DNA of 64,000 nucleotides, taken from Streptomyces luomodiensis (lineage in GTDB: Bacteria > Actinomycetota > Actinomycetes > Streptomycetales > Streptomycetaceae). The DNA lies in contig NZ_CP117522.1 in NCBI RefSeq assembly GCF_031679605.1, forward strand, positions 496,001-560,000. Direction: 5' to 3'. The notes under the pieces are model-generated. The model saw only the letters and a list, made by a program, of their open reading frames with translations, was not told the origin of the DNA and made no database searches. Within the stretch, counting starts at the first letter, position 1; each line of letters starts with the position of its first letter. Shown here piece by piece: positions 1 to 64,000 of this stretch. The translations under genes and the position numbers were made by a program.

Positions 1-603
1 CGGCGCGGAGTCGTCGTCGGAACCGGCGGTGGCCGGCCGCGTCCGGTCGACGATGTGCGCGGCCCCCAGATCCCGCAGACGTGCGCCACGGGCCGGCGCC
101 GAGGTGACGGCCGTGACCTCGGCCCCGCGCGCACGAGCGATCTGGGTGGCGAGCACGCCGATCCCGCCGCCGGCGCCACGGACCAGCACACGGTCTCCGG
201 CCGTCGCTCCCACCCGGTGGAGGGCGATCTCGGCAACCATCGCGTTCACACCCGCCGCGACCGCGTCGACCGCGTCGATGCTCCCCGGAACCGTGAGCAC
301 CCGGTCGGCCTCGGTGACGACCTTCTCGGCGTAACCGCCGAAGGCGGGCAGGGCCAGCACCCGGCGCCCGACCAGCCCTTCGGGCACGTCCGGCCCGACC
401 GCCGCCACACGGCCGACGACTTCCAGGCCCGGCACCGAGCCCACACCGGGGAAGTAGGCGTACTCCCCCCGCCGGGCCATGACGTCCACGTACCCGGCGC
501 CGATCGCGTCGACGTCGACGAGCACCTGGCCACGGCCGGGAACCGGTTCCGGCGCGTCGACCACGGCGAGTTCCGCGGACGACCTGACAACAACGGCTTT
601 CAC
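1..603 (-). CDS. Zinc-type (MDR) quinone oxidoreductase, 3' part outside window
   Basis: NAD(P)H-dependent quinone reductase of the medium-chain dehydrogenase family. Reading leftward from a GTG at 603 gives 201 open codons starting MKAVVVRSS, with the GroES-like fold first and then the nucleotide-binding motif RGAGGGIG at about residue 150, followed by LATQIARARGAEV. No zinc-ligand cysteines are visible, as is usual for the quinone reductase branch. GAGGAG lies a few bases upstream of the GTG and supports this start. The gene runs off the left edge, so the C-terminal third is not seen. A palindromic site sits 24 bp upstream and suggests control by a TetR-type repressor. Confidence 0.85.
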   Translation of the reverse strand, partial: MKAVVVRSSAELAVVDAPEPVPGRGQVLVDVDAIGAGYVDVMARRGEYAYFPGVGSVPGLEVVGRVAAVGPDVPEGLVGRRVLALPAFGGYAEKVVTEADRVLTVPGSIDAVDAVAAGVNAMVAEIALHRVGATAGDRVLVRGAGGGIGVLATQIARARGAEVTAVTSAPARGARLRDLGAAHIVDRTRPATAGSDDDSAP

Positions 604-626
604 TGCGACTCCTCACGCATCCATTC

Positions 627-643
627 CGTTCCGGATCGGAACG
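627..643. promoter_or_regulatory. Palindromic operator CGTTCCG-GAT-CGGAACG
   Basis: Seven-base perfect arms CGTTCCG / CGGAACG around a 3-bp centre, 24 bp upstream of the quinone reductase GTG. The same half-site recurs as CGGAACG-G-CGTTCCG in front of the short-chain dehydrogenase at 34.5 kb. This form is typical of TetR-family operators in front of oxidoreductases. No cognate regulator gene lies beside it in the window. Confidence 0.5.
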
Positions 644-662
644 TTATGCTGGTATCCACCGA

Positions 663-873
663 GCGTCAAGGCCGTCGGCCGGCCGGTGGCCGCGCTGACG
701 GTCGTCGACGGCGGCGGCTACGCCGAGGTGGTGCGCACGTCCGCGGACCTGGTCGCGAGACGGGGCGTGCCCTGTGCCGCGCGGTGCGGGCCGTGGCGCG
801 GGGAACCCTGCGGGTGCGGGTCGAGGACGGACCTGCCGCTGGAGCGGGCCGCCGAGGCACACCGCCGCATCGA
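663..873 (+). pseudogene. Decayed quinone-oxidoreductase (MDR) remnant
   Basis: Two fragments of an MDR protein can be read on the plus strand. The first, about 663-765, reads GRPVAALTVVDGGGYAEVV, the conserved segment before the Rossmann fold. The second, about 791-873, reads GTLRVRVEDG in one frame and LPLERAAEAHRRIES in the next, the usual C-terminal end of such enzymes. The whole nucleotide-binding domain between them is missing and the second fragment carries a frameshift near 828. No start codon with a ribosome site is present. It is homologous to, but not a direct copy of, the gene at 1-603. It ends exactly where a pentanucleotide repeat begins. Confidence 0.6.
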
Positions 874-908
874 GTCGAGTCGAGTCGAGTCGGGTCGGGT
901 CGGGTCGG
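871..908. repeat. Pentanucleotide tract (CGAGT)4(CGGGT)3
   Basis: Four copies of CGAGT are followed by three of CGGGT and a partial unit, a simple-sequence tract that starts at the final codons of the MDR remnant. The 298 bp from here to the LuxR start hold no gene or clear regulatory motif that I could recognise. Confidence 0.85.
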
Positions 909-1206
909 ACCATCGGCACGCTGGTACTCGGCGTCGCGACACGGTGAGCGCATGGCGGGTGACCCGCTCTTTCCGGGTGGATCAGGAGCCGGGCGGCCGC
1001 GCCTCATCTGCGGCCGCCCCCGCCGTCGTGCCCGCTGCCGCCCCCGCCGTTGTGCCCGTGCACCGGCCGGCGGGGCCCGCCTTGGGCAGCCGCATAAGGC
1101 CCGCTGGAGTCCGTGGCGGGAAAGCCGAGGCGAGGAAGTCGGCGGCGGCCGAGGGGCGCGGGCGTCCGGCTTCCGGCCTGTGTCGAGCCTGGGTAACCTC
1201 GCGAGA

Positions 1207-4200
1207 ATGACCGGAGACTGGACCGCGGGAACGGCTCCGCCGCTGTACGGCCGGAGCAGCCAACGGCAAGCTGTGGCCGCACTGTTGGACCGGGTACGGG
1301 CGAGCGGGGCGGACCGGCCGCGGACCGGTCGGCCGGCCCCCGGGCGGGCGCCGGGAACGAACGGGCCGGACCGGCGGCGGGCGGACGTCCGCGTCCTGGT
1401 CGTGACCGGGGAGCGGGGCTGCGGCCGGACCGCCCTCCTCGAGCACGCGGCACTCCGCTTCGACGCGGGTCCTGTGCTCCGAGTGCCGGGCGGCGCACCG
1501 CGGCCCCACGGCCCGTACGGCATCCGGCAGGCCCTGTCCGAGGCGGCGGCGCGGGCCGGCTGCCCGTCCGCCGAGGGGCCGGACACCGCGACGGCGCCCG
1601 ACGCGCTGCTCCACATCCTGCGGGCCGCGGCCCGGCGGGCGCCGGTTCTGGTGTGTGCCGACGACGCGCACCTGTGGGACCCGGCGTCCCGCGCGGCACT
1701 CGGCCAGGTGGCGCGGCATCTGCACACCGCGGGCCCGGTGGGGCTGATCCTGGCGGTGGCCGGACCGCGCTCGGTGGACCGCGACCTGACCGGGCTGCCG
1801 GTGGTGCACGTGGGCCCGCTGTCCCGGGCCCGGTCCGCCGCGCTGCTGTACGACCTCGTCGGCCCGTCGGTGGACCCGGCCGTCCGTGACGCGCTGCTGG
1901 AGGAGGCCGAGGGGAATCCGGCCCTGCTGACCGCCCTGGCCCGTCGTCTGTCCGCCGCCGAGCTGTGCGGGCGCCGCCCGCTGCCGCGGCCGTTGGCGGA
2001 CGCGGATCTGCTGGCCTCGATGGTCGGGGGCATCCCGGGCGGGTCGGCTCCCGGTGCCGACGCCCTTCAGCTGACCGTGGCGGCGGCGCTGCGCGAGCCG
2101 GAGCAGCCCGACGCCGATGCCGATGTCGTGCTGCGGGCCGTGGCACGGCTGCGGGGCGGCGCGGACATCGGGCCCCCGCCCCAGACGCTGCTGTGGGCGG
2201 ACGGCCGGGTCCGGTTCGCCGACACGCTGACCCGCAGGGCCGTGTACGCGGCGGCGGACCCGGAGCGGCGCCGCGCCGCCCACCGGGCCTTGGCCGCTGT
2301 GCTGGCGGGCGACGGCCGCCGGCTGCTCGGGCTGCTGCACCGCGCCTGGTCCGCGACCGGTCCCGCGCCCCGGACGGCGACCGCGTTGGCGGACGCCGCC
2401 GAGGCGGGGGTGTCCGGCCCGCATCGGCTGCGTTCGGCGGCGTACGCCAGGGCCGCCGAGCTGACGACGGACGAGCGGACCAGGGCGGAGAGATACACGG
2501 CCGCCGCCGAGCAGGCGTCCTGCGCGGGCCGTCCGCACCAGGCCCTGCGGCTGGTCGCGGCGGCCCGCGGCGGTGCGGCGCCGGCCGCGGTGCACGGCCG
2601 CGCGGAACTGGTCCGGGGGGCCACGCTGCTGCGCGACGGTCCCGTGGCCGATGCCCGCGAGTCCTTCCTGCTGGCCGCTTCCCTGCTCGACGCCGACCTG
2701 CCCGCCCTGGCCACGGCCGCCGTGCTGGCCGCCGCCGACGCCGCGTGGGCGGCCGGCGATGTGACGGGCTGCCGGCGCGTACTCGACTCGGCGGTCTCCG
2801 CGCGGGTGCGTGCGCCGGGGCGACGTGATCCGGACGACGGCCACCGGGCGGTGCCCCGCGACACAGCGGTGCCCCGCGCTACGGTGCCCCGCCCTACGGT
2901 GTTCTGTGATGCAGCGCGGGACGACCCGGCACCCGGCGCCGGGCCCCGCCCGAGAAGCGTGCGCGCGCCAGGAGGCCACGGGAGCCACATGGCGGAACCG
3001 ACCGCACCTCACCGGGACCCGGTGCACGACTACCGTCTCGGCATGCGGGCCGCCCTCGACGGACACTTCGACCGCGCCGCGCCCTCGCTGACCCGCGTAC
3101 TGGAGAGCGCCGCCGGACCGGCCCACGACCCCGTGAGCCCGCTGCGCGCGGCGGCGGCCGCCCTGCTGCTGGGCGAGGTGGACGAGGCCGGCCGGGCCGC
3201 CACCAGGGCGCTGGTGGCCGCGCGGGCCCGGGGCCACGCCGCGATGGTGCCGCAGGCGCTGGAGTACCTGGCCTACGCCGAGTTGCGGGCGGGGCGGCAC
3301 GCACAGGCCCGCGCGCACGCCGAGGAGGGGCTCCGGGCGGCGGAGCGGACCGAACAGCGCAATGCGGCGGCCCACCATCACGCGGTGCTGGCCCTGGCCG
3401 CCTCCATCGAGGGGGAAGAGGCGGCCGTCTCGCACCATGTGCGGGCGGCGCTGGCCACGGCCCGGCGCCACGGGCTGGCGCAGGCGGCCACCCTCGCCCA
3501 GTGGGCGGCGGCCCGCGCCGACCTGGGACGCGGCCGTCCGCTGGAGGCCGCCGACCGGCTCGGGCCCCTGGTGCGGCCGGGGCCCCGGCGCGGGCACTTC
3601 GCGGTGTGGATGCTGGCCGTGCCCTGCTTCGTCGAGGCGGCGGCGCTCGCCGGGCGGCCGGAGCAGGCCAGGGCGGTGGTGGAGGACTTCGCCCGGTGGG
3701 CGGCGTGTGGCGCGGACCCGCAGGCCCCCGCCCAACTGCTGCGCTGCCGCGCGCTCCTGGCCCCCGTGGACCGTGCGGACAGCCTGTACCTGACCGCTCT
3801 GGCGCTGCACGACGAGGCGGGCGGCGAGTTCGAGGCGGGCCGCACCGAGCTGAGTTACGGCAAGTGGCTGCGCCGGCGCCGCAGGCCGCGCGAAGCGCGC
3901 ACCAGGCTCGGGTCGGCGCTGGTGGCCTTCGAGCGCTGCGGTGCCCGTGCGTGGGCGGACCAGACGGAGGCGGAGTTGCGGGCGAACGGGGCGGCCGCGA
4001 AGGGAGTGACCGCGAGGGGGACGGCCGGCGCCGGAGCGGGCGCGTGCCCGGAGCTGGCGGGCCTGACGCCGCAACAGCTGCGCATCGTCCGGTACGTGGC
4101 CGAGGGTGCCACCAACCGCGAGGTCGCCCGGAGCATGTCCGTCAGCCCCCGCACCGTCGACTACCACCTGCGCAACGTCTTCGCCACGCTCGGGATCCGC

Positions 4201-4260
4201 TCCCGGGTGGAGCTCGCCCTCTTGGTCGAGCAGGCCGAGAAGACCGGTGCACCGCTCTAG
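1207..4260 (+). CDS. LuxR-family ATP-binding (LAL/MalT-type) transcriptional regulator, 1017 aa
   Basis: Large signal-responsive activator. A Walker A motif GERGCGRT is at residues 68-75 and a Walker B-like VLVCADDAHLWD near 146-157. A long TPR-like alanine/arginine-rich helical region fills the middle, and a GerE/LuxR helix-turn-helix closes the protein (LTPQQLRIVRYVAEGATNRE through SVSPRTVDYHLRNVF, about residues 955-1005). The ATG at 1207 is chosen because homologous sequence (LYGRSSQRQAVAALL) starts just after it; the open frame extends further upstream but without family signal. An odd linker near 2815-3000 is rich in repeated GTGCCCCGC units and encodes a P/R/V-rich insert in mid-protein. 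It is upstream of and co-directional with the crotonase operon, which it may control; that is inference. Confidence 0.9.
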   Translation: MTGDWTAGTAPPLYGRSSQRQAVAALLDRVRASGADRPRTGRPAPGRAPGTNGPDRRRADVRVLVVTGERGCGRTALLEHAALRFDAGPVLRVPGGAPRPHGPYGIRQALSEAAARAGCPSAEGPDTATAPDALLHILRAAARRAPVLVCADDAHLWDPASRAALGQVARHLHTAGPVGLILAVAGPRSVDRDLTGLPVVHVGPLSRARSAALLYDLVGPSVDPAVRDALLEEAEGNPALLTALARRLSAAELCGRRPLPRPLADADLLASMVGGIPGGSAPGADALQLTVAAALREPEQPDADADVVLRAVARLRGGADIGPPPQTLLWADGRVRFADTLTRRAVYAAADPERRRAAHRALAAVLAGDGRRLLGLLHRAWSATGPAPRTATALADAAEAGVSGPHRLRSAAYARAAELTTDERTRAERYTAAAEQASCAGRPHQALRLVAAARGGAAPAAVHGRAELVRGATLLRDGPVADARESFLLAASLLDADLPALATAAVLAAADAAWAAGDVTGCRRVLDSAVSARVRAPGRRDPDDGHRAVPRDTAVPRATVPRPTVFCDAARDDPAPGAGPRPRSVRAPGGHGSHMAEPTAPHRDPVHDYRLGMRAALDGHFDRAAPSLTRVLESAAGPAHDPVSPLRAAAAALLLGEVDEAGRAATRALVAARARGHAAMVPQALEYLAYAELRAGRHAQARAHAEEGLRAAERTEQRNAAAHHHAVLALAASIEGEEAAVSHHVRAALATARRHGLAQAATLAQWAAARADLGRGRPLEAADRLGPLVRPGPRRGHFAVWMLAVPCFVEAAALAGRPEQARAVVEDFARWAACGADPQAPAQLLRCRALLAPVDRADSLYLTALALHDEAGGEFEAGRTELSYGKWLRRRRRPREARTRLGSALVAFERCGARAWADQTEAELRANGAAAKGVTARGTAGAGAGACPELAGLTPQQLRIVRYVAEGATNREVARSMSVSPRTVDYHLRNVFATLGIRSRVELALLVEQAEKTGAPL

Positions 4261-4438
4261 GGACCGACCGGACGGTATGCCATGCTTCGGTGCGGGGCCA
4301 GTGGGGTGAGGCATCTGGACGGGGTCACCGCCGTGGTGCGGCTCGCCCCCGCCCGGCCTCAGGGAGCACCCGACGCGTATCCTCGCCGGGCCGCCGAACC
4401 GACCACGAGCCCCACAACACCTCTGGAGTAGCTTCCCG

Positions 4439-5218
4439 ATGGCAGATCATCCGCCTGCCGAGCACCTGCGTCTGGACATCGCCGACCACGTCGCGACCCT
4501 GACCATCGACCGGCCCGCCAAGCGCAACGCCATGACCTTGGGCATGTGGTCGTCCTTCCCCCCGCTGCTGCGGAAGGCCGCCGATGACGAGCGCGTCAAG
4601 GTCCTGATCGTGCGCGGCACACCGCACTTCTCCGCCGGCGCCGACATCGGCGAGTTCGGCACCGTCCGCAGCGGGGCAGCGGGCGGACGCCACTACAACG
4701 AGGTGGTGGACGCGGCGGAGACCGCGCTCGCCTCGTTCCCCAAGCCCACCATCGCCGCCGTGAGCGGGTACTGCATCGGCGGCGGCTGCGAACTGGCCAT
4801 CGCCTGCGACCTGCGGATCGCCGCCCGGGACGCCCGGCTGGCCATCACACCGGCCAAGGTGGGACTCGTCTACACCCACCAGTCCACCAAGGCGCTGGCC
4901 CAGCTGGTCGGACCGGCCTGGGCCAAGCAGATCCTGTTCACCGGCGAGCAGCTCGACGCGGCGCAGGCCCTGCGCATCGGCCTGGTCAACGAGGTCGTCG
5001 ACGATCTCGACGCCCGGGTCGGCGAGCTCGCCCGCACGATCGCCGGCCGCGCCCAGCTCACCGTGCGCGCCGCCAAGACCATCCTGCGCCGCATCCAGGA
5101 CGGCGCCGACACCGAGGACGAGGCCGTACGCGCCCTGTACGACGCCGGTTACGAGAGCGCCGACTACGCGGAGGGCGTCGCGGCCTTCGCCGCCAAGCGG
5201 CAGCCCCGGTTCTCCTGA
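4439..5218 (+). CDS. Enoyl-CoA hydratase/isomerase (crotonase) family protein, 259 aa
   Basis: Acts on acyl-CoA thioesters. The oxyanion-hole segments are clear: HFSAGADI at 63-70 and GYCIGGGCEL at 110-119. The first acid, Glu118, is present. At the position of the second catalytic Glu of classical hydratases the protein reads ITPAKVGL (Ala139), so simple 2-enoyl-CoA hydration is less certain and an isomerase, lyase or other crotonase reaction is possible. TGGAG lies 8 bp upstream of the ATG. It is the first gene of an apparent operon with an alcohol dehydrogenase and a hot-dog thioesterase, which suggests conversion and release of a CoA-bound acid. Confidence 0.88.
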   Translation: MADHPPAEHLRLDIADHVATLTIDRPAKRNAMTLGMWSSFPPLLRKAADDERVKVLIVRGTPHFSAGADIGEFGTVRSGAAGGRHYNEVVDAAETALASFPKPTIAAVSGYCIGGGCELAIACDLRIAARDARLAITPAKVGLVYTHQSTKALAQLVGPAWAKQILFTGEQLDAAQALRIGLVNEVVDDLDARVGELARTIAGRAQLTVRAAKTILRRIQDGADTEDEAVRALYDAGYESADYAEGVAAFAAKRQPRFS

Positions 5219-5237
5219 CCCTCCTGACCCTCCTGAG

Positions 5238-5267
5238 CCGGATCCCGCCGGTACCGGATCCCGCCGG
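5238..5267. repeat. Short direct repeat CCGGATCCCGCCGG x2
   Basis: Two 14-bp copies, 16 bp apart start to start, in the 103-bp gap between the crotonase and alcohol dehydrogenase genes, just after a small CTCCTGACC duplication at the crotonase stop. No function is evident. Confidence 0.6.
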
Positions 5268-5321
5268 GGCCGAAGGCCGCCAGTAACCCACTCCCGCCCA
5301 GCACGCACCCCTGGAGCAGCG

Positions 5322-6443
5322 ATGAAGATCACCGGAGCAGTCCTGGAGGACATCGGGCGCCCCGCGCCCTACCAGCGCTCCCGTCCCCTGTCCATCAGCG
5401 AGCTGGACCTCGCCGCGCCCGGCCCGCAGGAAGTCCTCGTCCGTGTCGAGGCCGCCGGCCTGTGCCACTCCGACCTGTCGGTCGTCGACGGCAACCGGGT
5501 CCGCCCCACCCCCATGCTCCTGGGGCACGAGTCCGCGGGCATCGTCGAGGAGGTCGGCAGCGCCGTTACCGATCTCGCGCCGGGGCGGCGCGTCACCATG
5601 ACGTTCCTGCCGCGGTGCGGTCACTGCGCGGCGTGCGCCACGGGCGGCCTCATCCCCTGCCAGCCGGGCTCCGTCGCCAACAACGCGGGCACGCTGCTCG
5701 CCGGTGAGGTACGGCTGCGCCGCGGCGACGAGAAGGTGCTGCATCACCTCGGTGTCTCCGGTTTCGCCACGCACACCGTCGTGGACCGCCGCTCGGTGGT
5801 CCCGGTCGACGCCGATATCCCCCCGGAGGTCGCCGCCGTCCTGGGGTGCGCGGTACTCACCGGCGGTGGCGCGGTGGTCAACGCGGGCAAGCCACGGCCC
5901 GGTGACACCGTGGTGATCGTCGGCTTGGGCGGAGTCGGCATGGCGGCCCTGCTCACGGCCCTGAGCGAGCCCGAGGTGACCGTGATCGCCGTCGACAGCC
6001 TCCGGGCCAAGCTGGACCGCGCGCTGGAGCTGGGCGCACAGGCCGCGCTCACCCCCGCCGAGGCGCTGGAATCCGGGGTGCGAGGCGCCGTCGTGATCGA
6101 GGCGGCGGGCAACGCGCGCGCCTTCGAATCCGCCGTGGAACTGACCGCTCCGGGCGGCCGCACCGTCACGGTGGGCCTGCCCTCCCCTGACGCCCGCTCC
6201 GCCATCTCCCCGCTCGGCCTCGTCGCCGAAGGCCGCTCCATCATCGGCAGCTACCTGGGATCCGCCGTTCCCGCCCGCGACATCCCCGTCTTCATCGAAC
6301 GATGGCGCACCGGCCGCCTCCCGGTGGAGGAACTGATCTCCTCCCGCATCCGCCTCGAGGAGATCAACGAGGGCCTGGACGAGCTCGCGGCAGGGCGCGC
6401 GGTGCGCCAGGTGATCACCTTCGACGGCGGGGGAACCCGGTGA
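5322..6443 (+). CDS. Zinc-dependent alcohol dehydrogenase, class III-like, 373 aa
   Basis: NAD(P)-dependent oxidation or reduction of an alcohol/aldehyde. Catalytic zinc ligands are visible as Cys48-His49 (GLCHSD), the GHE at 68-70 and Cys176. The structural zinc site is C99/C102/C105/C113 (CGHCAACATGGLIPC), and the nucleotide-binding motif is GLGGVG at 201-206. Length and domain order match the benzyl-alcohol / S-(hydroxymethyl)glutathione-type branch. GGAGCAGCG precedes the ATG. The TGA overlaps the GTG of the next gene, so translation is probably coupled. The substrate cannot be told from sequence; the neighbouring CoA enzymes suggest an acid/aldehyde pathway. Confidence 0.9.
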   Translation: MKITGAVLEDIGRPAPYQRSRPLSISELDLAAPGPQEVLVRVEAAGLCHSDLSVVDGNRVRPTPMLLGHESAGIVEEVGSAVTDLAPGRRVTMTFLPRCGHCAACATGGLIPCQPGSVANNAGTLLAGEVRLRRGDEKVLHHLGVSGFATHTVVDRRSVVPVDADIPPEVAAVLGCAVLTGGGAVVNAGKPRPGDTVVIVGLGGVGMAALLTALSEPEVTVIAVDSLRAKLDRALELGAQAALTPAEALESGVRGAVVIEAAGNARAFESAVELTAPGGRTVTVGLPSPDARSAISPLGLVAEGRSIIGSYLGSAVPARDIPVFIERWRTGRLPVEELISSRIRLEEINEGLDELAAGRAVRQVITFDGGGTR

Positions 6444-6943
6444 GCCGGCCTCCCGCGGACCGCGATCCGCTTCCCGGACACTTCGCCGCCACCCGTGTCT
6501 TCCCGACGCGATGGGCCGACAACGACATGTACGGCCACATGAACAACGCGGTCTACTACCAGCTGTTCGACACCATGATCAACGGATGGCTGGCCACACA
6601 TGCCGCCGTCGATCCCATGGGGAGCACGGCGCTCAATCTCGTGGTCGAGTCCGGCTGCCGGTTCTTCTCCGAGGTCGGTTTCCCCGACGATGTCCTGGTC
6701 GGCCTGAACGTCGCCCGGCTGGGCAACAGCAGCGTCACCTACGCGCTCGGCCTCTTCTCACTCCCCCGCCGCCCCGGCACCGGCGCCGGTTCCGATACCG
6801 ACGCCGACGCCGATGCCCCGACGCTCGCGGCACTGGGGAACTGGGTGCACGTCTACGTCGATGCCAAGACCCGCCGGCCGACGCCGATCCCGGCCTCGGT
6901 CAGGGCCGCACTCACCCCCCTGGTCAGGGAGCCGCGCCCCTGA
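6440..6943 (+). CDS. Acyl-CoA thioesterase, 4HBT hot-dog fold, 167 aa
   Basis: Hydrolyses an acyl-CoA thioester. The family signature RWADNDMYGHMNN is at residues 24-36, followed by a helix (YYQLFDTMINGWL) and the strand-rich hot-dog core. A Gly/Asp-rich insert (GTGAGSDTDADADA) at about 115-130 is unusual for the family and looks like a surface loop. The GTG start overlaps the TGA of the dehydrogenase, so it belongs to the same operon. The last 20 bp overlap the 3' end of the convergent XRE gene. Confidence 0.88.
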   Translation: MSRPPADRDPLPGHFAATRVFPTRWADNDMYGHMNNAVYYQLFDTMINGWLATHAAVDPMGSTALNLVVESGCRFFSEVGFPDDVLVGLNVARLGNSSVTYALGLFSLPRRPGTGAGSDTDADADAPTLAALGNWVHVYVDAKTRRPTPIPASVRAALTPLVREPRP

Positions 6944-7583
6944 GCGCCGGTCTCGGGGCAGCGTCCCGGCCCCCGCCGGAGGCGCCCGTGGCCCATCGGC
7001 GGTAGGCGGCGGCCCGGTCCCAGGCGTCCTCCCAGACACCGCTGGGCGCGCGGGAGACGCCGCATGCCGCCACGAAGTGGAGCAGCAGTGTCTTCGAGGG
7101 CATCCGCTCACCGCGGAGGACCGCCCCGACGGTGCTGTGCGGCAGGAGGGTCACTCCGTACGAGGTGGCCCGGTCCTCCAGCTCCCGCAGGGAAGGGCCG
7201 CCGGCCTCGAGCCGCATGGCCCGCATCGCCTGGAGCAGCTGGGCCGGGGTGTGGATGAACTCCGGCCCGAGGACCGGCTCGCGGCCACTGCTGGGCGCGG
7301 CGGAGTGGACGGAGTGGTGCTGCTCGGCGGCAGCGGTCCACATCCGTCGGGCCTGTGCCAGATCGCCGCCGCAGGCGGTGACGAAGGCCGCGACGACGGG
7401 CCAGCGCGGCACCGTGGTGCCGCGGGCAGCCCGCCAGAGCGTGGCCGGCGCGAAGCCGGCCGAGGGTGTTTCACGCGCCATCCGCTGGTAGGTCAGTCCC
7501 GCCTGCCGGCGCAGTGACCGCAGCCACTGCGCCAGCTCGACGGCGGGATCGGCCTCCGCGTGGGCGCCTGGGGTGCGCCCCAT
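6924..7583 (-). CDS. XRE-type helix-turn-helix regulator, 219 aa
   Basis: Putative DNA-binding protein. The N-terminal region (LAQWLRSLRRQAGLTYQRMA, then APATLWRAARGTTVPRW) fits an XRE/Cro helix-turn-helix. A second, similar segment follows (LRELEDRATSYGVTLLPHST, VGAVLRGERMPSK), so two helix-turn-helix units seem to be arranged in tandem; this form is common in Streptomyces. No ligand or catalytic domain is seen. It lies 13 bp downstream of a small membrane-protein gene on the same strand, so the two are probably co-transcribed. Its 3' end overlaps the thioesterase gene. Confidence 0.75.
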   Translation of the reverse strand: MGRTPGAHAEADPAVELAQWLRSLRRQAGLTYQRMARETPSAGFAPATLWRAARGTTVPRWPVVAAFVTACGGDLAQARRMWTAAAEQHHSVHSAAPSSGREPVLGPEFIHTPAQLLQAMRAMRLEAGGPSLRELEDRATSYGVTLLPHSTVGAVLRGERMPSKTLLLHFVAACGVSRAPSGVWEDAWDRAAAYRRWATGASGGGRDAAPRPALRGAAP

Positions 7584-7595
7584 CCCGGTGCTCCT

Positions 7596-7838
7596 CTACC
7601 GCATCCGGGAACGGGGGGCGACGGCCGCGATCGTACGGCGCAGGAGCTCCACCCCGAGGAGACCGCCGGCGGTGAGGGTGGTGAGGACCGTCTCCAGTGT
7701 CATCCCGCAGGACACCAGGGCGCCGGTGAGGAGCACGACCACGATCACGACGGTCACGGCAGGGGCCGGCAGCGCTATGCCGCCGGCCCGGCCGGGACCC
7801 TCCACACACGGCGTGTGCGCGGCAACCACGTTGTTCAA
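7596..7838 (-). CDS. Small predicted membrane protein, 80 aa
   Basis: One strong transmembrane helix (VTVVIVVVLLTGALVSCG) at about residues 28-46 and a weaker hydrophobic stretch near 52-63, with a basic C-terminus. The TTG start is favoured because GGGAGAAG lies just upstream. No family recognised. Its position directly ahead of the XRE gene suggests a two-gene unit in which a membrane protein accompanies a regulator; this is inference. Confidence 0.5.
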   Translation of the reverse strand: MNNVVAAHTPCVEGPGRAGGIALPAPAVTVVIVVVLLTGALVSCGMTLETVLTTLTAGGLLGVELLRRTIAAVAPRSRMR

Positions 7839-8171
7839 TTCTTCTCCCTCGGCTCGTTGCCACTCGACTCGGTCCCGGTACGCGATTCACCGCGTTGCAG
7901 CGCGGCGAACGCAGGACCTCAGCGAAATGGTCGACTGTCCGGGGACGGGGCAGCAAGGCGTCAACGGCCCGTCATTTCACCTTGTCCCACCGCACGTTGA
8001 AACGAGACCAGCCGAACGATCCAGGTCGCCGGGGGCCGGTGGGCGTCGGCGCGGAGCTCGGCCTCCGGGTCTGTCCGAGGTAGCGGCCGCGATCGACGTT
8101 GCGCGACGCCACCCTCACCTGCTTACTTGTACTCGTTACCGAATGCGCGCCGATGCGAAGGGGAGGTGGAG

Positions 8172-8243
8172 ATGACCCTGGCGCTCTACGGGGGAAGGCC
8201 AGCATGCCTATGCTCGCACCACCCCGCTCTTGTGTGCCTATGA
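8172..8243 (+). CDS. Possible 23-aa leader/small ORF
   Basis: An ATG preceded by a strong purine-rich ribosome site (AGGGGAGGTGGAG) opens a 23-codon frame ending in TGA. It sits in the 810-bp gap between the small membrane-protein gene and gntR (7839-8648), which otherwise holds only a strong hairpin and operator candidates. The peptide (MTLALYGGRPAC...) resembles nothing I know; it may be a leader peptide, a remnant or chance. Confidence 0.2.
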   Translation: MTLALYGGRPACLCSHHPALVCL

Positions 8244-8370
8244 GGTCCCGTCCACGCATACGCGTGTGACGCCCGAGGGCCCGCACCTCTCACACCAGGC
8301 TTCCCCGGCCGTTGCCACTCGACGCAACAGGGGAATTCGGTCGTCGGCTGTTGCAGCGGCGGCGACCTTC

Positions 8371-8405
8371 GGTGTGGCCGTCCGCTGATCGCGGGCGGCC
8401 ACACC
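8371..8405. terminator. Strong hairpin, orphan
   Basis: GGTGTGGCCG and CGGCCACACC form perfect 10-bp outer arms, extended inward by CCGC/GCGG around a TGATC loop. It is the most stable simple stem in the gap, but no annotated gene ends near it on either strand. It may terminate a short RNA or leader transcript beginning around 8.1 kb. Confidence 0.5.
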
Positions 8406-8446
8406 ACAGCTCACCGAGCCGTATGTACTCAGACCCGTTCCGGGAA

Positions 8447-8461
8447 GATTGTTAGACAATC
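8447..8461. promoter_or_regulatory. GntR-type operator GATTGT-TAG-ACAATC
   Basis: Perfect 6-bp arms around a 3-bp spacer, about 190 bp upstream of gntR. The flanks also match the site at 23560: AGATTGTTAGACAATCGG here against AGATTGTCTGACAAGCGG there. A shared operator for FCD-type GntR proteins (ATTG-NNN-GACAA) is the simplest reading. Confidence 0.65.
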
Positions 8462-8481
8462 GGTGGGAGGGTGTGCCCACA

Positions 8482-8495
8482 AGGACAGATGTCCT
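8482..8495. promoter_or_regulatory. Inverted repeat AGGACA-GA-TGTCCT
   Basis: Perfect 6-bp arms with a 2-bp centre, lying between the two GntR-type sites upstream of gntR. Its sequence differs from them, so it may bind another protein or be incidental. Confidence 0.35.
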
Positions 8496-8521
8496 CACAA
8501 GGGAATCGACATACCCAACGG

Positions 8522-8534
8522 CCTGTTAAACAAT
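8522..8534. promoter_or_regulatory. Second, weaker GntR-type operator (CCTGTTAAACAAT)
   Basis: Matches the 8447 site at 10 of 13 positions (core TGTT-A-AACA). It lies 74 bp downstream of the first site, close to seven helical turns, and 115 bp from the gntR GTG, consistent with autoregulation. Confidence 0.45.
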
Positions 8535-8648
8535 CCAGACGTCCATTAGTGTGTCAGCCGGTTGACGAGACCGGACCGGGCAACTCAGCCTGACAGCGGA
8601 AGCGCGGGGCGGAGCACCGTCCTCACGACGACACAGGGACGATCACAG

Positions 8649-9338
8649 GTGGACGACAACGGCATCACGGGTGCGGCCAAGGGCTCCGCCACGCGCGCGG
8701 ACCAGGCGTACGACACCTTGCGTTCGCTCCTGCTCTCCGGCCACTTCCCGCCGAACACCCGGCTCACCGAGGCCGACCTGACCCAGCTGCTCAACGTCTC
8801 GCGCGGCACGATCCGTTCGGTCCTGGCCCGGCTGGTGCAGGAGGGCTACGTCACCAGCGAGGTCAACCGCGGGGTGCGGACACGGGCGTTCTCCGTCGAG
8901 GAGGCCGCCGACATCCTGGAGACACGGGAGGTCCTGGAGTCCGCCCTCGCGGGCAAGGCCGCCGAGCGGGCGACGGAGGAGGAGATGAACGGCCTGCGCG
9001 GCACGCTGGACGGTATGCGGCAGGCCCAGGACCGCGGCGACCAGGCGGCGTACTCGCGCGGCAACCGCGCCTTCCACCAGAGCATCAAGGAAGCCGCTCA
9101 TCAGGAGACACTGGCGCGGGCCCTGGACGCGCTGCTGTACCCGCTGGTGATGCGGCAGTACCGCAACCTCTCGGCGCACCATCCGCGCAAGGGGTCGCTC
9201 GAAGAGCACGAGGCCATCCTCGCCGCGATCGTCACCCGCAACCCGGAGGCGGCGAGCGCGGCGATGCGCCACCACGTCGCATCGGCCCGGCGGGCGCTGT
9301 TGCTGGAGTACGCGGGGCGGGACGCCGCCGCCACGTAG
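8649..9338 (+). CDS. GntR-family (FCD subfamily) regulator, 229 aa
   Basis: N-terminal winged helix (YDTLRSLLLSGHFPPNTRLT, then LTQLLNVSRGTIRSVLARL) and a C-terminal all-helical FCD ligand domain with the metal-site pattern RGNRAFH ... KEAAHQETLARAL ... EEHEAILAAI ... MRHHV. The GTG at 8649 gives a normal FCD length; an upstream TTG at 8562 in the same frame would add 29 residues of unconserved sequence. It is strikingly similar to the GntR at 13.0-13.7 kb: long shared stretches include EGYVTSEVNRGVRTR and FSVEEAADILE. FCD regulators usually sense organic acids. Two operator-like palindromes upstream suggest it represses itself and, through the matching site at 23.56 kb, the catabolic operon. 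Confidence 0.88.
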   Translation: MDDNGITGAAKGSATRADQAYDTLRSLLLSGHFPPNTRLTEADLTQLLNVSRGTIRSVLARLVQEGYVTSEVNRGVRTRAFSVEEAADILETREVLESALAGKAAERATEEEMNGLRGTLDGMRQAQDRGDQAAYSRGNRAFHQSIKEAAHQETLARALDALLYPLVMRQYRNLSAHHPRKGSLEEHEAILAAIVTRNPEAASAAMRHHVASARRALLLEYAGRDAAAT

Positions 9339-9349
9339 TCCCGGACGTG

Positions 9350-9384
9350 GTGGCCGCCGTCCGGCCGGCGGGCGGCGGCCACCT
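9350..9384. terminator. Bidirectional terminator hairpin
   Basis: GGTGGCCGCCG and CGGCGGCCACC form perfect 11-bp arms around a 13-base loop, in the 60-bp gap between the convergent gntR and ABC permease genes. Confidence 0.75.
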
Positions 9385-9398
9385 GCCGGGAGGCCGGC

Positions 9399-10265
9399 TC
9401 AGGCACCCTGGCTCCTCGGCCGCCGATCGCCCAGGCCCAGGCGCTTGAGGGCGTACGTGTCCAGGGCCGTCAGCACCCCGTTGAGGGCGAGTGTCATCGC
9501 CACCAGGACGATCAGGCCCGCGAACTCGGTGGGGGCGTCGAGATTGGTGGCCGCGGTGAACAGTTGGTGGCCGACCCCCTCGGTCGAGGCGATGAACTCC
9601 CCGCCGATGACCCCGAGGATGGCCAGCGGTCCGCCCGTCTTGAGGGCCGCGAAGAACGGTGCGGCCAGCGTGGGGATCGTCACGTAGCTGAGCACGTGGT
9701 GCCGGCGCCCGCCCATCACCTGGACGATCTCCACGAGTTCGCGTTCCCTCAGCCGCAGGCCCAGGTAGATGTTGTAGAAGACCACGAAGGCCACACCCAT
9801 CGCCGCGATCGTGATCTTCGACAAGGGACCGATGCCGAAGAACAGCAGGAAGAGCGGGGCGAGCGCGATCTTGGGGATGCCGTTCAGGGCCGCGATCAGC
9901 GGCTCGAACACCCGGCCCATGAGCGGGACCGAGCCGAGCACCAGGCCCATCACCGTGCCGATCGCCACGCCGATGCCGAACCCGGCCACCACCTCGAAAG
10001 TCGTCGTCTTGATGTCGGTCCACCCGGCCGACGAGCCGAGCAGCTTCCACAGGGCGTGTGACACATCGGTCGGCTTGCTGACGGCGTATTCGGGCAGGAC
10101 GGAACCGCTCATCACCTGCCAGAGGCCCAGGACGAGGGCGATCACCGCGATGCGCAGCACCACCACCAGGGCCGTGCTCCGCCACGCATCGCTTCCGACG
10201 CCTCTCTTCCTGGTCGCCACCTTGACCTCGGTCTTGCTCTCCACACTGCTGGTCGCAGTCACCAT
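9399..10265 (-). CDS. ABC transporter permease, TauC/SsuC type, 288 aa
   Basis: Inner-membrane channel subunit of a sulfonate/nitrate/taurine-type importer; relatives also import aromatic acids. About six membrane segments start near residue 30. The EAA loop that docks the ATPase is visible around GLRLRERELVEIVQVMGG. It lies 46 bp after the substrate-binding lipoprotein gene, while its ATPase partner is encoded 12 kb upstream at the head of the same-strand gene run. That split arrangement suggests one long transcript or a later rearrangement. Confidence 0.9.
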   Translation of the reverse strand: MVTATSSVESKTEVKVATRKRGVGSDAWRSTALVVVLRIAVIALVLGLWQVMSGSVLPEYAVSKPTDVSHALWKLLGSSAGWTDIKTTTFEVVAGFGIGVAIGTVMGLVLGSVPLMGRVFEPLIAALNGIPKIALAPLFLLFFGIGPLSKITIAAMGVAFVVFYNIYLGLRLRERELVEIVQVMGGRRHHVLSYVTIPTLAAPFFAALKTGGPLAILGVIGGEFIASTEGVGHQLFTAATNLDAPTEFAGLIVLVAMTLALNGVLTALDTYALKRLGLGDRRPRSQGA

Positions 10266-10311
10266 CGTCTGCTCCTTCCAGTCCTCATCGGGTGCGGCGG
10301 GCCCGGCCGTC

Positions 10312-11388
10312 TCACGGCAGGTAGGTATTGGTCCAGTCGTCAGAAGTGATCTTCGGGTCCTTGGCGAGGGTGTCCAGGCTGCGCACGAAGCCCAGGGTGG
10401 ACGTCCAGCCGGCGGCCGTCATCGAGACCTTCCTGGGCCACTCGACCTGCCGGAGGCTGCTCCGCAGCGCCTCGGCGGGCACGCCGGGCAGCGCCTTTTG
10501 GGCCACGCTCACCAGCGCCTTGTCCTTGCCGGCTTGCACATGTGTGCTCATGTAGTCCGTCGCCCGCTGGACGGCCGTGACGAACTTCGTCACGATCTCG
10601 GGGTGATCGGTGGCGTAGCTCTTCTCCGCCACCACGAACTGCCCGTAGCCGGCCTGTTCGGCGGACCACTCGGGCACCTTGTCCGGATCGGCGACCACGA
10701 CGCCGTCCCCGTCGCTCTGGACCTGTAGCGGAATGGGCTCGTTGGTGATGAACCAGTCGATCTGGCCGCTGTTCAGGGCGGCCTTGTCCGCCGCCGGACT
10801 CGGCAGCGTCGCCCACTTCACCTCGCCCGGGTCGACGCCGTGGGCCTTGAGGAAGATCCCCGCCTCGGCCTTGGTATTGGCGGAGCTGATGCCACCGGTC
10901 GAGTCCGCCAGCGCCTTGGCCACCTGGGCGGCGGGGGTCCTCGCGGTCAGCCCGTGCCGCTGGGCGAACTTCCTTCCGACGACGATGCCGAGCGGGTTGC
11001 CGCCGCCGTCGGCGGCCACCGCGATCTCCGGGATTCCCTTGGAGACAGCGGACAGGAACCCCGTCGGACTGTCGTGGAGGAACTGCACCGAATCCGCGTG
11101 CAGCGCCGCGGGCCCCGTCGAGGCGGTCAGCGTCACCAGCTTGACCTTCAGGCCCTGCGCGCGGAAGTAGCCGTTCGCCTCGGCCACCTGAAGCGGCATG
11201 TCGTAGATATTGCCCCCGGCCCCCACGGTGAGGCTGGTGAGTCCGTCCGAGGAGTCGCTGCCGCAGGCGGTGAGGAGCGCCGAACCGAACACCGCGGCCG
11301 AGGCCAGGGCGCACAGCCGCCGGCCCCTGCCGGGCCGTGGCCGGGCGCCCCTTCGGGCGGTACCGGCCGCCGGGTTGTCGTGTGTCAT
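10312..11388 (-). CDS. ABC substrate-binding lipoprotein, TauA/SsuA (NMT1) type, 358 aa
   Basis: Captures the substrate outside the membrane. A twin-arginine-like basic start (GRGRRLCALASAA) leads to a lipobox LLTAC with the lipidated Cys42, followed by the NMT1/SsuA fold (GAGGNIYDMPLQVAEANGYF, QFLHDSPTGFLSAV). Codon 1 is the ATG at 11388, with AGGAGACTGTTC upstream, and only 13 bp separate it from the carboxylesterase stop. The ligand is unknown; the surrounding enzymes suggest an aromatic or ring-cleavage-derived carboxylate. Confidence 0.9.
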   Translation of the reverse strand: MTHDNPAAGTARRGARPRPGRGRRLCALASAAVFGSALLTACGSDSSDGLTSLTVGAGGNIYDMPLQVAEANGYFRAQGLKVKLVTLTASTGPAALHADSVQFLHDSPTGFLSAVSKGIPEIAVAADGGGNPLGIVVGRKFAQRHGLTARTPAAQVAKALADSTGGISSANTKAEAGIFLKAHGVDPGEVKWATLPSPAADKAALNSGQIDWFITNEPIPLQVQSDGDGVVVADPDKVPEWSAEQAGYGQFVVAEKSYATDHPEIVTKFVTAVQRATDYMSTHVQAGKDKALVSVAQKALPGVPAEALRSSLRQVEWPRKVSMTAAGWTSTLGFVRSLDTLAKDPKITSDDWTNTYLP

Positions 11389-11401
11389 GAACAGTCTCCT
11401 G

Positions 11402-12997
11402 TCACCAGGCCCGCTGGGTACGGAAAAAGCGCTGCCAGAAGTCGAGTCGGGGCGGGTCCGCCAGCGGGATCGGCGCGAAGCCGCCCCCGACCTCCATGAC
11501 CGCGGGCGCCTCCGGTGTCCACGCCGGCCAGTGCGGCAGGCCAGGGCCGTTGGGGTCGCCGGTGGCCACGAAGTTGGCCCAGTAGCCGCTCATGGTCCGT
11601 GCGATGTCGCGGTCCTCGTCGGTCCACTCGGCACGGTCCGGGTGGAGGTTGCCGAACACGAAGTCGATCTCGGAGCCGTGCGCGGCGCGGCGGGTGCCCT
11701 GCCCCGTCGCCGGGGAGGCATGGGTCCAGAAGTACGTGTACACGGGCCGACTGGCGTGTGCGGCCCAGTCCTTCGCCCACAGCCAGGTGGAGATCCTGGC
11801 GTTGTCGCGCACCGCCTCGCAGTGGGCGCGCGCCGCCTCGTCGTCGGTGTCCGCCGGGTAGAGCCGCAGGAATTCCCCGGCCATCGCCCCGAACTTCCGA
11901 CGTGCCGCCGCGACGTAGTCCTCCCGGGTCACATGGACCGGAGGCGCGCCCGCCCGCCGGTCCTTGCGCCCCGCCGCCCGGTGGGCCGCGAAGGTGCTCT
12001 CCGGAACCGCCCCGCCCTCGTCGAGGTTGTTCCCGGCCAAGTACCAGACGTCGTTCTGCAGCCCCTTGCCGTACGTCTCCGCATAGCCGTGGGGGATCAC
12101 CCGGCCGTCGACGACCGGGCGGAACATCGGCGGTTTCGCCGAACTCCCCGTCTCGACGGCGGTGTCGACGGCCGAGACGTTGCCTTCGATCAGCTTCTGC
12201 CACGGCAGCGACCGCAGCCGCTGGAGGGTCCGCGCCCCGCGCTCCGCCGCGAACCGGGCGCCGGCGCTTTCGGCATCGGCCAGGGTCCGGTAGGACGTCG
12301 CCAGGTAGCGCAGTTCGGGGTCGCGGGAGTGGCGGGCGTGGCTCTGCGCGACCGCCCGCTGGAAGAGCCCCTTGGCCAGCGGTGACATGGCCAGGAAGTT
12401 CACCGATCCGGCGCCGGCCGACTGCCCGGCCACCGTGACCCGGTCCGGGTCGCCGCCGAAGTGGGCGATGTTGCGCCGGACCCATCGGAGCGCCGCGATC
12501 TGGTCGAGCAGTCCGTAGTTGCCGGAGACGTGGTGGCCGGATTCCTCGCTGAGCTCGGGGGTGGCCAGGAACCCGAAGGCGCCCAGGCGGTAGTTGAAGG
12601 TCACCACCACCACGCCCTGGCCGGCCAGGTGCTCGCCGTCGTAGCGGGGGTCGGCACCCGTGCCGATGCGGAAGCCGCCGCCGTAGATCCAGACGAGCAC
12701 CGGACGCGGCCGCTCATCCGCCGGGCCCGCCCCGGTCCAGACGTTGAGGTACAGGCAGTCCTCACTCATCGGCAGGTCGAGGCCGGCCAGCTCGGGGCCC
12801 GGCGCCTGCGGGCATATCGGGCCGAAGCCGTTGGCCTTGCGCACCCCGGTCCAGGGCACCGGGGGCTGGGGCGGTCTCCAGCGGAGATCCGCGACCGGCG
12901 GGGCGGCGTAGGGGATACCGCGGAAGACGGTGATCGACCGGTCCCGTCCCGGTATGCCCTCCACCAGGCCCGCTTCGGTCTTCGCTGGCTGGTGCAT
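11402..12997 (-). CDS. Type-B carboxylesterase, 531 aa
   Basis: Hydrolyses carboxylic esters. The family marks are complete: EDCLYLNVW near 80-87, the oxyanion segment IYGGGFR at 104-110, the nucleophile elbow GQSAGAGS (Ser193), the acid in GNNLDEGG, and the histidine in AAHGSEIDFVFGN. No signal peptide is seen, so it is cytoplasmic. Placed between importer genes and a GntR gene inside an aromatic-acid operon, it may free an acid from an ester, for example a phthalate- or hydroxycinnamate-type monoester; that substrate is inference. Confidence 0.9.
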   Translation of the reverse strand: MHQPAKTEAGLVEGIPGRDRSITVFRGIPYAAPPVADLRWRPPQPPVPWTGVRKANGFGPICPQAPGPELAGLDLPMSEDCLYLNVWTGAGPADERPRPVLVWIYGGGFRIGTGADPRYDGEHLAGQGVVVVTFNYRLGAFGFLATPELSEESGHHVSGNYGLLDQIAALRWVRRNIAHFGGDPDRVTVAGQSAGAGSVNFLAMSPLAKGLFQRAVAQSHARHSRDPELRYLATSYRTLADAESAGARFAAERGARTLQRLRSLPWQKLIEGNVSAVDTAVETGSSAKPPMFRPVVDGRVIPHGYAETYGKGLQNDVWYLAGNNLDEGGAVPESTFAAHRAAGRKDRRAGAPPVHVTREDYVAAARRKFGAMAGEFLRLYPADTDDEAARAHCEAVRDNARISTWLWAKDWAAHASRPVYTYFWTHASPATGQGTRRAAHGSEIDFVFGNLHPDRAEWTDEDRDIARTMSGYWANFVATGDPNGPGLPHWPAWTPEAPAVMEVGGGFAPIPLADPPRLDFWQRFFRTQRAW

Positions 12998-13028
12998 GGT
13001 TCTCTTTTCGGTCGGCGGCGGGCCTTCG

Positions 13029-13739
13029 TCACCGGGACGAGGCGTCGGCCGCGGAGGGGGCGCCCTCCCGTCGCGCCTGGAGGAGCAGTGCCTGCCGGGC
13101 GGCGGCGACGTGGTGGCGCATGGCGGCGATAGCCGCCTGGGGATTGCGGGTGACGATGGCCAGGAAGACGGCCTGGTGCTCCGCCAGCGATCCGGTGCGC
13201 GGATGCGGTGCGGAAAGGTCGCGGTACTGGCGCATCACCAGGGGGTACAGCAGGGTGTCGTACGCTCGGGCCAGGGTGTGCTGGTGGGCGGCCTCCTTCA
13301 CCTGCTGGTGGAAGCGCCGGTTGCCCCGGGAGTAGCCCGCCTCGTCCTCCCGGGACGCGCAGTCCTCCATCGTCTCCAGCGTGCCGCGCAGCGCTTGGAC
13401 GTCTTCGTCGGTGGCCCGCTCCGCGGCCTTGCCCGCCAGGGCGGATTCCAGTGTTTCGCGCGCCTCCAGGATGTCCGCGGCCTCCTCGACCGAGAAGCTC
13501 CGCGTGCGCACCCCGCGGTTGACCTCACTGGTGACGTAGCCCTCCTGGGTCAGCTGGACCAGGACCGCCCGCATGGTGCTGCGCGAGACGTCGAACATCC
13601 GGGTCAGGTCGGCCTCGGTGAGCCGGGTGCCCGGCTCGATGCTTCCCGACAGCAGCAGTGAGCGCAGCCCTTCGCATGTCTGGCTCTGCCGGGTCGGTGA
13701 GGGGCCCGCGTCCGCGTCGTCGAAGCCGTGGGAATCCAC
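13029..13739 (-). CDS. GntR-family (FCD) regulator, second copy, 236 aa
   Basis: Same architecture as the GntR at 8.6 kb: winged helix (LRSLLLSGSIEPGTRLTEAD, then FDVSRSTMRAVLVQL) and an FCD domain (GYSRGNRRFHQQVKEAAHQH, EHQAVFLAIVTRNPQ, MRHHVAAAR). The two proteins agree over most of their length and are clearly paralogues. The GTG at 13739 has AGGGTG upstream. It lies in line with the operon, 31 bp before the carboxylesterase start and 103 bp after the amidohydrolase stop, so it may also have its own promoter in that gap. Confidence 0.88.
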   Translation of the reverse strand: MDSHGFDDADAGPSPTRQSQTCEGLRSLLLSGSIEPGTRLTEADLTRMFDVSRSTMRAVLVQLTQEGYVTSEVNRGVRTRSFSVEEAADILEARETLESALAGKAAERATDEDVQALRGTLETMEDCASREDEAGYSRGNRRFHQQVKEAAHQHTLARAYDTLLYPLVMRQYRDLSAPHPRTGSLAEHQAVFLAIVTRNPQAAIAAMRHHVAAARQALLLQARREGAPSAADASSR

Positions 13740-13842
13740 TGTGATCACCCTGTAGGTCTGCTCGAAGAGGACAACTGTTCGGGGAAGTATCACCGACGCG
13801 CGGTCGGCCTCCGGCGAGCGCGGAACGGCCGCGGGCGGGCGG

Positions 13843-14703
13843 TCAGGCGCGGGCGCCGGCCAGTCCCGGGTACAGGCGCCGGGCCGTACCCGCGAAGATC
13901 TCCTGCCGGTCGTGCTCCGACAGCACCACCAGGACCGCCTGGGCGAGGGCGAGGAGTTCCGGCAGGGACTGCTCGGCCGCCGGGCAGTTCGAGCCCCAGG
14001 CGATCCGCTCGGCGCCGAACGCCTCGACGACCGGTCCGAGGAAGTCACCCGCCCGCTCGCCGGCATCGCGCAGCCGTTCCAGGTTGCGGTGGGTGAGCTT
14101 GAGGTGCAGGCCCGGATGCACGGCGAGCTCCGCGACCTCGGCTCCGGCGCGGGCGGGCGAGGCGGCGATGTCGGGGTAGCCGATGTGGTCGAGCAGCACC
14201 CGCACGCCGGGGAACCGCTCCAGGAGTTCCACCAGGTGCTTGGTGGCCGGCCCGAGGCGCATCTGGAGGCACACGGGTACGCCCAGGTCCCCGGCCCGCT
14301 CCCAGAACGCGTACGTCTCCGGTGCGGCGAACCACTCGCCCTGGGTGGGCACGGTGCTGCCGCTGGTGAACAGCCGCACCCCGGCCAGACCGCCCTCGCC
14401 GAACGCGGCCTCGAGCGAGTCGGCGGCGTCCGGGCGCAGCGGGTCGACGGTGCCGACGGCCACGAAGCGCCCCGGCCGGCGGCGGCTGCTGTCGAGGACG
14501 TACGCGTTGTCGTAGCCGTAGTGCGTGGTGGCCTGGACCAGGACGGCCTGGTCGATGCCCGTCGCGTCCATGCGGTCGACCATGCCCTCGGCGGTCACCG
14601 GCCGGGCGGCGGCCCATTCCGACTGCTTGCCGCCGATCGGCGCCTTGGGGTAACGGGTCAGGTCATCGGAGATGATGTGGCAGTGTGCGTCGACGACGTC
14701 CAC
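13843..14703 (-). CDS. Amidohydrolase-2 family protein, 2-pyrone-dicarboxylate lactonase-like, 286 aa
   Basis: TIM-barrel metal hydrolase. DAHCHII at residues 5-11 supplies the first histidines, with LLDHIGYPD near 168-176 and a closing WGSNCP near 240. Family members of this size include LigI-type 2-pyrone-4,6-dicarboxylate lactonases and related sugar-lactone or imide hydrolases. Assignment to the LigI reaction is suggested by the LigJ-type gene in the same operon, not proven. The GTG at 14703 has AGGGAG upstream. It lies 43 bp downstream of the decarboxylase-like gene. Confidence 0.75.
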   Translation of the reverse strand: MDVVDAHCHIISDDLTRYPKAPIGGKQSEWAAARPVTAEGMVDRMDATGIDQAVLVQATTHYGYDNAYVLDSSRRRPGRFVAVGTVDPLRPDAADSLEAAFGEGGLAGVRLFTSGSTVPTQGEWFAAPETYAFWERAGDLGVPVCLQMRLGPATKHLVELLERFPGVRVLLDHIGYPDIAASPARAGAEVAELAVHPGLHLKLTHRNLERLRDAGERAGDFLGPVVEAFGAERIAWGSNCPAAEQSLPELLALAQAVLVVLSEHDRQEIFAGTARRLYPGLAGARA

Positions 14704-14746
14704 GATGGGTGCTCCCTTGTGTTCGGTGTCTTCTGTACGAGCCGGC

Positions 14747-15730
14747 TCAGGCGTCCGGGTAGTCGCCCGCGGCGAACAGCGATCGCGGGTCGGCGGGGAA
14801 GTCCGCGTCGAGCAGACCCTGGTCCGTGGCGAACCGCACCATCGCGTGCAGGCTGGGCTCGTTGGCCGTGATGCCGTAGGGGACGGGGTCGCCGCCGATC
14901 TGCTTCCCCTGACGGGCCAGCCGGGGCACCGCCGACCACTCGGGCCGGGCGGCGAGGTGCCGGCGCTTGCTCTCCGCGAACGCCGCGTACAGCTTGCCCG
15001 GCAGACCGGGGTCGCGCTCGACGAGCTCGGAGCGCACCGAGATCAGCGAGTGCAGCGGGTAGACGCCGGTCCGCAGGTAGTGGTCCACGGCGAGCGTCCC
15101 GGCCTCGGGGAAGAGCGGGTACGGCCCGTCTTCGCCACCGGGCTCCGGTTCGGCCGCCGCCGTCCACCCGGCCCGGGGCGCGCCCGCCCGCCCGGTCCCG
15201 GCGTTGCCGGTCAGCGCGGCGTCGATCTCACCGTTGCGCAGCAGCTCGCCCAGCGAGCGGCCGTCGGTGACCCGTTCGACGTTGGGCGGGACCCGGCCCT
15301 CGATGTGGTCGTCGTCGTCGACCACCCAGGTGATCGTGTCAAGGTCCACGCCGTACTCGTCGCGCAGGACGCCCCGCACCCATACGCCCGTGCTCACCGA
15401 GTAGGCGCGTACGCCGATCCGGCGTCCCTCCAGGTCCCGCGGCACACGGATACCGGAGTGCGCGGCGCACTGCACGTCGCCGTGGTGGAAGCGCCGGTTG
15501 AGGAACACCGGGATCGCGGTCAGCGGTATCCCTTCCTGGCGTGCCATCAGATACGACACCGGCGCCAGTTCGCACACGTCGAACTCCAGGTCCCGGATCA
15601 TCCGCCGGTAGGCGCCGATGACCGGCGTGACCTCCACCGGCTCGACCAGGTAGCCGTCGATCCCGACGTCACCGTCCAGCAGCGGCCGCGCGTGCGGGTA
15701 ATCCCCGAAGACCACCGTGAGCTTGTCCAT
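14747..15730 (-). CDS. 4,5-dihydroxyphthalate decarboxylase-like protein (periplasmic-binding fold), 327 aa
   Basis: Resembles the Pht5 family: a substrate-binding-protein fold without a signal peptide, used as a cytoplasmic decarboxylase. Characteristic segments are DVCELAPVSYLMARQ near 71-85, DLEGRRIGVRAYSVSTGVW near 120-138, and YPLHSLISVRSELVERDPGL in the C-terminal half. The length matches the ~330-aa family. It follows a shorter paralogue by 50 bp and a third, deleted copy lies at 17.9 kb. The likely reaction is loss of CO2 from a hydroxylated aromatic dicarboxylate. An ABC-binding-protein role is less likely because no export signal is present. Confidence 0.75.
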   Translation of the reverse strand: MDKLTVVFGDYPHARPLLDGDVGIDGYLVEPVEVTPVIGAYRRMIRDLEFDVCELAPVSYLMARQEGIPLTAIPVFLNRRFHHGDVQCAAHSGIRVPRDLEGRRIGVRAYSVSTGVWVRGVLRDEYGVDLDTITWVVDDDDHIEGRVPPNVERVTDGRSLGELLRNGEIDAALTGNAGTGRAGAPRAGWTAAAEPEPGGEDGPYPLFPEAGTLAVDHYLRTGVYPLHSLISVRSELVERDPGLPGKLYAAFAESKRRHLAARPEWSAVPRLARQGKQIGGDPVPYGITANEPSLHAMVRFATDQGLLDADFPADPRSLFAAGDYPDA

Positions 15731-15780
15731 ACCCTGTTTTCCTTCTTTCCGTAGGTGATCCGGCCGCCCCCGCCGCGGCC

Positions 15781-16659
15781 TCAGCCGCCGAGCCGGGACG
15801 GCGGTACGCCGAGTGCCGCGCAGGTCCGCTCGACGAGTTCGTCGTAGTCCACCGCCCGCGGGATCACGCCCTGCTCCAGCGCGTAGGCGGCGGCCTTGGT
15901 GAACGCGCCGCGCAGGGCGCCGAAGCCCACGGGGTGCAGGGGCACCGGCCCCGGCTCGGCCGTGGCGGTGAGCACCGACCGCATCGCGTCGTAGGCGGCG
16001 AGGATGGCGGCGGAGTGCTCCGCGGCGGCTTTCCCGGAGACCCCGACCACATGGTTGACCGGGATGAACCCCTGGTCCCTCGACCACTGTTCGGCGATCC
16101 GGTGGGCGTCTGCGATGGCGGTGCGGATGCGGTCGTCGGAGGGCAGTCCATTGCCCATGATCCCGAAGTCGAGCCGGCCTTCCAGGAAGTCCGCCTGGAG
16201 CTTGGCCCCCTCCGGGGCCCGCTGCACCCAGGACGGGTCGTCGGCACCGTCGACGTGGCTGCCCTCGTACGTCGTCCAGTCCACCGTGCGCAGGTCGACG
16301 CCGTAGCTCTCGGTGAGGAAGCCGCGCATCCACACGCCGGTGGTCTGGCTCCAGGAGCGGACTCCGACGCTGTGCCCTGCCACATCGGCGACCGACAGTC
16401 TGCCGAGGGTCACCAGGGTCTGGTGCTGGTGGCGTCCGAGGGTGGTGACCGGCAGCAGCAGTACCGGCTTGCCGTGGGCGACGGCCTGGAGAACGGTCAC
16501 GATCGCCACTTCGCACAGGTCCGCGTCCGACTCGTTCACGAAACCGCGGGAGGCCTTGTGCACCGGGCTGATGTCGAGCCGTTCGGGCTCCGTGCCCGCC
16601 TCGCGGACCGCCGACACCGCGGCGGCCGCGAGATCGTCACGGCCGAGCACCAACTTCAT
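15781..16659 (-). CDS. Second dihydroxyphthalate-decarboxylase-like / NMT1-fold protein, 292 aa
   Basis: Paralogue of the downstream protein with the same landmarks: DADLCEVAIVTVLQAVAHG, SVGVRSWSQTTGVWMRGFL, and a late GFIPVNHVVGVSGK. It is about 35 residues shorter and less like typical Pht5, so it may be a partner subunit or act on a different acid. No signal peptide. GGAGAGAGAG precedes the ATG at 16659. The C-terminal segment FTKAAAYALEQGVIPRAVDY also reappears, altered, in the remnant at 17949-18176. Confidence 0.65.
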   Translation of the reverse strand: MKLVLGRDDLAAAAVSAVREAGTEPERLDISPVHKASRGFVNESDADLCEVAIVTVLQAVAHGKPVLLLPVTTLGRHQHQTLVTLGRLSVADVAGHSVGVRSWSQTTGVWMRGFLTESYGVDLRTVDWTTYEGSHVDGADDPSWVQRAPEGAKLQADFLEGRLDFGIMGNGLPSDDRIRTAIADAHRIAEQWSRDQGFIPVNHVVGVSGKAAAEHSAAILAAYDAMRSVLTATAEPGPVPLHPVGFGALRGAFTKAAAYALEQGVIPRAVDYDELVERTCAALGVPPSRLGG

Positions 16660-16699
16660 GTTTCTCTCTCTCCTTTTGTCCAGCGGACGGCGGGGCGTC

Positions 16700-17878
16700 T
16701 CAGACCTGCTGACCGGGGTTGGCGGTCCGCGCTGTGTGGTGCCGCTCGTGGTGCTGCCGCAGCAGGTCGACGCCGAAGTCATTGCCGTTGGGGGTACGGA
16801 CGATCGTGTGGATGTGCCGGCGCGAGTGGTAGTCGTTGTCGAAGATGACGCCGGGCATGTGCTCGAACTCGACGAGGATCACCGGGCTGTGGAAGCGGTA
16901 GTAGAAGGTGGAGTCGGGGTCGCCGATCCACCCGAAGTGCGTGTCCCCCTCATGGGCCAGCACCTCCCGCATGCGCACCCTGGCCTGGTCGTCACGGGCC
17001 CGGTTGACGTACAGGCCGAGGAGTCGGAGCGCGGTGTCCCGCTGGCCGGACGACATCTCACTCAGCCGCAGTCCCTCGTAGTCGAGCTCCCAGTTGTCCC
17101 GGAAGGCTCCGACGAACAGTTCCTCCGGCTGTGTGTCCGCGATGGTGGCGCGTTCCCGCTGCCGGCGGCCCAGTTGGGTGAACAGCTCGTGGCCGAGTCC
17201 CTCCTCGGCGCGGAAGGCCATGGTCCCGGCGTACTTCCCGGACCCGGCGACCGCCGGCTCGGCGCCGAGGAAGGAGGGGGTGAGGACCATCTGGTCCCCG
17301 ATGAGAACGCAGTTGACGTTGACGTGGTGTCCGTCGAGCTGCCAGCCCCACGGGCCGCCGTTCTCCGGCTCCCCGTAGACGGAGAACCAGTACAGCCACT
17401 CGTTGAGCCCTTCCTCGTTGTCGCTCAGCTCGCCGATGGTGCGGTTGAGGTGCATCAGGTCGACCAGCTGGCCGTACCCGTACGCGCTGAGGCTTTCCCG
17501 CATGACGTTCATGGCCCGCAGGCGCTGCACATCGTCGAAGTCCTCGAGCAACATGCCGTGGCGCAGGAAGTACCGGGCGCCGTTGTTCCAGTGCCGCCAG
17601 CTCACGTCGTCCATCGGGAACCGGCCCTCGGCGAGCTGCCGCTCGGTCAGGCCCGCCAGGTAGTCCTCCGCGGCCTGGTACACCTTGCGGACGTCCGCGC
17701 CGGTGCCGCGCAGCGGGAACAGTCCCGGCCGGATGCCGTCCGAAGTGGCCACTCCCCGAAAGGGCTCGTTCGCCGCCTTCACCCGCCAGGCGACCTTTTC
17801 GAGCAGCTCCGGTGTCCAGACCTTCGGCTTGCGCGTGGGCGGGTTGCCCCGCTTCCTCAGCCCTACCGGCTCCTTCAT
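16700..17878 (-). CDS. DUF3500 family protein, 392 aa
   Basis: Resembles the DUF3500 family, which has no established biochemical role that I know of. Conserved-looking features are WGWQLDGHHVNVNC near 180-195, FLGAEPA shortly after, HEGDTHFGW in the last third, and HIHTIVRTPNGNDFG near the end. The His-rich core (DGHHVN, HFGW, HSRRHIH) could bind a metal; that is speculation. No signal peptide or membrane segment. AAAGGAGG gives it the best ribosome site in the operon. It stands between a deleted and an intact decarboxylase-like gene, so a direct part in the pathway is likely. Confidence 0.75.
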   Translation of the reverse strand: MKEPVGLRKRGNPPTRKPKVWTPELLEKVAWRVKAANEPFRGVATSDGIRPGLFPLRGTGADVRKVYQAAEDYLAGLTERQLAEGRFPMDDVSWRHWNNGARYFLRHGMLLEDFDDVQRLRAMNVMRESLSAYGYGQLVDLMHLNRTIGELSDNEEGLNEWLYWFSVYGEPENGGPWGWQLDGHHVNVNCVLIGDQMVLTPSFLGAEPAVAGSGKYAGTMAFRAEEGLGHELFTQLGRRQRERATIADTQPEELFVGAFRDNWELDYEGLRLSEMSSGQRDTALRLLGLYVNRARDDQARVRMREVLAHEGDTHFGWIGDPDSTFYYRFHSPVILVEFEHMPGVIFDNDYHSRRHIHTIVRTPNGNDFGVDLLRQHHERHHTARTANPGQQV

Positions 17879-17948
17879 GACCGCCCCTCCTTTCGATGTT
17901 CCGGCACGGGTGCGCCGCCCAGGTGGCGCACCCGTGCCGAGCGCCTCC

Positions 17949-18176
17949 TCAGGTGTCGAGGAAGGCCGTCTTCTCCTGTGGCTCCGCGACATCCACCGGT
18001 TGCGTGATGAGGCCCGGTTCCAGGGCGTAGCGGCCGGCGATCTCCAGACAGGCGACCAGCGACGCGCTCCACCCGGCCGCGACCGCGCGTCCGGCGGATG
18101 AGTCGTCACCGGTGGTCCGGCCGTACGCGCGGACGCCCAGGCGCCGGCCGGTGAGCACCGTCAGCGGTGTGGCCAC
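17949..18176 (-). pseudogene. Internally deleted dihydroxyphthalate-decarboxylase-like remnant, 75 codons
   Basis: Reading from a GTG at 18176, the peptide joins LTGRRLGVRAYGRTTG (the mid-protein motif of the two downstream paralogues) almost directly to YALEPGLITQPVDVAE (their C-terminal motif). About 150 residues between, and the N-terminal third, are missing, yet the frame stays open to a normal stop. It lies 20 bp after the ThDP enzyme stop. A purposeful mini-protein cannot be excluded, but a decayed third copy is the simplest view. Confidence 0.6.
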
Positions 18177-18196
18177 GCGTGTCCCGCTCCGCCCGC

Positions 18197-19852
18197 TCAC
18201 ACGTCTTCGCCGTACTGGATGCGGCGGTAGGGGGTGCTCAGCACCTGGCGGGTGATGCGGACGTCGATCACGGTCGGCCGGGGGGCCGCCACGTACTCGG
18301 CCAGCGCGGCGCGCAGTTCCTCCGGTGTGCGGACGGTGGCCCCGCCGCCGCCGAGTGCCTGGGCGACCCGGCCCAGTTCGGGGGTGGAGATGGTCGCCAG
18401 CTCCGGGTCGAGTCCCTTCGCCTTCGCCTTGTGGTACTCGGCGCCGAGGCCCTGGTCGTTCATCACGACGACCAGCAGCGGGATGTCGTACCGGCACGCC
18501 GTCTCGAACTCGGACAGGTGCATGAGGAAGCTGGCGTCGCCCTCCACCACGAAGCCGGGCTTGTTGCCCCGCGCGACCATCTGGCCGAGAGCGATCAGCG
18601 GGGCCTGGCCGATGGCGCCGAACATGCCGTAGTTGGAGAGCACCTCGCGCGACCGCTGGAAGAGCATGGTGCCGAAGTCGGTCTGGTGGCCGCTGCCCAG
18701 TACCAGCCCCATCTCGCCGGGGAGTTCCTGGTCGAGGATCCAGATCGCCTCGCGCGGGTCGAGCCGTCCGGGCTCGCGTACGTACTCGGCCGGCGGCTGG
18801 AGCCGGGCGGCCAGGTGCTGCCGGACGGCGTCGATGTGGAAGCCCTCCAGCCGGACGGACCGCTCCTGAAGCGCCCGGGTCAGCTCGGTGAGGGCGGTGA
18901 CCGCGTCGGCCTGGAGGTAGCAGTCCGCCGTCTTGCCGTTGCCCATCACCAGGTGCGGGGCGGTGTCGATCTGGATGTAGGTGGCCTCGGGGTAGAGGTA
19001 GCCGCTCTCGATGGTGTAGTGGTTCAGGCTGGCGCCCACCGCGATCACGCAGTCGGCCTCCTGGAGCAGTTCCATCGACGCCTTGTCGCCGAACAGACCC
19101 GACAGGCCGACGTGGAAGTCGGTGCGGTCGCACAGCCAGTTCTTCGCCTGGAGGGTGGTCGCCAGCAGGGCGCCGGTCTGTTCCTGGAGGGCGAGGATCT
19201 GCTCGCCGGAGTCCGCCTTGCGCGCGCCCCGCCCGGCGATGATCACCACGCGCTTGGCGTTCTGGATCAGATCGCAGGCGGCCTGGAGCCTGGCCGGGTC
19301 CGGCAGCAGCCGGGGCTTCTCGATCAGGGCGGTGGACGGCACGTAGTCCTCGTCGTAGTCGTCCAGCTCGGCCACCTGGACGTCGAAGGGCGCGCTGATC
19401 ATGACCGGCTTGGACTCGGTACGGGCCAGGTAGAAGGCCCGCCGCACGGCCTCCTGGGCGTTCTCGGGCCGGGTCACGTGGATGAACTCGCACTCGATCG
19501 CGGCGGCGAAGCGCCGCTGGTCGAGGTACTGGGTGGCGCCCTCGTCGCCCAGCGGGGTCTCACCGCAGAAGGCGATCAGCGGAGTACGCGCCCGGCTCGC
19601 CACGATCATCGAGGTGGCCAGCTGCGAGACGCCGGGGCCGCTGGTCGTGGTGACCACACCCGGCGCTCCCGCGCCGCGGGCCCAGCCGTCCGCCATGCCG
19701 AGCCCGGAGCCCTCGTGCCGCACCTCGTACAAGCGCACCCCGCGGTCGGCGAGTGCCGCCATCCAGTGCATGTTGGCGTCGCCCATCATGCCGAAGACAT
19801 CACTGGTGCCTTCCCGGACGAACGCCTCGGCCAGTGCCTCGTAGACCTTCAC
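18197..19852 (-). CDS. Thiamine-diphosphate-dependent enzyme, acetolactate synthase/2-oxoacid decarboxylase family, 551 aa
   Basis: Three-domain ThDP enzyme. The N-terminal Pyr domain has the catalytic glutamate in VRHEGSG (Glu47) and TSGPGVSQLATSM. A central domain follows, and the PP domain carries GDASFLMHLSEFETA near 435 and VVVMNDQGLGAEY, corresponding to the GDG...NN cofactor motif but written GDA...ND. The Mg-binding Asp and Asn are kept. Likely 2-oxo-acid decarboxylation or carboligation; which one cannot be read. The GTG start overlaps the TGA of the LigJ-type gene (GTGA), so translation is coupled. Confidence 0.85.
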   Translation of the reverse strand: MKVYEALAEAFVREGTSDVFGMMGDANMHWMAALADRGVRLYEVRHEGSGLGMADGWARGAGAPGVVTTTSGPGVSQLATSMIVASRARTPLIAFCGETPLGDEGATQYLDQRRFAAAIECEFIHVTRPENAQEAVRRAFYLARTESKPVMISAPFDVQVAELDDYDEDYVPSTALIEKPRLLPDPARLQAACDLIQNAKRVVIIAGRGARKADSGEQILALQEQTGALLATTLQAKNWLCDRTDFHVGLSGLFGDKASMELLQEADCVIAVGASLNHYTIESGYLYPEATYIQIDTAPHLVMGNGKTADCYLQADAVTALTELTRALQERSVRLEGFHIDAVRQHLAARLQPPAEYVREPGRLDPREAIWILDQELPGEMGLVLGSGHQTDFGTMLFQRSREVLSNYGMFGAIGQAPLIALGQMVARGNKPGFVVEGDASFLMHLSEFETACRYDIPLLVVVMNDQGLGAEYHKAKAKGLDPELATISTPELGRVAQALGGGGATVRTPEELRAALAEYVAAPRPTVIDVRITRQVLSTPYRRIQYGEDV

Positions 19853-20919
19853 TTTCCGGACTCCTTCACGTTCGCCGCGGCCGTCGCCCGCGCCTTCAGG
19901 ACGCCGTCGAGCCGTGCGAAGACCCGCAGCGCGTTGCCTCCGTAGACCGCCTGCCGGTCGGCGTCGCTCAGGCTGTCGATGGAGTCGAGGGTGTACTTGG
20001 TGTCGTCGAACCGCCGCCCGGTCTCGGGGTCCACGCTGCGGACGGCGCCGATCATCTCCGAGGCGAACAGCACGTTCCGGGCGGGGATGATGTCCAGCAG
20101 CAGTTCCATGCCCCGCTTGTGGTACACGCAGGTGTCGAAGTAGACGTTGCGCAGGACCGACTCCTCCAGCGGCGGCCGGCCCCGGTCCTGCATCATTCCC
20201 CGGTAGCGGCCCCAGTGGTACGGGACGGCGCCGCCGCCGTGCGGCAGGATCAGCTTCAGCGTCGGGAAGTCCTTGAACAGATCCGACTCGCACAGCTGCA
20301 TGAACGCCGCGGTGTCGCCGGCGAGGTAGTGGGCGCAGGTGCCCTGGAGCGCGGGGTTCCGCGACATCGCGACATGGACCATCGCGGGGACGTCGAGCTC
20401 GACCATCTTCTCGTAGAGCGGGTAGTAGACCCGGTCGGTCAGCGGCGGGGCCTGGTAGTACCCGTCGGACGGGTCCGGGTTGAGCAGACAGCCGACGAAA
20501 CCCAACTCCTCGACGCAGCGTTCGAGTTCGGCGACCGAGTTGCGGACGGAGGTGGCGAGGGCGTCACCCGGGGACTGCGGAAGCTGGCACACCGCCACGA
20601 ACCGCTCGGGGAAGAGGCCGCTCACCCGGGCGATCAGGTCGTTGCTGACCCGGGACCAGTCGAGGCTGGTCCGCTCGTCACCGTAGTGGTGGGCCATCTT
20701 GCCCGCGCCCGGCGAGAAGATCGTCAGGTCGGTGCCACGCTCGGTCTGGAGCTTCAGCTGCCCGTTCTCGATGGCGGTGCGGATCTCGTCGTCGGTGATG
20801 TGGAGTTCGTCGGGCGAGATGCGCGCGCCGGACTCCTCGAAGGCCCTGATCTGCCGCTCCCGCCACCTGCCCAGCGCGGGGGGCGCTGTGGTGAAGTGGC
20901 CATGGCAGTCGATGATCAT
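19849..20919 (-). CDS. ligJ: 4-oxalomesaconate hydratase-like amidohydrolase (LigJ type), 356 aa
   Basis: Recognised from its LigJ-like start MIIDCHGHFT (metal ligands His6, His8), DLTIFSPGAGKMAHHYGDE, AVCQLPQSPGDA, GCLLNPDPS, the PHGGGAVPYHWGR segment and YFDTCVYHKRG. LigJ adds water to 4-oxalomesaconate to form 4-carboxy-4-hydroxy-2-oxoadipate (CHA) in 4,5-cleavage of protocatechuate or gallate. Related decarboxylases share the fold, but the length and motif order fit LigJ best. It lies 62 bp after the HpcH/HpaI aldolase gene and overlaps the ThDP gene, which fits a hydratase feeding an aldolase. Confidence 0.82.
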   Translation of the reverse strand: MIIDCHGHFTTAPPALGRWRERQIRAFEESGARISPDELHITDDEIRTAIENGQLKLQTERGTDLTIFSPGAGKMAHHYGDERTSLDWSRVSNDLIARVSGLFPERFVAVCQLPQSPGDALATSVRNSVAELERCVEELGFVGCLLNPDPSDGYYQAPPLTDRVYYPLYEKMVELDVPAMVHVAMSRNPALQGTCAHYLAGDTAAFMQLCESDLFKDFPTLKLILPHGGGAVPYHWGRYRGMMQDRGRPPLEESVLRNVYFDTCVYHKRGMELLLDIIPARNVLFASEMIGAVRSVDPETGRRFDDTKYTLDSIDSLSDADRQAVYGGNALRVFARLDGVLKARATAAANVKESGK

Positions 20920-20981
20920 GTATTACTCCGAAACTCGCGTTGCGGTGGTCCGTGGTGTGCGGCCGGCTCCGGGGGTGCGCC

Positions 20982-21842
20982 TCAGGCCCGGCCGGTCAGC
21001 TCCCGGCCCTTGTCCAGGCCGGGGTAGGTGCGCACCGGCGCCGACATCAGGAACCGGTAGCCGTCGTCGAGCACCTGCTTGACGTTGCCGGCCGTCACAT
21101 GGGGGTGGCCCACGGCCACCCCGCGTTCGCCGCAGATGTCGAGGATCCGTCGCTTGCACTCCAGGACGCGCGGGTGTTCGTACTGGCGCGGTACCCCCAG
21201 TTCCTGGCTCATGTCGCCCTCGCCGACGAGGACGAGGCCGATGCCCGGCACCTGGTCGAGGATGTCCGGCAGGTTCTCGATGCCGAGCTGGTCCTCGATC
21301 ATGAGGCCCACGAGGATCTCCCCGTCCGGCACGAGCGGCCACACATCGGCCCTGGCGTAGTACTCGGTGTTCGGGATGCCCCAGTAGCGCGTCGCCGCGT
21401 GCGGGCCGTCCCCGCGCAGACCGGCGGGCTCGTAGTGCGGGGCGTCGGGCAGCCGCGGGTAGCGGCAGGCGGCGACGGCGTTGCGGGCCTCCTCCACGGT
21501 GGAGACATGCGGCCAGACGATGCCGAACGCACCGAGGTCGAGGGCCTGTTTGGCGTGCCACTGGGCCTTCTCGGCGCCGTTGGCGGGGATGCGCACCAGC
21601 GGGGTGACGGTGGGCGCGAGGCTGTCCGCGTCGAAGATCCGGCGCCGGTTGAGCAGGTACTGGAAGCTGTCCCGGAGCCCGTTGATGTCCCAGGGCTTGT
21701 GCTCCATCTCGAACACCACCGCGTCGTAGTCCGAGGTGCTGAACTCGATCGCGGACGCCGGGTCGGCCGCCGAGAAGGACGCGAAGACGTGCTGCCCCGC
21801 GTCCAGGGCGCCGATCACCTTGTTGAGCCTGGACGTTGTCAT
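20982..21842 (-). CDS. HpcH/HpaI-family aldolase, 286 aa
   Basis: Class II pyruvate/oxaloacetate aldolase fold. Conserved features are DAVVFEMEHKPWD near 40-52, TPLVRIPANGAEKAQWHAKQ, LDLGAFGIVWPHVSTVEEAR, LVGLMIEDQLGIENL with the metal-binding Glu, and VLVGEGDMSQELGV. These enzymes split 4-hydroxy-2-oxo acids. Next to a LigJ-type hydratase a CHA-like substrate is plausible, which would replace a LigK-type enzyme in this operon; this is inference. The ATG overlaps the TGA of the CoxG-like gene (ATGA). Confidence 0.87.
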   Translation of the reverse strand: MTTSRLNKVIGALDAGQHVFASFSAADPASAIEFSTSDYDAVVFEMEHKPWDINGLRDSFQYLLNRRRIFDADSLAPTVTPLVRIPANGAEKAQWHAKQALDLGAFGIVWPHVSTVEEARNAVAACRYPRLPDAPHYEPAGLRGDGPHAATRYWGIPNTEYYARADVWPLVPDGEILVGLMIEDQLGIENLPDILDQVPGIGLVLVGEGDMSQELGVPRQYEHPRVLECKRRILDICGERGVAVGHPHVTAGNVKQVLDDGYRFLMSAPVRTYPGLDKGRELTGRA

Positions 21843-22555
21843 CGCCGACCTCCCTGGCCGAGTGCGTCACCGGATGTGTGCGCCGAGCGGGATGCCGCCT
21901 GCGGCGGCTGCCCCTTCCGCCGGGATCGCAGCCCTGCCCACCAGGCACGCAGGCGGCCGAACAGGCCGGTCGGCCGGGGCGGAGCCGCGACCGCGCGCGG
22001 CTCGGACGACGCCGCCGCGGACGGCTCGGGGGACACCGCCGTGAGCGGCTCGGGGGCGCCTGCCGCGCCTGCCGTGTGCGGCTCGGAGGGCGCCGCACAC
22101 ACCTTGACCAGTTCGTCGGTGAACTCCTTGGTCATCCTGGAGACCACCATCCCGGCACCGGACTCGATCAGCTTGGCGAGCTTGCCGTTGAGTTTGATCT
22201 CACCGTCGCAGAAGACCCGTGAGGTGCCGGGGGTCTCCCCCTCGACGACCCGGAAGGTGGCGCCGGCGTGGAAGCGGGTGGCGCCCTGCCCGTCCGCGCC
22301 GCGGGCCGAGAGACGGCCCTCACGTGCGGACTCGTCCAGGTCCAGGGAGACCCGGGCGGCGAACTTGACCCGGAGACCGCCGAACCTGATGGCCAGGGTT
22401 CCGTCGAAGGACCCGTCCTCGTGCGACGGGCCGAGTTCGGCGCCGCCGATGCAGGACACGACGGCCGAGGGATCGGAGATGACCTCCCAGACACGTTCGG
22501 GCGGACTCGGTACCGCGATCTCTTCCGTGATCGATATCAAAGCTGTGAACCTCAC
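21839..22555 (-). CDS. SRPBCC (CoxG-like) protein, 238 aa
   Basis: The N-terminal ~150 residues form a START/SRPBCC domain of the CoxG type (VPSPPERVWEVISDPSAVVS, GAELGPSHEDGSFDGTLAIR). A Pro/Ala/Glu-rich linker and a basic tail with WAGLRSRRKGQ follow. CoxG-like proteins help mature or tether oxidoreductases and bind hydrophobic ligands; no coxMSL-type partner is present here. The start is uncertain: GTG at 22555 has no ribosome site, while a TTG five codons later sits after GAGG. It is second in the long run, 15 bp after the ATPase gene. Confidence 0.78.
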   Translation of the reverse strand: MRFTALISITEEIAVPSPPERVWEVISDPSAVVSCIGGAELGPSHEDGSFDGTLAIRFGGLRVKFAARVSLDLDESAREGRLSARGADGQGATRFHAGATFRVVEGETPGTSRVFCDGEIKLNGKLAKLIESGAGMVVSRMTKEFTDELVKVCAAPSEPHTAGAAGAPEPLTAVSPEPSAAASSEPRAVAAPPRPTGLFGRLRAWWAGLRSRRKGQPPQAASRSAHTSGDALGQGGRR

Positions 22556-22570
22556 TCGGCGGTGGTGGTG

Positions 22571-23365
22571 TTACGCGGCGGCCTGCTGCTCGGCGGCGAA
22601 GAGACCCCACAGGTCGTTGTAGAGCTCCGAGAACTCGCGCGACTCGACGAGCGAGCCGATGGTCCGTGGCCGCTCGAAGGGAACCGTGATGACACGGCGG
22701 ACCGTGCCGGGCCCGCGCGACATCACGATGACCTCATCGGCCAGGTAGATCGCCTCGTTGAGGTCGTGCGTGACGAAGACCAGCGTCCCGTTCTGCTCCT
22801 GCCAGATGTTGAGGAGTTCCTGCTGGAGGTTGAGGCGGGTGATGGCGTCCAGCGGCCCGAACGGCTCGTCCATCAGCACGATGGACGGGTTGTAGATCAG
22901 CGCCCGCGCGATCGCGCAGCGCTTCTGCATACCGCCGGACAGCTCCCGGGGGAAGTGGTTCTCGAAGCCGGTCAGGCCGACCAGCCTGACCCAGTGGGCG
23001 ATGCGTTCCTCGCGTTCCTCCTTGGGGACCTTGCGGAACTTGAGCGCCAGGCCGATGTTGCCCCTGACGCTGAGCCAGGGCAGCAGATGGGACTGCTGCG
23101 TCACGTAGGCCGCTTCGGAGTTGACGGCGGTGACGCGCTCGCCGGCGAAGTGGACCTGTCCCTGGCTGGGGGTGAGCAGACCGGCGGCCAGGTTGAGGAT
23201 GGTGCTCTTTCCGCACCCACTGGGTCCGATCACGGCGACGACCTTGCCGCGATCGATGGTGAGCGACACGTCCTCGATCGCCGGTCGGTGGCTGCCGGGA
23301 AACTCCAGGGTGACGTATTCGAAGCGGAGTGCCTCCGGATGGGAGTTGCGCTGACTGGTCGACAT
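22571..23365 (-). CDS. ABC transporter ATPase, TauB/SsuB type, 264 aa
   Basis: Energises the importer whose binding protein and permease are encoded at 9.4-11.4 kb. Walker A GPSGCGKST near 47-55, Q-loop AYVTQQSHLLPW, signature LSGGMQKR, Walker B SIVLMDEPFGPLD and switch VFVTHDLNEA are all intact. GGAGACAGAT precedes the ATG. It is the first gene of the minus-strand run. The GntR-type palindrome at 23560 lies 195 bp upstream. Confidence 0.92.
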   Translation of the reverse strand: MSTSQRNSHPEALRFEYVTLEFPGSHRPAIEDVSLTIDRGKVVAVIGPSGCGKSTILNLAAGLLTPSQGQVHFAGERVTAVNSEAAYVTQQSHLLPWLSVRGNIGLALKFRKVPKEEREERIAHWVRLVGLTGFENHFPRELSGGMQKRCAIARALIYNPSIVLMDEPFGPLDAITRLNLQQELLNIWQEQNGTLVFVTHDLNEAIYLADEVIVMSRGPGTVRRVITVPFERPRTIGSLVESREFSELYNDLWGLFAAEQQAAA

Positions 23366-23559
23366 ATCTGTCTCCTCGGCCTCCTCCTCGCCAGGACGAA
23401 GGGGGGCCGTGCGCTCGCGCCTGGGGCGGCGTTGGTAGGTGGCGGTGCGGTGACCTGCTGGACGGCGTGACGGTTGTTTCGACTGATGCACACGCGGGAG
23501 CACCAGCGCTGGCCGAATTCTTCTGCTGATGCGATGCGGCGACACTGCCTGTCGCCAAG

Positions 23560-23572
23560 ATTGTCTGACAAG
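23560..23572. promoter_or_regulatory. GntR-type operator ATTGTCTGACAAG
   Basis: Contains the perfect palindrome TTGTC-T-GACAA and shares its core and flanks with the site at 8447 upstream of gntR. It stands in the 649-bp divergent gap (23366-24014) between the ABC operon and the MFS gene. That gap holds no other gene that I can support. Confidence 0.65.
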
Positions 23573-23638
23573 CGGTGACGGGAACGTAACACCGCCAACC
23601 CAAAGCCACAAGAAGTTCGCAGGAAAAACCTTGCCTTG

Positions 23639-23696
23639 CCCGTCGACGCCGGATCGACGCGAGCTAGGATTGATGGACAACATTGGCGTCGACGGG
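23639..23696. promoter_or_regulatory. Long inverted repeat flanking an operator-like site
   Basis: CCCGTCGACGCC (23639-23650) and GGCGTCGACGGG (23685-23696) are perfect 12-bp arms 34 bp apart. Between them lie a TAGGAT -10-like hexamer and ATTGATGGACAA (23669-23680), which keeps the ATTG-NNN-GACAA pattern of the GntR sites. The element is placed to control the rightward MFS gene, or the leftward operon at a distance. Confidence 0.45.
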
Positions 23697-24014
23697 GCGA
23701 ACACAGATCCCGGCGCGGGTGGCGCGAAGGCGGTGCTGTGGGACGCTTCGGGCGGTGCCGGAAATCCCGGCCCGCTGCTTGCTCACAGGCGCGGGGGCCG
23801 TTACGGTCTCCGTCGCGAAGTCCGGCTCGCAAACGCCCGCCAGGCCCCGTTTCCCGGGCAACTGGCCCGGGGCGTACGCACGTTGACCGGCACACCGCCC
23901 ACCCCCGCGTCGTCCGCGACCGCGCCCGTATCCGCCTGCCGTCCCGAGGGAGACCGCCATGCACGCGTCCGCAACAGCCACCGGAGGGAGCACCCGGCTC
24001 CGGCCGGTGCGCCC

Positions 24015-24944
24015 ATGACCGACCTCGACCGCGACCCGTGGCATCCGGCGCGGCCCACGGCTCCGACCGGCGGCACCGGGCGGCAGAGCGGCTTCGCCTC
24101 GCTCAGGGTCAGGAACTACCGCCTGTTCGCGCTGGGGCAGACCACGTCCGTGGTCGGCAACTGGATGCAGAACATCGCGGTCGGCTGGCTGACGCTGGAG
24201 CTCACGCACAGCGGGACGATGCTCGGCGTCGTGACCGGTGCCCGGTACCTGCCCATCCTGCTGCTGGGCGCCTGGGGCGGGCTCGTGGTGGACCGCCACG
24301 ACCGCCGTCGGCTGCTCATGCTCACGCAGATGTGCTTCGCCGTCGAGGCCGCCCTGCTGACGGCACTGTCCTGGGCCGGCCTCATGACGTTACCGACGCT
24401 CGTCGTGATCATGCTGACGATCGGCTGTACCAACGTTTTCGACAGTCCCGCGCGACAGAGTCTGATCAGCGAACTCGTCGGCCCGGAGCATCTGGCCAAC
24501 GCCATCGCGATCAACAGCACGCTCGTCAACACGGCCAAGCTCATCGGGCCGGGCCCGGCCGGGGTCGTCATCGCCGCCCTGGGCGTGACACCGTGCTTCG
24601 ACCTGGACACCGTGTCGTTCCTGGCCGTCATCGCAAGCCTGGTCGCGCTGCGCACGGCGGAGATGCGCCCGGCCGAGCGCGAGATACCCGCGGGGGGACA
24701 GATCCGCGCCGGGATCGCCTACATCCGCCGTACGCCCGAGCTGCTCCACCCGATGGTCATGGTGCTGTCGATCTGGTCGGTCGGCTGGCTGGGGGGCACC
24801 GTCATCGGCGCACCGGCCGTCGGGGCGATCGGCGCGTCGTGGGGAGCCCGCAGCGCGCTGCTCGTCGGCGGGCTGGCCGCGGCGGGGATCGGCGTCACCA
24901 TGCTGGTCCTGTCACCGGCCGGCCGCGCGCAGGGACACCGTTGA
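24015..24944 (+). CDS. MFS transporter with internal deletion, 309 aa
   Basis: The first ~210 residues are a normal MFS exporter half: FASLRVRNYRLFALGQTTSV, the loop motif GGLVVDRHDRRR, FDSPARQSLISELVGPEHLA, and TAKLIGPGPAGVVIAALG. After IAYIRRTPELLHPMVMV, where relatives start TM7 and continue for ~180 residues, the sequence passes straight into LSIWSVGWLGGTVIGAPAVG, which in relatives is the TM10-11 region. About 100-110 residues are gone while the frame stays open. The product is probably non-functional or works differently. The ATG at 24015 follows GGAGG by a long spacing, so the start is moderately certain. Confidence 0.75.
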   Translation: MTDLDRDPWHPARPTAPTGGTGRQSGFASLRVRNYRLFALGQTTSVVGNWMQNIAVGWLTLELTHSGTMLGVVTGARYLPILLLGAWGGLVVDRHDRRRLLMLTQMCFAVEAALLTALSWAGLMTLPTLVVIMLTIGCTNVFDSPARQSLISELVGPEHLANAIAINSTLVNTAKLIGPGPAGVVIAALGVTPCFDLDTVSFLAVIASLVALRTAEMRPAEREIPAGGQIRAGIAYIRRTPELLHPMVMVLSIWSVGWLGGTVIGAPAVGAIGASWGARSALLVGGLAAAGIGVTMLVLSPAGRAQGHR

Positions 24945-25053
24945 CCGACACGGCGGGCGCCCTTTTGCGAGGAAGTGCGGCACTTGCTCTGATGTTGTCC
25001 AGTGCCGTCGTCGGATGTGCCGGCCGGGCGGCCTGAACCGAAGGGCTGGGCGG

Positions 25054-25695
25054 ATGACGGAGCGGCGGAACATCACGCTGGCGGTGACGGGTGCGGGTGG
25101 CACCCGGATGGCGCGGTTCGTACTCGAGGCCCTGGTCAAGGAGGACAGGGTGGGGCAGATCGACCTGATGGTCTCCCCGGCGGGCCGCCGGTTGATCGCG
25201 CACGAGACCGGCCGGGACGCCTCCGGGCCCGCGCCCGAACTGGTGCTGGGCGCCCGGCCGGCCGCGGACAAGGTCGTGGACTGGGATCCGGAGGACCTGG
25301 CGGGCGGGCCGACGTCCGGCAGTTACCCGTCCTGGGGGATGCTGGTGGTGCCCTGCGCGCTCGGCGTGGTCGGCCGGATCGCCCACGGCACGGCGAACAC
25401 CCTGATCGAGCGGGCCGCGGACGTGTCGCTGAAGGAGCGGCGCCCGCTGGTGCTGTGCGTGCGGGAGACGCCGTTCAACCTCATCCATCTGCGCAACCTC
25501 ACCCAGGTGGCGGAGGCGGGCGGCACCGTGTACCCGATGATTCCCACCTACTACAACCTGCCGCAGACGGTGGACCAGTTCTACGAGGAGTTCACCGCGC
25601 GGCTGCTGGCCTTCGTCGGCCTGCCCCAGACGGACTACTACGCCTACTCGGGCACCGAGTCACGCGCCCATCACGACCGGACGGTCCGTGCCTGA
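25054..25695 (+). CDS. UbiX/Pad1-like flavoprotein, 213 aa
   Basis: Flavin prenyltransferase family. Family landmarks are VTGAGGTRMARFVLEAL at the start, VVPCALGVVGRIAHGTANTL (usually CSMKTLA), RAADVSLKERRPLVLCVRET and YPMIPTYYNLPQTVDQF. The changed CSM motif and a longer N-terminal half set it apart from the normal UbiX at 26861. It may make prenyl-FMN for a UbiD enzyme elsewhere, or may have become a different flavoprotein. No UbiD gene is adjacent; AraC is convergent, 68 bp away. Confidence 0.75.
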   Translation: MTERRNITLAVTGAGGTRMARFVLEALVKEDRVGQIDLMVSPAGRRLIAHETGRDASGPAPELVLGARPAADKVVDWDPEDLAGGPTSGSYPSWGMLVVPCALGVVGRIAHGTANTLIERAADVSLKERRPLVLCVRETPFNLIHLRNLTQVAEAGGTVYPMIPTYYNLPQTVDQFYEEFTARLLAFVGLPQTDYYAYSGTESRAHHDRTVRA

Positions 25696-25762
25696 GGCGT
25701 GGCAGCCGCTCGCCGGCCCGGCGGCGCCTCCTCCCCCGGTTCGCCGCATATCGGGCGGGGGA

Positions 25763-26683
25763 TCACCGCCCCGCCGGCTGACCGCCGGTGCGGGCGCGGG
25801 AGCGGAAGGCGGACGGGGTCTCCCCGGTGCAGCGGCGGAAGAACTTGGTGAAGACGGTGGGAGTGGTGAAGCCGAGCCGGTCGGCGATCCGTACGGGGGC
25901 GAGGTCGGTGTGGACCAGGAGGCGCTTGGCCTCCAGGGCCACCCGGTCGTCGAGGTACTGCTTGGCGGTGCGTCCGGTGGCGGCCAGGCACGCGCGCGTG
26001 AGGGTGCGGGCGCTGTAGCCGAGGGCGGCGGCGTAGTCCTCGACCCGGCGCGCGGCGGTAAAGTCCCGCTCGACGGCCCGGTGGAAGCGGTGGAACGTCC
26101 CCGCGCCGGGCTCACCGCGGCGGGCGGCGTCCCGGCCCCGGAGGTGTCCCAGGCGCAGGACCAGCGCGGCCAGCAGATGGCGTACGAGGGCGATGTGGGC
26201 GTCGACGGGCAGCGCGGCGCTGCGGCGATAGGCGTCCTCCAGCAGGCCGAGGGTGGTCTGGAGAGCGGCCGCGTCCTCCGGCCGCTCGGCGGTGAGCGGT
26301 CCCTCGGGGTACGGCGGGCCGAAGCGGGCGGCGTCGACGGTGGCGGCGTCCAGGAAGCCGGGGGTGAACAGCACGACCGCGCCCTCGGCGAGGCCGAGGG
26401 CGCCGAGGAAGCGGTAGACCTGGTCCGGACGGATCCACAGCCAGGCACCGGGCGGCACGGTGTGCTCCGCGCCGTCCAGCCACATGCGCAGCGACCCGGA
26501 CCGCACGCTGATCAGATGGTGGAACTCGGCGCGCAGCGGCTGGTACAGGTCCACGCCGTGGCGCCCGGCGCGCTCGGCGAGCCACGGGAAATCCCACACC
26601 TCCACGCCCGGCGGCCCTCCGGGCGACGGCCGGAACGGGACGTCGGTGATGCGGTCTCGGTGATCCTGTCCAATTCGGTCCAT
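25763..26683 (-). CDS. AraC-family transcriptional regulator, 306 aa
   Basis: N-terminal cupin sensor (HHLISVRSGSLRMWLDGAEH, PPGAWLWIRPDQVYRF) and a C-terminal double helix-turn-helix (RVEDYAAALGYSARTLTRAC, then IADRLGFTTPTVFTKFFRRC with TGETPSAFR). It is divergent from vdcB across a 177-bp gap, the usual place for a local activator, so it probably controls vdcBCD in response to an aromatic acid. The GTG/ATG choice is not critical because the ATG at 26683 begins just before conserved sequence. Confidence 0.88.
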   Translation of the reverse strand: MDRIGQDHRDRITDVPFRPSPGGPPGVEVWDFPWLAERAGRHGVDLYQPLRAEFHHLISVRSGSLRMWLDGAEHTVPPGAWLWIRPDQVYRFLGALGLAEGAVVLFTPGFLDAATVDAARFGPPYPEGPLTAERPEDAAALQTTLGLLEDAYRRSAALPVDAHIALVRHLLAALVLRLGHLRGRDAARRGEPGAGTFHRFHRAVERDFTAARRVEDYAAALGYSARTLTRACLAATGRTAKQYLDDRVALEAKRLLVHTDLAPVRIADRLGFTTPTVFTKFFRRCTGETPSAFRSRARTGGQPAGR

Positions 26684-26860
26684 GGTGTGTCCACAGCGTA
26701 CGCCGGTCCGCCCTGCCGCGACACCTACCGTGGAATGCGAAGGAGCTGGTCAGGGGCTCGCCTCCGGAGCGGCGCGGTGAATGGCGCCTACCGCTTCGGT
26801 GACCGAAAAGCTCCGCAGCGTTCTCACCCATGAGCACACGGAGCAGAGGGGCCGTACACC

Positions 26861-27466
26861 ATGCGACTGATAGTGGGCATGACAGGAGCAACCGGCGCGG
26901 TCTTCGGTGTCCGCCTGCTGGCGGCACTGCGCGAGCTGCCCGAGGTGGAAACCCATCTCGTGCTCTCCCGATGGGCGCGCACCACCCTCGAACTGGAGTG
27001 CGGCCTGTCCGTGGCCGAGGTCGGTGAGCTGGCCGATGTCACCCACAGCCCCGACGACCAGGGAGCGTCCATCTCCTCCGGGTCGTTCCGCACCGACGGG
27101 ATGGTCATCGCGCCCTGCTCGATGAAGACCCTCGCCGGCATCCGGGCCGGTTACGCGGACGGTCTGGTGGCCCGCGCCGCGGACGTGGTCCTCAAGGAGC
27201 GCCGGAAGCTGGTGCTGGTCCCCCGTGAGACACCGCTGAGCGAGATCCACCTGGAGAACATGCTGGCGCTCACGCGCATGGGGGCGCAGATGGTGCCGCC
27301 CATGCCGGCCTTCTACAACCACCCGGCCTCGGTGGACGACATCGTCGACCACATCACCGCCCGCGTCCTGGACCAGTTCGGCCTGCCCGCCCCCACGGCC
27401 CGGCGCTGGACCGGTATGCGCGCCGCGCGCGAGCAGCGGCCGCCCCAGGAACTCACCGTGGCCTGA
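26861..27466 (+). CDS. vdcB: UbiX-type flavin prenyltransferase (VdcB), 201 aa
   Basis: Makes prenylated FMN for the neighbouring UbiD-type decarboxylase. Typical motifs: MTGATGAVFGVRLLAAL at the start, APCSMKTLAGIRAGYADGL near 85-103, AADVVLKERRKLVLVPRETP and MVPPMPAFYNHPASVDD. Length is usual. First gene of a three-gene unit in the order B-C-D, as known for the vanillate decarboxylase cluster of Streptomyces sp. D7. Confidence 0.9.
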   Translation: MRLIVGMTGATGAVFGVRLLAALRELPEVETHLVLSRWARTTLELECGLSVAEVGELADVTHSPDDQGASISSGSFRTDGMVIAPCSMKTLAGIRAGYADGLVARAADVVLKERRKLVLVPRETPLSEIHLENMLALTRMGAQMVPPMPAFYNHPASVDDIVDHITARVLDQFGLPAPTARRWTGMRAAREQRPPQELTVA

Positions 27467-27536
27467 ACCGGGCTCCCTTCACCCCTGACACACCGCTCAC
27501 CCCGCTCACCCCGACGAAACCCCTATGGAGTTCTCC

Positions 27537-28958
27537 ATGGCCTACGACGACCTGCGCAGCTTCCTCCAGACCCTCGACAAGGAGGGCCAGCTGCTGCACA
27601 TCACCGAGGAGGTGATGCCCGAGCCGGACATCGCCGCCGCGGCCAACGCGGCCCCCCGGCTCGGGGACGCCGCCCCCGCCCTGTACTTCGACAACGTCCA
27701 CGGCTTCACCAGCGCGCGCATCGCGATGAACGTGCACGGCTCGTGGGCCAACCACGCCCTGGCCCTGGGCATGGACAAGAACAGCCCCACCAAGGACCAG
27801 GTGGACGAGTTCATCCGGCGCTGGGCGAAGTTCCCCGTCCAGCCGGAGTGGCGGGATGACCCCCTGTGGTCGGAGAACACGGTCGAGGGCGATGACATCA
27901 ACATCTTCGACATCCTCCCGCTGTTCCGCCTCAACGACGGGGACGGCGGCTCCTACATCGACAAGGCCGCGGTCGTCTCCAAGGACCCCGACGATCCGGA
28001 GAACTCCGGCAAGCAGAACGTCGGCGTCTACCGCATCGAGGTCAAGGGCCGGCGCAAGCTCGCCCTCCAGCCCGTCCCCATGCACGACATCGCCCAGCAC
28101 CTGCGCAAGGCCGAGGAGAGGGGCGAGGACCTGCCCGTCGCCATCACCCTCGGCAACGACCCGGTGATCTCCATCGTCGCCTCCACCCCCATGGAGTACG
28201 ACCAGAACGAGTACGAACTGGCCGGCGCCCTGCGCGGCGCCCCCGCGCCCATCGCCACGGCACCGCTGACCGGCCTGCCCGTGCCGTGGGGCTCCGAGGT
28301 GGTCATCGAGGGCGTCATCGAGGGCCGCAAGCGCGAGATCGAGGGCCCCTTCGGCGAGTTCACCGGCCACTACTCCGGCGGCCGCAACATGACCGTGATC
28401 CGCGTCGACAAGATCTCCTACCGCACCGACCCGATCTTCGAGCACCTGTACCTGGGCATGCCGTGGACGGAGATCGACTACCTGATGGCCGCGAACACCT
28501 GCGTCCCGCTGTACGAGCAGCTGAAGCGGGACTTCCCCGAGGTCCAGGCGGTCAACGCCATGTACACCCACGGCCTCGTCGTCATCGTCTCCACCAAGAA
28601 GCGCTACGGCGGCTTCGCCAAGGCCGTCGGCATGCGGGTGCTGACCACCCCGCACGGCCTCGGCTACGCCGCCACCGTGATCGTCGTCGACGAGGACGTG
28701 GACCCCTTCAACCTGCCGCAGGTGATGTGGGCGCTCTCCACCAAGATGAACCCCTCCGGCGACCTGGTCGTCGTCCCGAACCTGCCGGTGCTGGAACTCG
28801 CCCCCCAGGCGCAGAGTCCGGGCATCGTCGACAAGCTCATCATCGACGCCACCACCCCCGCCGAGCCCGACAAGCGCGGCAACTACGGCAACCAGGTCCG
28901 TGACCTGCCCGAGATGGGTGCCTGGCTCGCCAAGCTCCAGTCCCTCACCACCCGCTGA
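27537..28958 (+). CDS. vdcC: UbiD-family non-oxidative aromatic acid decarboxylase (VdcC), 473 aa
   Basis: Prenyl-FMN-dependent decarboxylation of a hydroxyarylic acid; vanillate to guaiacol in characterised VdcC. The protein opens MAYDDLRSFLQTLDKEGQLL and carries IEGPFGEFTGHYSG with the essential acids of the prFMN site, plus YRIEVKGRRKLALQPVPMHD. Two ATGs are in frame; the second (27537) is preferred because GGAG lies six bases before it. The exact substrate (vanillate, 4-hydroxybenzoate, protocatechuate) cannot be read off. Confidence 0.9.
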   Translation: MAYDDLRSFLQTLDKEGQLLHITEEVMPEPDIAAAANAAPRLGDAAPALYFDNVHGFTSARIAMNVHGSWANHALALGMDKNSPTKDQVDEFIRRWAKFPVQPEWRDDPLWSENTVEGDDINIFDILPLFRLNDGDGGSYIDKAAVVSKDPDDPENSGKQNVGVYRIEVKGRRKLALQPVPMHDIAQHLRKAEERGEDLPVAITLGNDPVISIVASTPMEYDQNEYELAGALRGAPAPIATAPLTGLPVPWGSEVVIEGVIEGRKREIEGPFGEFTGHYSGGRNMTVIRVDKISYRTDPIFEHLYLGMPWTEIDYLMAANTCVPLYEQLKRDFPEVQAVNAMYTHGLVVIVSTKKRYGGFAKAVGMRVLTTPHGLGYAATVIVVDEDVDPFNLPQVMWALSTKMNPSGDLVVVPNLPVLELAPQAQSPGIVDKLIIDATTPAEPDKRGNYGNQVRDLPEMGAWLAKLQSLTTR

Positions 28959-29001
28959 CCGCCCCGCACCTCCCCCATCACCCCACCGAAGGACATCCGA
29001 C

Positions 29002-29250
29002 ATGGCCGTGGAGAAGACCACCATCTGCCCGCGCTGCGCCTACGAGAGCATTGAGCAGCTGCACACCTCGCCGGTCCCCGGCGCCTGGGACGTGCTGCAA
29101 TGCCGGCAGTGCCTGTACACCTGGCGCACCAGCGAACCCGCCCGCCGCACCCAGCGCGACGCCTACCCCGAGAGCTTCCGGATGACCGCCGAGGACATCG
29201 CCGGCGCCCCCGAGGTCCCCACCATCCCCCCGCTGCGCAACCAGCCCTGA
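29002..29250 (+). CDS. vdcD: Hydroxyarylic acid decarboxylase small subunit (VdcD), 82 aa
   Basis: Small zinc-ribbon-like third component of the B-C-D decarboxylase. CPRC at 9-12 and CRQC about 20 residues later give four cysteines suited to a metal site, and DVLQCRQCLYTWRTSEP is typical of VdcD/BsdD proteins. It is required for full activity in characterised clusters. It starts 43 bp after vdcC, and a strong hairpin follows its stop. Confidence 0.88.
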   Translation: MAVEKTTICPRCAYESIEQLHTSPVPGAWDVLQCRQCLYTWRTSEPARRTQRDAYPESFRMTAEDIAGAPEVPTIPPLRNQP

Positions 29251-29263
29251 CCCCGCCCACCGC

Positions 29264-29300
29264 CGCCGGGGGCCCGGAGCCGGCATCCGGGCCCCCGGCG
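29264..29300. terminator. Terminator hairpin after vdcBCD
   Basis: CGCCGGGGGCCCGGA and TCCGGGCCCCCGGCG form a perfect 15-bp stem with a 7-base loop, 13 bp after the vdcD stop and before the convergent amidase gene. Confidence 0.85.
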
Positions 29301-29440
29301 CGGCGCCTACGCTGCGACCGCCTGGTCGGCCCCGGCGTGGTCGCCCGGCACAGTGTGCGTCGCGCCGGGGGCGGTCGGGCGAGCGCCCGTTCATGGGCGG
29401 CCGTTTCGCCTGCGGACCCCCGGCGTTCCGCGAGCACTCC

Positions 29441-30892
29441 TCAGTCGCCCGTGGGGTTCCCCGCCCACACCGTGGGGGTCCGGCCCGCCCACGGGCTGGC
29501 CTGTTCGAGTTGTCCGGCGAGGCGGAAGAGGCTGCCTTCGAACCCGTAACCGGCGGCGAACTGGAGGCCGATCGGGAGCCCCGTCCCGGTGTCGGCCGTT
29601 ACGGGTACGGACATGGCGGGCGTGCCCGCCACGTTGAACACCGCGGTGAACGGCGAGCGGTCGAGGATGCGGTCGAGCCAGCCGAGGCCGTCCAGCGCCT
29701 CGGCACCCTCGGCGTAGGTGCCCAACGGCACGGGAAGCTCGGGCAAGGTCGGGGTGAGCAGCATGTCGTAAGCGTCGAAGTACCGTGCCAGGCTTCGAGC
29801 GACCCGGTTCCGGACCGCGAGCGCGGTGACGAACTGGGCGCCGGTCACCCGCTGCCCGTAGTGGTAGCTCGCCAGGATCACCGGCTCGAGGGTCGAGGAG
29901 TCGACGGGCCGGTCCGAGGCGGCGGCCAGCTCGTCGACCGAGGCCGTGAGATTCGCCGTCCACAGAAGGGCGTTGGCCCGTACGAACTCTTCCCAGTCGA
30001 CCCCGAGGCCGACGTCGGCCTCCGTCACCTGATGGCCGAGGGATTCCAGCAGACGCGCGGTGCGGGAGAGCGCGTCGGCCACCGGTGGGGCCGTGCGGCG
30101 TCCGCCCCATGCCTGGGTGAGGACACCGATCCGCAGTGCACCCGGATGGCGGGTGACCTCCTCCGCGTACGGCCGGGACGGTTGCTGGGCGAAGTAGGGG
30201 TCGCCCGGTTCCGGGCCCCGGATCTGGTCGAGCAGGACCGCACTGTCACGTACGGTGCGGCTGACGCTGCCCTGCACGCCCAGGCCGTTGAAGATCTCGT
30301 CGATGCCGGGACCCACGGAGACCCGGCCACGGGTCGGCTTCAACCCGAAGAGGCCGTTGTAGGCGGCGGGGACACGGATCGAGCCGGCGGCGTCGGTGGC
30401 GTGTGCGATCGGCACCACCCCGGCAGCGACCGCCGCGCCCGCTCCCCCGCTGGATCCGCCCGCGCTCCGCTCCAGGTCCCACGGGTTGCGGGTCGCGCCG
30501 TACAGCACGGGTTCCGTCGTGATGCTGTAGGCCATCTCCGGTGTCGCGGTACGCCCGAACGTCACGAGGCCGGCGCGACGGAAGCGCCGCATCAGGGAGG
30601 AGTCGGCGCGGGCGACATTGCCCGCCGCGAGGCGGCTGCCCAGCTCCATCCGCCTGCCGGCCATGGAGACGCCGAGGTCCTTGATCAGGAACGGGACTCC
30701 GGCCAGTGGCGTACTGCCGGGGCTGGGCTCGTCGTCGGTCCGCCATGTCTCCACGATGGCGTTGATCCGCGGATTGACCGCCTCCGCGGCCGCGCGTGCG
30801 GCTGCTTCCAGTTCGGCGGGGGTCACCTCGCCGTCGGCCACCAGCTGCGCCAGCCCGACCGCGTCGAAACTCACGTACTCGGAAACTTTCAC
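29441..30892 (-). CDS. Amidase-signature enzyme, 483 aa
   Basis: Ser-cisSer-Lys hydrolase. The catalytic lysine is in VPFLIKDLG near residue 72, and the signature [16 protein letters not shown] is near 145-160. The C-terminal part holds [20 protein letters not shown], typical of the family. The GTG at 30892 has GGAG five bases upstream. It is divergent from a TetR gene whose operator candidate lies between them, so it is probably TetR-regulated. Substrate unknown; actinobacterial relatives hydrolyse simple or aryl amides. Confidence 0.9.
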
Positions 30893-30910
30893 TGTCACTC
30901 CTGTCGATGA

Positions 30911-30931
30911 ACGGAAAACGGAAAACGGAAA
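30911..30931. repeat. Three tandem ACGGAAA heptamers
   Basis: Three perfect copies of ACGGAAA followed by degenerate ones, just upstream of the amidase start. On the amidase strand this makes a pyrimidine-rich leader. Confidence 0.7.
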
Positions 30932-30981
30932 CGAAGAGCGGAAAGCGGGACAGCAGGAAGCGATACCCGCGAGTACCGAAT

Positions 30982-30997
30982 GATACCCAGCGGTATC
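30982..30997. promoter_or_regulatory. TetR-type operator GATACC-CAGC-GGTATC
   Basis: Perfect 6-bp arms with a 4-bp spacer in the amidase/tetR divergent gap. Further GATACC/GGTACC half-sites occur at about 30962 and 31011, which suggests an extended binding region for the adjacent TetR protein. Confidence 0.6.
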
Positions 30998-31068
30998 GCA
31001 TGGGACGAGCTGGTACCGTAGCAGAGAGACGAGGACCCCAAGACCCACCGGACGTCTACGGAGTAGTC

Positions 31069-31695
31069 ATGGCAACGACCGCCGGCAGGCCGGGCAGGGT
31101 GGCGAAGCTGCCACCTCGCGAGCGCATCCTGGACGCGGCGGAAGAGCTCTTCCAGCGCGAGGGGATCCGGCGGGTGGGCGTCCAGGCGATCGCCGAGAAG
31201 GCCGAGACCACCAAAATGGCGATCTACCGGCACTTCGAAACCAAGGACGCCCTGGTCGCGGAGTGGCTGCGAATCGTCGCCGCCGACTACCAGGAGGCGT
31301 TCGACCGGGTCGAGGCCGAATACCCCGGTCGGCCCCGGGAGCAGATCCTGGGCATGGCCCGCTTCATCGCCGAGGGCTTGCCGGCGATCTCATATCGGGG
31401 CTGCCCGTTCATCAACTCCATCGCCGAGCTGCCCGACCGCTCCCATCCCGCCCGGCAGGTGATCGAGAAGCACAAGGCCCGCCAGACCCGCCGGCTGGTC
31501 GGCATGTGCGCCGAGGCCGGACTGCCCGACCCCGAGCAGGCGGCGGCCGAGATCACCTTCGTCCTCGAAGGTGCGCAGGTCAGCACGCAGAACGGAAGCA
31601 TCGATCAGACGGGGGACCGGCTGATGCGGATCGTCGAGGGCATCGTGGACCGGCACCACTCCCCCGTCAGCGCCTCCCGGACGACCACCGGCTGA
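31069..31695 (+). CDS. TetR-family repressor, 208 aa
   Basis: N-terminal helix-turn-helix ILDAAEELFQREGIRRVGVQ with KMAIYRHFETKDALV, and a ligand domain ending in AAAEITFVLEGAQV. The ATG at 31069 follows GGAGTAGTC. It is divergent from the amidase gene, with a palindromic site between them, and probably represses both itself and the amidase. The pattern RGCPFINSIAEL is typical of the TetR_C subfamily found beside small-molecule enzymes. Confidence 0.88.
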   Translation: MATTAGRPGRVAKLPPRERILDAAEELFQREGIRRVGVQAIAEKAETTKMAIYRHFETKDALVAEWLRIVAADYQEAFDRVEAEYPGRPREQILGMARFIAEGLPAISYRGCPFINSIAELPDRSHPARQVIEKHKARQTRRLVGMCAEAGLPDPEQAAAEITFVLEGAQVSTQNGSIDQTGDRLMRIVEGIVDRHHSPVSASRTTTG

Positions 31696-31749
31696 CCGTG
31701 CGGCCGGTGGCCCGAGGACGGCCACTCCCGGGCCACTCCTGACGGCCCA

Positions 31750-32682
31750 TCAGGCGCGTTCCGTGAGCAGTACCGCGAGGTGGTCCACGAATTGCGTGAG
31801 GCCGTCCAGCCGCGGACCGCCCCGGGCGATCCGGAAGCCATGACGGCGCCCCCAGAACGCCGCCTGAACGGCATGGAACTGGGCCCAGCGCCGCACCCGT
31901 GTCCGATCGAGTTCCGCGGTCTCGGCGAAGACGTCCAGAACGCGGTGGACTGACGCGCGCAGGTCGTCCGCCCCCAGAAGCGTCAGCGCACGTGACTTGA
32001 GCAGCGTGCCGGCGTCGTAGGCGGGGTCCCCCACGTATCCCTTGGGATCGACGGCCAGCCATGGCTCACGGTCGGCCCGCAGAATGTTCCGCGCGTGGAG
32101 ATCGCCGTGGACGAGGGTGTCCGGCTGGTCACGGCCCAGTTCGCGGGCGGTCGCCACGGCGGCGTCCACCACCTGACGCGGGAGGGTGTGTCTCAACTCC
32201 TCGGCATCCCCGCGCAGTTCCTCCTCCCAGGCGTCGGCCCGCTCACGCAGCCGGGGCAGGCCGGGCGGTGCGGGAACGGCCAGGCGACGGCTGAGCCGCC
32301 CGGCGATCGTCACCACCTCATCGCCGTCTTCGACCTCGGCCAGGGTCGCAGTCCGGACCCGCTCGAGCAGCATCGCGAAACGCTCGTCGTCGCGCTCGTA
32401 CAGCAGGACGGCCCCGCGTCCGGCCCACGCCGCGAAGGCGTCCGGTTCATGCACGTTTCCTGGGTGCGGAAACGACACCTTCAGCACAGCGGGCCCCTCG
32501 GCCCGCCCGCGCACCGGGACGACGACCCCGACACCGCCGTACATCACCTCGCCGTCCGCCGCACAGCCCCAGCGTTCCAGCAACTCCTTCACGATCCCGG
32601 GCACCGTGGCCAACCACGCCGCTCCCGGGTCACCTTCGCGCTCCACGGTGCTCCGCGCGAACACCTCCGGTACCACGATCAC
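31750..32682 (-). CDS. Aminoglycoside/hydroxyurea phosphotransferase, APH(6)-like, 310 aa
   Basis: Kinase of the streptomycin 6-phosphotransferase family, using ATP to inactivate an aminoglycoside or hydroxyurea-type compound. ATP-binding lysine in AVLKVSFP (Lys68), catalytic VHGDLHARNIL (His192-Asp194) and metal-binding VDPKGYVGDPAYD (Asp212) are present. Length is as expected. Monocistronic and convergent with tetR. No aminoglycoside biosynthesis genes are nearby, so it is a stand-alone resistance or detoxification gene. Confidence 0.88.
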   Translation of the reverse strand: MIVVPEVFARSTVEREGDPGAAWLATVPGIVKELLERWGCAADGEVMYGGVGVVVPVRGRAEGPAVLKVSFPHPGNVHEPDAFAAWAGRGAVLLYERDDERFAMLLERVRTATLAEVEDGDEVVTIAGRLSRRLAVPAPPGLPRLRERADAWEEELRGDAEELRHTLPRQVVDAAVATARELGRDQPDTLVHGDLHARNILRADREPWLAVDPKGYVGDPAYDAGTLLKSRALTLLGADDLRASVHRVLDVFAETAELDRTRVRRWAQFHAVQAAFWGRRHGFRIARGGPRLDGLTQFVDHLAVLLTERA

Positions 32683-32890
32683 CCGGGCACCTTACTCGGC
32701 CGCCACCGCGTGAGCGGGGCGCATTCCCATTGCACGCAGGTAAAGCCACCAGTGACAAGCATGCACTTGCTGTTAATCAACGGCCCTGCCTACCGTCGAT
32801 GCGCAGACGGCGAAGCGCGCGCCACGCCCCTCCTTGTCCACCTTTCACCGGAACCCCGTTGTCCGGCCAAGCCCTGTAGGAGCACCCCTC

Positions 32891-33715
32891 GTGTCCACTG
32901 TCACCCACACCGGCGCCGACGCCGACGCCGACGCCGCCCTGCTCGCCCAGGTCACCACCGCCGTCCACGCCGCCGGCGACCGGCTGCGGGAGCGCTACAC
33001 CCCGCATGCCCGCGGCGTCAGTGCCGACGAGATCGTCACGGAGATCCACGCCAACGACGACGCCGTGCTCGACATCCTCAAAGCGCCGCTGCTGGCGGCC
33101 CGGCCCGGCGCGAACTGGGCCGACGACGAACTGGCCGGCGGCGCGCTGCCGCCCGGCGAGTGGTGGATCGTCGATCCGGCCGAGGGCAACATCAACCACG
33201 TCCACGGCACACCGGAGTGGGCCGTGACCGCCACGCTCGTCCGCGACAATCGCCCGGTCCTCAGCGTCGTTCACCTCCCGCTGACCGGCGACGACTACAC
33301 CGCGCTGGCCGGGCGCGGCGCCCATCTCAACGGCGCGCCGCTGCGTGTGTCGGCCAAGACCGACCTGGGCGCGGCCCTGACCGGTACCGGCCAGGCGCGG
33401 CCCGGGGAGGACGCGCACACGTTCCGCCGGATCGGCGCGTCCGTCACGCAGATGCTCATCAACGGCCTCGTCGTCCGCGTCTCGGTACCCGCCACCCTCC
33501 AGCTGATCCACGTCGCCGCCGGCCGCATGGACGCCTTCTGGCAGTTCTCCGACGTCCGCTCGGGGCTGATGGCCGGCGCTCTGCTGGTCGCCGAGGCCGG
33601 CGGCGCCGTCACCGACACCCACGGCAACCCGTGGACCCCGGCCAGCCCCGACTTCCTGGCCGCCGCCCCCGGTATCCACGCCGCGGCCGTCGCGGCCCTG
33701 TCCCCCATCGCCTGA
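32891..33715 (+). CDS. Inositol monophosphatase-family protein with altered motif, 274 aa
   Basis: The fold is recognisable from WWIVDPAEGNINHVHGTPEW (residues 91-110), matching the family WIVDPLDGTTNF box. The second metal-binding Asp and the DGT are replaced: Asp95 is kept, but Glu98-Gly-Asn stands where Asp-Gly-Thr is usual. DDE at 78-80 could replace the normal GEE. Catalysis may therefore be changed or lost. The GTG start follows TAGGAGC. A gene for an NADP-binding protein follows after 74 bp on the same strand, so the two form a likely operon. Confidence 0.8.
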   Translation: MSTVTHTGADADADAALLAQVTTAVHAAGDRLRERYTPHARGVSADEIVTEIHANDDAVLDILKAPLLAARPGANWADDELAGGALPPGEWWIVDPAEGNINHVHGTPEWAVTATLVRDNRPVLSVVHLPLTGDDYTALAGRGAHLNGAPLRVSAKTDLGAALTGTGQARPGEDAHTFRRIGASVTQMLINGLVVRVSVPATLQLIHVAAGRMDAFWQFSDVRSGLMAGALLVAEAGGAVTDTHGNPWTPASPDFLAAAPGIHAAAVAALSPIA

Positions 33716-33789
33716 CCAGCCGTCACCTATCGCTCGTCACCCAGCACTCACCACCTCACCACCCACCACCCGGTAAGGAGCACACCACC

Positions 33790-34437
33790 ATGACCAGCAT
33801 CGGCATCCTCGGCACCGGCCGCGTCGGCAGCGGTCTGGCCCGCGCACTCGCCGCCGCCGGCCACGAGGTCGTCCTCGGCCACCGGCAGCCTCCCGAGGAG
33901 ACCGCGGCCCACGACACCGACCCCGCCCGGCCGCTCCGCCACACCGACCAGCGGACCACCGCCGCCACCGCCGACATCGTGCTCAACGCCACCCCGGGCG
34001 ACACCTCCCTGGAGCGCCTGTCCGCCCTGGAGGCCGAACTGGCGGGCAAGATCCTCATCGACGTCTCCAACGCCACCCACCACGGCCCCGACGGACTGCC
34101 CTCGGACCTCTGCTACCCCGGCGGCAGCCTCGCCGAGCGGCTCCAGCGGGCCCTGCCCGCCACCCGGGTCGTCAAGACGCTCAACACCATGCTCTTCCCG
34201 GTCATGACCGCCCCCGGGTCCCTGTCCACCCCGCCCACCGTCTACCTGTCCGGCGACGACGCGGACGCCAAGACCGTCACCGCGGGCCTCCTTGCCGATC
34301 TGGGCTGGCGGCCCGAGTGGATCGAGGACCTCGGCGACATCACCACCGCCCGCGCCACCGAAGCACTGATGCTGCTCGTCCCCCACGTTCTGCGCCGCCG
34401 CGGATTCCAGCCGTTCGCCGTCTCCCTCGCCCGCTGA
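33790..34437 (+). CDS. NADP-binding F420-oxidoreductase-type Rossmann protein, 215 aa
   Basis: MTSIGILGTGRVGSGLARAL is a classic GxGxxG dinucleotide fold, followed by the NADP-preferring GHRQPPEE loop and DIVLNATPGDTSLERL. The C-terminal part, RVVKTLNTMLFPVM and TARATEALMLLVPHVL, fits the NADP/coenzyme-F420 oxidoreductase family in which some members reduce small substrates without F420. No F420-specific region can be named with confidence. GGTAAGGAG precedes the ATG. Probably co-transcribed with the IMPase-like gene. Confidence 0.82.
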   Translation: MTSIGILGTGRVGSGLARALAAAGHEVVLGHRQPPEETAAHDTDPARPLRHTDQRTTAATADIVLNATPGDTSLERLSALEAELAGKILIDVSNATHHGPDGLPSDLCYPGGSLAERLQRALPATRVVKTLNTMLFPVMTAPGSLSTPPTVYLSGDDADAKTVTAGLLADLGWRPEWIEDLGDITTARATEALMLLVPHVLRRRGFQPFAVSLAR

Positions 34438-34438
34438 G

Positions 34439-34488
34439 TTTACAAAGTGGAGCGCCGTTCCGTATTCTCTAATCGGAACGGCGTTCCG
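34439..34488 (+). promoter_or_regulatory. Promoter with TetR-type operator for the SDR gene
   Basis: TTTACA (34439-34444) and TATTCT (34463-34468), 18 bp apart, form a good sigma-70-type promoter. Immediately downstream is the perfect palindrome CGGAACG-G-CGTTCCG (34474-34488). The same half-site also makes a second inverted repeat with CGCCGTTCCG at 34453-34462. A bound repressor would cover the -10 and start point. No TetR gene is adjacent. Confidence 0.7.
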
Positions 34489-34519
34489 CTTTGTTGGCCA
34501 TGAGGAGAGGACGGGTCGT

Positions 34520-35500
34520 ATGACACACCAGCAGCACCCCATCGGATCGGGATTCACCGCCGCGTCGACGGCCGACGAGGTCCTCGCCGGCATCGACCTG
34601 GCCGGCCAGAACGTCATCGTCACCGCTGGTCATGCCGGTATCGGCCGCGAGGTCACCCGTGCGCTGGTCACGGCCGGCGCGTCCGTGACCGTGGGCTCGC
34701 GCAACCCGGACCGTGCCAGGACGGCGCTGGCCGGGATCGAGGGCGTCGAGGTCAGCCGGCTGGACCTGCTCGACCCGGCGTCGGTCGACGCCTTCGCCGA
34801 GCGCTGGCTGGAGTCAGGCCGTCCGCTCCACATCCTGGTCAACAACGCCGCCCTGCCGGCTCCCGAGAAACTCGAGCGGGACGCGCGCGGATACGAGGCG
34901 CAGTTCGCGACCAACCATCTGGGCCACTTTCAGCTGACGCTCGGTCTGCTGCCCGCTCTGCGCGCCGCCCACGGCGCCCGCGTGGTCAACGTGACCTCCG
35001 GAGCCCAGCGGTTCTCCGACATCCGGTGGGACGACCCGCACTTCGCCGGCGGCTACCACCCCACCATGGCCTACGCGCAGTCCAAGACCGCCAATGTGCT
35101 CTTCGCCGTCGAGCTGGACCGCCGGTGGGCCGAGGACGGGATCCGCGGCTACGCCGTACACCCGGGGGTGGTGGTCGGCACGAGCCTGAACAGCGCGGCG
35201 GGCCAGGAGGCTCTGCGGGCCGAGGGGCTGATCGACGAGTCCGGTCAGCCGATCATCGACCCCGAACGGGGGAAGAAGACCCCGCGGCAAGGCGCCGGCA
35301 CCATCGTGTTCGCCGCGACCAGCCCGCTGCTCGCCGAGATCGGCGGTGTCTATCTGAAGGACAACGACATCTCGCCGCTCGATGACGAGCCCAGGCCCGT
35401 CACCGCGGAGGACATCCCGTCCGAGGTGGCGTCGCACTCCATCGACCCGCGATCCGCCCAGCGGCTCTGGGAGCTGAGCGAGCAGCTGCTCACTGCCTGA
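34520..35500 (+). CDS. Short-chain dehydrogenase/reductase, 326 aa
   Basis: NAD(P)-dependent oxidoreductase of the WWOX/retinol-dehydrogenase-like branch. Cofactor motif VTAGHAGIGREVT near 34-46, NNAALPAPEKLE, and the catalytic YAQSK near 185-189. The C-terminal extension (about 60 residues beyond the SDR core) is usual for this branch. GAGGAGAGGAC precedes the ATG. A repressible promoter lies upstream and a hairpin follows, so it is a single-gene unit. Confidence 0.9.
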   Translation: MTHQQHPIGSGFTAASTADEVLAGIDLAGQNVIVTAGHAGIGREVTRALVTAGASVTVGSRNPDRARTALAGIEGVEVSRLDLLDPASVDAFAERWLESGRPLHILVNNAALPAPEKLERDARGYEAQFATNHLGHFQLTLGLLPALRAAHGARVVNVTSGAQRFSDIRWDDPHFAGGYHPTMAYAQSKTANVLFAVELDRRWAEDGIRGYAVHPGVVVGTSLNSAAGQEALRAEGLIDESGQPIIDPERGKKTPRQGAGTIVFAATSPLLAEIGGVYLKDNDISPLDDEPRPVTAEDIPSEVASHSIDPRSAQRLWELSEQLLTA

Positions 35501-35506
35501 GTACGC

Positions 35507-35531
35507 GGGGGCAGTGACGGTCCACTGCCCC
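35507..35531. terminator. Terminator hairpin after SDR gene
   Basis: GGGGCAGTG and CACTGCCCC form a perfect 9-bp stem with a 6-base loop, directly after the SDR stop and before the convergent hydrolase. Confidence 0.8.
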
Positions 35532-35593
35532 GTCGGCACCGCCGGACGGGGCCGACCGGGGCCGGCCGCCCTCCGGCGCTGCATGACCGGTCC

Positions 35594-36361
35594 TCAGCAC
35601 CGCGCCCAGAACTCGGTCAGGGCGCGGGCTCCACGCGCGGGGTCCTGGGTCATCCACCAGTGCCCGAGTCCGTCCAGGGTCTCGACGCGGGCGCCCGCGC
35701 GCTGGGCCGCGCGTCGGCGTTGCCGCTCGGTGCCGACCATGTGGTCCTCGGTGGCGAGGATCGCCAGGCCGGGCCGCTGGGACGCACGTTCCAGGTCCCG
35801 GCCGAGCTCGGACATCATCGGCTGTGCGGCGGAGCGGTAGAGCGCGAGCACGGCCCGGCCCATCGTCTCGTCCTGCGCCGCGGCGATCTGCTCGGCCACC
35901 GGCCTGTTCACGCCGCGTTCGACGAGTGCCACGACCCGCGTTTCCAGGGCCGCGCCGAACCGTTCGGCGACATCGGCCTCTCCCACTCCAGGGGTCTGCC
36001 AACGCTGGGCGAGTTCATGCCAGACGTAGTCGCGGTCGAAGGCTCCGACGACGTCGCTCGCCCAGCTGCGCAGCAGATCCGGCCGGGCGATGGCGACGTT
36101 CACGACGTGTCCGCCGCCCCAGTCGTGGCCCACCAGATCGACGGGTTCGCCCACCTTCTCCAACTCGCCGATCAGCCAGTCCCGGTACTCACCCACCGTC
36201 GCGCCGAACCCGGTCGGCAGAGGTGCACCGAATCCGTACGGCGAGAGGCAGATCAGCTCGGAGCGTGCCGCACCGGCGCGTTCCAGCTCGGCGAGCAACG
36301 GGCCCCACACCGCCGCCGTTTCCGGATTGCCATGCACGAAGACCTTCGGCACCGCGCTCAC
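35594..36361 (-). CDS. Alpha/beta hydrolase with Asp nucleophile (epoxide hydrolase/dehalogenase-like), 255 aa
   Basis: FVHGNPETAAVWGPLL carries the HGNP oxyanion motif. The nucleophile elbow is VGHDWGGGHV, with Asp rather than Ser, which marks epoxide hydrolases and haloalkane dehalogenases. The histidine is in LDGLGHWWM near the end. The GTG start overlaps the stop of a very short upstream gene (GTGA). The substrate is unknown. Confidence 0.85.
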   Translation of the reverse strand: MSAVPKVFVHGNPETAAVWGPLLAELERAGAARSELICLSPYGFGAPLPTGFGATVGEYRDWLIGELEKVGEPVDLVGHDWGGGHVVNVAIARPDLLRSWASDVVGAFDRDYVWHELAQRWQTPGVGEADVAERFGAALETRVVALVERGVNRPVAEQIAAAQDETMGRAVLALYRSAAQPMMSELGRDLERASQRPGLAILATEDHMVGTERQRRRAAQRAGARVETLDGLGHWWMTQDPARGARALTEFWARC

Positions 36362-36498
36362 CTCCCGATCGGCGAGGTCGGCCGCCGTACCGCCGCCACC
36401 AGCGGCTCACCGCGCAGGGGAACCGCCACGCGGTACCCGGAGTCCCCGATCATGTCCACGAACGCCTGCCGGTCCCGGCAGTGCACCAGAGCAACCAT
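36358..36498 (-). CDS. 46-aa peptide, possible remnant of a DUF1330-type protein
   Basis: ATG at 36498 gives MVALVHCRDRQAFVDMIGDS and ends in PTSPIGR. The pattern resembles the C-terminal ~45 residues of DUF1330/monooxygenase-like small proteins (a strand, then an aromatic-rich helix of the RAAFxxM type). If so, the N-terminal half is gone. Its stop overlaps the hydrolase GTG, so it would be translationally coupled. The family link is weak and rests on pattern memory. Confidence 0.4.
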   Translation of the reverse strand: MVALVHCRDRQAFVDMIGDSGYRVAVPLRGEPLVAAVRRPTSPIGR

Positions 36499-36608
36499 GT
36501 CTCCAGCTTGCCCGCCCCCGGCGACCCGTGTCGACCGCGTCGGGGATCAAGCGCCTTCTCGGGACTGATCCGAGAGCCCTATGGCCACCCGGCGCGAGGG
36601 CCGCTGCG

Positions 36609-37301
36609 TCACCCCGTCAGCGGCTCGTCGGGCAACATCGAGGCGATGGCCGTGGCCACCGCCTCGTGATGGGACAGTGGGGAGAGGTGACTGCTGGGAA
36701 GCTCGGTGACGACCGCTCCGGCCCGCAGCGCGAACCATCGTTGCAGCCCCGGATCGAGAATCCGGTCCTGGGTGGAGAGCACATAGCCGCAGGGCAGGTC
36801 ATGCCAGGCGCCCGGAAGTGCCGGCGCCGTCAGACATGCCCCGTGGGTCGGCTTCTGCACGGCGGCCAGGGTCCGGGCGAGGCGGGGCGGCAGGTCGTGG
36901 GCGAGCGCGTCGCCGAACATCTCCGGGTCCACGGTCGACCAGCCGTCCGGACCGAACCGGATGGCCGCGCGGCCGGGCATCTCGGCGCCCTTGTCGCTCA
37001 GCATCGGGATGGTCTCCCCTTCGTCAGGCGCGTAGCCGGCGACGAAGACCAGGGAGCCGACCCGGGGATGCTCCAGCGCCGCGCCGGAGATGACGGTGCC
37101 GCCGTAGGAGTGGCCGACCACGGTGACCGGGCCGTCCAGCGCGTCGATGTGCCGACGGGTCCAGGCGATGTCGTCCGCGAGCGAGGACATCGGCAGTTGG
37201 ACGGCCAGCGCCCGATGGCCGCTGTCGTGCAGGTCGCCGATGACCTCCTGCCAGATCGAGCCGTCACTCCACGCGCCGTGGACCAGCACCACGTTTCCCA
37301 T
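36609..37301 (-). CDS. Alpha/beta hydrolase, 230 aa
   Basis: Serine hydrolase with NVVLVHGAWSDGSIWQEVI at the N-terminus, nucleophile elbow VVGHSYGGTV near 60-69, acid in the STQDRIL region and His in the SSHLSPLSH segment. It is of the salicylate-esterase/EstC-like type common in Streptomyces. The AAG GGA purine stretch upstream of the ATG is modest. Monocistronic. Confidence 0.88.
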   Translation of the reverse strand: MGNVVLVHGAWSDGSIWQEVIGDLHDSGHRALAVQLPMSSLADDIAWTRRHIDALDGPVTVVGHSYGGTVISGAALEHPRVGSLVFVAGYAPDEGETIPMLSDKGAEMPGRAAIRFGPDGWSTVDPEMFGDALAHDLPPRLARTLAAVQKPTHGACLTAPALPGAWHDLPCGYVLSTQDRILDPGLQRWFALRAGAVVTELPSSHLSPLSHHEAVATAIASMLPDEPLTG

Positions 37302-37499
37302 GTCCCGCTTCCCTTCGTCACGACCGTCACGGCCGCCGCGGCCGGGCGCCTCCCGGCCGCGGCGGACTGCCGGGTTCCTCCGACATGGGACAGGACCACG
37401 GCACCGTCACCGACACGGCGGAGGAAACCGCGAGGTTCTCGACATGAGCCGGGGTCATCGCGGCGGAAACCGACGCGCACGGCCGGGTGGCACCGCGCG

Positions 37500-38471
37500 C
37501 TACCGCAGGGCGGTGGCGTTCGCGGGTGAGCCGACTCCCCCGGTCAGGTTCAGGGGCTTGACGGTGAGGAGGCTGTCCCAGCGGCCGGTGGTACGGCAGT
37601 CCAGGGCGAGGGCGGTGAGGTTCCACAGTTCGCCGAGCGGCAGGCCCAGTTTGGCGATCAGCTCCTGGTGCATCATCCCGTCGTCCTCGGGCGCGCTGCG
37701 GCGGAAGTCGCTGGTGTCCAGCACGGGGAGGACCTCGACGGCGAAGGTGTCGGTGGCCATCAGGGCGATGCGGTGGTCCCAGCACCAGGCGGCGAAGGCA
37801 CGGCTCTGGGCGAAGCCGGTGGCACGCCGCTGTGCGCGGACCTCGGCGCGTTCCTCGGGGGTCGTGGTGAGGTACCAGGCCGCCCAGCCGGTGTGGACGA
37901 GGACGAGATCTCCGGGTTCGACGCCACAGCCCTGTTCCTTCAGGGCGTCGTCGAGGAGGTCGGTGGTGAGGGCGGGGCCGTCGGCATGGCGGACAGGTGT
38001 GCCGCGGTCGCGGAGCAGACCGTCGATGTCGATGAGGAGACCGCGGCCGACGAGGGGCACTTCGGCCCACAGCTGGACACCCAGGCGGGGGCTGCGGGGG
38101 GCGATCTCGTCGTCGGGTACGCCGTTGTAGAAGCCGTGTCCGGAGGCGCGGCGGTGGCGCAGTCCGTCGATCTGAGTGCCCGCCTGGAGGTGGAAGTTGT
38201 CCAGGACGTCGTCGCGGGCCTGGTCGTGCTTGGCGGTGATGCGGTGGTGGGGGATGCCGCGGGCCTTGGACATGGGCGGGTCGAAGGCGTCGAGCGGGTA
38301 GTCCAGGTTGAAGGCGTGCCCCTCGACGACGGTGGCGGCCGCGCGGCGGATCTGCTGGGGGCCGGCGAAGTTGGCCATGCCGCGTTCGGGGTGGTCGGTG
38401 AAGAGGTGCCAGCTGGATCCGGGGGGAGCGTCGGTGCGTTCGGTGAGCTGTCGATGGGTGGGCAGTGACAC
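37500..38471 (-). CDS. Cyclase-family (kynurenine formamidase-like) hydrolase, 323 aa
   Basis: Metal-dependent hydrolase of the PF04199 type. The metal motif normally HxGTHxDxPxH appears here as LQAGTQIDGLRHRRASGHG near 115-133; GTQ replaces GTH, as in the ~320-aa branch of the family. GLLIDIDGLL and DLVLVHTGWAAW are also typical. Members open cyclic amides or lactones, or act on aryl formamides. The GTG at 38471 follows AGGAG and lies 14 bp after the IclR stop, so it is the downstream gene of an iclR-cyclase operon. Confidence 0.82.
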   Translation of the reverse strand: MSLPTHRQLTERTDAPPGSSWHLFTDHPERGMANFAGPQQIRRAAATVVEGHAFNLDYPLDAFDPPMSKARGIPHHRITAKHDQARDDVLDNFHLQAGTQIDGLRHRRASGHGFYNGVPDDEIAPRSPRLGVQLWAEVPLVGRGLLIDIDGLLRDRGTPVRHADGPALTTDLLDDALKEQGCGVEPGDLVLVHTGWAAWYLTTTPEERAEVRAQRRATGFAQSRAFAAWCWDHRIALMATDTFAVEVLPVLDTSDFRRSAPEDDGMMHQELIAKLGLPLGELWNLTALALDCRTTGRWDSLLTVKPLNLTGGVGSPANATALR

Positions 38472-38485
38472 GTGGGTGGCTCCTG

Positions 38486-39238
38486 TCAGGGGCAGCGGGC
38501 GGCGATCGCGTCGGCTGCCCGGCACACTTCGCCGATGAGGCGGGTGTGGTCGGTTTCGGTGAGTTCGCTGCTGGGTCCGGCGATGCTGAGCGCGCCGAGG
38601 ACGTCCTCGGCGTGGCGGATGGGAGCGCTGACGGCGGTGACGTTCACCGCGCGTTCGCTCAGGGACAGGGCGTAGCCCGCCTTCCTGACCTGGTCGAGGT
38701 CGGCGGCCAGGTCCTCGGCGGTGACGTGCTCGCCGGAGACCCGGGTGAAGGGCGCGGACTGTTCGATGAGCGAGTGGAGCTCGGCGTCGGGCAGCCAGGC
38801 GGCCAGGGCCTTCCCGGCGCCCAGGTACAGGGGGAGCTTCTCGCCGATGGGCAGCTGGTAGCGCAGCGGGTTGCGGCCCTGGACGCGTGCGATGAGCACG
38901 CGGAAGTGTCCGACGCGTACGTACAGGCTGGCCGTCAGGCTGGTGGTGGCGGCCAGTTCCTGGAGAACGGGGAGGGCGACCTGGCTGAGACGGTTGTTGA
39001 CCAGGAAGGCGTGGGCGGTGGCGACGGCGGCGGGGCCGGCGACGTAGCCGGTCTCCTCCTTGGCGGCGTAGCCGCGCTCGATGAGCACGTTGAGGATGCG
39101 CTGGGCGGTGGCCACGTGCAGTTCCGCGCGGCGGGCGACCTCGCTCAGGCGCAGGGGCTGCCGGGTGTCCTCGAGGACGCCCAGGACATCGAAGGCCCGG
39201 TCGAGGGAACGCATGGCGGAGGAGGGGGTGGTGGCCAT
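38486..39238 (-). CDS. IclR-family transcriptional regulator, 250 aa
   Basis: N-terminal winged helix (AFDVLGVLEDTRQPLRLSEV, LHVATAQRILNVLIERGYA) and the C-terminal IclR ligand domain (YRLPIGEKLPLYLGAGKALA-like segment, RVSGEHVTAEDLAADLDQVR, VSAPIRHAEDVLGALSIAGP). This family commonly controls protocatechuate, homogentisate and similar aromatic pathways. Two palindromes in the 106-bp upstream gap are candidate operators. Probable regulator of the TRAP/aldolase/dioxygenase cluster. Confidence 0.9.
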   Translation of the reverse strand: MATTPSSAMRSLDRAFDVLGVLEDTRQPLRLSEVARRAELHVATAQRILNVLIERGYAAKEETGYVAGPAAVATAHAFLVNNRLSQVALPVLQELAATTSLTASLYVRVGHFRVLIARVQGRNPLRYQLPIGEKLPLYLGAGKALAAWLPDAELHSLIEQSAPFTRVSGEHVTAEDLAADLDQVRKAGYALSLSERAVNVTAVSAPIRHAEDVLGALSIAGPSSELTETDHTRLIGEVCRAADAIAARCP

Positions 39239-39279
39239 TGAAGGGCTCCTGGATGGTCGGCTCGGCACACGGCGGTCCC

Positions 39280-39292
39280 GATAAGACTTATC
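39280..39292. promoter_or_regulatory. Palindrome GATAAG-A-CTTATC upstream of iclR
   Basis: Perfect 6-bp arms around one base, 42 bp upstream of the IclR ATG. Its AT-rich content stands out strongly against the surrounding DNA, so it may overlap the -10 region. Confidence 0.5.
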
Positions 39293-39309
39293 ACCATGCG
39301 AGCGGAGTG

Positions 39310-39327
39310 TGGATCGCACACGATCCA
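39310..39327. promoter_or_regulatory. Palindrome TGGATCG-CACA-CGATCCA, likely IclR operator
   Basis: Perfect 7-bp arms with a 4-bp spacer (18 bp total), 72 bp upstream of iclR and just after the end of the TRAP operon. Size and symmetry match IclR-type sites. Confidence 0.6.
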
Positions 39328-39344
39328 CCCAGGGAGCGGCTGTC

Positions 39345-39635
39345 TCATTCCGGCTGGGTCACCGCGGCGGCCCGCTCGGGCGAGCGGTCGTCGGTGGCGG
39401 CGTCGGCGTTCTCCCGTGGGTCGGTGTCCCGCCGGTAGGAGAGGGCGAAGGAGAGGATGCCGCAGATGCTCGCGACGACGCAGGTGGGCGGTTGGGCGCT
39501 GGTTTCCACCTCCGCCACCCACTGGGCGTCGCCGAGCAGGATGCCGATGGCCTGGCCGAGGACGATGATGACGCCGCCGAGCAGGAAGACGATGACGCTG
39601 AGGCGGAAGAGCGGTTGCAGCAGACGGTGAGCCAT
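39345..39635 (-). CDS. Small membrane protein, probable transporter accessory subunit, 96 aa
   Basis: Two membrane helices: LSVIVFLLGGVIIVLGQAIGI near 12-32 and VVASICGILSFALSYR near 53-68, with a charged tail. It starts 16 bp after the large TRAP-like permease gene and is probably its small partner, similar in place though not clearly in sequence to DctQ or to membrane stubs of other two-gene importers. Confidence 0.6.
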   Translation of the reverse strand: MAHRLLQPLFRLSVIVFLLGGVIIVLGQAIGILLGDAQWVAEVETSAQPPTCVVASICGILSFALSYRRDTDPRENADAATDDRSPERAAAVTQPE

Positions 39636-39651
39636 GGTGGGTCCTTGACGT

Positions 39652-40989
39652 TCAGACGGGCAGGACGCCGGTGGCCACCGCGGCGCCGATGAGCAGGATG
39701 GGAACGCAGTAGTACGCGGCCAGCGGTACGAACGTGCGGGCCGGGTCGATGCCGGCGATGCCGCTGGCGACGTAGATGGGGGCACCGGACGGGGGCGAGG
39801 CGCCCTCGGTCGAGGCGAAGATGAGGACCGCGACGCAGGCCGTGGCCGGCGGCACCCCGGCCCCGACGAGGGAGGAGACCGCCACCGGGCCGATGGCCGC
39901 CATGGTGGCGCTGGCGGTGAGCGGGATGGCGACGCCGACCACGAGGACACCCACGATCAGCGCCATGGCCCACAGGGGAGCGTCCACCCCGGCCAGCAGA
40001 TCGGTCAGCTGCTGCGGCAGTCCGAGTTCGCCCAGCACGTTGGAGGCGGAGAAGGCGGCGACGATGGTGACGCCGATCACTCCGAACTGGGGTGCCGCAT
40101 GGCCCAGCACCCGCCACCACTCGGGGCCCGAGCGCGGAAGGTGACGCCGGCCCAGGATCAGGACCGTGGCGATCAGCAGGACGGGGATCCAGGTGATCAG
40201 GCTGATGGCGTCCGACATCCTGGCGCCGACCCAGTCGCCGAGGGCGCCGCCCGAGGGGCCCCGCGTCAGCAGCAGCGGCACCACGATCGCGGCGAACAGG
40301 AACAGACTCGTCCAGCCCGCGCTCAGGCTGGTGCGCAGGGGCAGCAGGTCGGCGCGGTCCATGGACTGGATCTTGTGACGGCGCACCATGACGAAGGCGG
40401 CCAGCATGCGATAGCCCAGACACCACAGGCCGCCCAGGAACAGGGGGAGCACGATGTCGTCGGTGGTCGCCATGGACGCCACACCGGCCGAGCCCATGAG
40501 GATGAACATGGTGGAGCTGAAGGGGAAGGTCACGCCCATGCCCGCGCCGCCGGCGGCGACGGTGGCCGCGAGCTCGCCACTCACCTTCGAGCGTTTCATC
40601 CAGGGGATCGTCACGGATCCGACGGCCGCGGTCACCGCCGCCCCGACATGGGCGATGGCGCCGAAGATGCCCGCGGCGATGGTGGAGGTGTAGACGGGGC
40701 CGCCCCGTACCCGGCCCAGCAGGGAGTTCAGGATCGCCAGCAGCTGGTCCAGCACCGGTGTGCGGGAGAGCAGATAGCTCATGAACACGAAGGCCAGGGC
40801 GGCGAAGGTGACTTCCTCCTGCATGGCCTCGACGAGCCCGTGCCACATGACGTGTCCGATGTCGCGCCCGGCGAACAGGCCGGTGACCAGGAATCCGACG
40901 AGCAGCGCCTCGCCGATGTTGCGCTTGAGGACGGCGTTCCACACGATGATGGCCATCACATAGCAGGCCAGGGCCCATACGGCGATCAC
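39652..40989 (-). CDS. TRAP/DctM-like large permease for organic acids, 445 aa
   Basis: About 11-12 membrane helices. Repeated internal halves with re-entrant-type segments are visible (AATVAAGGAGMGVTFPFSST near 140-160 and ASTEGASPPSGAPIYVASGI near 395-415), a pattern of TRAP large subunits and related ion-coupled importers. The GTG start overlaps the stop of the dehydrogenase-aldolase gene (GTGA). No DctP-type binding protein is encoded nearby, so it may act as a secondary carrier. Substrate probably a dicarboxylate or aromatic acid of this cluster. Confidence 0.75.
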   Translation of the reverse strand: MIAVWALACYVMAIIVWNAVLKRNIGEALLVGFLVTGLFAGRDIGHVMWHGLVEAMQEEVTFAALAFVFMSYLLSRTPVLDQLLAILNSLLGRVRGGPVYTSTIAAGIFGAIAHVGAAVTAAVGSVTIPWMKRSKVSGELAATVAAGGAGMGVTFPFSSTMFILMGSAGVASMATTDDIVLPLFLGGLWCLGYRMLAAFVMVRRHKIQSMDRADLLPLRTSLSAGWTSLFLFAAIVVPLLLTRGPSGGALGDWVGARMSDAISLITWIPVLLIATVLILGRRHLPRSGPEWWRVLGHAAPQFGVIGVTIVAAFSASNVLGELGLPQQLTDLLAGVDAPLWAMALIVGVLVVGVAIPLTASATMAAIGPVAVSSLVGAGVPPATACVAVLIFASTEGASPPSGAPIYVASGIAGIDPARTFVPLAAYYCVPILLIGAAVATGVLPV

Positions 40990-42413
40990 GACGCGTCTCC
41001 TGGCGTGGCGGTGGCAGTGGCGAGGGTGGTGGCAGTGGCGGTGGCGGTGGCCGCGGCGCGGATGCCGGCGCGCCGACGCGCTTCCTCGGCCTCCACCTCG
41101 CGCGCGGCGGCCAGGACGGACGCGGCGCGGTCGGCCGGGACGACCGCGACGCCGTCGCCGTCTCCCACCACCAGGTCTCCCGGTTGGCAGACCACCCCGC
41201 CCACGGCGACCGGCACCCCGACGCGGCCGGGCCCGAACTTGTAGGGGCCGGCCGGGGTCACCGCCCGCGCCCACACGGGGAAGCCCATCTCGGCCAGGAC
41301 CTCGACATCGCGAGCGGCTCCGTCCAGCACCATGCCCACCACGCCTCTGGCTCGGGCGCGCTCCGCGATCAGCTCTCCGATCAGCGCGCGGGATACGTCG
41401 CCCTCCCCATTGACCACAATGATGTCACCCGGTTCGGCGATCTTTACGGCCTGGTGAATCGCCTGGTTGTCCCCCGCCCGGGTCCACACCGTCACAGCGC
41501 GGCCAACGGCGCGCGCACCGGGCCACAGGGCGCTGATACCGGAGTCCAGCAGCCCCAGCCGCTCGGTGGCATCGCCGATGTTCGCCGTCGGCAGCCCCTG
41601 GTAGGCCGCCAGCACCGCAGGCGTCAGCCGGGTGGTGTCCCGCAGCCCCTCGGGGCGGCCGGTGAGCGTGTGCAGCCGGCTGACGGCGCGGGCCAGCCCG
41701 GGGTCGAGGCCGAGTTCCCGCAGGAGGTCCGCGGCCGCCGCCACCTCGCGCGCCCGGCGGTCGGCGTGCTTGTACGTTCCCCGGTACAGGCGCTCCAGTG
41801 TGGCCTCGCCGCCGGTGAGCTCCGCCGCGATCTGCCCGCGGACCCACCGTTCGTCGCCGGCCGCCCGCCCCGCGTCGACAGCCTCCACGATGACCGCGGC
41901 CACCCCCTTCATGAACAGGCTGCGCAGCAGCTTGCGCGCCGAGGCGGCCCCGGGTTCGGCGCCCAGGTCCTCCACCGGTGCCTGGAGGGCACCGAAGTGG
42001 CCGACGACCGCCGGGGCTCCGGGGCCACTGGCCAGCAGAGCGGTCCGGTGGCGGTACTTCGGCACCGAGCCGATCACCGACACGTCCGAAAACAGCGCCC
42101 GGGAGGATGCGGCGATCACATCAGCGATCTTCCTCTTCAGCTCCGGCGCCCCGGCGTTCATGTCCGCATAGACGGTCGCGTCCGGCAGGTACGGAGCGGC
42201 CTCCTCCGCCACGGCCAGCGCCGCCTTCGCACCGGTCAGGCTGAGCACCAGGTCACAGCCCTGAACGGCGTCAGCCGGCGAGGCCGCCCGCGCGACACCC
42301 GCCGGGGTGGGCACATCGCCCGGATCGAAGCCGGCCACCTGCCAGCCGTGTTCCGAAAAACCCGTCGCATACAGGGCCCCGGCCTCGCCCAGGCCCAGAA
42401 TTCCGACCTTCAT
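40986..42413 (-). CDS. Fusion: 6PGDH-like dehydrogenase (DUF1932) + CHA/HMG aldolase (RraA-like), 475 aa
   Basis: Residues 1-160 form an NAD(P)-binding 6-phosphogluconate-dehydrogenase-like domain (GILGLGEAG at 4-12, VYADMNAGAP at 81-90). Residues ~160-255 resemble the DUF1932 C-terminal dehydrogenase domain. Residues ~263-445 are a complete class II 4-hydroxy-4-methyl-2-oxoglutarate/CHA aldolase: TANIGDATERLG, AGDNQAIHQAV, GELIAERARARGVVG and the metal/substrate motif DGAARDVEVL (Arg368, Asp369), then MGFPVWARAVTPAGP. The tail is an Ala/Thr repeat encoded by GTGGCG units. Fusion of these two enzymes is unusual and predicts that a product passes between them. ATG at 42413 follows AGGTGTG; a GTG one codon earlier is possible. 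Confidence 0.85.
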   Translation of the reverse strand: MKVGILGLGEAGALYATGFSEHGWQVAGFDPGDVPTPAGVARAASPADAVQGCDLVLSLTGAKAALAVAEEAAPYLPDATVYADMNAGAPELKRKIADVIAASSRALFSDVSVIGSVPKYRHRTALLASGPGAPAVVGHFGALQAPVEDLGAEPGAASARKLLRSLFMKGVAAVIVEAVDAGRAAGDERWVRGQIAAELTGGEATLERLYRGTYKHADRRAREVAAAADLLRELGLDPGLARAVSRLHTLTGRPEGLRDTTRLTPAVLAAYQGLPTANIGDATERLGLLDSGISALWPGARAVGRAVTVWTRAGDNQAIHQAVKIAEPGDIIVVNGEGDVSRALIGELIAERARARGVVGMVLDGAARDVEVLAEMGFPVWARAVTPAGPYKFGPGRVGVPVAVGGVVCQPGDLVVGDGDGVAVVPADRAASVLAAAREVEAEEARRRAGIRAAATATATATTLATATATPGDAS

Positions 42414-42426
42414 CACACCTACGCTT

Positions 42427-42458
42427 TCTCATACAGTGATAGCTTCTCTCATTGAGTG
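42427..42458. promoter_or_regulatory. Two 12-bp direct repeats, two helical turns apart
   Basis: TCTCATACAGTG (42427-42438) and TCTCATTGAGTG (42447-42458) start exactly 20 bp apart in the 263-bp gap between the divergent fusion gene and dioxygenase gene. The second contains the palindrome CTCA-T-TGAG. Their spacing suits side-by-side binding of one regulator. They differ from the palindromes upstream of iclR. Confidence 0.5.
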
Positions 42459-42676
42459 CGTGAGGATGTTGCTCTGCCGTTACGCGGACGTCAAGAGCTG
42501 ACGAATGATCGATCAAAATCGGCCAGGGAGCAGGGGGCTGCCGGGCCCTTCGGCCCGGTCGCCGCCGACGGTGGCCGGTCAGGCACGCGGGCGCCATCAC
42601 GCTGTTCACCGCAACCAGGGCATCATCACAACAAGGCAGCACCACACCAGCAGCGGCACCCGCCTGAGGAGGGCAC

Positions 42677-43588
42677 ATGCGAGTCAAGGGCTTACTGCAC
42701 TACGGCATTGAGGTTCCGTCACTGGACGTCGGCGAGAGCTTCTACGCCGCCTTCGGGCTGGAGACCTCGGAGCGCGGCAACACGGTCGTGGTGCGCTGCG
42801 AAGGCCGTGACCTGGACCAGACGGTGCTGACCGAGGGTCCGGTCAAGCGCCTGCACCACATCGCCTTCGCCGTGGAGCCGCATTCACTCCAGGAATGGCA
42901 GCGTCATCTGGAGGGGCTGGGAGTGCCACTCGTGGATGCCCCGAAGGAGCTGGAAGGCGGCCTGTGGCTACGCGACCACGAAGGCAATCTCGTGAACCTG
43001 CGGGAGGACGAGCCGGCCCCCTGGCGCGACTTCGGCACGACGGATGCGCAGGAGGTCAACTTCGGCGACCGGGTCCGGCGCGTCGACCAGGCCCGCTGGC
43101 TCACCGCCGAGGAGAAGCCACGCCCACGGCGGCTCGGCCACATGCTGATCTTCAGCACCGATCTGGCCGCTTCCGAGCGGTTCTACGGCCATGTCCTCGG
43201 CCTGCGTACCTCCGACCGCGTCCGCTCCATGGCCACCTTCATGAACTCCGGCCCCGGCGACCACCATGTCTTCGGCTTCGTCCCCGGCACCCATCCCGGC
43301 CTGCACCACTCCAGCTGGGAGGTGGCGGACATCGATCAGATCGCCATGGGCGCCCGGAGCATGGCCGAGGCCGGTCACGCCGACGGCTGGGGGCTGGGCC
43401 GGCACACCTTGGGGTCGAACTTCTTCCACTACATCAAGGACCCATGGGGCAGCTGGATCGAGTACTCCAGCGACATGGACCGCATCACCGAGAACTGGCA
43501 GGCGAACGACTGGGACTGCCCGCCGGCGGTGTGGAGCCCGCGGATGCCCGCCGACTTCATCGTCAACCACGAGGAGCAGCCCACCTGA
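42677..43588 (+). CDS. Extradiol ring-cleavage dioxygenase (VOC/type I), 303 aa
   Basis: Fe(II)-dependent meta-cleavage of a catechol. Two VOC modules: the N-terminal one (LLHYGIEVPSLDVGESFYAA) and the catalytic C-terminal one with ligands His155 (RLGHMLIF), His210 (PGLHHSSWEV) and Glu262 (WIEYSSDM). Supporting residues include His243 (LGRHTLGSN). Size and order match 2,3-dihydroxyphenyl / homoprotocatechuate-type enzymes. GAGGAGG precedes the ATG. Divergent from the aldolase fusion, so ring cleavage and later aldol cleavage share one control region. Confidence 0.92.
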   Translation: MRVKGLLHYGIEVPSLDVGESFYAAFGLETSERGNTVVVRCEGRDLDQTVLTEGPVKRLHHIAFAVEPHSLQEWQRHLEGLGVPLVDAPKELEGGLWLRDHEGNLVNLREDEPAPWRDFGTTDAQEVNFGDRVRRVDQARWLTAEEKPRPRRLGHMLIFSTDLAASERFYGHVLGLRTSDRVRSMATFMNSGPGDHHVFGFVPGTHPGLHHSSWEVADIDQIAMGARSMAEAGHADGWGLGRHTLGSNFFHYIKDPWGSWIEYSSDMDRITENWQANDWDCPPAVWSPRMPADFIVNHEEQPT

Positions 43589-43616
43589 GGGCGACGTCGA
43601 GGACGCCGGGCCCGCG

Positions 43617-44087
43617 CTACGAGCCCGGCGAGACGTACCGGCCGTCGACCCGTAGCGAGGTCACCCCGCTGATGTGCCGGGCACCGCAACGGTCCTGCGG
43701 GACCACGAGCTGCGGGCCGTGCGGATCGAGCGGCGTGTCGTCGATACGGGTCGCCAGCAACACCGGGGCGTTCCCGAAGTCGGGGTCGATCTCGGCCCAA
43801 CTCAGCACCGTGTGATGGCCGTCGCCGCCGGTTACGGCGATGAGGAAACGCAGTCTGTCCTTGCGTCGTGCGGGATCGAAGGAGGGCCCCGCCGTATGCA
43901 GCACGTCATAGAGGAGCGGTCCCTCGAACCGGTGGTGCCGCACACCGCTGGTCGCGCACTCGAAGCTGACCTGTGCCCGCCGCAGGGGCAGGGCGCACAG
44001 ATCAGCCACGGCCAGGCAGGCGGGGCGGAGGACATCGCCGCTCACGGTGAAGCGGGCGGGCGGCGCGATCGCAGAAGTCGGGCTCAC
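43617..44087 (-). CDS. Molybdopterin-dependent oxidoreductase-fold (sulfite-oxidase-like) protein, 156 aa
   Basis: FTVSGDVLRPACLAVADLCA, VSFECATSGVRHHRFEGPLL and LSWAEIDPDFGNAPVLLATR match the small stand-alone sulfite-oxidase molybdopterin domain found in actinobacteria. The cysteine in FECATSG occupies the usual cofactor-ligand position. The GTG at 44087 is preferred because GGGAGG lies before it; a longer frame exists upstream without homology. No signal peptide seen. Function unknown. Confidence 0.72.
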   Translation of the reverse strand: MSPTSAIAPPARFTVSGDVLRPACLAVADLCALPLRRAQVSFECATSGVRHHRFEGPLLYDVLHTAGPSFDPARRKDRLRFLIAVTGGDGHHTVLSWAEIDPDFGNAPVLLATRIDDTPLDPHGPQLVVPQDRCGARHISGVTSLRVDGRYVSPGS

Positions 44088-44217
44088 GGGCTTCCACCTC
44101 CCCGATGACCGTACCCGCACTTCTCGCCCGGGGAAACGCACATGCCAAGAGATCCCGGACCTCAGCTCGGATATGCGAGGCTTTTTCGCCTGTCACGCTC
44201 GCATCCGCGCGAAGTGC

Positions 44218-44505
44218 TCACAGCTTCTGGAAGGGGTCGTGCTCGGCGAGCAGTTTCTCCACCCGCGCCTGATCGACCCGGCTGACGATCTGTCCGGCCT
44301 CCTGCCGGTCCCGGATCACCTTGGCCAGGGTGAAGGCGGAAGTCACCAGGTAGAGCACGGCGATGGCCAGGAAGCCGCGCACCCAGGCGTCGGCGTTCAG
44401 CCGGAAGATGCCGATGGCGGTGGCCACCATGGCGACGGCGAAGGAGGCGACCGCCTGACCGTAGAACGCGGCCGTACTCTGCTGCTTGACCGGTGTCTCA
44501 CTCAT
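44218..44505 (-). CDS. YiaA/YiaB-type inner-membrane protein, 95 aa
   Basis: Two hydrophobic helices separated by a short loop (FYGQAVASFAVAMVATAIGI, then VRGFLAIAVLYLVTSAFTLA) and a charged C-terminus match the yiaA/B two-helix family. Role unknown in the family. Divergent from the carotenoid genes. Confidence 0.8.
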   Translation of the reverse strand: MSETPVKQQSTAAFYGQAVASFAVAMVATAIGIFRLNADAWVRGFLAIAVLYLVTSAFTLAKVIRDRQEAGQIVSRVDQARVEKLLAEHDPFQKL

Positions 44506-44550
44506 GCGGACAAGAGTGTGCGGGCCCGATCGGCCGCACATCCGTCCGGA

Positions 44551-44581
44551 TACTCAGTTACGTACTCAGAACAGGCGTAAC
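44551..44581. promoter_or_regulatory. TACTCAG direct repeat and GTTACG/CGTAAC inverted repeat
   Basis: TACTCAG occurs at 44551-44557 and 44563-44569 (12-bp period), nested with GTTACG (44557-44562) and CGTAAC (44576-44581). It sits in the 283-bp gap between the YiaA-type gene and crtI, and is the only AT-richer block there, so it may hold the crt or yiaA promoter. Confidence 0.4.
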
Positions 44582-44788
44582 GTGATCGCCTCCGGACCGG
44601 AGCCCGGACGGGTGGCGGGCCGGCCTCCCAGCGCTTCGCTGGGCCGTCCGGTACAGCTTCCCTCCCCCTTACGAGTCACCTGTGTCCACGACCGGTGTCC
44701 GAGGGGCGGGCGAAGGGGCACCTCGTTCCCGTAACACGACGACGGGACCGCGCGGCTCCGCCGAGGAAGCCGAGAAAGGAATGCCCCG

Positions 44789-46351
44789 GTGAAAACCGTC
44801 AAGGGCGCCACCGACCATGTGGTGGTCATCGGCGCCGGGCTGTCCGGACTCGCCGCCGCCCTGCATCTGCTCGGTGCCGGACGCCGGGTCACCGTCGTGG
44901 AGCGCGCCGCGGTCCCCGGCGGCCGGGCCGGACTCCTGGAGCGCGGCGGGTACCGCATGGACACCGGACCCACCGTGCTGACCATGCCTCACCTCGCCGA
45001 CGAGGCCCTGGCCGCCGTCGGGGACTCCCTCGCGGCACGGCTGGAGCTGAACGCCCTGCACCCCGCCTATCGCGCGGAGTTCGCCGACGGCAGCCGGCTC
45101 GATGTCCACACCGCGGCCGAGGCGATGGAGTCCGAGATCCACCGTTTCGCCGGGGCGCGGGAGGCCCTCGGCTACCGGCGGCTGCGGACGTGGCTGACCG
45201 ACCTCTACACCGCCCAGATGCGGCGCTTCATCGACACCAACTTCGACTCGCCGTTCCAGCTGCTGCACCCCGACCTCGCCCGGCTGGCGGCCCTGGGCGG
45301 CTTCGGACGGCTCGACAGGCGGATCGGCCGGTTCCTGACGGACGAACGGCTGCGCCGGGTGTTCTCCTTCCAAGCCCTGTACGCCGGGCTGCCGCCCGCC
45401 AGGGCGCTGGCCGCCTATGCCGTGATCGCCTACATGGACACCGTCGCCGGGGTGTACTTCCCGAGCGGCGGTATGCACGCCCTGCCCCGGGCCATGGCCG
45501 ACTCCGCCGCCGAGGCGGGCGCCGACTTCCGCTGGCACACCACGGTGACCCGGCTGGAACGGTCCCTGGACCGGATCACCGCCGTGCACACCGCGGACGG
45601 TGAGCGCATCGGCTGTGACGCCGTCGTCCTCACCCCCGACCTGCCGGTCGTGCACCGGCTCCTCGGGCGCACCCCGCGGCGCGCCCTCCCCCTGCGGCAC
45701 GCGCCGTCCGCCGTGGTCCTGCACCTGGGCACCGACCGCACCTGGAGCCGGCTGGCCCATCACACGATCTCCTTCGGTGCCGCCTGGCGGAACACCTTCC
45801 GGGAGATCATCCGCGATGGCACGGTCATGAGCGACCCCTCGCTGCTGATCACCCGGCCCACCACGCACGATCCCTCCCTGGCCCCTCCGGGACGGCATCT
45901 GCATTACGTCCTCGCGCCATGCCCCAACACTGACACCGGCCCCGGCACCCGCCAGTGGGCGGACCTGGGACCGCGCTACCGCGACCGGCTGATCGCCGAA
46001 CTCGAACGCCGGGGCCTGACCGGCCTCGGCACCGCCATCGAGGAAGAGTGCCTGGTGACGCCCGCCGACTGGGCACGCCACCGGCACGCGGCCGGCACCC
46101 CCTTCTCCGCCGCGCACACCTTCGCCCAGACCGGCCCCTTCCGCCCCCGCAACCTGGTGCGCGGTCTGGACAACGCCGTACTCGCCGGCTGCGGCACCAC
46201 CCCCGGGGTCGGCGTCCCCACCGTCCTGATCTCCGGCAAGCTGGCCGCGGCCCGGATCACCGGTGTCCACCGCCCGTCACCGCTGTTCGCGTCGGCCGGC
46301 CCCACCACCGCTCCCGCCCGGCCGCGCTCCCCCGAGGGCGCCGTCCCATGA
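44789..46351 (+). CDS. crtI: Phytoene desaturase, CrtI, 520 aa
   Basis: FAD-dependent desaturation of phytoene to lycopene. [20 protein letters not shown] is the FAD motif near 12-31, [14 protein letters not shown] follows, and the C-terminal [20 protein letters not shown] is the carotenoid oxidase signature. The GTG follows AAAGGAATGCCCCG. Its TGA overlaps the ATG of crtB. In other Streptomyces crtE normally precedes crtI; here it does not. Confidence 0.93.
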
Positions 46352-47397
46352 CCCGGTATCCGGTCCGCTCCAGGGCACGGACAGCACCGCTCGTGGCGGA
46401 GCGGGAGCTCGACGCGGCGGGTATCACCGAGCCCGCCCTGCGGGACGCCTACCAGCGGTGCCGACGCCTCAACGCCCGCCACGGCAAGACGTACTTCCTC
46501 GCCACCCGGCTGCTCCCGCCGGCCAGGCGTCCCGCCGTGCACGCCCTGTACGGCTTCGCCCGCTGGGCCGACGACATCGTCGACGACCAGGGCTCCGCCG
46601 TGGCCCCCGACGTCCGCGCGCGGGCGCTGCGCACCCTGTGGAACCGGCTGGAGGACGGGCTGCGCGACGGCGGCAGCCACGACGAGCCGGTGGTCCGGGC
46701 CCTGGCGCACACCGCCGCCGTCCACGGCATCGACCACCGGCACTTCCACGACTTCATGGTCTCCATGCACCGCGATCTGACGGTCACCGAATACGCCGAC
46801 TACGACGCGCTGATGACATACATGCACGGCTCCGCCGCCGCCATCGGACTCCAGATGCTGCCCGTCCTCGGTACGGTCGTGCCGCGCGAGGTGGCCGCGC
46901 CGCACGCCGCCGCGCTCGGTGTCGCCTTCCAGCTGACCAACTTCCTGCGCGACGTGGGCGAGGACCTCGACCGGGGACGGGTGTATCTGCCGGCCGACCT
47001 GCTCGCGGCGCACGGCGTCGACCGGGAGCTGCTGCGGTGGAGCCGGGACACCGGCGTCCGCGACCCGCGGATCCGGGCGGCCCTGGCGGCCGTCGCCGAC
47101 CTCACCCGTGGCGTCTACCAGGAGGCGGCGCCCGGCTTGGCCATGCTCGACCCACTGGCCCGGCCGTGCATCCGGACCGCCTTCGTGCTCTACGGGGGCA
47201 TCCTCGACGCCATCACGGCCGATGACTACCCGGTACTGCACCACAGGGCCGTCGTGCCGCGCCGCCGCCGGGCGGCCGTCGCCTTCGACGGCCTGGGCCG
47301 GGTGGCCGCGGCCCGGCTGCGCGCGAGGGCCGGTCGGCGTGGCATGCGGCCCGCGCCGGGCCCGGAGGCCGTGCCGGTGCGGGGAGGCACGGCGTGA
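46348..47397 (+). CDS. crtB: Phytoene synthase, CrtB, 349 aa
   Basis: Condenses two geranylgeranyl diphosphates to phytoene. The aspartate-rich motifs are [10 protein letters not shown] near 72-81 and [20 protein letters not shown] near 192-211. [20 protein letters not shown] is typical of the start. The ATG overlaps the crtI stop and the TGA overlaps the next GTG start, so crtI-crtB-DUF5914 are coupled. Confidence 0.93.
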
Positions 47398-48425
47398 CCG
47401 GCGGCGCGCGGGAACGGGACCGGTGGCATCCGCCGCTGCAGCTGCGTCGTGGCTCCGCACGCTGGGAGGATCAGCGGCCGACCTGGCGTGACGCGAAACC
47501 CGGGGTCATCGCGGAGGCGCTCGGACGGGCCATCGCCCGTCCGAGCGGCAACTGGTACGTGGTCGGGGCCGGCCGCGACCTGGCCGGCCCGGGTCCGGTG
47601 GGGCGCACGGTGGCCGGCGCCGAGGTCGTGCTCTGGCGCGGCTCCGACGGGCGGCGGCGGGCGGGCCCCGGCGTCTGTCCCCATCTGGGCGCCCCGCTGC
47701 GCGGCGGCTCGGTGCGGTGCTCCACGCTGATCTGCCACTGGCACGGACTCGCCCTGGACGGCTCGCCGTTCGCGGGCTGGGAACCGTATCCCGTGCACGA
47801 CGACGGGGTGCTCGTGTGGGTGCGACTGGACGCGGTGGGGGGCGAGGAGCCCCTGGAGCGGCCCGTGGTGCCGGACCGGCCCGCCCCGAAGCGCTCGCTG
47901 ACCGCGGTGCACACGGCTGTGGGCCGCTGCGAACCGCAGGACGTGGTGGCCAACCGGCTCGACCCCTGGCACGGCGGCTGGTTCCATCCGTACTCCTTCA
48001 CCGATCTGACGGTGGTGCGCACTCCCGGAGACAGAGACGGGTCCGAGTCCGGGTCCGGCGACGACGGCTTCGCGGTGGACGTGTCCTTCAAGGTCGCGGG
48101 GCGGGCCGTGGTGCCGGTGCGCGCCGTGTTCACCGCGCCCGAGCCCCGTACCGTCGTCATGCGCATCGCCGACGGCGAGGGAGCCGGATCGGTGGTGGAG
48201 ACCCACGCCACCCCCGTGACACCGGCGGCCGGTGGCCCGCCGCGCACCGCCGTCGTGGAGGCGGTCGTCGCCACCTCGGACCGGCCCGGTTTCGCCCTGG
48301 CCCGTGCGTCGGCGCCGCTGCTACGGCCCCTGATGCGGGCCGCGGCGCGCCGGCTGTGGCGGGACGACCTGGCGTACGCCGAGCGCCGGTGGCGGCTACG
48401 CCACGACGGCCGCTTCCCCGGCTGA
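47394..48425 (+). CDS. Rieske [2Fe-2S] DUF5914-type protein of the carotenoid cluster, 343 aa
   Basis: The Rieske cluster ligands are [10 protein letters not shown] and ICHWHGLAL (Cys-X-His ... Cys-X2-His) near 95-120. The rest of the protein resembles the catalytic half of Rieske oxygenases ([19 protein letters not shown] carrying candidate mononuclear-iron residues). In actinobacterial crt clusters DUF5914 follows crtB; it may hydroxylate or otherwise oxidise the carotenoid. Start coupled to crtB. Confidence 0.85.
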
Positions 48426-48429
48426 CAGC

Positions 48430-49135
48430 TGCCCCCGCGCTTGCCCGCGCCGGCGCCGATGCCGATGCCCGTGCCGGTGCCCATGCCCGTGTCGGTGCTT
48501 GGTGCCATGCCCGGTGCCAGCGCCCGTGTCGGTGCCCAACGTCCGGTGCGGTGCCCGGCGCCCGGTGCCCATGCCGACGCCCGTGCCAGCGCCCGTGCCG
48601 ATGCCCCTGCCCATGCCCATGCCCGTGCCGGTGCTTGGTGTCCAGTGCCGGCGCCCGTGCCAGCGCCCGTGCCGGTGCCGATGCCCATGCCGGGGCCCGT
48701 GTCGGGGCCCAACGTCCGGTGCGGTGCCCGGTGCCCATGCCGACGCCCGTGCCCGTGCCCGTGCCGATGCCCCTGCCCATGCCCATGCCCGTGCCGGTGC
48801 TTGGTGTCCAGTGCCGGCGCCCGTGCCAGCGCCCGTGCCGGTGCCGATGCCCGTGCCGGCGCCCGTGTCAGGGCTCGGTGCCATACCTGGTGTCCGCGCC
48901 CGTGCCCATGCCCGGCGCCCGTGTCGCTGCCGATGCCCGTGCCCATGCCCGTGTCGGTGCCCGTGCTCGTGCCCGGTGCCGGGGCCCGTGCCGGAGCTCG
49001 GTGCCGGTGCCCGTGCTCGCACCCGGTGTCAGCGTCCGTGCCGGGGCCCGGTGCCCGGTGCCGGCGCCCGTGCCAGCGCCCGTGCTCGTGCCCGGCGCCG
49101 GTGACCGGCGCCCGTGCCGGCGCCCGGTGCCCGTG
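48430..49135. repeat. Degenerate hexamer minisatellite between convergent crt genes
   Basis: About 700 bp built from GCCCGT/GCCGGT/GCCCAT/GCCGAT-type hexamers fill the gap between the DUF5914 and crtU stops; I see no gene in it. Inside is an exact 96-bp direct repeat (48591-48686 and 48757-48852, offset 166 bp), within a wider near-duplication that begins at CCCAACGTCCGGTGCGG (about 48538 and 48709). All long open frames here are products of the repeat. Confidence 0.9.
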
Positions 49136-49143
49136 TCCCCCTC

Positions 49144-50733
49144 TCAGTGGTCGGTGGGCCGCGTCAGGTCATGGCCGCTCAGCCGGGACAGGGCGCGCAA
49201 CGGCGTCGACCGTCCCCGTGTGGGTACCGTCCACAGTGTCTGGCCGTGCACCCCCCACCGCTCCAGCAGGGCGTTCGCCGCCTGGAAGCCGGTCGTCGCG
49301 GCCCGTTCCATGAGCGCTACCGGAAGATCGGTGCGCACATGGTCGCCGGCCAGCACGACGGCCGGGTCCGGGGTGCGCACGGACGGCCGGTCGCGGAAGC
49401 CGCCCACCGGGAACAACGGGCAGTCGTCGTGCCACTCGTGGCGTGCGTCGATCAGCCGGGCGTCCCGTGTCTCGGGGTAGACGCGGCGCAGCCGGTCGAC
49501 GAGCAGCTCCTGCTGTACGGCCCGGTCCGCCCCCGGCGAGACGGCGTAGGCGTGCAGCTCCACCACGGATCCGCGGGTGCGGGCCGCCCAGCGGGCCGCT
49601 TCGCCCTCCCACCGTTCCAGCACGCTGACGTTGTCCAGCGGTCCGAGGCCGCTGGTGCCCAGGAAGCCGGGGCGGTGCGCGGCGACCGGCCGGTCCAGCC
49701 AGAGCCGGGAGACCAGGAAGGGGGGCGCGGTGCGCAGCCGTCCGATACGGGTGCGCCACTCCTCGTCACCCAGGTGCGGCGAGTCAGCGACCAGCCGCCG
49801 CAGCCCTGCCGCGTCCAGCGCCAGCACCACCGCCGCGTACCGCTCGTCCCGCCCCGTGGCCCCGAGGAGTTCGATCCCACCGCCCGCCACGGGCCGTACG
49901 GCGGCCACGGGGGCCGAGGTGCGGATGTCCACGCCGTGTCCGCGCAGATAGCCGGCCAGTGGCTGCCACAGGGCCCGCGGGTAGGGTTCGCCGGGGACGT
50001 CGAAGAGCAGGCCCTCGCTCGATCCCAGGAAGTAGATGTGGAACATCAGCGCCAGTTCGGCGGCGGACAACTCGCCCGGGTCGGCGAAGAAACTGCGCGA
50101 GAACACCTCGAACGCCAGGTGCTGGGCGGCCGGGGGAAACCCGATGGCGTCGAGGAACTCCCGGGCGCTGGTCCCGTCCAGGCGCTCGTACACCTCCGGC
50201 ATCCGCACATCGAGCAAGGGCAGCGCGGCCCGGACGCGCATCCGGGCCAGATCGGCCCAGCCGAAGGACGGGCTGAGCGCGACGAAGCCGAGGGCGCTCA
50301 ACGGCGGGGTGCGGGGGACGTGCGCGAAGCTGTCCCGCAGTCCGCTGCCGTGCCACAGCGGATAGTCGGGCAGCGGGGTGAGGGTGGCCAAGGTGGGATC
50401 GGCCCGCCGGAGCAGCCCTCGCAGGTTGTAGTACTGCCGGAAGAAGGCGTGGAATCCGCGGCTCATGGTGGCGCGGGAGCCGTCGGCCAGCTCCACCGGC
50501 CACCCGGCGAGCCGTCCGCCGAGCCACGGAGCCCGCTCGAACAGGGTGACCCGGACTCCGCGCTCGGCCAGTGCCGTGGCCGCCGCCAGTCCCGCGATGC
50601 CGCCGCCCACCACCGCCACGCCGGGCGGCTCCCCCGTGACCCGGGCCGCTCCGGGGGCCGCCGGGAGCCGCCGCGCCCGCCGGTCCCTGCCCCGGCGGGG
50701 CACCGCCGCTCCGCCCGCGCGCCCGCCCGTCAC
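49144..50733 (-). CDS. crtU: Carotenoid desaturase/methyltransferase, CrtU type, 529 aa
   Basis: Converts beta-carotene end groups to aromatic rings (isorenieratene). PPGVAVVGGGIAGLAAATAL is the FAD motif, preceded by a ~35-residue basic leader. MSRGFHAFFRQYYNLRGLLR and FLGSSEGLLFDVPGEPYPRA are characteristic of CrtU, and the end (RTDLPVALMERAATTGFQAA) is the oxidase signature. The GTG at 50733 overlaps the crtT stop (GTGA); an internal GTG at about 50640 would remove the leader and cannot be excluded. Confidence 0.9.
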   Translation of the reverse strand: MTGGRAGGAAVPRRGRDRRARRLPAAPGAARVTGEPPGVAVVGGGIAGLAAATALAERGVRVTLFERAPWLGGRLAGWPVELADGSRATMSRGFHAFFRQYYNLRGLLRRADPTLATLTPLPDYPLWHGSGLRDSFAHVPRTPPLSALGFVALSPSFGWADLARMRVRAALPLLDVRMPEVYERLDGTSAREFLDAIGFPPAAQHLAFEVFSRSFFADPGELSAAELALMFHIYFLGSSEGLLFDVPGEPYPRALWQPLAGYLRGHGVDIRTSAPVAAVRPVAGGGIELLGATGRDERYAAVVLALDAAGLRRLVADSPHLGDEEWRTRIGRLRTAPPFLVSRLWLDRPVAAHRPGFLGTSGLGPLDNVSVLERWEGEAARWAARTRGSVVELHAYAVSPGADRAVQQELLVDRLRRVYPETRDARLIDARHEWHDDCPLFPVGGFRDRPSVRTPDPAVVLAGDHVRTDLPVALMERAATTGFQAANALLERWGVHGQTLWTVPTRGRSTPLRALSRLSGHDLTRPTDH

Positions 50734-51914
50734 CCGGCCGCCCCTCCCCCGGTCCGCCGCGTGTGTACGGCTGTCTCGGGAGCGCGGCCGACGACCGTGT
50801 GCACGATGCCGGTCTGCCAGCCGGGCATCGGGGCGCTGCGTACCTGGTCGAAACCGGCGCGGCGCATCCGGGCCGCGAAGGCGTCCACGGTGTCGAACTC
50901 CGCGACGCTGCGCCCCAGATGGCGGTAGAGCCCGCCGTCGCCCATGAGCGTGCCGAGGGGCAGCACGACCGCCCGGTGCACCACCGTCCAGACGAGGCGG
51001 GCCGACGGCCCGCCGCTCAGTGTGTACTCGTGGACGGCGAGCCGCCCGCCGGGCCGCAGCAGGGTCCGCACCGCCGCCAGCACGGCGTCCGGGTCCCCGA
51101 CGTTGCGGAAGAGGTACGCGGCGAAGGCGGCGTCGTAGTGGCCGCCGAGCCCCGCTTCGGCGATCCGCTCCACGGGTGCGTGCACGAACCGCACGTTCGG
51201 TGGCCAGCGTTTGGCCAGCGCGTGTGCCAGCATGCCCGCCGAGGCGTCCACGGCCGTGATGGCGGCCAGCGGCGCGGCGCGCAGCAGCGCCGCCGTCGAG
51301 GCACCGGTGCCGCAGCCGAGGTCGAGCAGCCGCAGCCGTGCCCCGTCCCCGGGGAGCCGCAGTCTGCGCGCGGAACGCCGCAGATGGGCGTGGTAGCCGG
51401 GGTTCACGGCCACCAGACGGTCGTAGCGGCGGGCCGCGTGGTCGAACGCGGCCGACAGCTCCTCGCCGCACAGCGGCTCGGCGTGGCGTGACCCGGCGGG
51501 GTCGGGTGGCGGGGTCCCGGCAGGGCCGGGTGATAGTGACCCGACCGGGCCGGGTGACGGTGACCCGGTGGGGTCTGATGACGGTGACCCGGCCGGGCCG
51601 GGTGGCCGTGTCCCGGCAGGGCCGGGTAGCGGTGACCCGGCCGGGCCGGGTGGCCGTGTCCCGACCGGGCCGGGTGACGGTGACCCGGTGGGGTCTGATG
51701 ACGGTGACCCGGCAGGGCCGGGTGGCCGTGTCCCGGCAGGGCCGGGTAGCGGGGTCCCGGCAGGGCCGGGTGATAGTGACCCGACCGGGCCGGGTGACGG
51801 TGACCCGGTGGGGTCTGATGACGGTGACCCGGCAGGGCCGGGTGGCCGTGTCCCGGCAGGGCCGGGTAGCGGGGTCCCGGCAGGGTCGAGTGGCGGGGTC
51901 CCGGCCGGTGTCAT
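50730..51914 (-). CDS. crtT: Methyltransferase CrtT with repetitive Pro/Gly N-terminal extension, 394 aa
   Basis: Residues ~150-394 are an ordinary SAM methyltransferase (LLDLGCGTGASTAALL, DASAGMLAHALA, GGLYRHLGRSVAEF), as in the crtY-T-U clusters of Streptomyces. Residues 1-143 are unusual: a Pro/Gly/Ser repeat of units like PAGTPLPGPAG arranged in a 40-residue higher-order period (about 11-50, 51-90, 91-130). The ATG at 51914 overlaps the crtY stop (ATGA), which supports translation of the repeat. A start after the repeat cannot be ruled out, as CrtT relatives lack it. Its exact step in pigment synthesis is not settled. Confidence 0.82.
   Translation of the reverse strand: MTPAGTPPLDPAGTPLPGPAGTRPPGPAGSPSSDPTGSPSPGPVGSLSPGPAGTPLPGPAGTRPPGPAGSPSSDPTGSPSPGPVGTRPPGPAGSPLPGPAGTRPPGPAGSPSSDPTGSPSPGPVGSLSPGPAGTPPPDPAGSRHAEPLCGEELSAAFDHAARRYDRLVAVNPGYHAHLRRSARRLRLPGDGARLRLLDLGCGTGASTAALLRAAPLAAITAVDASAGMLAHALAKRWPPNVRFVHAPVERIAEAGLGGHYDAAFAAYLFRNVGDPDAVLAAVRTLLRPGGRLAVHEYTLSGGPSARLVWTVVHRAVVLPLGTLMGDGGLYRHLGRSVAEFDTVDAFAARMRRAGFDQVRSAPMPGWQTGIVHTVVGRAPETAVHTRRTGGGAAG
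51488..51911. repeat. 15-bp minisatellite in a 120-bp higher-order array, inside crtT
   Basis: Fifteen-base units (one Pro/Gly pentapeptide each) are stacked into three nearly identical 120-bp blocks at 51541-51660, 51661-51780 and 51781-51900, with a half block before them. Each block opens with CCGACCGGGCCGGGTGACGG. Every change keeps the crtT frame open, and all units are multiples of three. Confidence 0.93.
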
Positions 51915-53164
51915 GAACGCTCCCCTGCCGGGCCGGATACGGGCAGGGACACGGGGGCGGGGTACGCGCACCGGCCGTGTGCGCGGCGGGGCAACAGCGG
52001 CAGCTCGGCGGCGGTGCGCAGCATGGCCGGCACGGGGGTCCGCAGTCCGACGGCCAGATCCTCCAGGAGACCGGTGTCCCCGTCGAGGAAGCGCAGCAGC
52101 CGCTCGGCCGGGCAGCGGCGGAAGAGGCCGGTGAAGAACCGCGGCCCGTCGATCCTGCCCCGGTCCAGGGCGCGCAGAAGGACCGCGTCCATGGCCCGCG
52201 TCCGGGCGCTGTGGGCGGGCGGCGGCACCGGCACCCGGCCGGCGCGGCAGGCGTCGGCGATCGCGGCGGCCTGCCGGCGTACGGCGGTGAAGGTGTATCC
52301 GGTGGCGGGGCGCGTGGCCCCGCCCGCCGCGCCGATGCGGAAGACCGACGCGCCGGCCCGCCGGGGGAAGACGGCGTCGGTCATCGGGATCACGCCCTGT
52401 TCGGCGGCGACGACCCGGGCCGCGCCCACGCCGAGCACCTCCCGTGCGTAGTGGTCCAGGAGCCGGTCGTAGGCCGCACCGCCGAGGACACGGGGCGAGA
52501 ACTCGGTGTACTCCACCAACGCCTCCCGCGCGCCCAGCGGAAGGACGTAACCGAACGACAGGCCACGGGCGGGCTGCGGGGTGCGGAAGTCCATGAGCTC
52601 GGCGGCTTCGGGGTCGAAGGAGGGGCGCTCGGTGCGCAGGAACCAGCCGCGGAAGTGCTGGAGCAGTACGGTCCGTGCGGGTGGCAGCCGGGGCGGCGGC
52701 CGGGAGTCGAAGACCCAGCGGGCCCGCAGCGTCAGCGGCGCGCCCCCGGCCGTGGTCCCGCGCACCTCGGCTCCGCCCCGGACGTCCCGTACCTCCGCGA
52801 CCGTGGCCTCGACCCCGCGGAACACCGGCCGGCCGGCCAGCCGCTGCCGCAGCAGCGCCTCGAAACCGCGCGAGCGGATCATCTTGTAGCGCAGCGGGAC
52901 GGGCCTGGCCTCCACCGTCGCCCCGCCGGGCGCCCGTACCCGCAGCCGCTCCCAGAAGCCGACCACGGCGTCGTCGTAGTCCCCTCCGGGCGGTTCCCAG
53001 AAGCACCAGGTGCGCTCGGCGGGGCGGGCCGGCCCCGGCGGCGCGGACACCAGGACGACGGACGGGCCGGGCCGGGCCCCGCCGGGACGGGTCAGCCGGT
53101 CGGCGAGCGAGAGCCCGGCGGCGCCCGCGCCGACCACGACGATGTCCGTGTCCGCCTCCCGCAT
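51911..53164 (-). CDS. crtY: Lycopene cyclase, CrtY type, 417 aa
   Basis: FAD-dependent cyclisation of lycopene to beta-carotene. DIVVVGAGAAGLSLADRL at the start, ERTWCFWEPPGGDYDD near 50-65, RYKMIRSRGFEALLRQ, VEYTEFSPR and GGATRPATGYTFTAVRRQA match CrtY/CrtL-type cyclases. It is the first gene of the crtY-crtT-crtU unit and overlaps crtT by 4 bp. The 214-bp gap upstream should hold the promoter. Confidence 0.92.
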   Translation of the reverse strand: MREADTDIVVVGAGAAGLSLADRLTRPGGARPGPSVVLVSAPPGPARPAERTWCFWEPPGGDYDDAVVGFWERLRVRAPGGATVEARPVPLRYKMIRSRGFEALLRQRLAGRPVFRGVEATVAEVRDVRGGAEVRGTTAGGAPLTLRARWVFDSRPPPRLPPARTVLLQHFRGWFLRTERPSFDPEAAELMDFRTPQPARGLSFGYVLPLGAREALVEYTEFSPRVLGGAAYDRLLDHYAREVLGVGAARVVAAEQGVIPMTDAVFPRRAGASVFRIGAAGGATRPATGYTFTAVRRQAAAIADACRAGRVPVPPPAHSARTRAMDAVLLRALDRGRIDGPRFFTGLFRRCPAERLLRFLDGDTGLLEDLAVGLRTPVPAMLRTAAELPLLPRRAHGRCAYPAPVSLPVSGPAGERS

Positions 53165-53378
53165 GCCGGATGCCTCCCACGTCCTCCAGGGTTGCCGGGC
53201 CCGCTTCGCGGGACCACGGACCGTCCAGTGTTCCGCCCGGCGGGCGGCGCGGGTCGGTACGACGCGCGGGCATCATCACCGGCGGGCGGGGCCTGCTGTG
53301 ACGGTTCCGCCGTACGGAAGGGCGACAGCGCCCGGACCGGGATTGACCTTGCGGCGTGCGTTGCGTTTTCTTTGGTCC

Positions 53379-54389
53379 ATGGTGAACCGCACGCACCGTG
53401 AAGTCCGCTTGGCCGCCCGCCCCACCGGGCCGGTGACCGATGACCTCTTCGAGATCGTGGAAGTGCCGGTCCCCGAGCCGGGGCCGGGTCAGGTTCTCGT
53501 CCGCAACACCCACATGGGCGTCGCCGCCGTGATGCGCACCCTGATGGACGAGACCACGGATGTGCCGATGCCGTCCTTCGAGATCGGGGCGCCGCTGCAC
53601 GGTCCGGCGATCGGCGAGGTGGTGGCCGCCCCCGGGACCGGCCTCGCCCCCGGCGACCTGGTGGAGCACCGGCTGGGCTGGCGCGAGTACGCACTGGTCG
53701 GCGCGGACGCGGCGCACCGCCTGGAGCCGGGCCTGATGTCCGACCCGGCCGCGTACCTCTCCCAGGGTCCCACCGCCCTGATGGGCATCGAGCGCGGCGC
53801 CGAAGTACGGCCCGGCGACACGGTGTTCGTCACCGGGGCTGCGGGCGGTGTGGGCTCCCTGGCGGGACAGATCGCCCGGCAGTTCGGCGCGGTCCGGGTC
53901 ATCGGGAGCACCGGCTCGCGCCAGAAGGCCGACCGGCTGGTCAAGGAGCTGGGCTATGACGCGGTGGTCGTCCGTGGCGCGGGCCCCATCGAGGACCAAC
54001 TGCGCGAGGCCGCTCCGGACGGCGTCGACGCGGTCTTCGACAACGTGGGCGGCGAGCAGCTGGTGGCCGCCCTGGCCGTCGCCAACCGGGGCGCCCGGAT
54101 CGCCCTCGTGGGCGCCCTGGCCAGTCAGCTCTCGGCGGACGGCACGGCTGCCGCCAGGACGGAGCTGGACACGCTCTCGCTGCTCTCCCGTGGCATCACC
54201 CTGCGGGGTATCGCCCTCTACGACCACCTGGACCTGATCCCCCAGTGGAACCGGCGCTTCGCCGAGGGCCTGCGCGCGGGCACCCTCACCTTCCCGCACT
54301 CCCGGCTGCACGGTGTCGAGCAGGCACCCCGGGCGCTGCGCGAGCTGACCGAGGGACGCCATCTGGGTGCCGTCCTCGTGGAGCTGTGA
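53379..54389 (+). CDS. NADP-dependent MDR oxidoreductase (leukotriene B4 dehydrogenase/curcumin reductase-like), 336 aa
   Basis: Reduces activated double bonds. REVRLAARPTGPVTDDLFEI is typical of the start; FVTGAAGGVGSLAGQIARQF near 150-169 is the nucleotide-binding motif; VFDNVGGEQL and the WNRRFAEGLRAGTL end region are diagnostic for the curcumin-reductase branch. It lacks zinc ligands. No good ribosome site precedes the ATG at 53379, so it may be leaderless. Convergent with the GNAT gene 10 bp away. Confidence 0.88.
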   Translation: MVNRTHREVRLAARPTGPVTDDLFEIVEVPVPEPGPGQVLVRNTHMGVAAVMRTLMDETTDVPMPSFEIGAPLHGPAIGEVVAAPGTGLAPGDLVEHRLGWREYALVGADAAHRLEPGLMSDPAAYLSQGPTALMGIERGAEVRPGDTVFVTGAAGGVGSLAGQIARQFGAVRVIGSTGSRQKADRLVKELGYDAVVVRGAGPIEDQLREAAPDGVDAVFDNVGGEQLVAALAVANRGARIALVGALASQLSADGTAAARTELDTLSLLSRGITLRGIALYDHLDLIPQWNRRFAEGLRAGTLTFPHSRLHGVEQAPRALRELTEGRHLGAVLVEL

Positions 54390-54399
54390 AACGCGGTGA

Positions 54400-54891
54400 T
54401 CAGCGTGTCGCGACGAGCCGGCGCCGGTACCGCACTCCCGGGCGTCCACCGACGACGGTGTATCCCACCACGGTGAATCCGTTACGGCCGAGCACGGTCC
54501 TGGAGGCCCTGTTGTCGAGGGTGGTGACCGCGGTGAGGGTGGACAGCCGGTAGGCCGTGGCGGCCAGGCGGCACACTTCCCGCACCGCAGCCGTCGCCAC
54601 CCCCCGGCCCGCGGCGCGCTCGCCGATCCGGTAGCCGAGTTCGGCGTCCCCGTCGTCGACGTCCACCAGGTTGACCCGGCCGACCAGCTCTCCCTGGTCG
54701 TCCAGGACGAGGTGGAAGTGGCACACACCGGCGTCCTGTTCGGCGAGCCGGGCACGGTGGAAGGAGGCGAACTCGGCGAAGTACGCGTCCCCGCGGTCCG
54801 AGATTGTCCGGGCGAAGTACTCCCGGTTCTCACGCTCGAAGGCCAGCAGGGCGGGCGCGTGGTCGGCCCGGAGCCGTTCCAACGTCAACAT
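54400..54891 (-). CDS. GNAT-family N-acetyltransferase, RimJ-type, 163 aa
   Basis: MLTLERLRADHAPALLAFER at the start, VGRVNLVDVDDGDAELGYRI in the core, and the acetyl-CoA loop ERAAGRGVATAAV near 92-104, followed by VTTLDNRASRTVLGRNGFTV. A substrate amine or protein N-terminus is likely, as in RimJ relatives. An ATG at 54903 would add four residues; neither start has a clear ribosome site. Confidence 0.85.
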   Translation of the reverse strand: MLTLERLRADHAPALLAFERENREYFARTISDRGDAYFAEFASFHRARLAEQDAGVCHFHLVLDDQGELVGRVNLVDVDDGDAELGYRIGERAAGRGVATAAVREVCRLAATAYRLSTLTAVTTLDNRASRTVLGRNGFTVVGYTVVGGRPGVRYRRRLVATR

Positions 54892-55038
54892 GGTCGACAG
54901 CATACGAGGGCGAAGGCGCTGCGGGCCCGGTGAGCCGTCGGCCCGTTGTCCAGCCGACGCGCGGCCATCGTCCTGCCGCCTCCGGTGACGGCAGGACGAC
55001 GGCCGCGGGTGCGGTCCACCGCGCACTCGCCGGTGCCG

Positions 55039-55308
55039 TCAGGAGGCGGGCCGCTCGCGGTACAGCACCAGATGCTCGTGGTAGAGCACACCGTCGCGGA
55101 TGTCACCCGTGGCGGTGAAGCCGGTGTCGTCGACGTAGTCGAGGTGGCTGCCGGTGACGGTGTACCGACCGGTGTAGGCGCTGGCACGCGTGCCGCGCGC
55201 CTCGTCGTAGCGGCCGTCCGCACGCAACTCCTGGCGGATGTGACCGTCTGCGGTGACCCACATGCCGACGACGTCGATGTCCGGGCCGTGTGCCGAATGC
55301 GCGCTCAT
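55039..55308 (-). CDS. Atu4866-type small protein, 89 aa
   Basis: DVVGMWVTADGHIRQELRAD and YDEARGTRASAYTGRYTVTG, DDTGFTATGDIRDGVLYHEH fit the Atu4866 family, a small beta-barrel resembling lipocalins. The ligand is unknown. GAGAGG precedes the ATG. It is divergent from the XRE gene over 134 bp, so it is a likely target of that regulator. Confidence 0.72.
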   Translation of the reverse strand: MSAHSAHGPDIDVVGMWVTADGHIRQELRADGRYDEARGTRASAYTGRYTVTGSHLDYVDDTGFTATGDIRDGVLYHEHLVLYRERPAS

Positions 55309-55442
55309 GGCAAACCTCTCGCTGGTGGGGTGATGTCCTGCCACGCCGAGTCTGGGCAGAGCCGCACCGGTCGGCCAGGGCGCCTCGTGCCTGGGTGCGG
55401 CACACCCAGGCACCCGGTCGCGGCGCCGCGTAGCCTGGCGGC

Positions 55443-56294
55443 ATGGCTGACAACGACCTGGGAGAATTCCTGCGAAGCCGCAGGTCCGGCCTGCGGCCCG
55501 ATGAGGTCGGCATGGCGAGCTACGGCACCCGCCGCGTCCCCGGGCTGCGCCGCGAGGAGGTCGCGGTGCTCGCCGGCGTCAACGCCGACTACTACACCCG
55601 CCTGGAGCAGGGCCGGGAGCGCCACCCCTCCGCCCAGGTGCTCGACGCGCTCAGCCGCGCGCTGCGGCTCGACGACGACGCGCGGGGACATCTGTACCGG
55701 CTCGCAGGCACGGCGCCCGGCGACCCCGCGCCCCGGGTGTCCGACCAGGTCAGCGCCGCGTTGCGGCAACTGCTGGACGGCTATCCGCACACCCCCGCCT
55801 TCGTGCTCAACCGGACCCTGGACATCCTCGCCGGCAACGCGCTCGCCGACGCCCTCTACTCGCCGTTCCGCCCCGCGGACAACCTGGCCCGCATGGCGTT
55901 CGCGGACCCCGCGGGCCGCACCTTCTACACGGACTGGAACAGGGCGGCCCAGGCCACCGTCGCGAATCTGCGCCACGCGGCCGGCTACGAACCGGACAAC
56001 CCGCGCCTGCGTGAACTCGTGGACACCCTGACCCGGAGCAGCGCGGACTTCGCCCGTCTGTGGGACAGCCACACCGTGCGCGGCAAGACCCATGAGGCCA
56101 AGCGGTTCCTGCACCCCGACGTCGGTCCGCTCACCCTCGACTACCAGGCATTCGACGTGCGTGAGGCCCCGGGCCAGCAACTCGTCATCTACCACGCGGA
56201 GCCGGGCAGCAGCAGCGCGGAAGCCCTGCACCTGCTCGGCTCGATCCACGCGACACGCACCCGGCCCGCGCCACGCGGTGCGGACCGCTCCTGA
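55443..56294 (+). CDS. XRE-family regulator with MmyB-like ligand domain, 283 aa
   Basis: N-terminal helix-turn-helix (LGEFLRSRRSGLRPDEVGMA, RRVPGLRREEVAVLAGVNAD, YTRLEQGRERHPS) is followed by an MmyB-like PAS-type ligand domain (DGYPHTPAFVLNRTLDILAG, GHTVRGK-like segment, FDVREAPGQQLVIYHAEPGS). Such pairs control a divergent neighbouring enzyme gene, here the Atu4866-type gene. Confidence 0.9.
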   Translation: MADNDLGEFLRSRRSGLRPDEVGMASYGTRRVPGLRREEVAVLAGVNADYYTRLEQGRERHPSAQVLDALSRALRLDDDARGHLYRLAGTAPGDPAPRVSDQVSAALRQLLDGYPHTPAFVLNRTLDILAGNALADALYSPFRPADNLARMAFADPAGRTFYTDWNRAAQATVANLRHAAGYEPDNPRLRELVDTLTRSSADFARLWDSHTVRGKTHEAKRFLHPDVGPLTLDYQAFDVREAPGQQLVIYHAEPGSSSAEALHLLGSIHATRTRPAPRGADRS

Positions 56295-56428
56295 ACCCCG
56301 CTCGCGACCGTCCCGCCGCACCCCGTGGCCGGCGCGGGCCGGGCTGGGCGCGTGCCGGTGCGGCGTCAGCCGCTTGAGCATCTTCGGCTCCGCGTACGGC
56401 AGATGGCGGCAGATGGCAGGATGCGCAC

Positions 56429-57997
56429 ATGGCCGATGTCCGGGAAGTGACGTGTCGTCCCCTCTGGAAACGCACCCTGTGGTTCTTCGTCGCACTTGGG
56501 GCGGCCGGGGTGGCGCCGGCCACGGTGCGCATGGCGTACCAGGGCACGCTCTGGGACGTGGGGCTGGGCATCGGCCTGCCGGCCGCGCTGACCGGCCTGG
56601 TCTCGCTCCGCGCGGTCACGGTCCGGGTGCGCGCCGACGCACACGGGCTGCACGTGCGGACGCTGCTGCGCCGCCGGAGCGTGCCGTGGCACGACATCGC
56701 CGACCTGCGCGTACGCCTGACGTACGTCAACACCTCCCGGGGCCAGGAGACCCGTCGGGTCAGCCTGGCACTGCGCGACGGACGCAAGCGGCTGCTTCCC
56801 CTGCCGCGGAGCCGGTCAACCGACGACCCGCACTTCGACGCGCAGCTGGACGCGCTCCGCGCGCTGCACCGCCACTACGGGGCTCCGGAGTCGAGCCATG
56901 TCCCCGTCGTCTCGAACCGCACCGCCGGGCGCGGCTGGGTCGTGCCGCTGGGCCTGTGCGTCCTGCTGCTCGGGGGCGCGGGCGTGGCCGCGTCGTTCGT
57001 GCCCGACGCCGCCTCGGACGAGCGGGCGTGGCGGTCCGCCGCCGCGTGCACCGCCAAGGCGCCCGCCCTTCGGGGAGAGTGCCGGACCACCCTGTCGGCC
57101 GTGATCGCGCGAACCGAAGCCAACCAGCCCAAACGAGACAGCTGGCTGTACTTCGCCAACAGCCGGCCGCTGCCGCGGCTGGCGGTCTCACACGAGGCCG
57201 CGGAGGACTTCCGGGCCGGTGACAGGGTGCGGCTGACCGTCTGGCGGGGCCAGGTGAGGGAGGTCGCCGGCGCGGGCCACGTATGGCGCGCGCACATGAC
57301 CGGCGCCGGGGAACTGGCCGTCGTCACGGCCACGCTCGCCCTCGCCGCGGGGTGTCCCGCGGCCCAGGTCCTGCTGCGCCTGCGCGGGCGCCGGCTGCCC
57401 GATGACGACGTCCTCCCGTCGGCCGTTCCGTTCGCGGGGGCGCTCGCCGGTACCGCGCTGTGGCTGCTGCCCCTGTGTTACCTCCACCCCACGACCCTGC
57501 TCACCTCCCGCGAGGCGATCGCGTGGGCGGCCGCGGGCTCACTGGCCACGGTGGGCCTGTTCACCTGGGCGTGGCGCGCCACCCGGGTCCGCACACCAGA
57601 GGCGACCACGGCCGAGGTGTCCGTCGCGTCGGAGGAGGCGGAGACAGAGCCGGAGAAGGAGAAGGAGAGGCAGAAGCAGGACGTGTTCCTGGCCGCCCGC
57701 TTCCTGGAGCACACCGACTACAACCCGCACGGCTTCGGCACGCACATCGTCCTCGGTGGCGGCCCAGCCGCGGTGACCCCTCACCCCGGTCCGGGCCGTT
57801 TCGCGGCGAAACGGATACCAGTGGAGCGGCTCACCGTCAGGAACGTGCGGCGCGTCCGGGGTGGCGACGGCGACACCGTCCCCAGAAGCTGGCACATCGC
57901 CGAACTGGACGACGCGGGCAAGCCGGTCCGCCTGGCGGCCGCCCCGGCCGACCTGACCCGCGTCATCCGCGAACTGGGCTCTGCCGCGAGCCCCTGA
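56429..57997 (+). CDS. Multi-pass membrane protein with PH-like domain, 522 aa
   Basis: Two N-terminal helices (WFFVALGAAGVAPATVRMAY, GLGIGLPAALTGLVSLRAV) lead to a PH-like region (GLHVRTLLRRRSVPWHDIAD). A third helix follows near 170, then an extracytoplasmic stretch with two cysteines (SAAACTAKAPALRGECRTTL), further helices near 290-395, and a Glu/Lys-rich charged linker with a soluble tail. No enzyme motif. Unknown function; the domain mix is common in Streptomyces. Confidence 0.75.
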   Translation: MADVREVTCRPLWKRTLWFFVALGAAGVAPATVRMAYQGTLWDVGLGIGLPAALTGLVSLRAVTVRVRADAHGLHVRTLLRRRSVPWHDIADLRVRLTYVNTSRGQETRRVSLALRDGRKRLLPLPRSRSTDDPHFDAQLDALRALHRHYGAPESSHVPVVSNRTAGRGWVVPLGLCVLLLGGAGVAASFVPDAASDERAWRSAAACTAKAPALRGECRTTLSAVIARTEANQPKRDSWLYFANSRPLPRLAVSHEAAEDFRAGDRVRLTVWRGQVREVAGAGHVWRAHMTGAGELAVVTATLALAAGCPAAQVLLRLRGRRLPDDDVLPSAVPFAGALAGTALWLLPLCYLHPTTLLTSREAIAWAAAGSLATVGLFTWAWRATRVRTPEATTAEVSVASEEAETEPEKEKERQKQDVFLAARFLEHTDYNPHGFGTHIVLGGGPAAVTPHPGPGRFAAKRIPVERLTVRNVRRVRGGDGDTVPRSWHIAELDDAGKPVRLAAAPADLTRVIRELGSAASP

Positions 57998-58000
57998 CGG

Positions 58001-58999
58001 TCAGCCGCGCGCGAGCAGCTCGAGCGTGTCGATGACGCGGTTGGAGAAGCCCCACTCGTTGTCGTACCAGGCCACCACCTTGATGTGCTTGCCGTCGACG
58101 CGGGTGAGCGCGGCGTCGAAGATCGACGACGCCGGGTGGCCGGTGATGTCGCTGGAGACCAGCGGCTCGCTGGCGTACTCGAGGATGCCCTTGAGCTTGC
58201 CGTCGGCGGCGGCGCGGTAGGCCGCGAGCACCTCGTCGCGGGTGACCTCGCGCGAGACCGCGGTGTTCAGCTCCACGATCGACCCCACCGGGACCGGTAC
58301 GCGGATCGAGTCGCCGGACAGCTTGCCGTCGAGGTTCGGCAGCACCAGGCCGATGGCCTTGGCGGCCCCGGTGGTGGTGGGCACGATGTTCACCCCGGCG
58401 GCGCGGGCGCGGCGCAGGTCGCGGTGGGGGCCGTCCTGGAGGTTCTGCTCCTGGGTGTAGGCGTGCACCGTGGTCATGAAGCCGTGCTCGATGCCGGCCA
58501 GGTCGTCCAGCACGGATGCCAGCGGAGCCAGCGCGTTCGTGGTGCACGAGGCGTTCGAGACGACCACGTGTTCCGCGGGGTCGTAGGCATCGGTGTTCAC
58601 ACCGTAGGCGAGCGTGACGTCGGCGCCCGCGGAGGGCGCGCTCACCAGCACCCGCTTGGCACCCGCGGTGATGTGCGCGCGGGCCGCGTCCGCCGCGGTG
58701 AAGCGGCCGGTGGACTCGAGCACGAGCTCGACGCCGAGTTCGGCCCACGGCAGCTTGGCGGGCTCGCGTTCGGCGAGCACCTTGATGCGGCGGCCCTCGA
58801 CCACCAGCTCGGTTCCGTCGGCCTCGACGGAGCGGCCGAGGCGGCCGAGCGAACTGTCGAACTTGAGCAGGTGGGCGAGGGTTTCGGGGGCGGTGAGGTC
58901 GTTGATGGCGACCACCTCGAGGCCGCTGTCGCGCTCGAACAGGGCGCGGAGGGTGTTGCGTCCGATGCGGCCGAATCCGTTGACGGCGATGCGGGTCAT
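58001..58999 (-). CDS. gap: Type I glyceraldehyde-3-phosphate dehydrogenase, 332 aa
   Basis: Glycolytic oxidation of GAP. MTRIAVNGFGRIGRNTLRAL is the NAD domain start, VSNASCTTNALAPL carries the catalytic cysteine near 150, and WYDNEWGFSNRVIDTLELL ends the protein. Length is standard. GGAATCTCC gives a moderate ribosome site. It stands alone rather than with pgk/tpi, so it is probably one of several paralogues. Confidence 0.95.
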   Translation of the reverse strand: MTRIAVNGFGRIGRNTLRALFERDSGLEVVAINDLTAPETLAHLLKFDSSLGRLGRSVEADGTELVVEGRRIKVLAEREPAKLPWAELGVELVLESTGRFTAADAARAHITAGAKRVLVSAPSAGADVTLAYGVNTDAYDPAEHVVVSNASCTTNALAPLASVLDDLAGIEHGFMTTVHAYTQEQNLQDGPHRDLRRARAAGVNIVPTTTGAAKAIGLVLPNLDGKLSGDSIRVPVPVGSIVELNTAVSREVTRDEVLAAYRAAADGKLKGILEYASEPLVSSDITGHPASSIFDAALTRVDGKHIKVVAWYDNEWGFSNRVIDTLELLARG

Positions 59000-59114
59000 G
59001 GAGATTCCTTTCGTTTCGCCTCCCATCGTCGGCATCCGGATACCGGACCGACAGTGGCCCGAACGACAGCACACGCAAGTATCTCGCCACACCGGCCGGA
59101 CCCCGGCCACACCG

Positions 59115-60062
59115 TCAGGCGGAAAAGGTGTGCCGGTACTCCGTCGGGGAGGTGCCGAGGATGCGCTGGAAGTGCAGACGCAGGTTCGCGCCGGTGCCGA
59201 GCCCGACCCGGTCGGCGATCTGCTCCACGCCCAGATCGGTGCGTTCGAGCAGTTCACGGGCCAGGTCCACGCGGGCCCGGAGCACCCATTGCATCGGTGT
59301 GTAGCCGGTGTCCTCCACGAACCGCCGGGAGAAGGTGCGCGCCGACACCCGCGCGTTGCGGGCGAGCGCCTCGAGGGTCAGCGGTTCGGCGAGGTGCGCC
59401 AGGGCCCACTCACGTGTGCTCGCGAACAGGTCGCCGAGCGGCTCGGGCACGCTGCGCGGCACGTACTGCGCCTGCCCACCGCTGCGGTAGGGCGCCGCCA
59501 CCAGCCGTCTCGCCACGTGGTTGGAGAGCCCGACACCGTGGTCGCGCCGCACCAGGTGCAGGCACAGGTCGATACCGGATGCCGCGCCCGCCGAGGTGAG
59601 CACCTCGCCCTCGTCCACGAACAGCACGTTCTCGTCCACCTTCACCAGCGGATGCCGCTCGGCGAGCGCCTTCGTGTAGTGCCAGTGGGTCGTCGCCCGC
59701 TTGCCGTCGAGCAGGCCCGTCGCCGCCAGCGCGAACGCCCCCGTCGAGATGGCCGCGAGCCGTGTCCCCCGCTCGTGGGCGGCCATGAGCGCGTCGACGA
59801 CCGCCGTCGGCGGCTCCGTGGTCGACGGATCCCGATAGCCGGGGATGAAGACGGTGTCGGCGTGCTCGAACGCCTCGAGGCCCTCGGCCACGTGGTACGA
59901 CAGGCCGTCACCGCCGGCCACGAGTCCGGGCGCGGCGCCGCACACCCGCACCTCGTACGGCATGCTCGACCGGTGGGAGAACACCTGCGCGGGGATGCCG
60001 ACGTCGAGGGGCTTGGCACCTTCGAGCACGAGCACGGCGACGCGGTGGTTCTTCCGACTCAT
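59115..60062 (-). CDS. GlxA-type AraC regulator with DJ-1/PfpI domain, 315 aa
   Basis: The N-terminal half is a PfpI/DJ-1-like domain (VAVLVLEGAKPLDVGIPAQV, VFIPGYRDP, AISTGAFALAATGLLDGKRA) in which the usual cysteine of the CTGAF motif is Ser, so it is probably a sensor, not an enzyme. The C-terminal half is the AraC double helix-turn-helix (LEALARNARVSARTFSRRFV, IADRVGLGTGANLRLHFQRI). It is divergent from the esterase gene at 60.2 kb. Confidence 0.9.
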   Translation of the reverse strand: MSRKNHRVAVLVLEGAKPLDVGIPAQVFSHRSSMPYEVRVCGAAPGLVAGGDGLSYHVAEGLEAFEHADTVFIPGYRDPSTTEPPTAVVDALMAAHERGTRLAAISTGAFALAATGLLDGKRATTHWHYTKALAERHPLVKVDENVLFVDEGEVLTSAGAASGIDLCLHLVRRDHGVGLSNHVARRLVAAPYRSGGQAQYVPRSVPEPLGDLFASTREWALAHLAEPLTLEALARNARVSARTFSRRFVEDTGYTPMQWVLRARVDLARELLERTDLGVEQIADRVGLGTGANLRLHFQRILGTSPTEYRHTFSA

Positions 60063-60225
60063 CGGGCCTCCTTCGACCCTCCCGCGATCCGACGGGCATC
60101 CGCTCGCTCCCGTGACCGCGATGGCAGCTGTCGCAAGCATCGTGCCACTGGCCGGCGGACGGACACCAAGGGCGCCGGCCGCGCCGGGGTGTCGCGGCAC
60201 CTGGCGGGTGCTTGGATGCCGCGGT

Positions 60226-61233
60226 ATGGAGCCCGCCCCTGCGCCGAGGCCGACGGCCGTCCCACCCTTCGACCCTGAACTGGGCGCCGTGCTGGCGTCC
60301 TTGGGCAACGGGCCGACAGAGCCGGTCACTCCGGAGAACCTCGCGGCCCGGCAGGAGCGGGATGCCGCGACCCGGCCCAGGCCGACGGCCGAGGAGCTGC
60401 GGGCCGATGGCCGTTTCGAGGTGACGGAGCTGTCTGTTCCGGGACCGCGGGACGGGCCCGAGGTCACGCTCGTGAGCGTGCGGCCCACCGGGCCGAGCGG
60501 GCCGCTGCCGCTGCTGTACTACCTGCACGGCGGTGCGATGATCATGGGCAACGCGTGGTCGGTGCTGCCGCGGATCCTCCGCGAGTGGGCCCTCCCGCTG
60601 GAGATGGCCGTCCTCTCGGTCGAGTACCGGTTGGCACCGGGAACGCGGTACCCCGGACCGCTGGAGGACTGCTACGCGGGACTGGTCTGGGCGGCCGGGC
60701 ACGCGGGCGAACTGGGCATCGACGCCGGCCGCGTCATCATCGGCGGAAAGAGCGCCGGGGGCGGTCTCGCCGCGGCCCTCGCCCTGCTGGCCCGGGACCG
60801 CGGCGGTCCCGGCATCCTCGGGCAGCTCCTGCTGTGCCCGATGCTGGACGACCGCGCACGCACCGTCTCCAGCCACCAGATGTCGGGCCTCGGCGGGTGG
60901 GACCTCGTCTCCGCCGAGACCGCCTGGAAAGCGCTGCTGGGTGACCGCTACGGCGCCGCGGACCTGCCGCCCTACGCGGCCCCTGCCCGCGCCACGGATC
61001 TGTCCGGTCTCCCCCCGGCGTTCATCGACGTCGGATCGGCGGAGATGTTCCGCGACGAGGACGTGGCGTACGCGAACGCGCTCTGGCAGGCCGGCGGCCA
61101 GGCCGAACTGCACGTATGGCCCGGCGCCTGCCACGGCTTCGACAGCGTGGCGCCGCGGGCGGCGCTCAGCCAGGACGCACGCGATGCCCGCACCCGCTGG
61201 CTCAGGCGGCTCCTCGCCCGCTCCGGGAGGTGA
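60226..61233 (+). CDS. HSL-family alpha/beta esterase, 335 aa
   Basis: Cytoplasmic esterase of the hormone-sensitive-lipase type: oxyanion motif YLHGGAMIMGNAW near 100-112, nucleophile GGKSAGGGLAAAL near 172-184, acid in FIDVGSAEMFRDED and His in PGACHGFDSV. The ATG at 60226 lacks a strong ribosome site. It is divergent from the GlxA-type regulator, its probable controller. Confidence 0.9.
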   Translation: MEPAPAPRPTAVPPFDPELGAVLASLGNGPTEPVTPENLAARQERDAATRPRPTAEELRADGRFEVTELSVPGPRDGPEVTLVSVRPTGPSGPLPLLYYLHGGAMIMGNAWSVLPRILREWALPLEMAVLSVEYRLAPGTRYPGPLEDCYAGLVWAAGHAGELGIDAGRVIIGGKSAGGGLAAALALLARDRGGPGILGQLLLCPMLDDRARTVSSHQMSGLGGWDLVSAETAWKALLGDRYGAADLPPYAAPARATDLSGLPPAFIDVGSAEMFRDEDVAYANALWQAGGQAELHVWPGACHGFDSVAPRAALSQDARDARTRWLRRLLARSGR

Positions 61234-61305
61234 ACCAGGACGCGGCGAGCGGTGACCACGAGAAATCAGTGGACGCCCCCCACGCCGACGGTGGAGGTTG
61301 GCGGC

Positions 61306-62055
61306 ATGAGACAAGAGGAGATCTGGGACACCGACGCCGCCCAGCGCTATGACACCCCCGGCACGGGTATGTTCGCGCCCGAGGTCTTGGGGCCGACCGT
61401 GAGCCGCCTGGCCGAGCTCGCGGGCGGCGGAGCGGCGCTGGAGTTCGCCATCGGCACCGGCCGGGTGGCCGTCCCGCTCGTCGAGCGAGGGGTCCCGGTC
61501 ACCGGGATCGAGCTGTCGCTCCCGATGATCGACCGGCTGCGGACCAAGGCGGACGAGGCGACGATCCCGGTGGTCACGGGTGATATGGCGACGTCCACGG
61601 CTCCCGGGGCCGGGGAGTACACGCTCGTCTATCTCGTCTTCAACACCATCTCCAACCTGCTCACCCAAGCCGAGCAGGTCGAGTGCTTCCGCAACGCCGC
61701 CCGCCACCTCACACCCGGTGGCCGGTTCGTGATCGAGCTGTGGGTGCCCGAGCTGCGCAAGCTCCCACCGGGCCAGACGGCCACCGTCTGGCATACCGAG
61801 TCCGGCTACATCGGTCTGGACACCTACGACGTACTGCGCCAGCACGTGGTGTCGCACCACTTCTCGTTCGACGACACCAAGGAGGCCCGGCTGTTCCGCA
61901 GCCCGCACCGTTACATCTGGCCGGCCGAGCTCGACCTCATGGCCCAGCTCGCCGGATTCGAGCTGGAGACCAGGCACGCGGACTGGTCCGGCGCCGAGTT
62001 CACCGCCGAGTCACGTTCCCACGTCTCCGTGTACCGGATCCCGCCGATCCGGTAG
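61306..62055 (+). CDS. Class I SAM-dependent methyltransferase, 249 aa
   Basis: ALEFAIGTGRVAVPLVERGV near 40-59 is motif I, followed by VTGIELSLPMIDRLRTKADE, PVVTGDMATSTAPGAGEYTL and FRNAARHLTPGGRFVIELWV. The substrate is unknown. The ATG at 61306 is preferred over earlier codons because GGAGG lies eight bases upstream. Confidence 0.88.
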   Translation: MRQEEIWDTDAAQRYDTPGTGMFAPEVLGPTVSRLAELAGGGAALEFAIGTGRVAVPLVERGVPVTGIELSLPMIDRLRTKADEATIPVVTGDMATSTAPGAGEYTLVYLVFNTISNLLTQAEQVECFRNAARHLTPGGRFVIELWVPELRKLPPGQTATVWHTESGYIGLDTYDVLRQHVVSHHFSFDDTKEARLFRSPHRYIWPAELDLMAQLAGFELETRHADWSGAEFTAESRSHVSVYRIPPIR

Positions 62056-62112
62056 TCGCGCGCCGACAGGGTGAGCAGGGCACCAGAGGGCCGTCCAGAT
62101 GCGCGCCAAAGT

Positions 62113-62124
62113 TATTTACTGGTA
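62113..62124. promoter_or_regulatory. MarR-type operator TTTAC-TG-GTAAA
   Basis: Perfect 5-bp arms with a 2-bp centre, 22 bp upstream of the FUSC gene in an AT-rich island (62107-62150) and followed by another TGGTA half-site. The FUSC ATG has no ribosome site, so promoter and operator may overlap on a leaderless transcript. Likely bound by the MarR protein encoded downstream. Confidence 0.6.
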
Positions 62125-62146
62125 AAACACCTGGTACCCTATCTGT

Positions 62147-63841
62147 ATGAGCACCACGGAACCCGCCACCAGACAGCCCCCCATCCGCAGACTCCCGCTA
62201 TCCGGCGTGCTCCGTGTCAACCGGCCCTCCGACATCTGGTTCAAGCCCGCCACCAGCGTCGCGGTGGCCGCCACCCTCGTCCTGGTACCGCTGCTGGTCA
62301 TCGGCCGGAGCGAGCTGGCGATGTATGTGATGTCCGGCGCCTTCTGCGCCCTGTACGGACACCACCTGCCGTACGCCGCCCGCCTCCGGGCCGGCGTCTG
62401 GGTCGTGATCGGCATGACCGCGGGTATGGCCGTGGCGCTGGTCTGCGCCTCCCTGGTGCACAGCGTCATCGCGCTGATCGCGATCGCCTCGCTGATCGCC
62501 GGGCTTCAGAAGGCGGTGTGTGACGCCACCCGGATCGGCCCGCCCGGCCATGTGATCCTCGTCTTCGTCGTCTCGGGCACCCTCTTCGCACCGCAGGAGC
62601 TGCACGAGGTCCCCTTCCACACCGCGCTGACGCTCGGCGCCGGCATCCTGGGCGGCCTGATCGCCCTGGCCCCCGCGCTGATCCGGCGCGAGGGCCCCGA
62701 GCGCCGCGCCACCGCCCGCGCGCTGGAGGCCGCGGCCGGCTACCTCGTCTCGCCGGACGGCGCCGGACGGCGCCGCGCCCGGCACGCCGCGGCGGCGGCC
62801 GTGCACGGCGCCTGGCAGTCGCTGCTCGCCGCCGGAAAGCCCACTCGCGTACGGCACGCGCTGGAGCACCTCGTCCTGCACGCCGAGGCCTCCCTCATCG
62901 GCCCGTCCGGCGCGAGCGATCCCGACCGGCTGCGCGCGTGGGCCCGCCAGGTGCGCGGCCGCGGCCCGCTGCCCGAGGTGCCGATGCCGGCGGGCACCGG
63001 CGACGAGCTGCTGGGCGTCGGCGCCGAGCGCGAGGGGCGCCGCAAGCAGGGCCGCGAGCCGCTGCTGCGGGGTCTGCTGCGGGCCGGCTCACCGCTGCTG
63101 CCCATCGCCGTGCGCTGCGCCGTCGGCTGCGCCGCGGCCGGCTACGTCGGCCTGGCCCTCGGCGTCGGCCACCCGTACTGGGCGATCGTCTCGGCCTCGG
63201 CGATCTACCAGGCGAACGTCACCCTCACCTGGCACCGTGTGCTCCAGCGCCTGGTCGGCAACGTCTGCGGGGTCGCGGTCTTCGCCGCGGTCGTCCCGCT
63301 GGCCCGGACCAGCGTCGTGGTCCTGGCGATCCTCTGCATCGTCTTCAGCTTCTGCAACGAGATGCTGATCAGCCGCAACTACTGGCTCGGCTCGGTGTCG
63401 GTCACCCCGATGGCGCTGCTGATCACCGAGTTCGCCCATGTCCGGCCCGCCGGCGAGCTCATCACGGACCGCGTTCTGGACACTCTGGCCGGTGTGGCGG
63501 TCGGCATGGTCGTCGCCATTCTCATCACCAACCGGCGCACCGGCGGCCGCATGGAGCAGGCGCTCGGCGCCGCCGAACGGGCCACCGACACCGCCGAGCA
63601 GGTGCTGGCCTCGGCCACGAGCTCCGCCGCCGAACTGGCCACCGCCCGCCGCCGGCTCACCGCCAGCCTGGTGGTACTGCGGGACGCGGCCGACACGGCG
63701 GCCGGCGAGTGGTGGCAGCGTGCGCTCCCCGAGGAGAGGCTGATGCGGACCGAGCAGCGGGCACACCGTACGCTCGCCGCGACGGTACGACGACAGGGGC
63801 TGGCGAGGGACCGCCATCTCATCGAGGAGCAGAGGACATGA
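62147..63841 (+). CDS. FUSC-family membrane protein (aromatic acid exporter-like), 564 aa
   Basis: Two blocks of about four to six helices (residues ~40-180 and ~310-445) are separated by a soluble arginine-rich stretch, as in FUSC/AaeB-type exporters. FNPAT-like start WFKPATSVAVAATLVLVPLL, then YWAIVSASAIYQANVTLTWH opening the second block. The C-terminal ~100 residues are helical. Its TGA overlaps the ATG of a marR gene, so they are one operon. Efflux of aromatic acids is suggested by family and setting, not shown. Confidence 0.85.
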   Translation: MSTTEPATRQPPIRRLPLSGVLRVNRPSDIWFKPATSVAVAATLVLVPLLVIGRSELAMYVMSGAFCALYGHHLPYAARLRAGVWVVIGMTAGMAVALVCASLVHSVIALIAIASLIAGLQKAVCDATRIGPPGHVILVFVVSGTLFAPQELHEVPFHTALTLGAGILGGLIALAPALIRREGPERRATARALEAAAGYLVSPDGAGRRRARHAAAAAVHGAWQSLLAAGKPTRVRHALEHLVLHAEASLIGPSGASDPDRLRAWARQVRGRGPLPEVPMPAGTGDELLGVGAEREGRRKQGREPLLRGLLRAGSPLLPIAVRCAVGCAAAGYVGLALGVGHPYWAIVSASAIYQANVTLTWHRVLQRLVGNVCGVAVFAAVVPLARTSVVVLAILCIVFSFCNEMLISRNYWLGSVSVTPMALLITEFAHVRPAGELITDRVLDTLAGVAVGMVVAILITNRRTGGRMEQALGAAERATDTAEQVLASATSSAAELATARRRLTASLVVLRDAADTAAGEWWQRALPEERLMRTEQRAHRTLAATVRRQGLARDRHLIEEQRT

Positions 63842-64000
63842 CGGATGACACCGTGGCCGCGGTGGTGCAGCAGTGGAAGGCCGTCCACCCGGGCTTGGAC
63901 ACCAGCCCCATGGAGATCATCGGCCGGATCAACCGCTGCGCCTCGCTTCTCCAGCAGGCGGAGAGCGGACCCCTGCGGGACGCGGATCTGTCCCGCACCG
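63838..64000 (+). CDS. MarR-family regulator, 5' part (54 codons) in window
   Basis: Starts MTDDTVAAVVQQWKAVHPGL, then SPMEIIGRINRCASLLQQAE, typical of the first helices of MarR-type regulators. The helix-turn-helix lies beyond the right edge. ATG overlaps the FUSC stop and AGAGGAC precedes it. Probable repressor of its own operon. Confidence 0.75.
   Translation, partial: MTDDTVAAVVQQWKAVHPGLDTSPMEIIGRINRCASLLQQAESGPLRDADLSRT

What the first reader, a model, noticed from the sequence alone, without database searches (positions are those of the whole stretch)
9399..23365. Large minus-strand catabolic operon of unassigned pathway
Fourteen same-strand genes combine a split TauABC importer, esterase, regulator, LigI-like lactonase, Pht5-like decarboxylases, a DUF3500 protein, a ThDP enzyme, a LigJ-like hydratase, an HpcH/HpaI aldolase and a CoxG-like protein. 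Several starts overlap preceding stops, which argues for coordinated expression. No known pathway that I can name contains this exact set, and there is no ring hydroxylase, so the entry compound is not obvious.
Basis: partly seen in the sequence, partly recalled or inferred. Interest (0 to 1): 0.85.

Follow-up and report, generated by a model that had tools for sequence, protein, structure and literature searches.

The report
Conserved DUF3500 aromatic-acid catabolic operon
A row of 13 genes in a Streptomyces-type bacterium, likely one operon, has its eleven core genes together in six named genera of actinobacteria, encodes a close relative of a late-step enzyme of a known aromatic-ring breakdown route, and holds an uncharacterised DUF3500 protein that is predicted to do the ring-opening step that known routes give to other enzyme families.

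Summary
The gene row is real: 13 intact minus-strand genes at 9399-23365, closely spaced, plus an in-frame remnant of a third Pht5-like gene. The ABC importer is split as described. All eleven core genes recur in 26 of 37 actinobacterial loci of six named genera. The remaining loci, where not cut by contig ends, suggest two modules: M1 (CoxG-aldolase-LigJ-ThDP-Pht5B-LigI) and M2 (importer-DUF3500-regulator). In 9 of 9 genomes checked where M1 is not joined to DUF3500, a window-type LigJ (81-94%) with M1 genes lies elsewhere, far off or on another contig in five. LigJ closely resembles solved 4-oxalomesaconate hydratases, which points to a 4-oxalomesaconate route to pyruvate and oxaloacetate. 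Single-sequence probes found no known ring hydroxylase or ring-cleaving dioxygenase near DUF3500 in 42 stretches (39 distinct). The best candidate ring opener is DUF3500, a family proposed for that role in a fungus and found in other bacterial aromatic clusters. Against this, its one solved relative (ApmL) is titled a dehydratase. I propose a gallate-type substrate, which is inferred. The roles of ThDP, CoxG and the several Pht5-like proteins stay open.

The parts
22571..23365 (-). ABC importer ATPase (TauB/SsuB type), first gene
   Evidence: PF00005 116 bits; ATG with a purine-rich AGGAGG-type stretch upstream; found in 35 of 37 relatives' loci
21839..22555 (-). CoxG-like START-fold protein
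   Evidence: PF06240 44 bits, cut-off 22.2; role unknown
20982..21842 (-). HpcH/HpaI-family aldolase, predicted to split 4-carboxy-4-hydroxy-2-oxoadipate
   Evidence: PF03328 77 bits; solved relatives are mostly 2-oxoacid aldolases, best E 7e-15; overlaps CoxG by 4 bp
19849..20919 (-). 4-oxalomesaconate hydratase (LigJ family)
   Evidence: 444 bits, E 2.8e-132 over residues 1-345 to PDB 6dxq/6dwv
18197..19852 (-). ThDP-dependent enzyme of the acetolactate synthase / 2-hydroxyacyl-CoA lyase superfamily, substrate unknown
   Evidence: three TPP domains; best PDB match 132 bits; best NCBIfam 234 bits against a cut-off of 620; overlaps LigJ by 4 bp
17949..18170 (-). remnant of a third Pht5-like gene (Pht5C), internally deleted
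   Evidence: in-frame remains matching Pht5C of L037, L038, L039, L041 and L048; short match also in S465 (L060, cover 0.27) and in KL109B (L066, 0.32)
16700..17878 (-). DUF3500 protein, predicted ring-opening (or dehydrating) metalloenzyme
15781..16659 (-). Pht5-like protein A
   Evidence: PDB 9jp7 (4,5-dihydroxyphthalate decarboxylase) E 1.4e-7; no Pfam family
14747..15730 (-). Pht5-like protein B
   Evidence: PDB 9jp7 E 2.4e-35
13843..14703 (-). LigI-like amidohydrolase-2 (predicted lactonase)
   Evidence: PF04909 125 bits; PDC hydrolase LigI E 8e-12
13029..13793 (-). GntR/FCD regulator (start uncertain)
   Evidence: PF07729 91 bits, PF00392 45 bits; start candidates
11402..12997 (-). carboxylesterase
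   Evidence: PF00135 381 bits; in 26 of 37 loci
10312..11388 (-). substrate-binding protein of the importer (NMT1/TauA type)
   Evidence: PF13379 58 bits, PF09084 58 bits
9399..10265 (-). permease of the importer (TauC type)
   Evidence: PF00528 73 bits
8562..9338 (+). convergent GntR/FCD regulator; membership of the system uncertain
   Evidence: PF07729 100 bits

Best explanation
This is a conserved gene cluster, likely one catabolic operon, that likely imports a hydroxylated aromatic acid, predicted to be gallate or a compound turned into gallate, and would degrade it to pyruvate and oxaloacetate through 4-oxalomesaconate, with the DUF3500 protein as the predicted ring-opening enzyme. Shown by sequence: gene order, conservation, the two modules, LigJ homology and the keeping of LigJ in genomes where it is not linked to DUF3500. 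Inferred steps: (1) TauABC imports the acid and the carboxylesterase frees it from an ester. (2) The Pht5-like proteins strip carboxylates from a more carboxylated precursor. (3) DUF3500 cleaves the ring between two neighbouring hydroxylated carbons; for gallate such a cut gives 4-oxalomesaconate or its lactone directly, so no LigC dehydrogenase is needed and none is encoded in the operon. (4) The LigI-like enzyme opens the lactone. (5) LigJ hydrates 4-oxalomesaconate. (6) The HpcH/HpaI aldolase cleaves the product. The ThDP enzyme and CoxG are conserved in the module but their steps are unknown.
For: LigJ: 444 bits, E 2.8e-132 to solved 4-oxalomesaconate hydratases. Eleven core genes together in 26 of 37 loci, six named genera. 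M1 found elsewhere in 9 of 9 genomes where it is not joined to DUF3500; in five it is about 75 kb off or on another contig. Type-A DUF3500 with window-type LigJ: family sample 6 both / 0 DUF3500 only / 1 LigJ only / 143 neither of 150, Fisher p 4.9e-10; class sample 4 / 0 / 0 / 390 of 394, p 1e-9; in these samples the two genes mostly share one locus, so the numbers largely restate linkage. Of 40 LigJ loci in 28 genomes, 13 have LigB-family genes, 21 have Pht5-like genes, 0 have both (p 2e-6). Ring-attacking enzymes probed are absent from 42 DUF3500 stretches, and the probes do find them in control loci. DUF3500 of A. nidulans is proposed as the dioxygenase for 1,2,3,5-tetrahydroxybenzene (PMC12388069, passage; FAMeDB PMC13094099, passages). 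In the sister clade (tree, support 0.963), 11 of 15 DUF3500 genes have a ring hydroxylase or a lower-pathway enzyme (FAH, HpaH, HpcH/HpaI, RraA or dienelactone hydrolase) within about 10 kb, 8 of 15 a ring hydroxylase.
Against: The one solved DUF3500 relative, 9x86, is titled 'dehydratase ApmL in Amipurimycin biosynthesis' and its alignment keeps the same H, H, E, H, H set, so these residues do not argue for a dioxygenase over a dehydratase. The fungal role is called 'putative' in the review I saw. Some sister-clade clusters hold another ring-cleaving candidate (hpaD in L054, an intradiol-type dioxygenase about 7 kb from DUF3500 in L053), and 4 of 15 (L032, L033, L042, L043) show none of the probed genes. 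The gallate guess rests on chemistry alone and leaves the Pht5-like proteins, ThDP and CoxG without firm roles. LigJ-LigI-Pht5 loci without DUF3500 exist that show no probed oxygenase. G130 carries M1 genes with no DUF3500 found. The LigI match is weak (E 8e-12). L089 keeps DUF3500 with importer and regulator but no Pht5-like gene beside it.
Confidence: 0.4

Rival explanations
1. DUF3500 is a hydratase/dehydratase like ApmL, and the imported compound is not aromatic: a pyrone or other cyclic polycarboxylate that is decarboxylated (Pht5-like), delactonised (LigI-like) and funnelled into 4-oxalomesaconate without any oxygenase.
Against: The fungal DUF3500 is tied to ring cleavage. Sister-clade bacterial DUF3500 genes often sit in clusters with ring hydroxylases (8 of 15). 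One LigJ-Pht5 locus, L147, carries a Rieske oxygenase and a reductase, so a Pht5-LigJ set can lie with aromatic hydroxylation.
Confidence: 0.3
2. The operon is an accessory set for protocatechuate/gallate 4,5-cleavage and relies on a LigAB-type dioxygenase encoded elsewhere in the genome.
For: Own genome holds two LigB-family genes; the one at C1:9620583 lies beside a LigJ-like (37%) and RraA-like genes.
Against: In the 40 LigJ loci LigB and Pht5 never share a locus; 12 loci carry a LigAB 80-100% identical to L150's, 8 of the 13 LigB loci a GFO/IDH gene of LigC type, beside their own LigJ; the operon has no LigC.
Confidence: 0.12
3. A phthalate or phthalate-ester operon with Pht5-like 4,5-dihydroxyphthalate decarboxylases and an esterase.
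For: Pht5B matches solved 4,5-dihydroxyphthalate decarboxylase, E 2.4e-35; an esterase and an importer are present.
Against: No match to three Rieske queries in the first 40 kb of the window or in 42 related stretches; no dihydrodiol dehydrogenase among the operon genes; LigJ and the aldolase are not needed for making protocatechuate (pathway knowledge).
Confidence: 0.1

Closest known systems
Protocatechuate/gallate 4,5-cleavage pathway (LigABCIJK of Sphingobium, gal of Pseudomonas; recalled) and its likely streptomycete versions L152-L157, L159, L160, L162, L164, L165, L180
   Same: LigJ; a LigI-like lactonase; an aldolase; predicted end products pyruvate and oxaloacetate
   Different: no LigAB, no LigC; HpcH/HpaI aldolase instead of RraA-type LigK; adds DUF3500, Pht5-like proteins, ThDP, CoxG and a TauABC importer
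Fungal 1,2,3,5-tetrahydroxybenzene pathway (A. nidulans AN10530; PMC12388069 and PMC13094099, passages)
   Same: a DUF3500 protein as putative ring opener in catabolism of gallate
   Different: no monooxygenase or FAH hydrolase in the window operon; feeds LigI/LigJ-type steps; bacterial
Bacterial type-B DUF3500 clusters (L040, L044, L046; Thioclava L054)
   Same: DUF3500 near an HpcH/HpaI aldolase; sister clade in the tree
   Different: they carry a flavin monooxygenase, FAH proteins, an HpaH-like protein, a dienelactone hydrolase and, in L040, L044 and L046, a second DUF3500 gene
ApmL/Amc20 dehydratase of amipurimycin biosynthesis (PDB 9x86)
   Different: antibiotic biosynthesis; 29% identity over the aligned part
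pht/oph phthalate operons (recalled)
   Same: Pht5-like proteins, esterase, importer
   Different: no Rieske oxygenase, reductase or dihydrodiol dehydrogenase

Membership tests
LigJ 4-oxalomesaconate hydratase | full-length similarity to solved LigJ, above relatives LigY and gamma-resorcylate decarboxylase | tested here: met
   444 bits against 209 bits for LigY and 67 for gamma-resorcylate decarboxylase; N-terminal HxH kept in the alignment
LigJ 4-oxalomesaconate hydratase | hydration of 4-oxalomesaconate | not testable with these tools
   needs an enzyme assay
LigI 2-pyrone-4,6-dicarboxylate hydrolase | clear similarity to solved LigI | tested here: inconclusive
   E 8e-12, 48 bits
Pht5 4,5-dihydroxyphthalate decarboxylase | similarity to solved 9jp7 | tested here: inconclusive
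   Pht5B E 2.4e-35, Pht5A only E 1.4e-7; paralogues may differ in reaction
DUF3500 (PF12006) | score over Pfam cut-off | tested here: met
   290 bits, cut-off 27.2
LigABCIJK 4,5-cleavage pathway | linked LigAB dioxygenase | tested here: not met
   no LigAB match in the first 40 kb of the window or in 42 DUF3500 stretches (39 distinct), positive controls found
LigABCIJK 4,5-cleavage pathway | LigC-type GFO/IDH dehydrogenase in the operon | tested here: not met
   Pfam scans of all 13 operon genes
Phthalate (pht/oph) operon | Rieske phthalate dioxygenase | tested here: not met
   three Rieske queries without a match in the first 40 kb of the window or in 42 stretches
Fungal tetrahydroxybenzene pathway | DUF3500 protein | tested here: met
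Fungal tetrahydroxybenzene pathway | decarboxylating flavin monooxygenase and FAH-like hydrolase in the cluster | tested here: not met
   no flavin-monooxygenase match in the first 40 kb (one query); no FAH domain among operon genes. The FAH feature is recalled from the original paper, which is not held
ApmL-type dehydratase | shared fold | tested here: met
ApmL-type dehydratase | dehydratase activity | not testable with these tools
   needs an assay

The most novel reading that the evidence does not exclude
DUF3500 proteins are a new, widespread class of aromatic ring-opening metalloenzymes in bacteria, not only in fungi. This operon is a modular polyphenol pathway in which a DUF3500 enzyme replaces LigAB/GalA and feeds 4-oxalomesaconate directly, with paralogous Pht5-like decarboxylases and a ThDP enzyme as further new steps.
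Probability: 0.35. Interest if true: 0.85.

Novelty: new variant of a known kind. Interest (0 to 1): 0.62.

Why it matters
If DUF3500 opens rings in bacteria, a family with at least thousands of members (7,991 of 8,000 scored candidates passed in one capped search) gains a function, and a pathway that FAMeDB (PMC13094099, passage) says 'currently seems restricted to fungi' may gain bacterial counterparts. The split modules tell the experimenter which genes to test together, and LigJ loci without LigAB suggest that streptomycetes reach 4-oxalomesaconate without the known dioxygenase. Even under the dehydratase rival, a conserved importer-to-pyruvate pathway of unknown substrate is made testable.

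Tried and rejected
Phthalate-ester operon: rejected as main reading, no oxygenase or dihydrodiol dehydrogenase. Ellagic-acid route (lactonase plus decarboxylase, LigY-like hydrolase): considered and dropped because the hydratase scores far better as LigJ (444 bits) than as LigY (209 bits). Pht5-like as a replacement tautomerase (LigU/GalD): not excluded; the own genome holds two PrpF-family genes elsewhere, so a tautomerase need not be missing.

Limits and dropped rows: the oxygenase probes were one to three single sequences per family, so a distant oxygenase can be missed. Three of the 42 stretches are the same contigs twice (L037/L093, L038/L068, L048/L065). L071 and L096 come from one genome. 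In one search one sequence (L061) was dropped because its translated stretch held a stop. Of the 34 DUF3500 matches, one is the window's own, 23 lie in the 20 stretches fetched and 10 were not fetched. Statistics treat genomes and loci as independent although they are related. The regulator query in the synteny scripts was the untrimmed 345-aa frame, because the start string typed for it did not match.
Full report
What is there. The window lies in a 10.04-Mb single-contig genome; the closest named record found is Streptomyces sp. S465 (DUF3500 98% identical). Between 23365 and 9399 on the minus strand lie 13 intact genes. Counting the remnant described below as a unit, gaps run from -4 to 73 bp; without it ThDP and DUF3500 are 318 bp apart. 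Most starts have a purine-rich stretch upstream, judged by eye. Domain scans give ABC ATPase, CoxG, amidohydrolase-2, HpcH/HpaI aldolase, ThDP enzyme, DUF3500, a second amidohydrolase-2, GntR/FCD regulator, carboxylesterase, NMT1-type binding protein and permease; two further proteins resemble solved 4,5-dihydroxyphthalate decarboxylase. Between ThDP and DUF3500 lies an internally deleted in-frame remnant of a third Pht5-like gene; relatives hold it intact. S465 shows the same kind of short match (L060, cover 0.27) and so does KL109B (L066, 0.32).

Conservation. A scan of one genome per species kept the best 80 of 341 loci encoding DUF3500 relatives. Thirty-seven of them (L060-L096) are 60-98% identical. 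Of these 37, 26 hold all eleven core genes, with the nine from ATPase to LigI in one order. They are Streptomyces, Nonomuraea, Actinophytocola, Amycolatopsis, Actinomadura, Planomonospora and unnamed actinobacteria. The binding-protein and permease genes swap order in L083 and L088. L084, L087, L093 and L094 are or may be cut by contig ends. The other 43 loci (L097-L139, 42-48% identical, many phyla) lack the block as a whole; L098 has binding protein, permease and ATPase in a row with DUF3500 about 1.2 kb further on. In the family sample, 5 of the 20 DUF3500 stretches fetched carry the block; three of these five are the same contigs as L065, L068 and L093.

Two modules. In L063, L064, L072, L073, L078, L084, L089, L091 and L094 the CoxG-aldolase-LigJ-ThDP block is not joined to DUF3500 as in the window. 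L073 shows LigJ at its very edge, L084 is cut by a contig end just before DUF3500, and L091 has a 57% LigJ-like gene beside DUF3500. A search of those nine genomes found a LigJ 81-94% identical to the window's in 9 of 9. Around each lie CoxG, aldolase and ThDP, with a LigI-like gene in all nine and Pht5B in eight; L216 shows only a 43% Pht5-like match at its edge and a 45% LigI. Judged by equal contig lengths and positions, L072, L073 and L078 have it about 10 kb away, L084 about 19 kb, L063 about 75 kb; L064, L089, L091 and L094 have it on other contigs. So M1 and M2 can travel apart but are kept in the same genome. Eight of these nine M1 loci (all but L211) also sit beside a further Pht5-like/LigI-like pair, perhaps an alternative entry. 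Co-occurrence: with DUF3500 at E <= 1e-130 and LigJ at 80% identity or more, 6 of 150 family genomes have both, none DUF3500 only, one (G130) LigJ only, 143 neither (p 4.9e-10). In the class sample (LigJ at E <= 1e-170) 4 of 394 have both and 390 neither (p 1e-9). The own genome is in both samples, the samples overlap, and in the family genomes the two genes share one locus, so these numbers mostly restate linkage; the nine unjoined genomes are the stronger test.

Which LigJ clusters exist. One search gave 40 LigJ matches in 28 of 150 genomes, and I looked at the surroundings of all 40. Thirteen have a LigB-family gene: 12 match the fused LigA-LigB of L150 at 80-100% and L181 at 26%; 8 of the 13 also have a GFO/IDH gene. 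Twenty-one have Pht5-like genes: 7 window-type (including G130), 4 LigJ-RraA-LigI-Pht5, 10 with RraA and LigJ and two Pht5-like genes. Six have neither and none has both (Fisher p 2e-6; relatedness ignored, stretches of about 5 kb either side). The four LigJ-RraA-LigI-Pht5 loci match none of the oxygenase probes; of the ten, the wider stretch L147 holds a Rieske/LigXa protein and a reductase, and two (L175, L177) an intradiol-type match. So Pht5-like genes mark LigJ loci that do not carry LigAB.

Lower pathway. The LigJ-like protein matches solved 4-oxalomesaconate hydratases at 444 bits over residues 1-345, against 209 bits for LigY. The HpcH/HpaI protein resembles solved 2-oxoacid aldolases. 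By established pathway knowledge, hydration of 4-oxalomesaconate and aldol cleavage give pyruvate and oxaloacetate. The LigI-like protein is only distantly like PDC hydrolase (E 8e-12).

The ring step. Single-sequence probes for Rieske, flavin and LLM oxygenases, LigAB, LigB, HpaD, intradiol and cupin enzymes found none in the first 40 kb of the window or in 42 DUF3500 stretches (39 distinct), while the same probes found their families in control loci. Of the nine M1 loci (L208-L216), three Nocardia loci have a ferredoxin-reductase match and L215 a flavin-monooxygenase match. DUF3500 is the remaining candidate. A review passage says the A. nidulans DUF3500 protein AN10530 is a putative dioxygenase turning 1,2,3,5-tetrahydroxybenzene into 5-hydroxydienelactone (PMC12388069); FAMeDB lists the family for that pathway, printed 'DUF3550' with IPR021889, and calls the pathway so far fungal (PMC13094099). 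In the sister clade of 15 bacterial DUF3500 genes, 11 have a ring hydroxylase or a lower-pathway enzyme near: for instance Rieske, VanB reductase and HpcH/HpaI (L051); Rieske and FAH (L053, with an intradiol-type dioxygenase further on); FAH, HpaH and HpcH/HpaI with a flavin monooxygenase (L054, with hpaD also near); FAH, RraA, dienelactone hydrolase and flavin monooxygenase (L044; L040, L046). Eight of the 15 have a ring hydroxylase (L040, L044, L046, L051-L054, L058; L052 by its annotation). Four (L032, L033, L042, L043) show none of the probed genes. The tree joins that clade to the window's with support 0.963.

Mechanism and chemistry. Gallate bears three neighbouring hydroxyls; cutting between two of them gives 4-oxalomesaconate or, as lactone, 2-pyrone-4,6-dicarboxylate (established chemistry of gallate dioxygenases, recalled). 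That is what LigI- and LigJ-type enzymes need, without LigC. The esterase would free gallate from esters and the Pht5-like proteins would make it from carboxylated precursors. I give this whole statement 0.4, the lower route alone about 0.8, and DUF3500 as ring opener about 0.45. ThDP and CoxG are kept in M1 but unexplained.

Verdict. A real, conserved, modular gene cluster, likely a catabolic operon. Novelty: a new variant of the 4-oxalomesaconate pathways, with a chance that DUF3500 is a new bacterial ring-opening class.

Noticed in passing
window 25015-25695, 26861-27466, 27525-28958 (+): Two flavoprotein (UbiX-type) genes and a UbiD-family decarboxylase next to the operon, with an AraC regulator (25763-26683, -) between; possibly a second aromatic-acid decarboxylation locus. 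Both UbiX genes are also next to the operon in L060.
   Followed up: no
window 23529-24944 (+): MFS transporter divergent from the operon (start uncertain); a related gene recurs near the operon in several Streptomyces loci (L060-L068, L085, L090).
   Followed up: no
L040, L044, L046, L054: Bacterial DUF3500 clusters with flavin monooxygenase, FAH, HpaH-like, HpcH/HpaI and dienelactone hydrolase genes, three of them with two DUF3500 genes: possible bacterial counterparts of the fungal tetrahydroxybenzene pathway.
   Followed up: partly
L148 (G130): Aldolase-LigJ-ThDP-Pht5A-Pht5B-LigI-GntR-esterase but no DUF3500; none found in that genome, 93% complete.
   Followed up: partly
L208-L210, L212-L216: A further Pht5-like/LigI-like pair beside M1, in some with an ABC ATPase or permease: maybe an alternative entry module.
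   Followed up: partly
L142 (own genome C1:4272000-4291900): A second LigJ (60%) with DeoC-type aldolase, two aldehyde-dehydrogenase-type genes, an amidohydrolase and an MFS transporter.
   Followed up: no
L143 (own genome C1:9611000-9630900): LigB-family gene with a LigJ-like (37%) and RraA-like genes: probably another ring-cleavage locus.
   Followed up: no
L031 (own genome C1:1888000-1907000): Second DUF3500 gene of this genome, in another part of the tree, with a Gly/Pro/Thr-rich N-terminus; no operon gene beside it.
   Followed up: no
window 31750-32682 (-): APH(6)/hydroxyurea-kinase-family gene.
   Followed up: no
window 4439-6943 (+): Enoyl-CoA hydratase, alcohol dehydrogenase and thioesterase-family genes in a row.
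   Followed up: no
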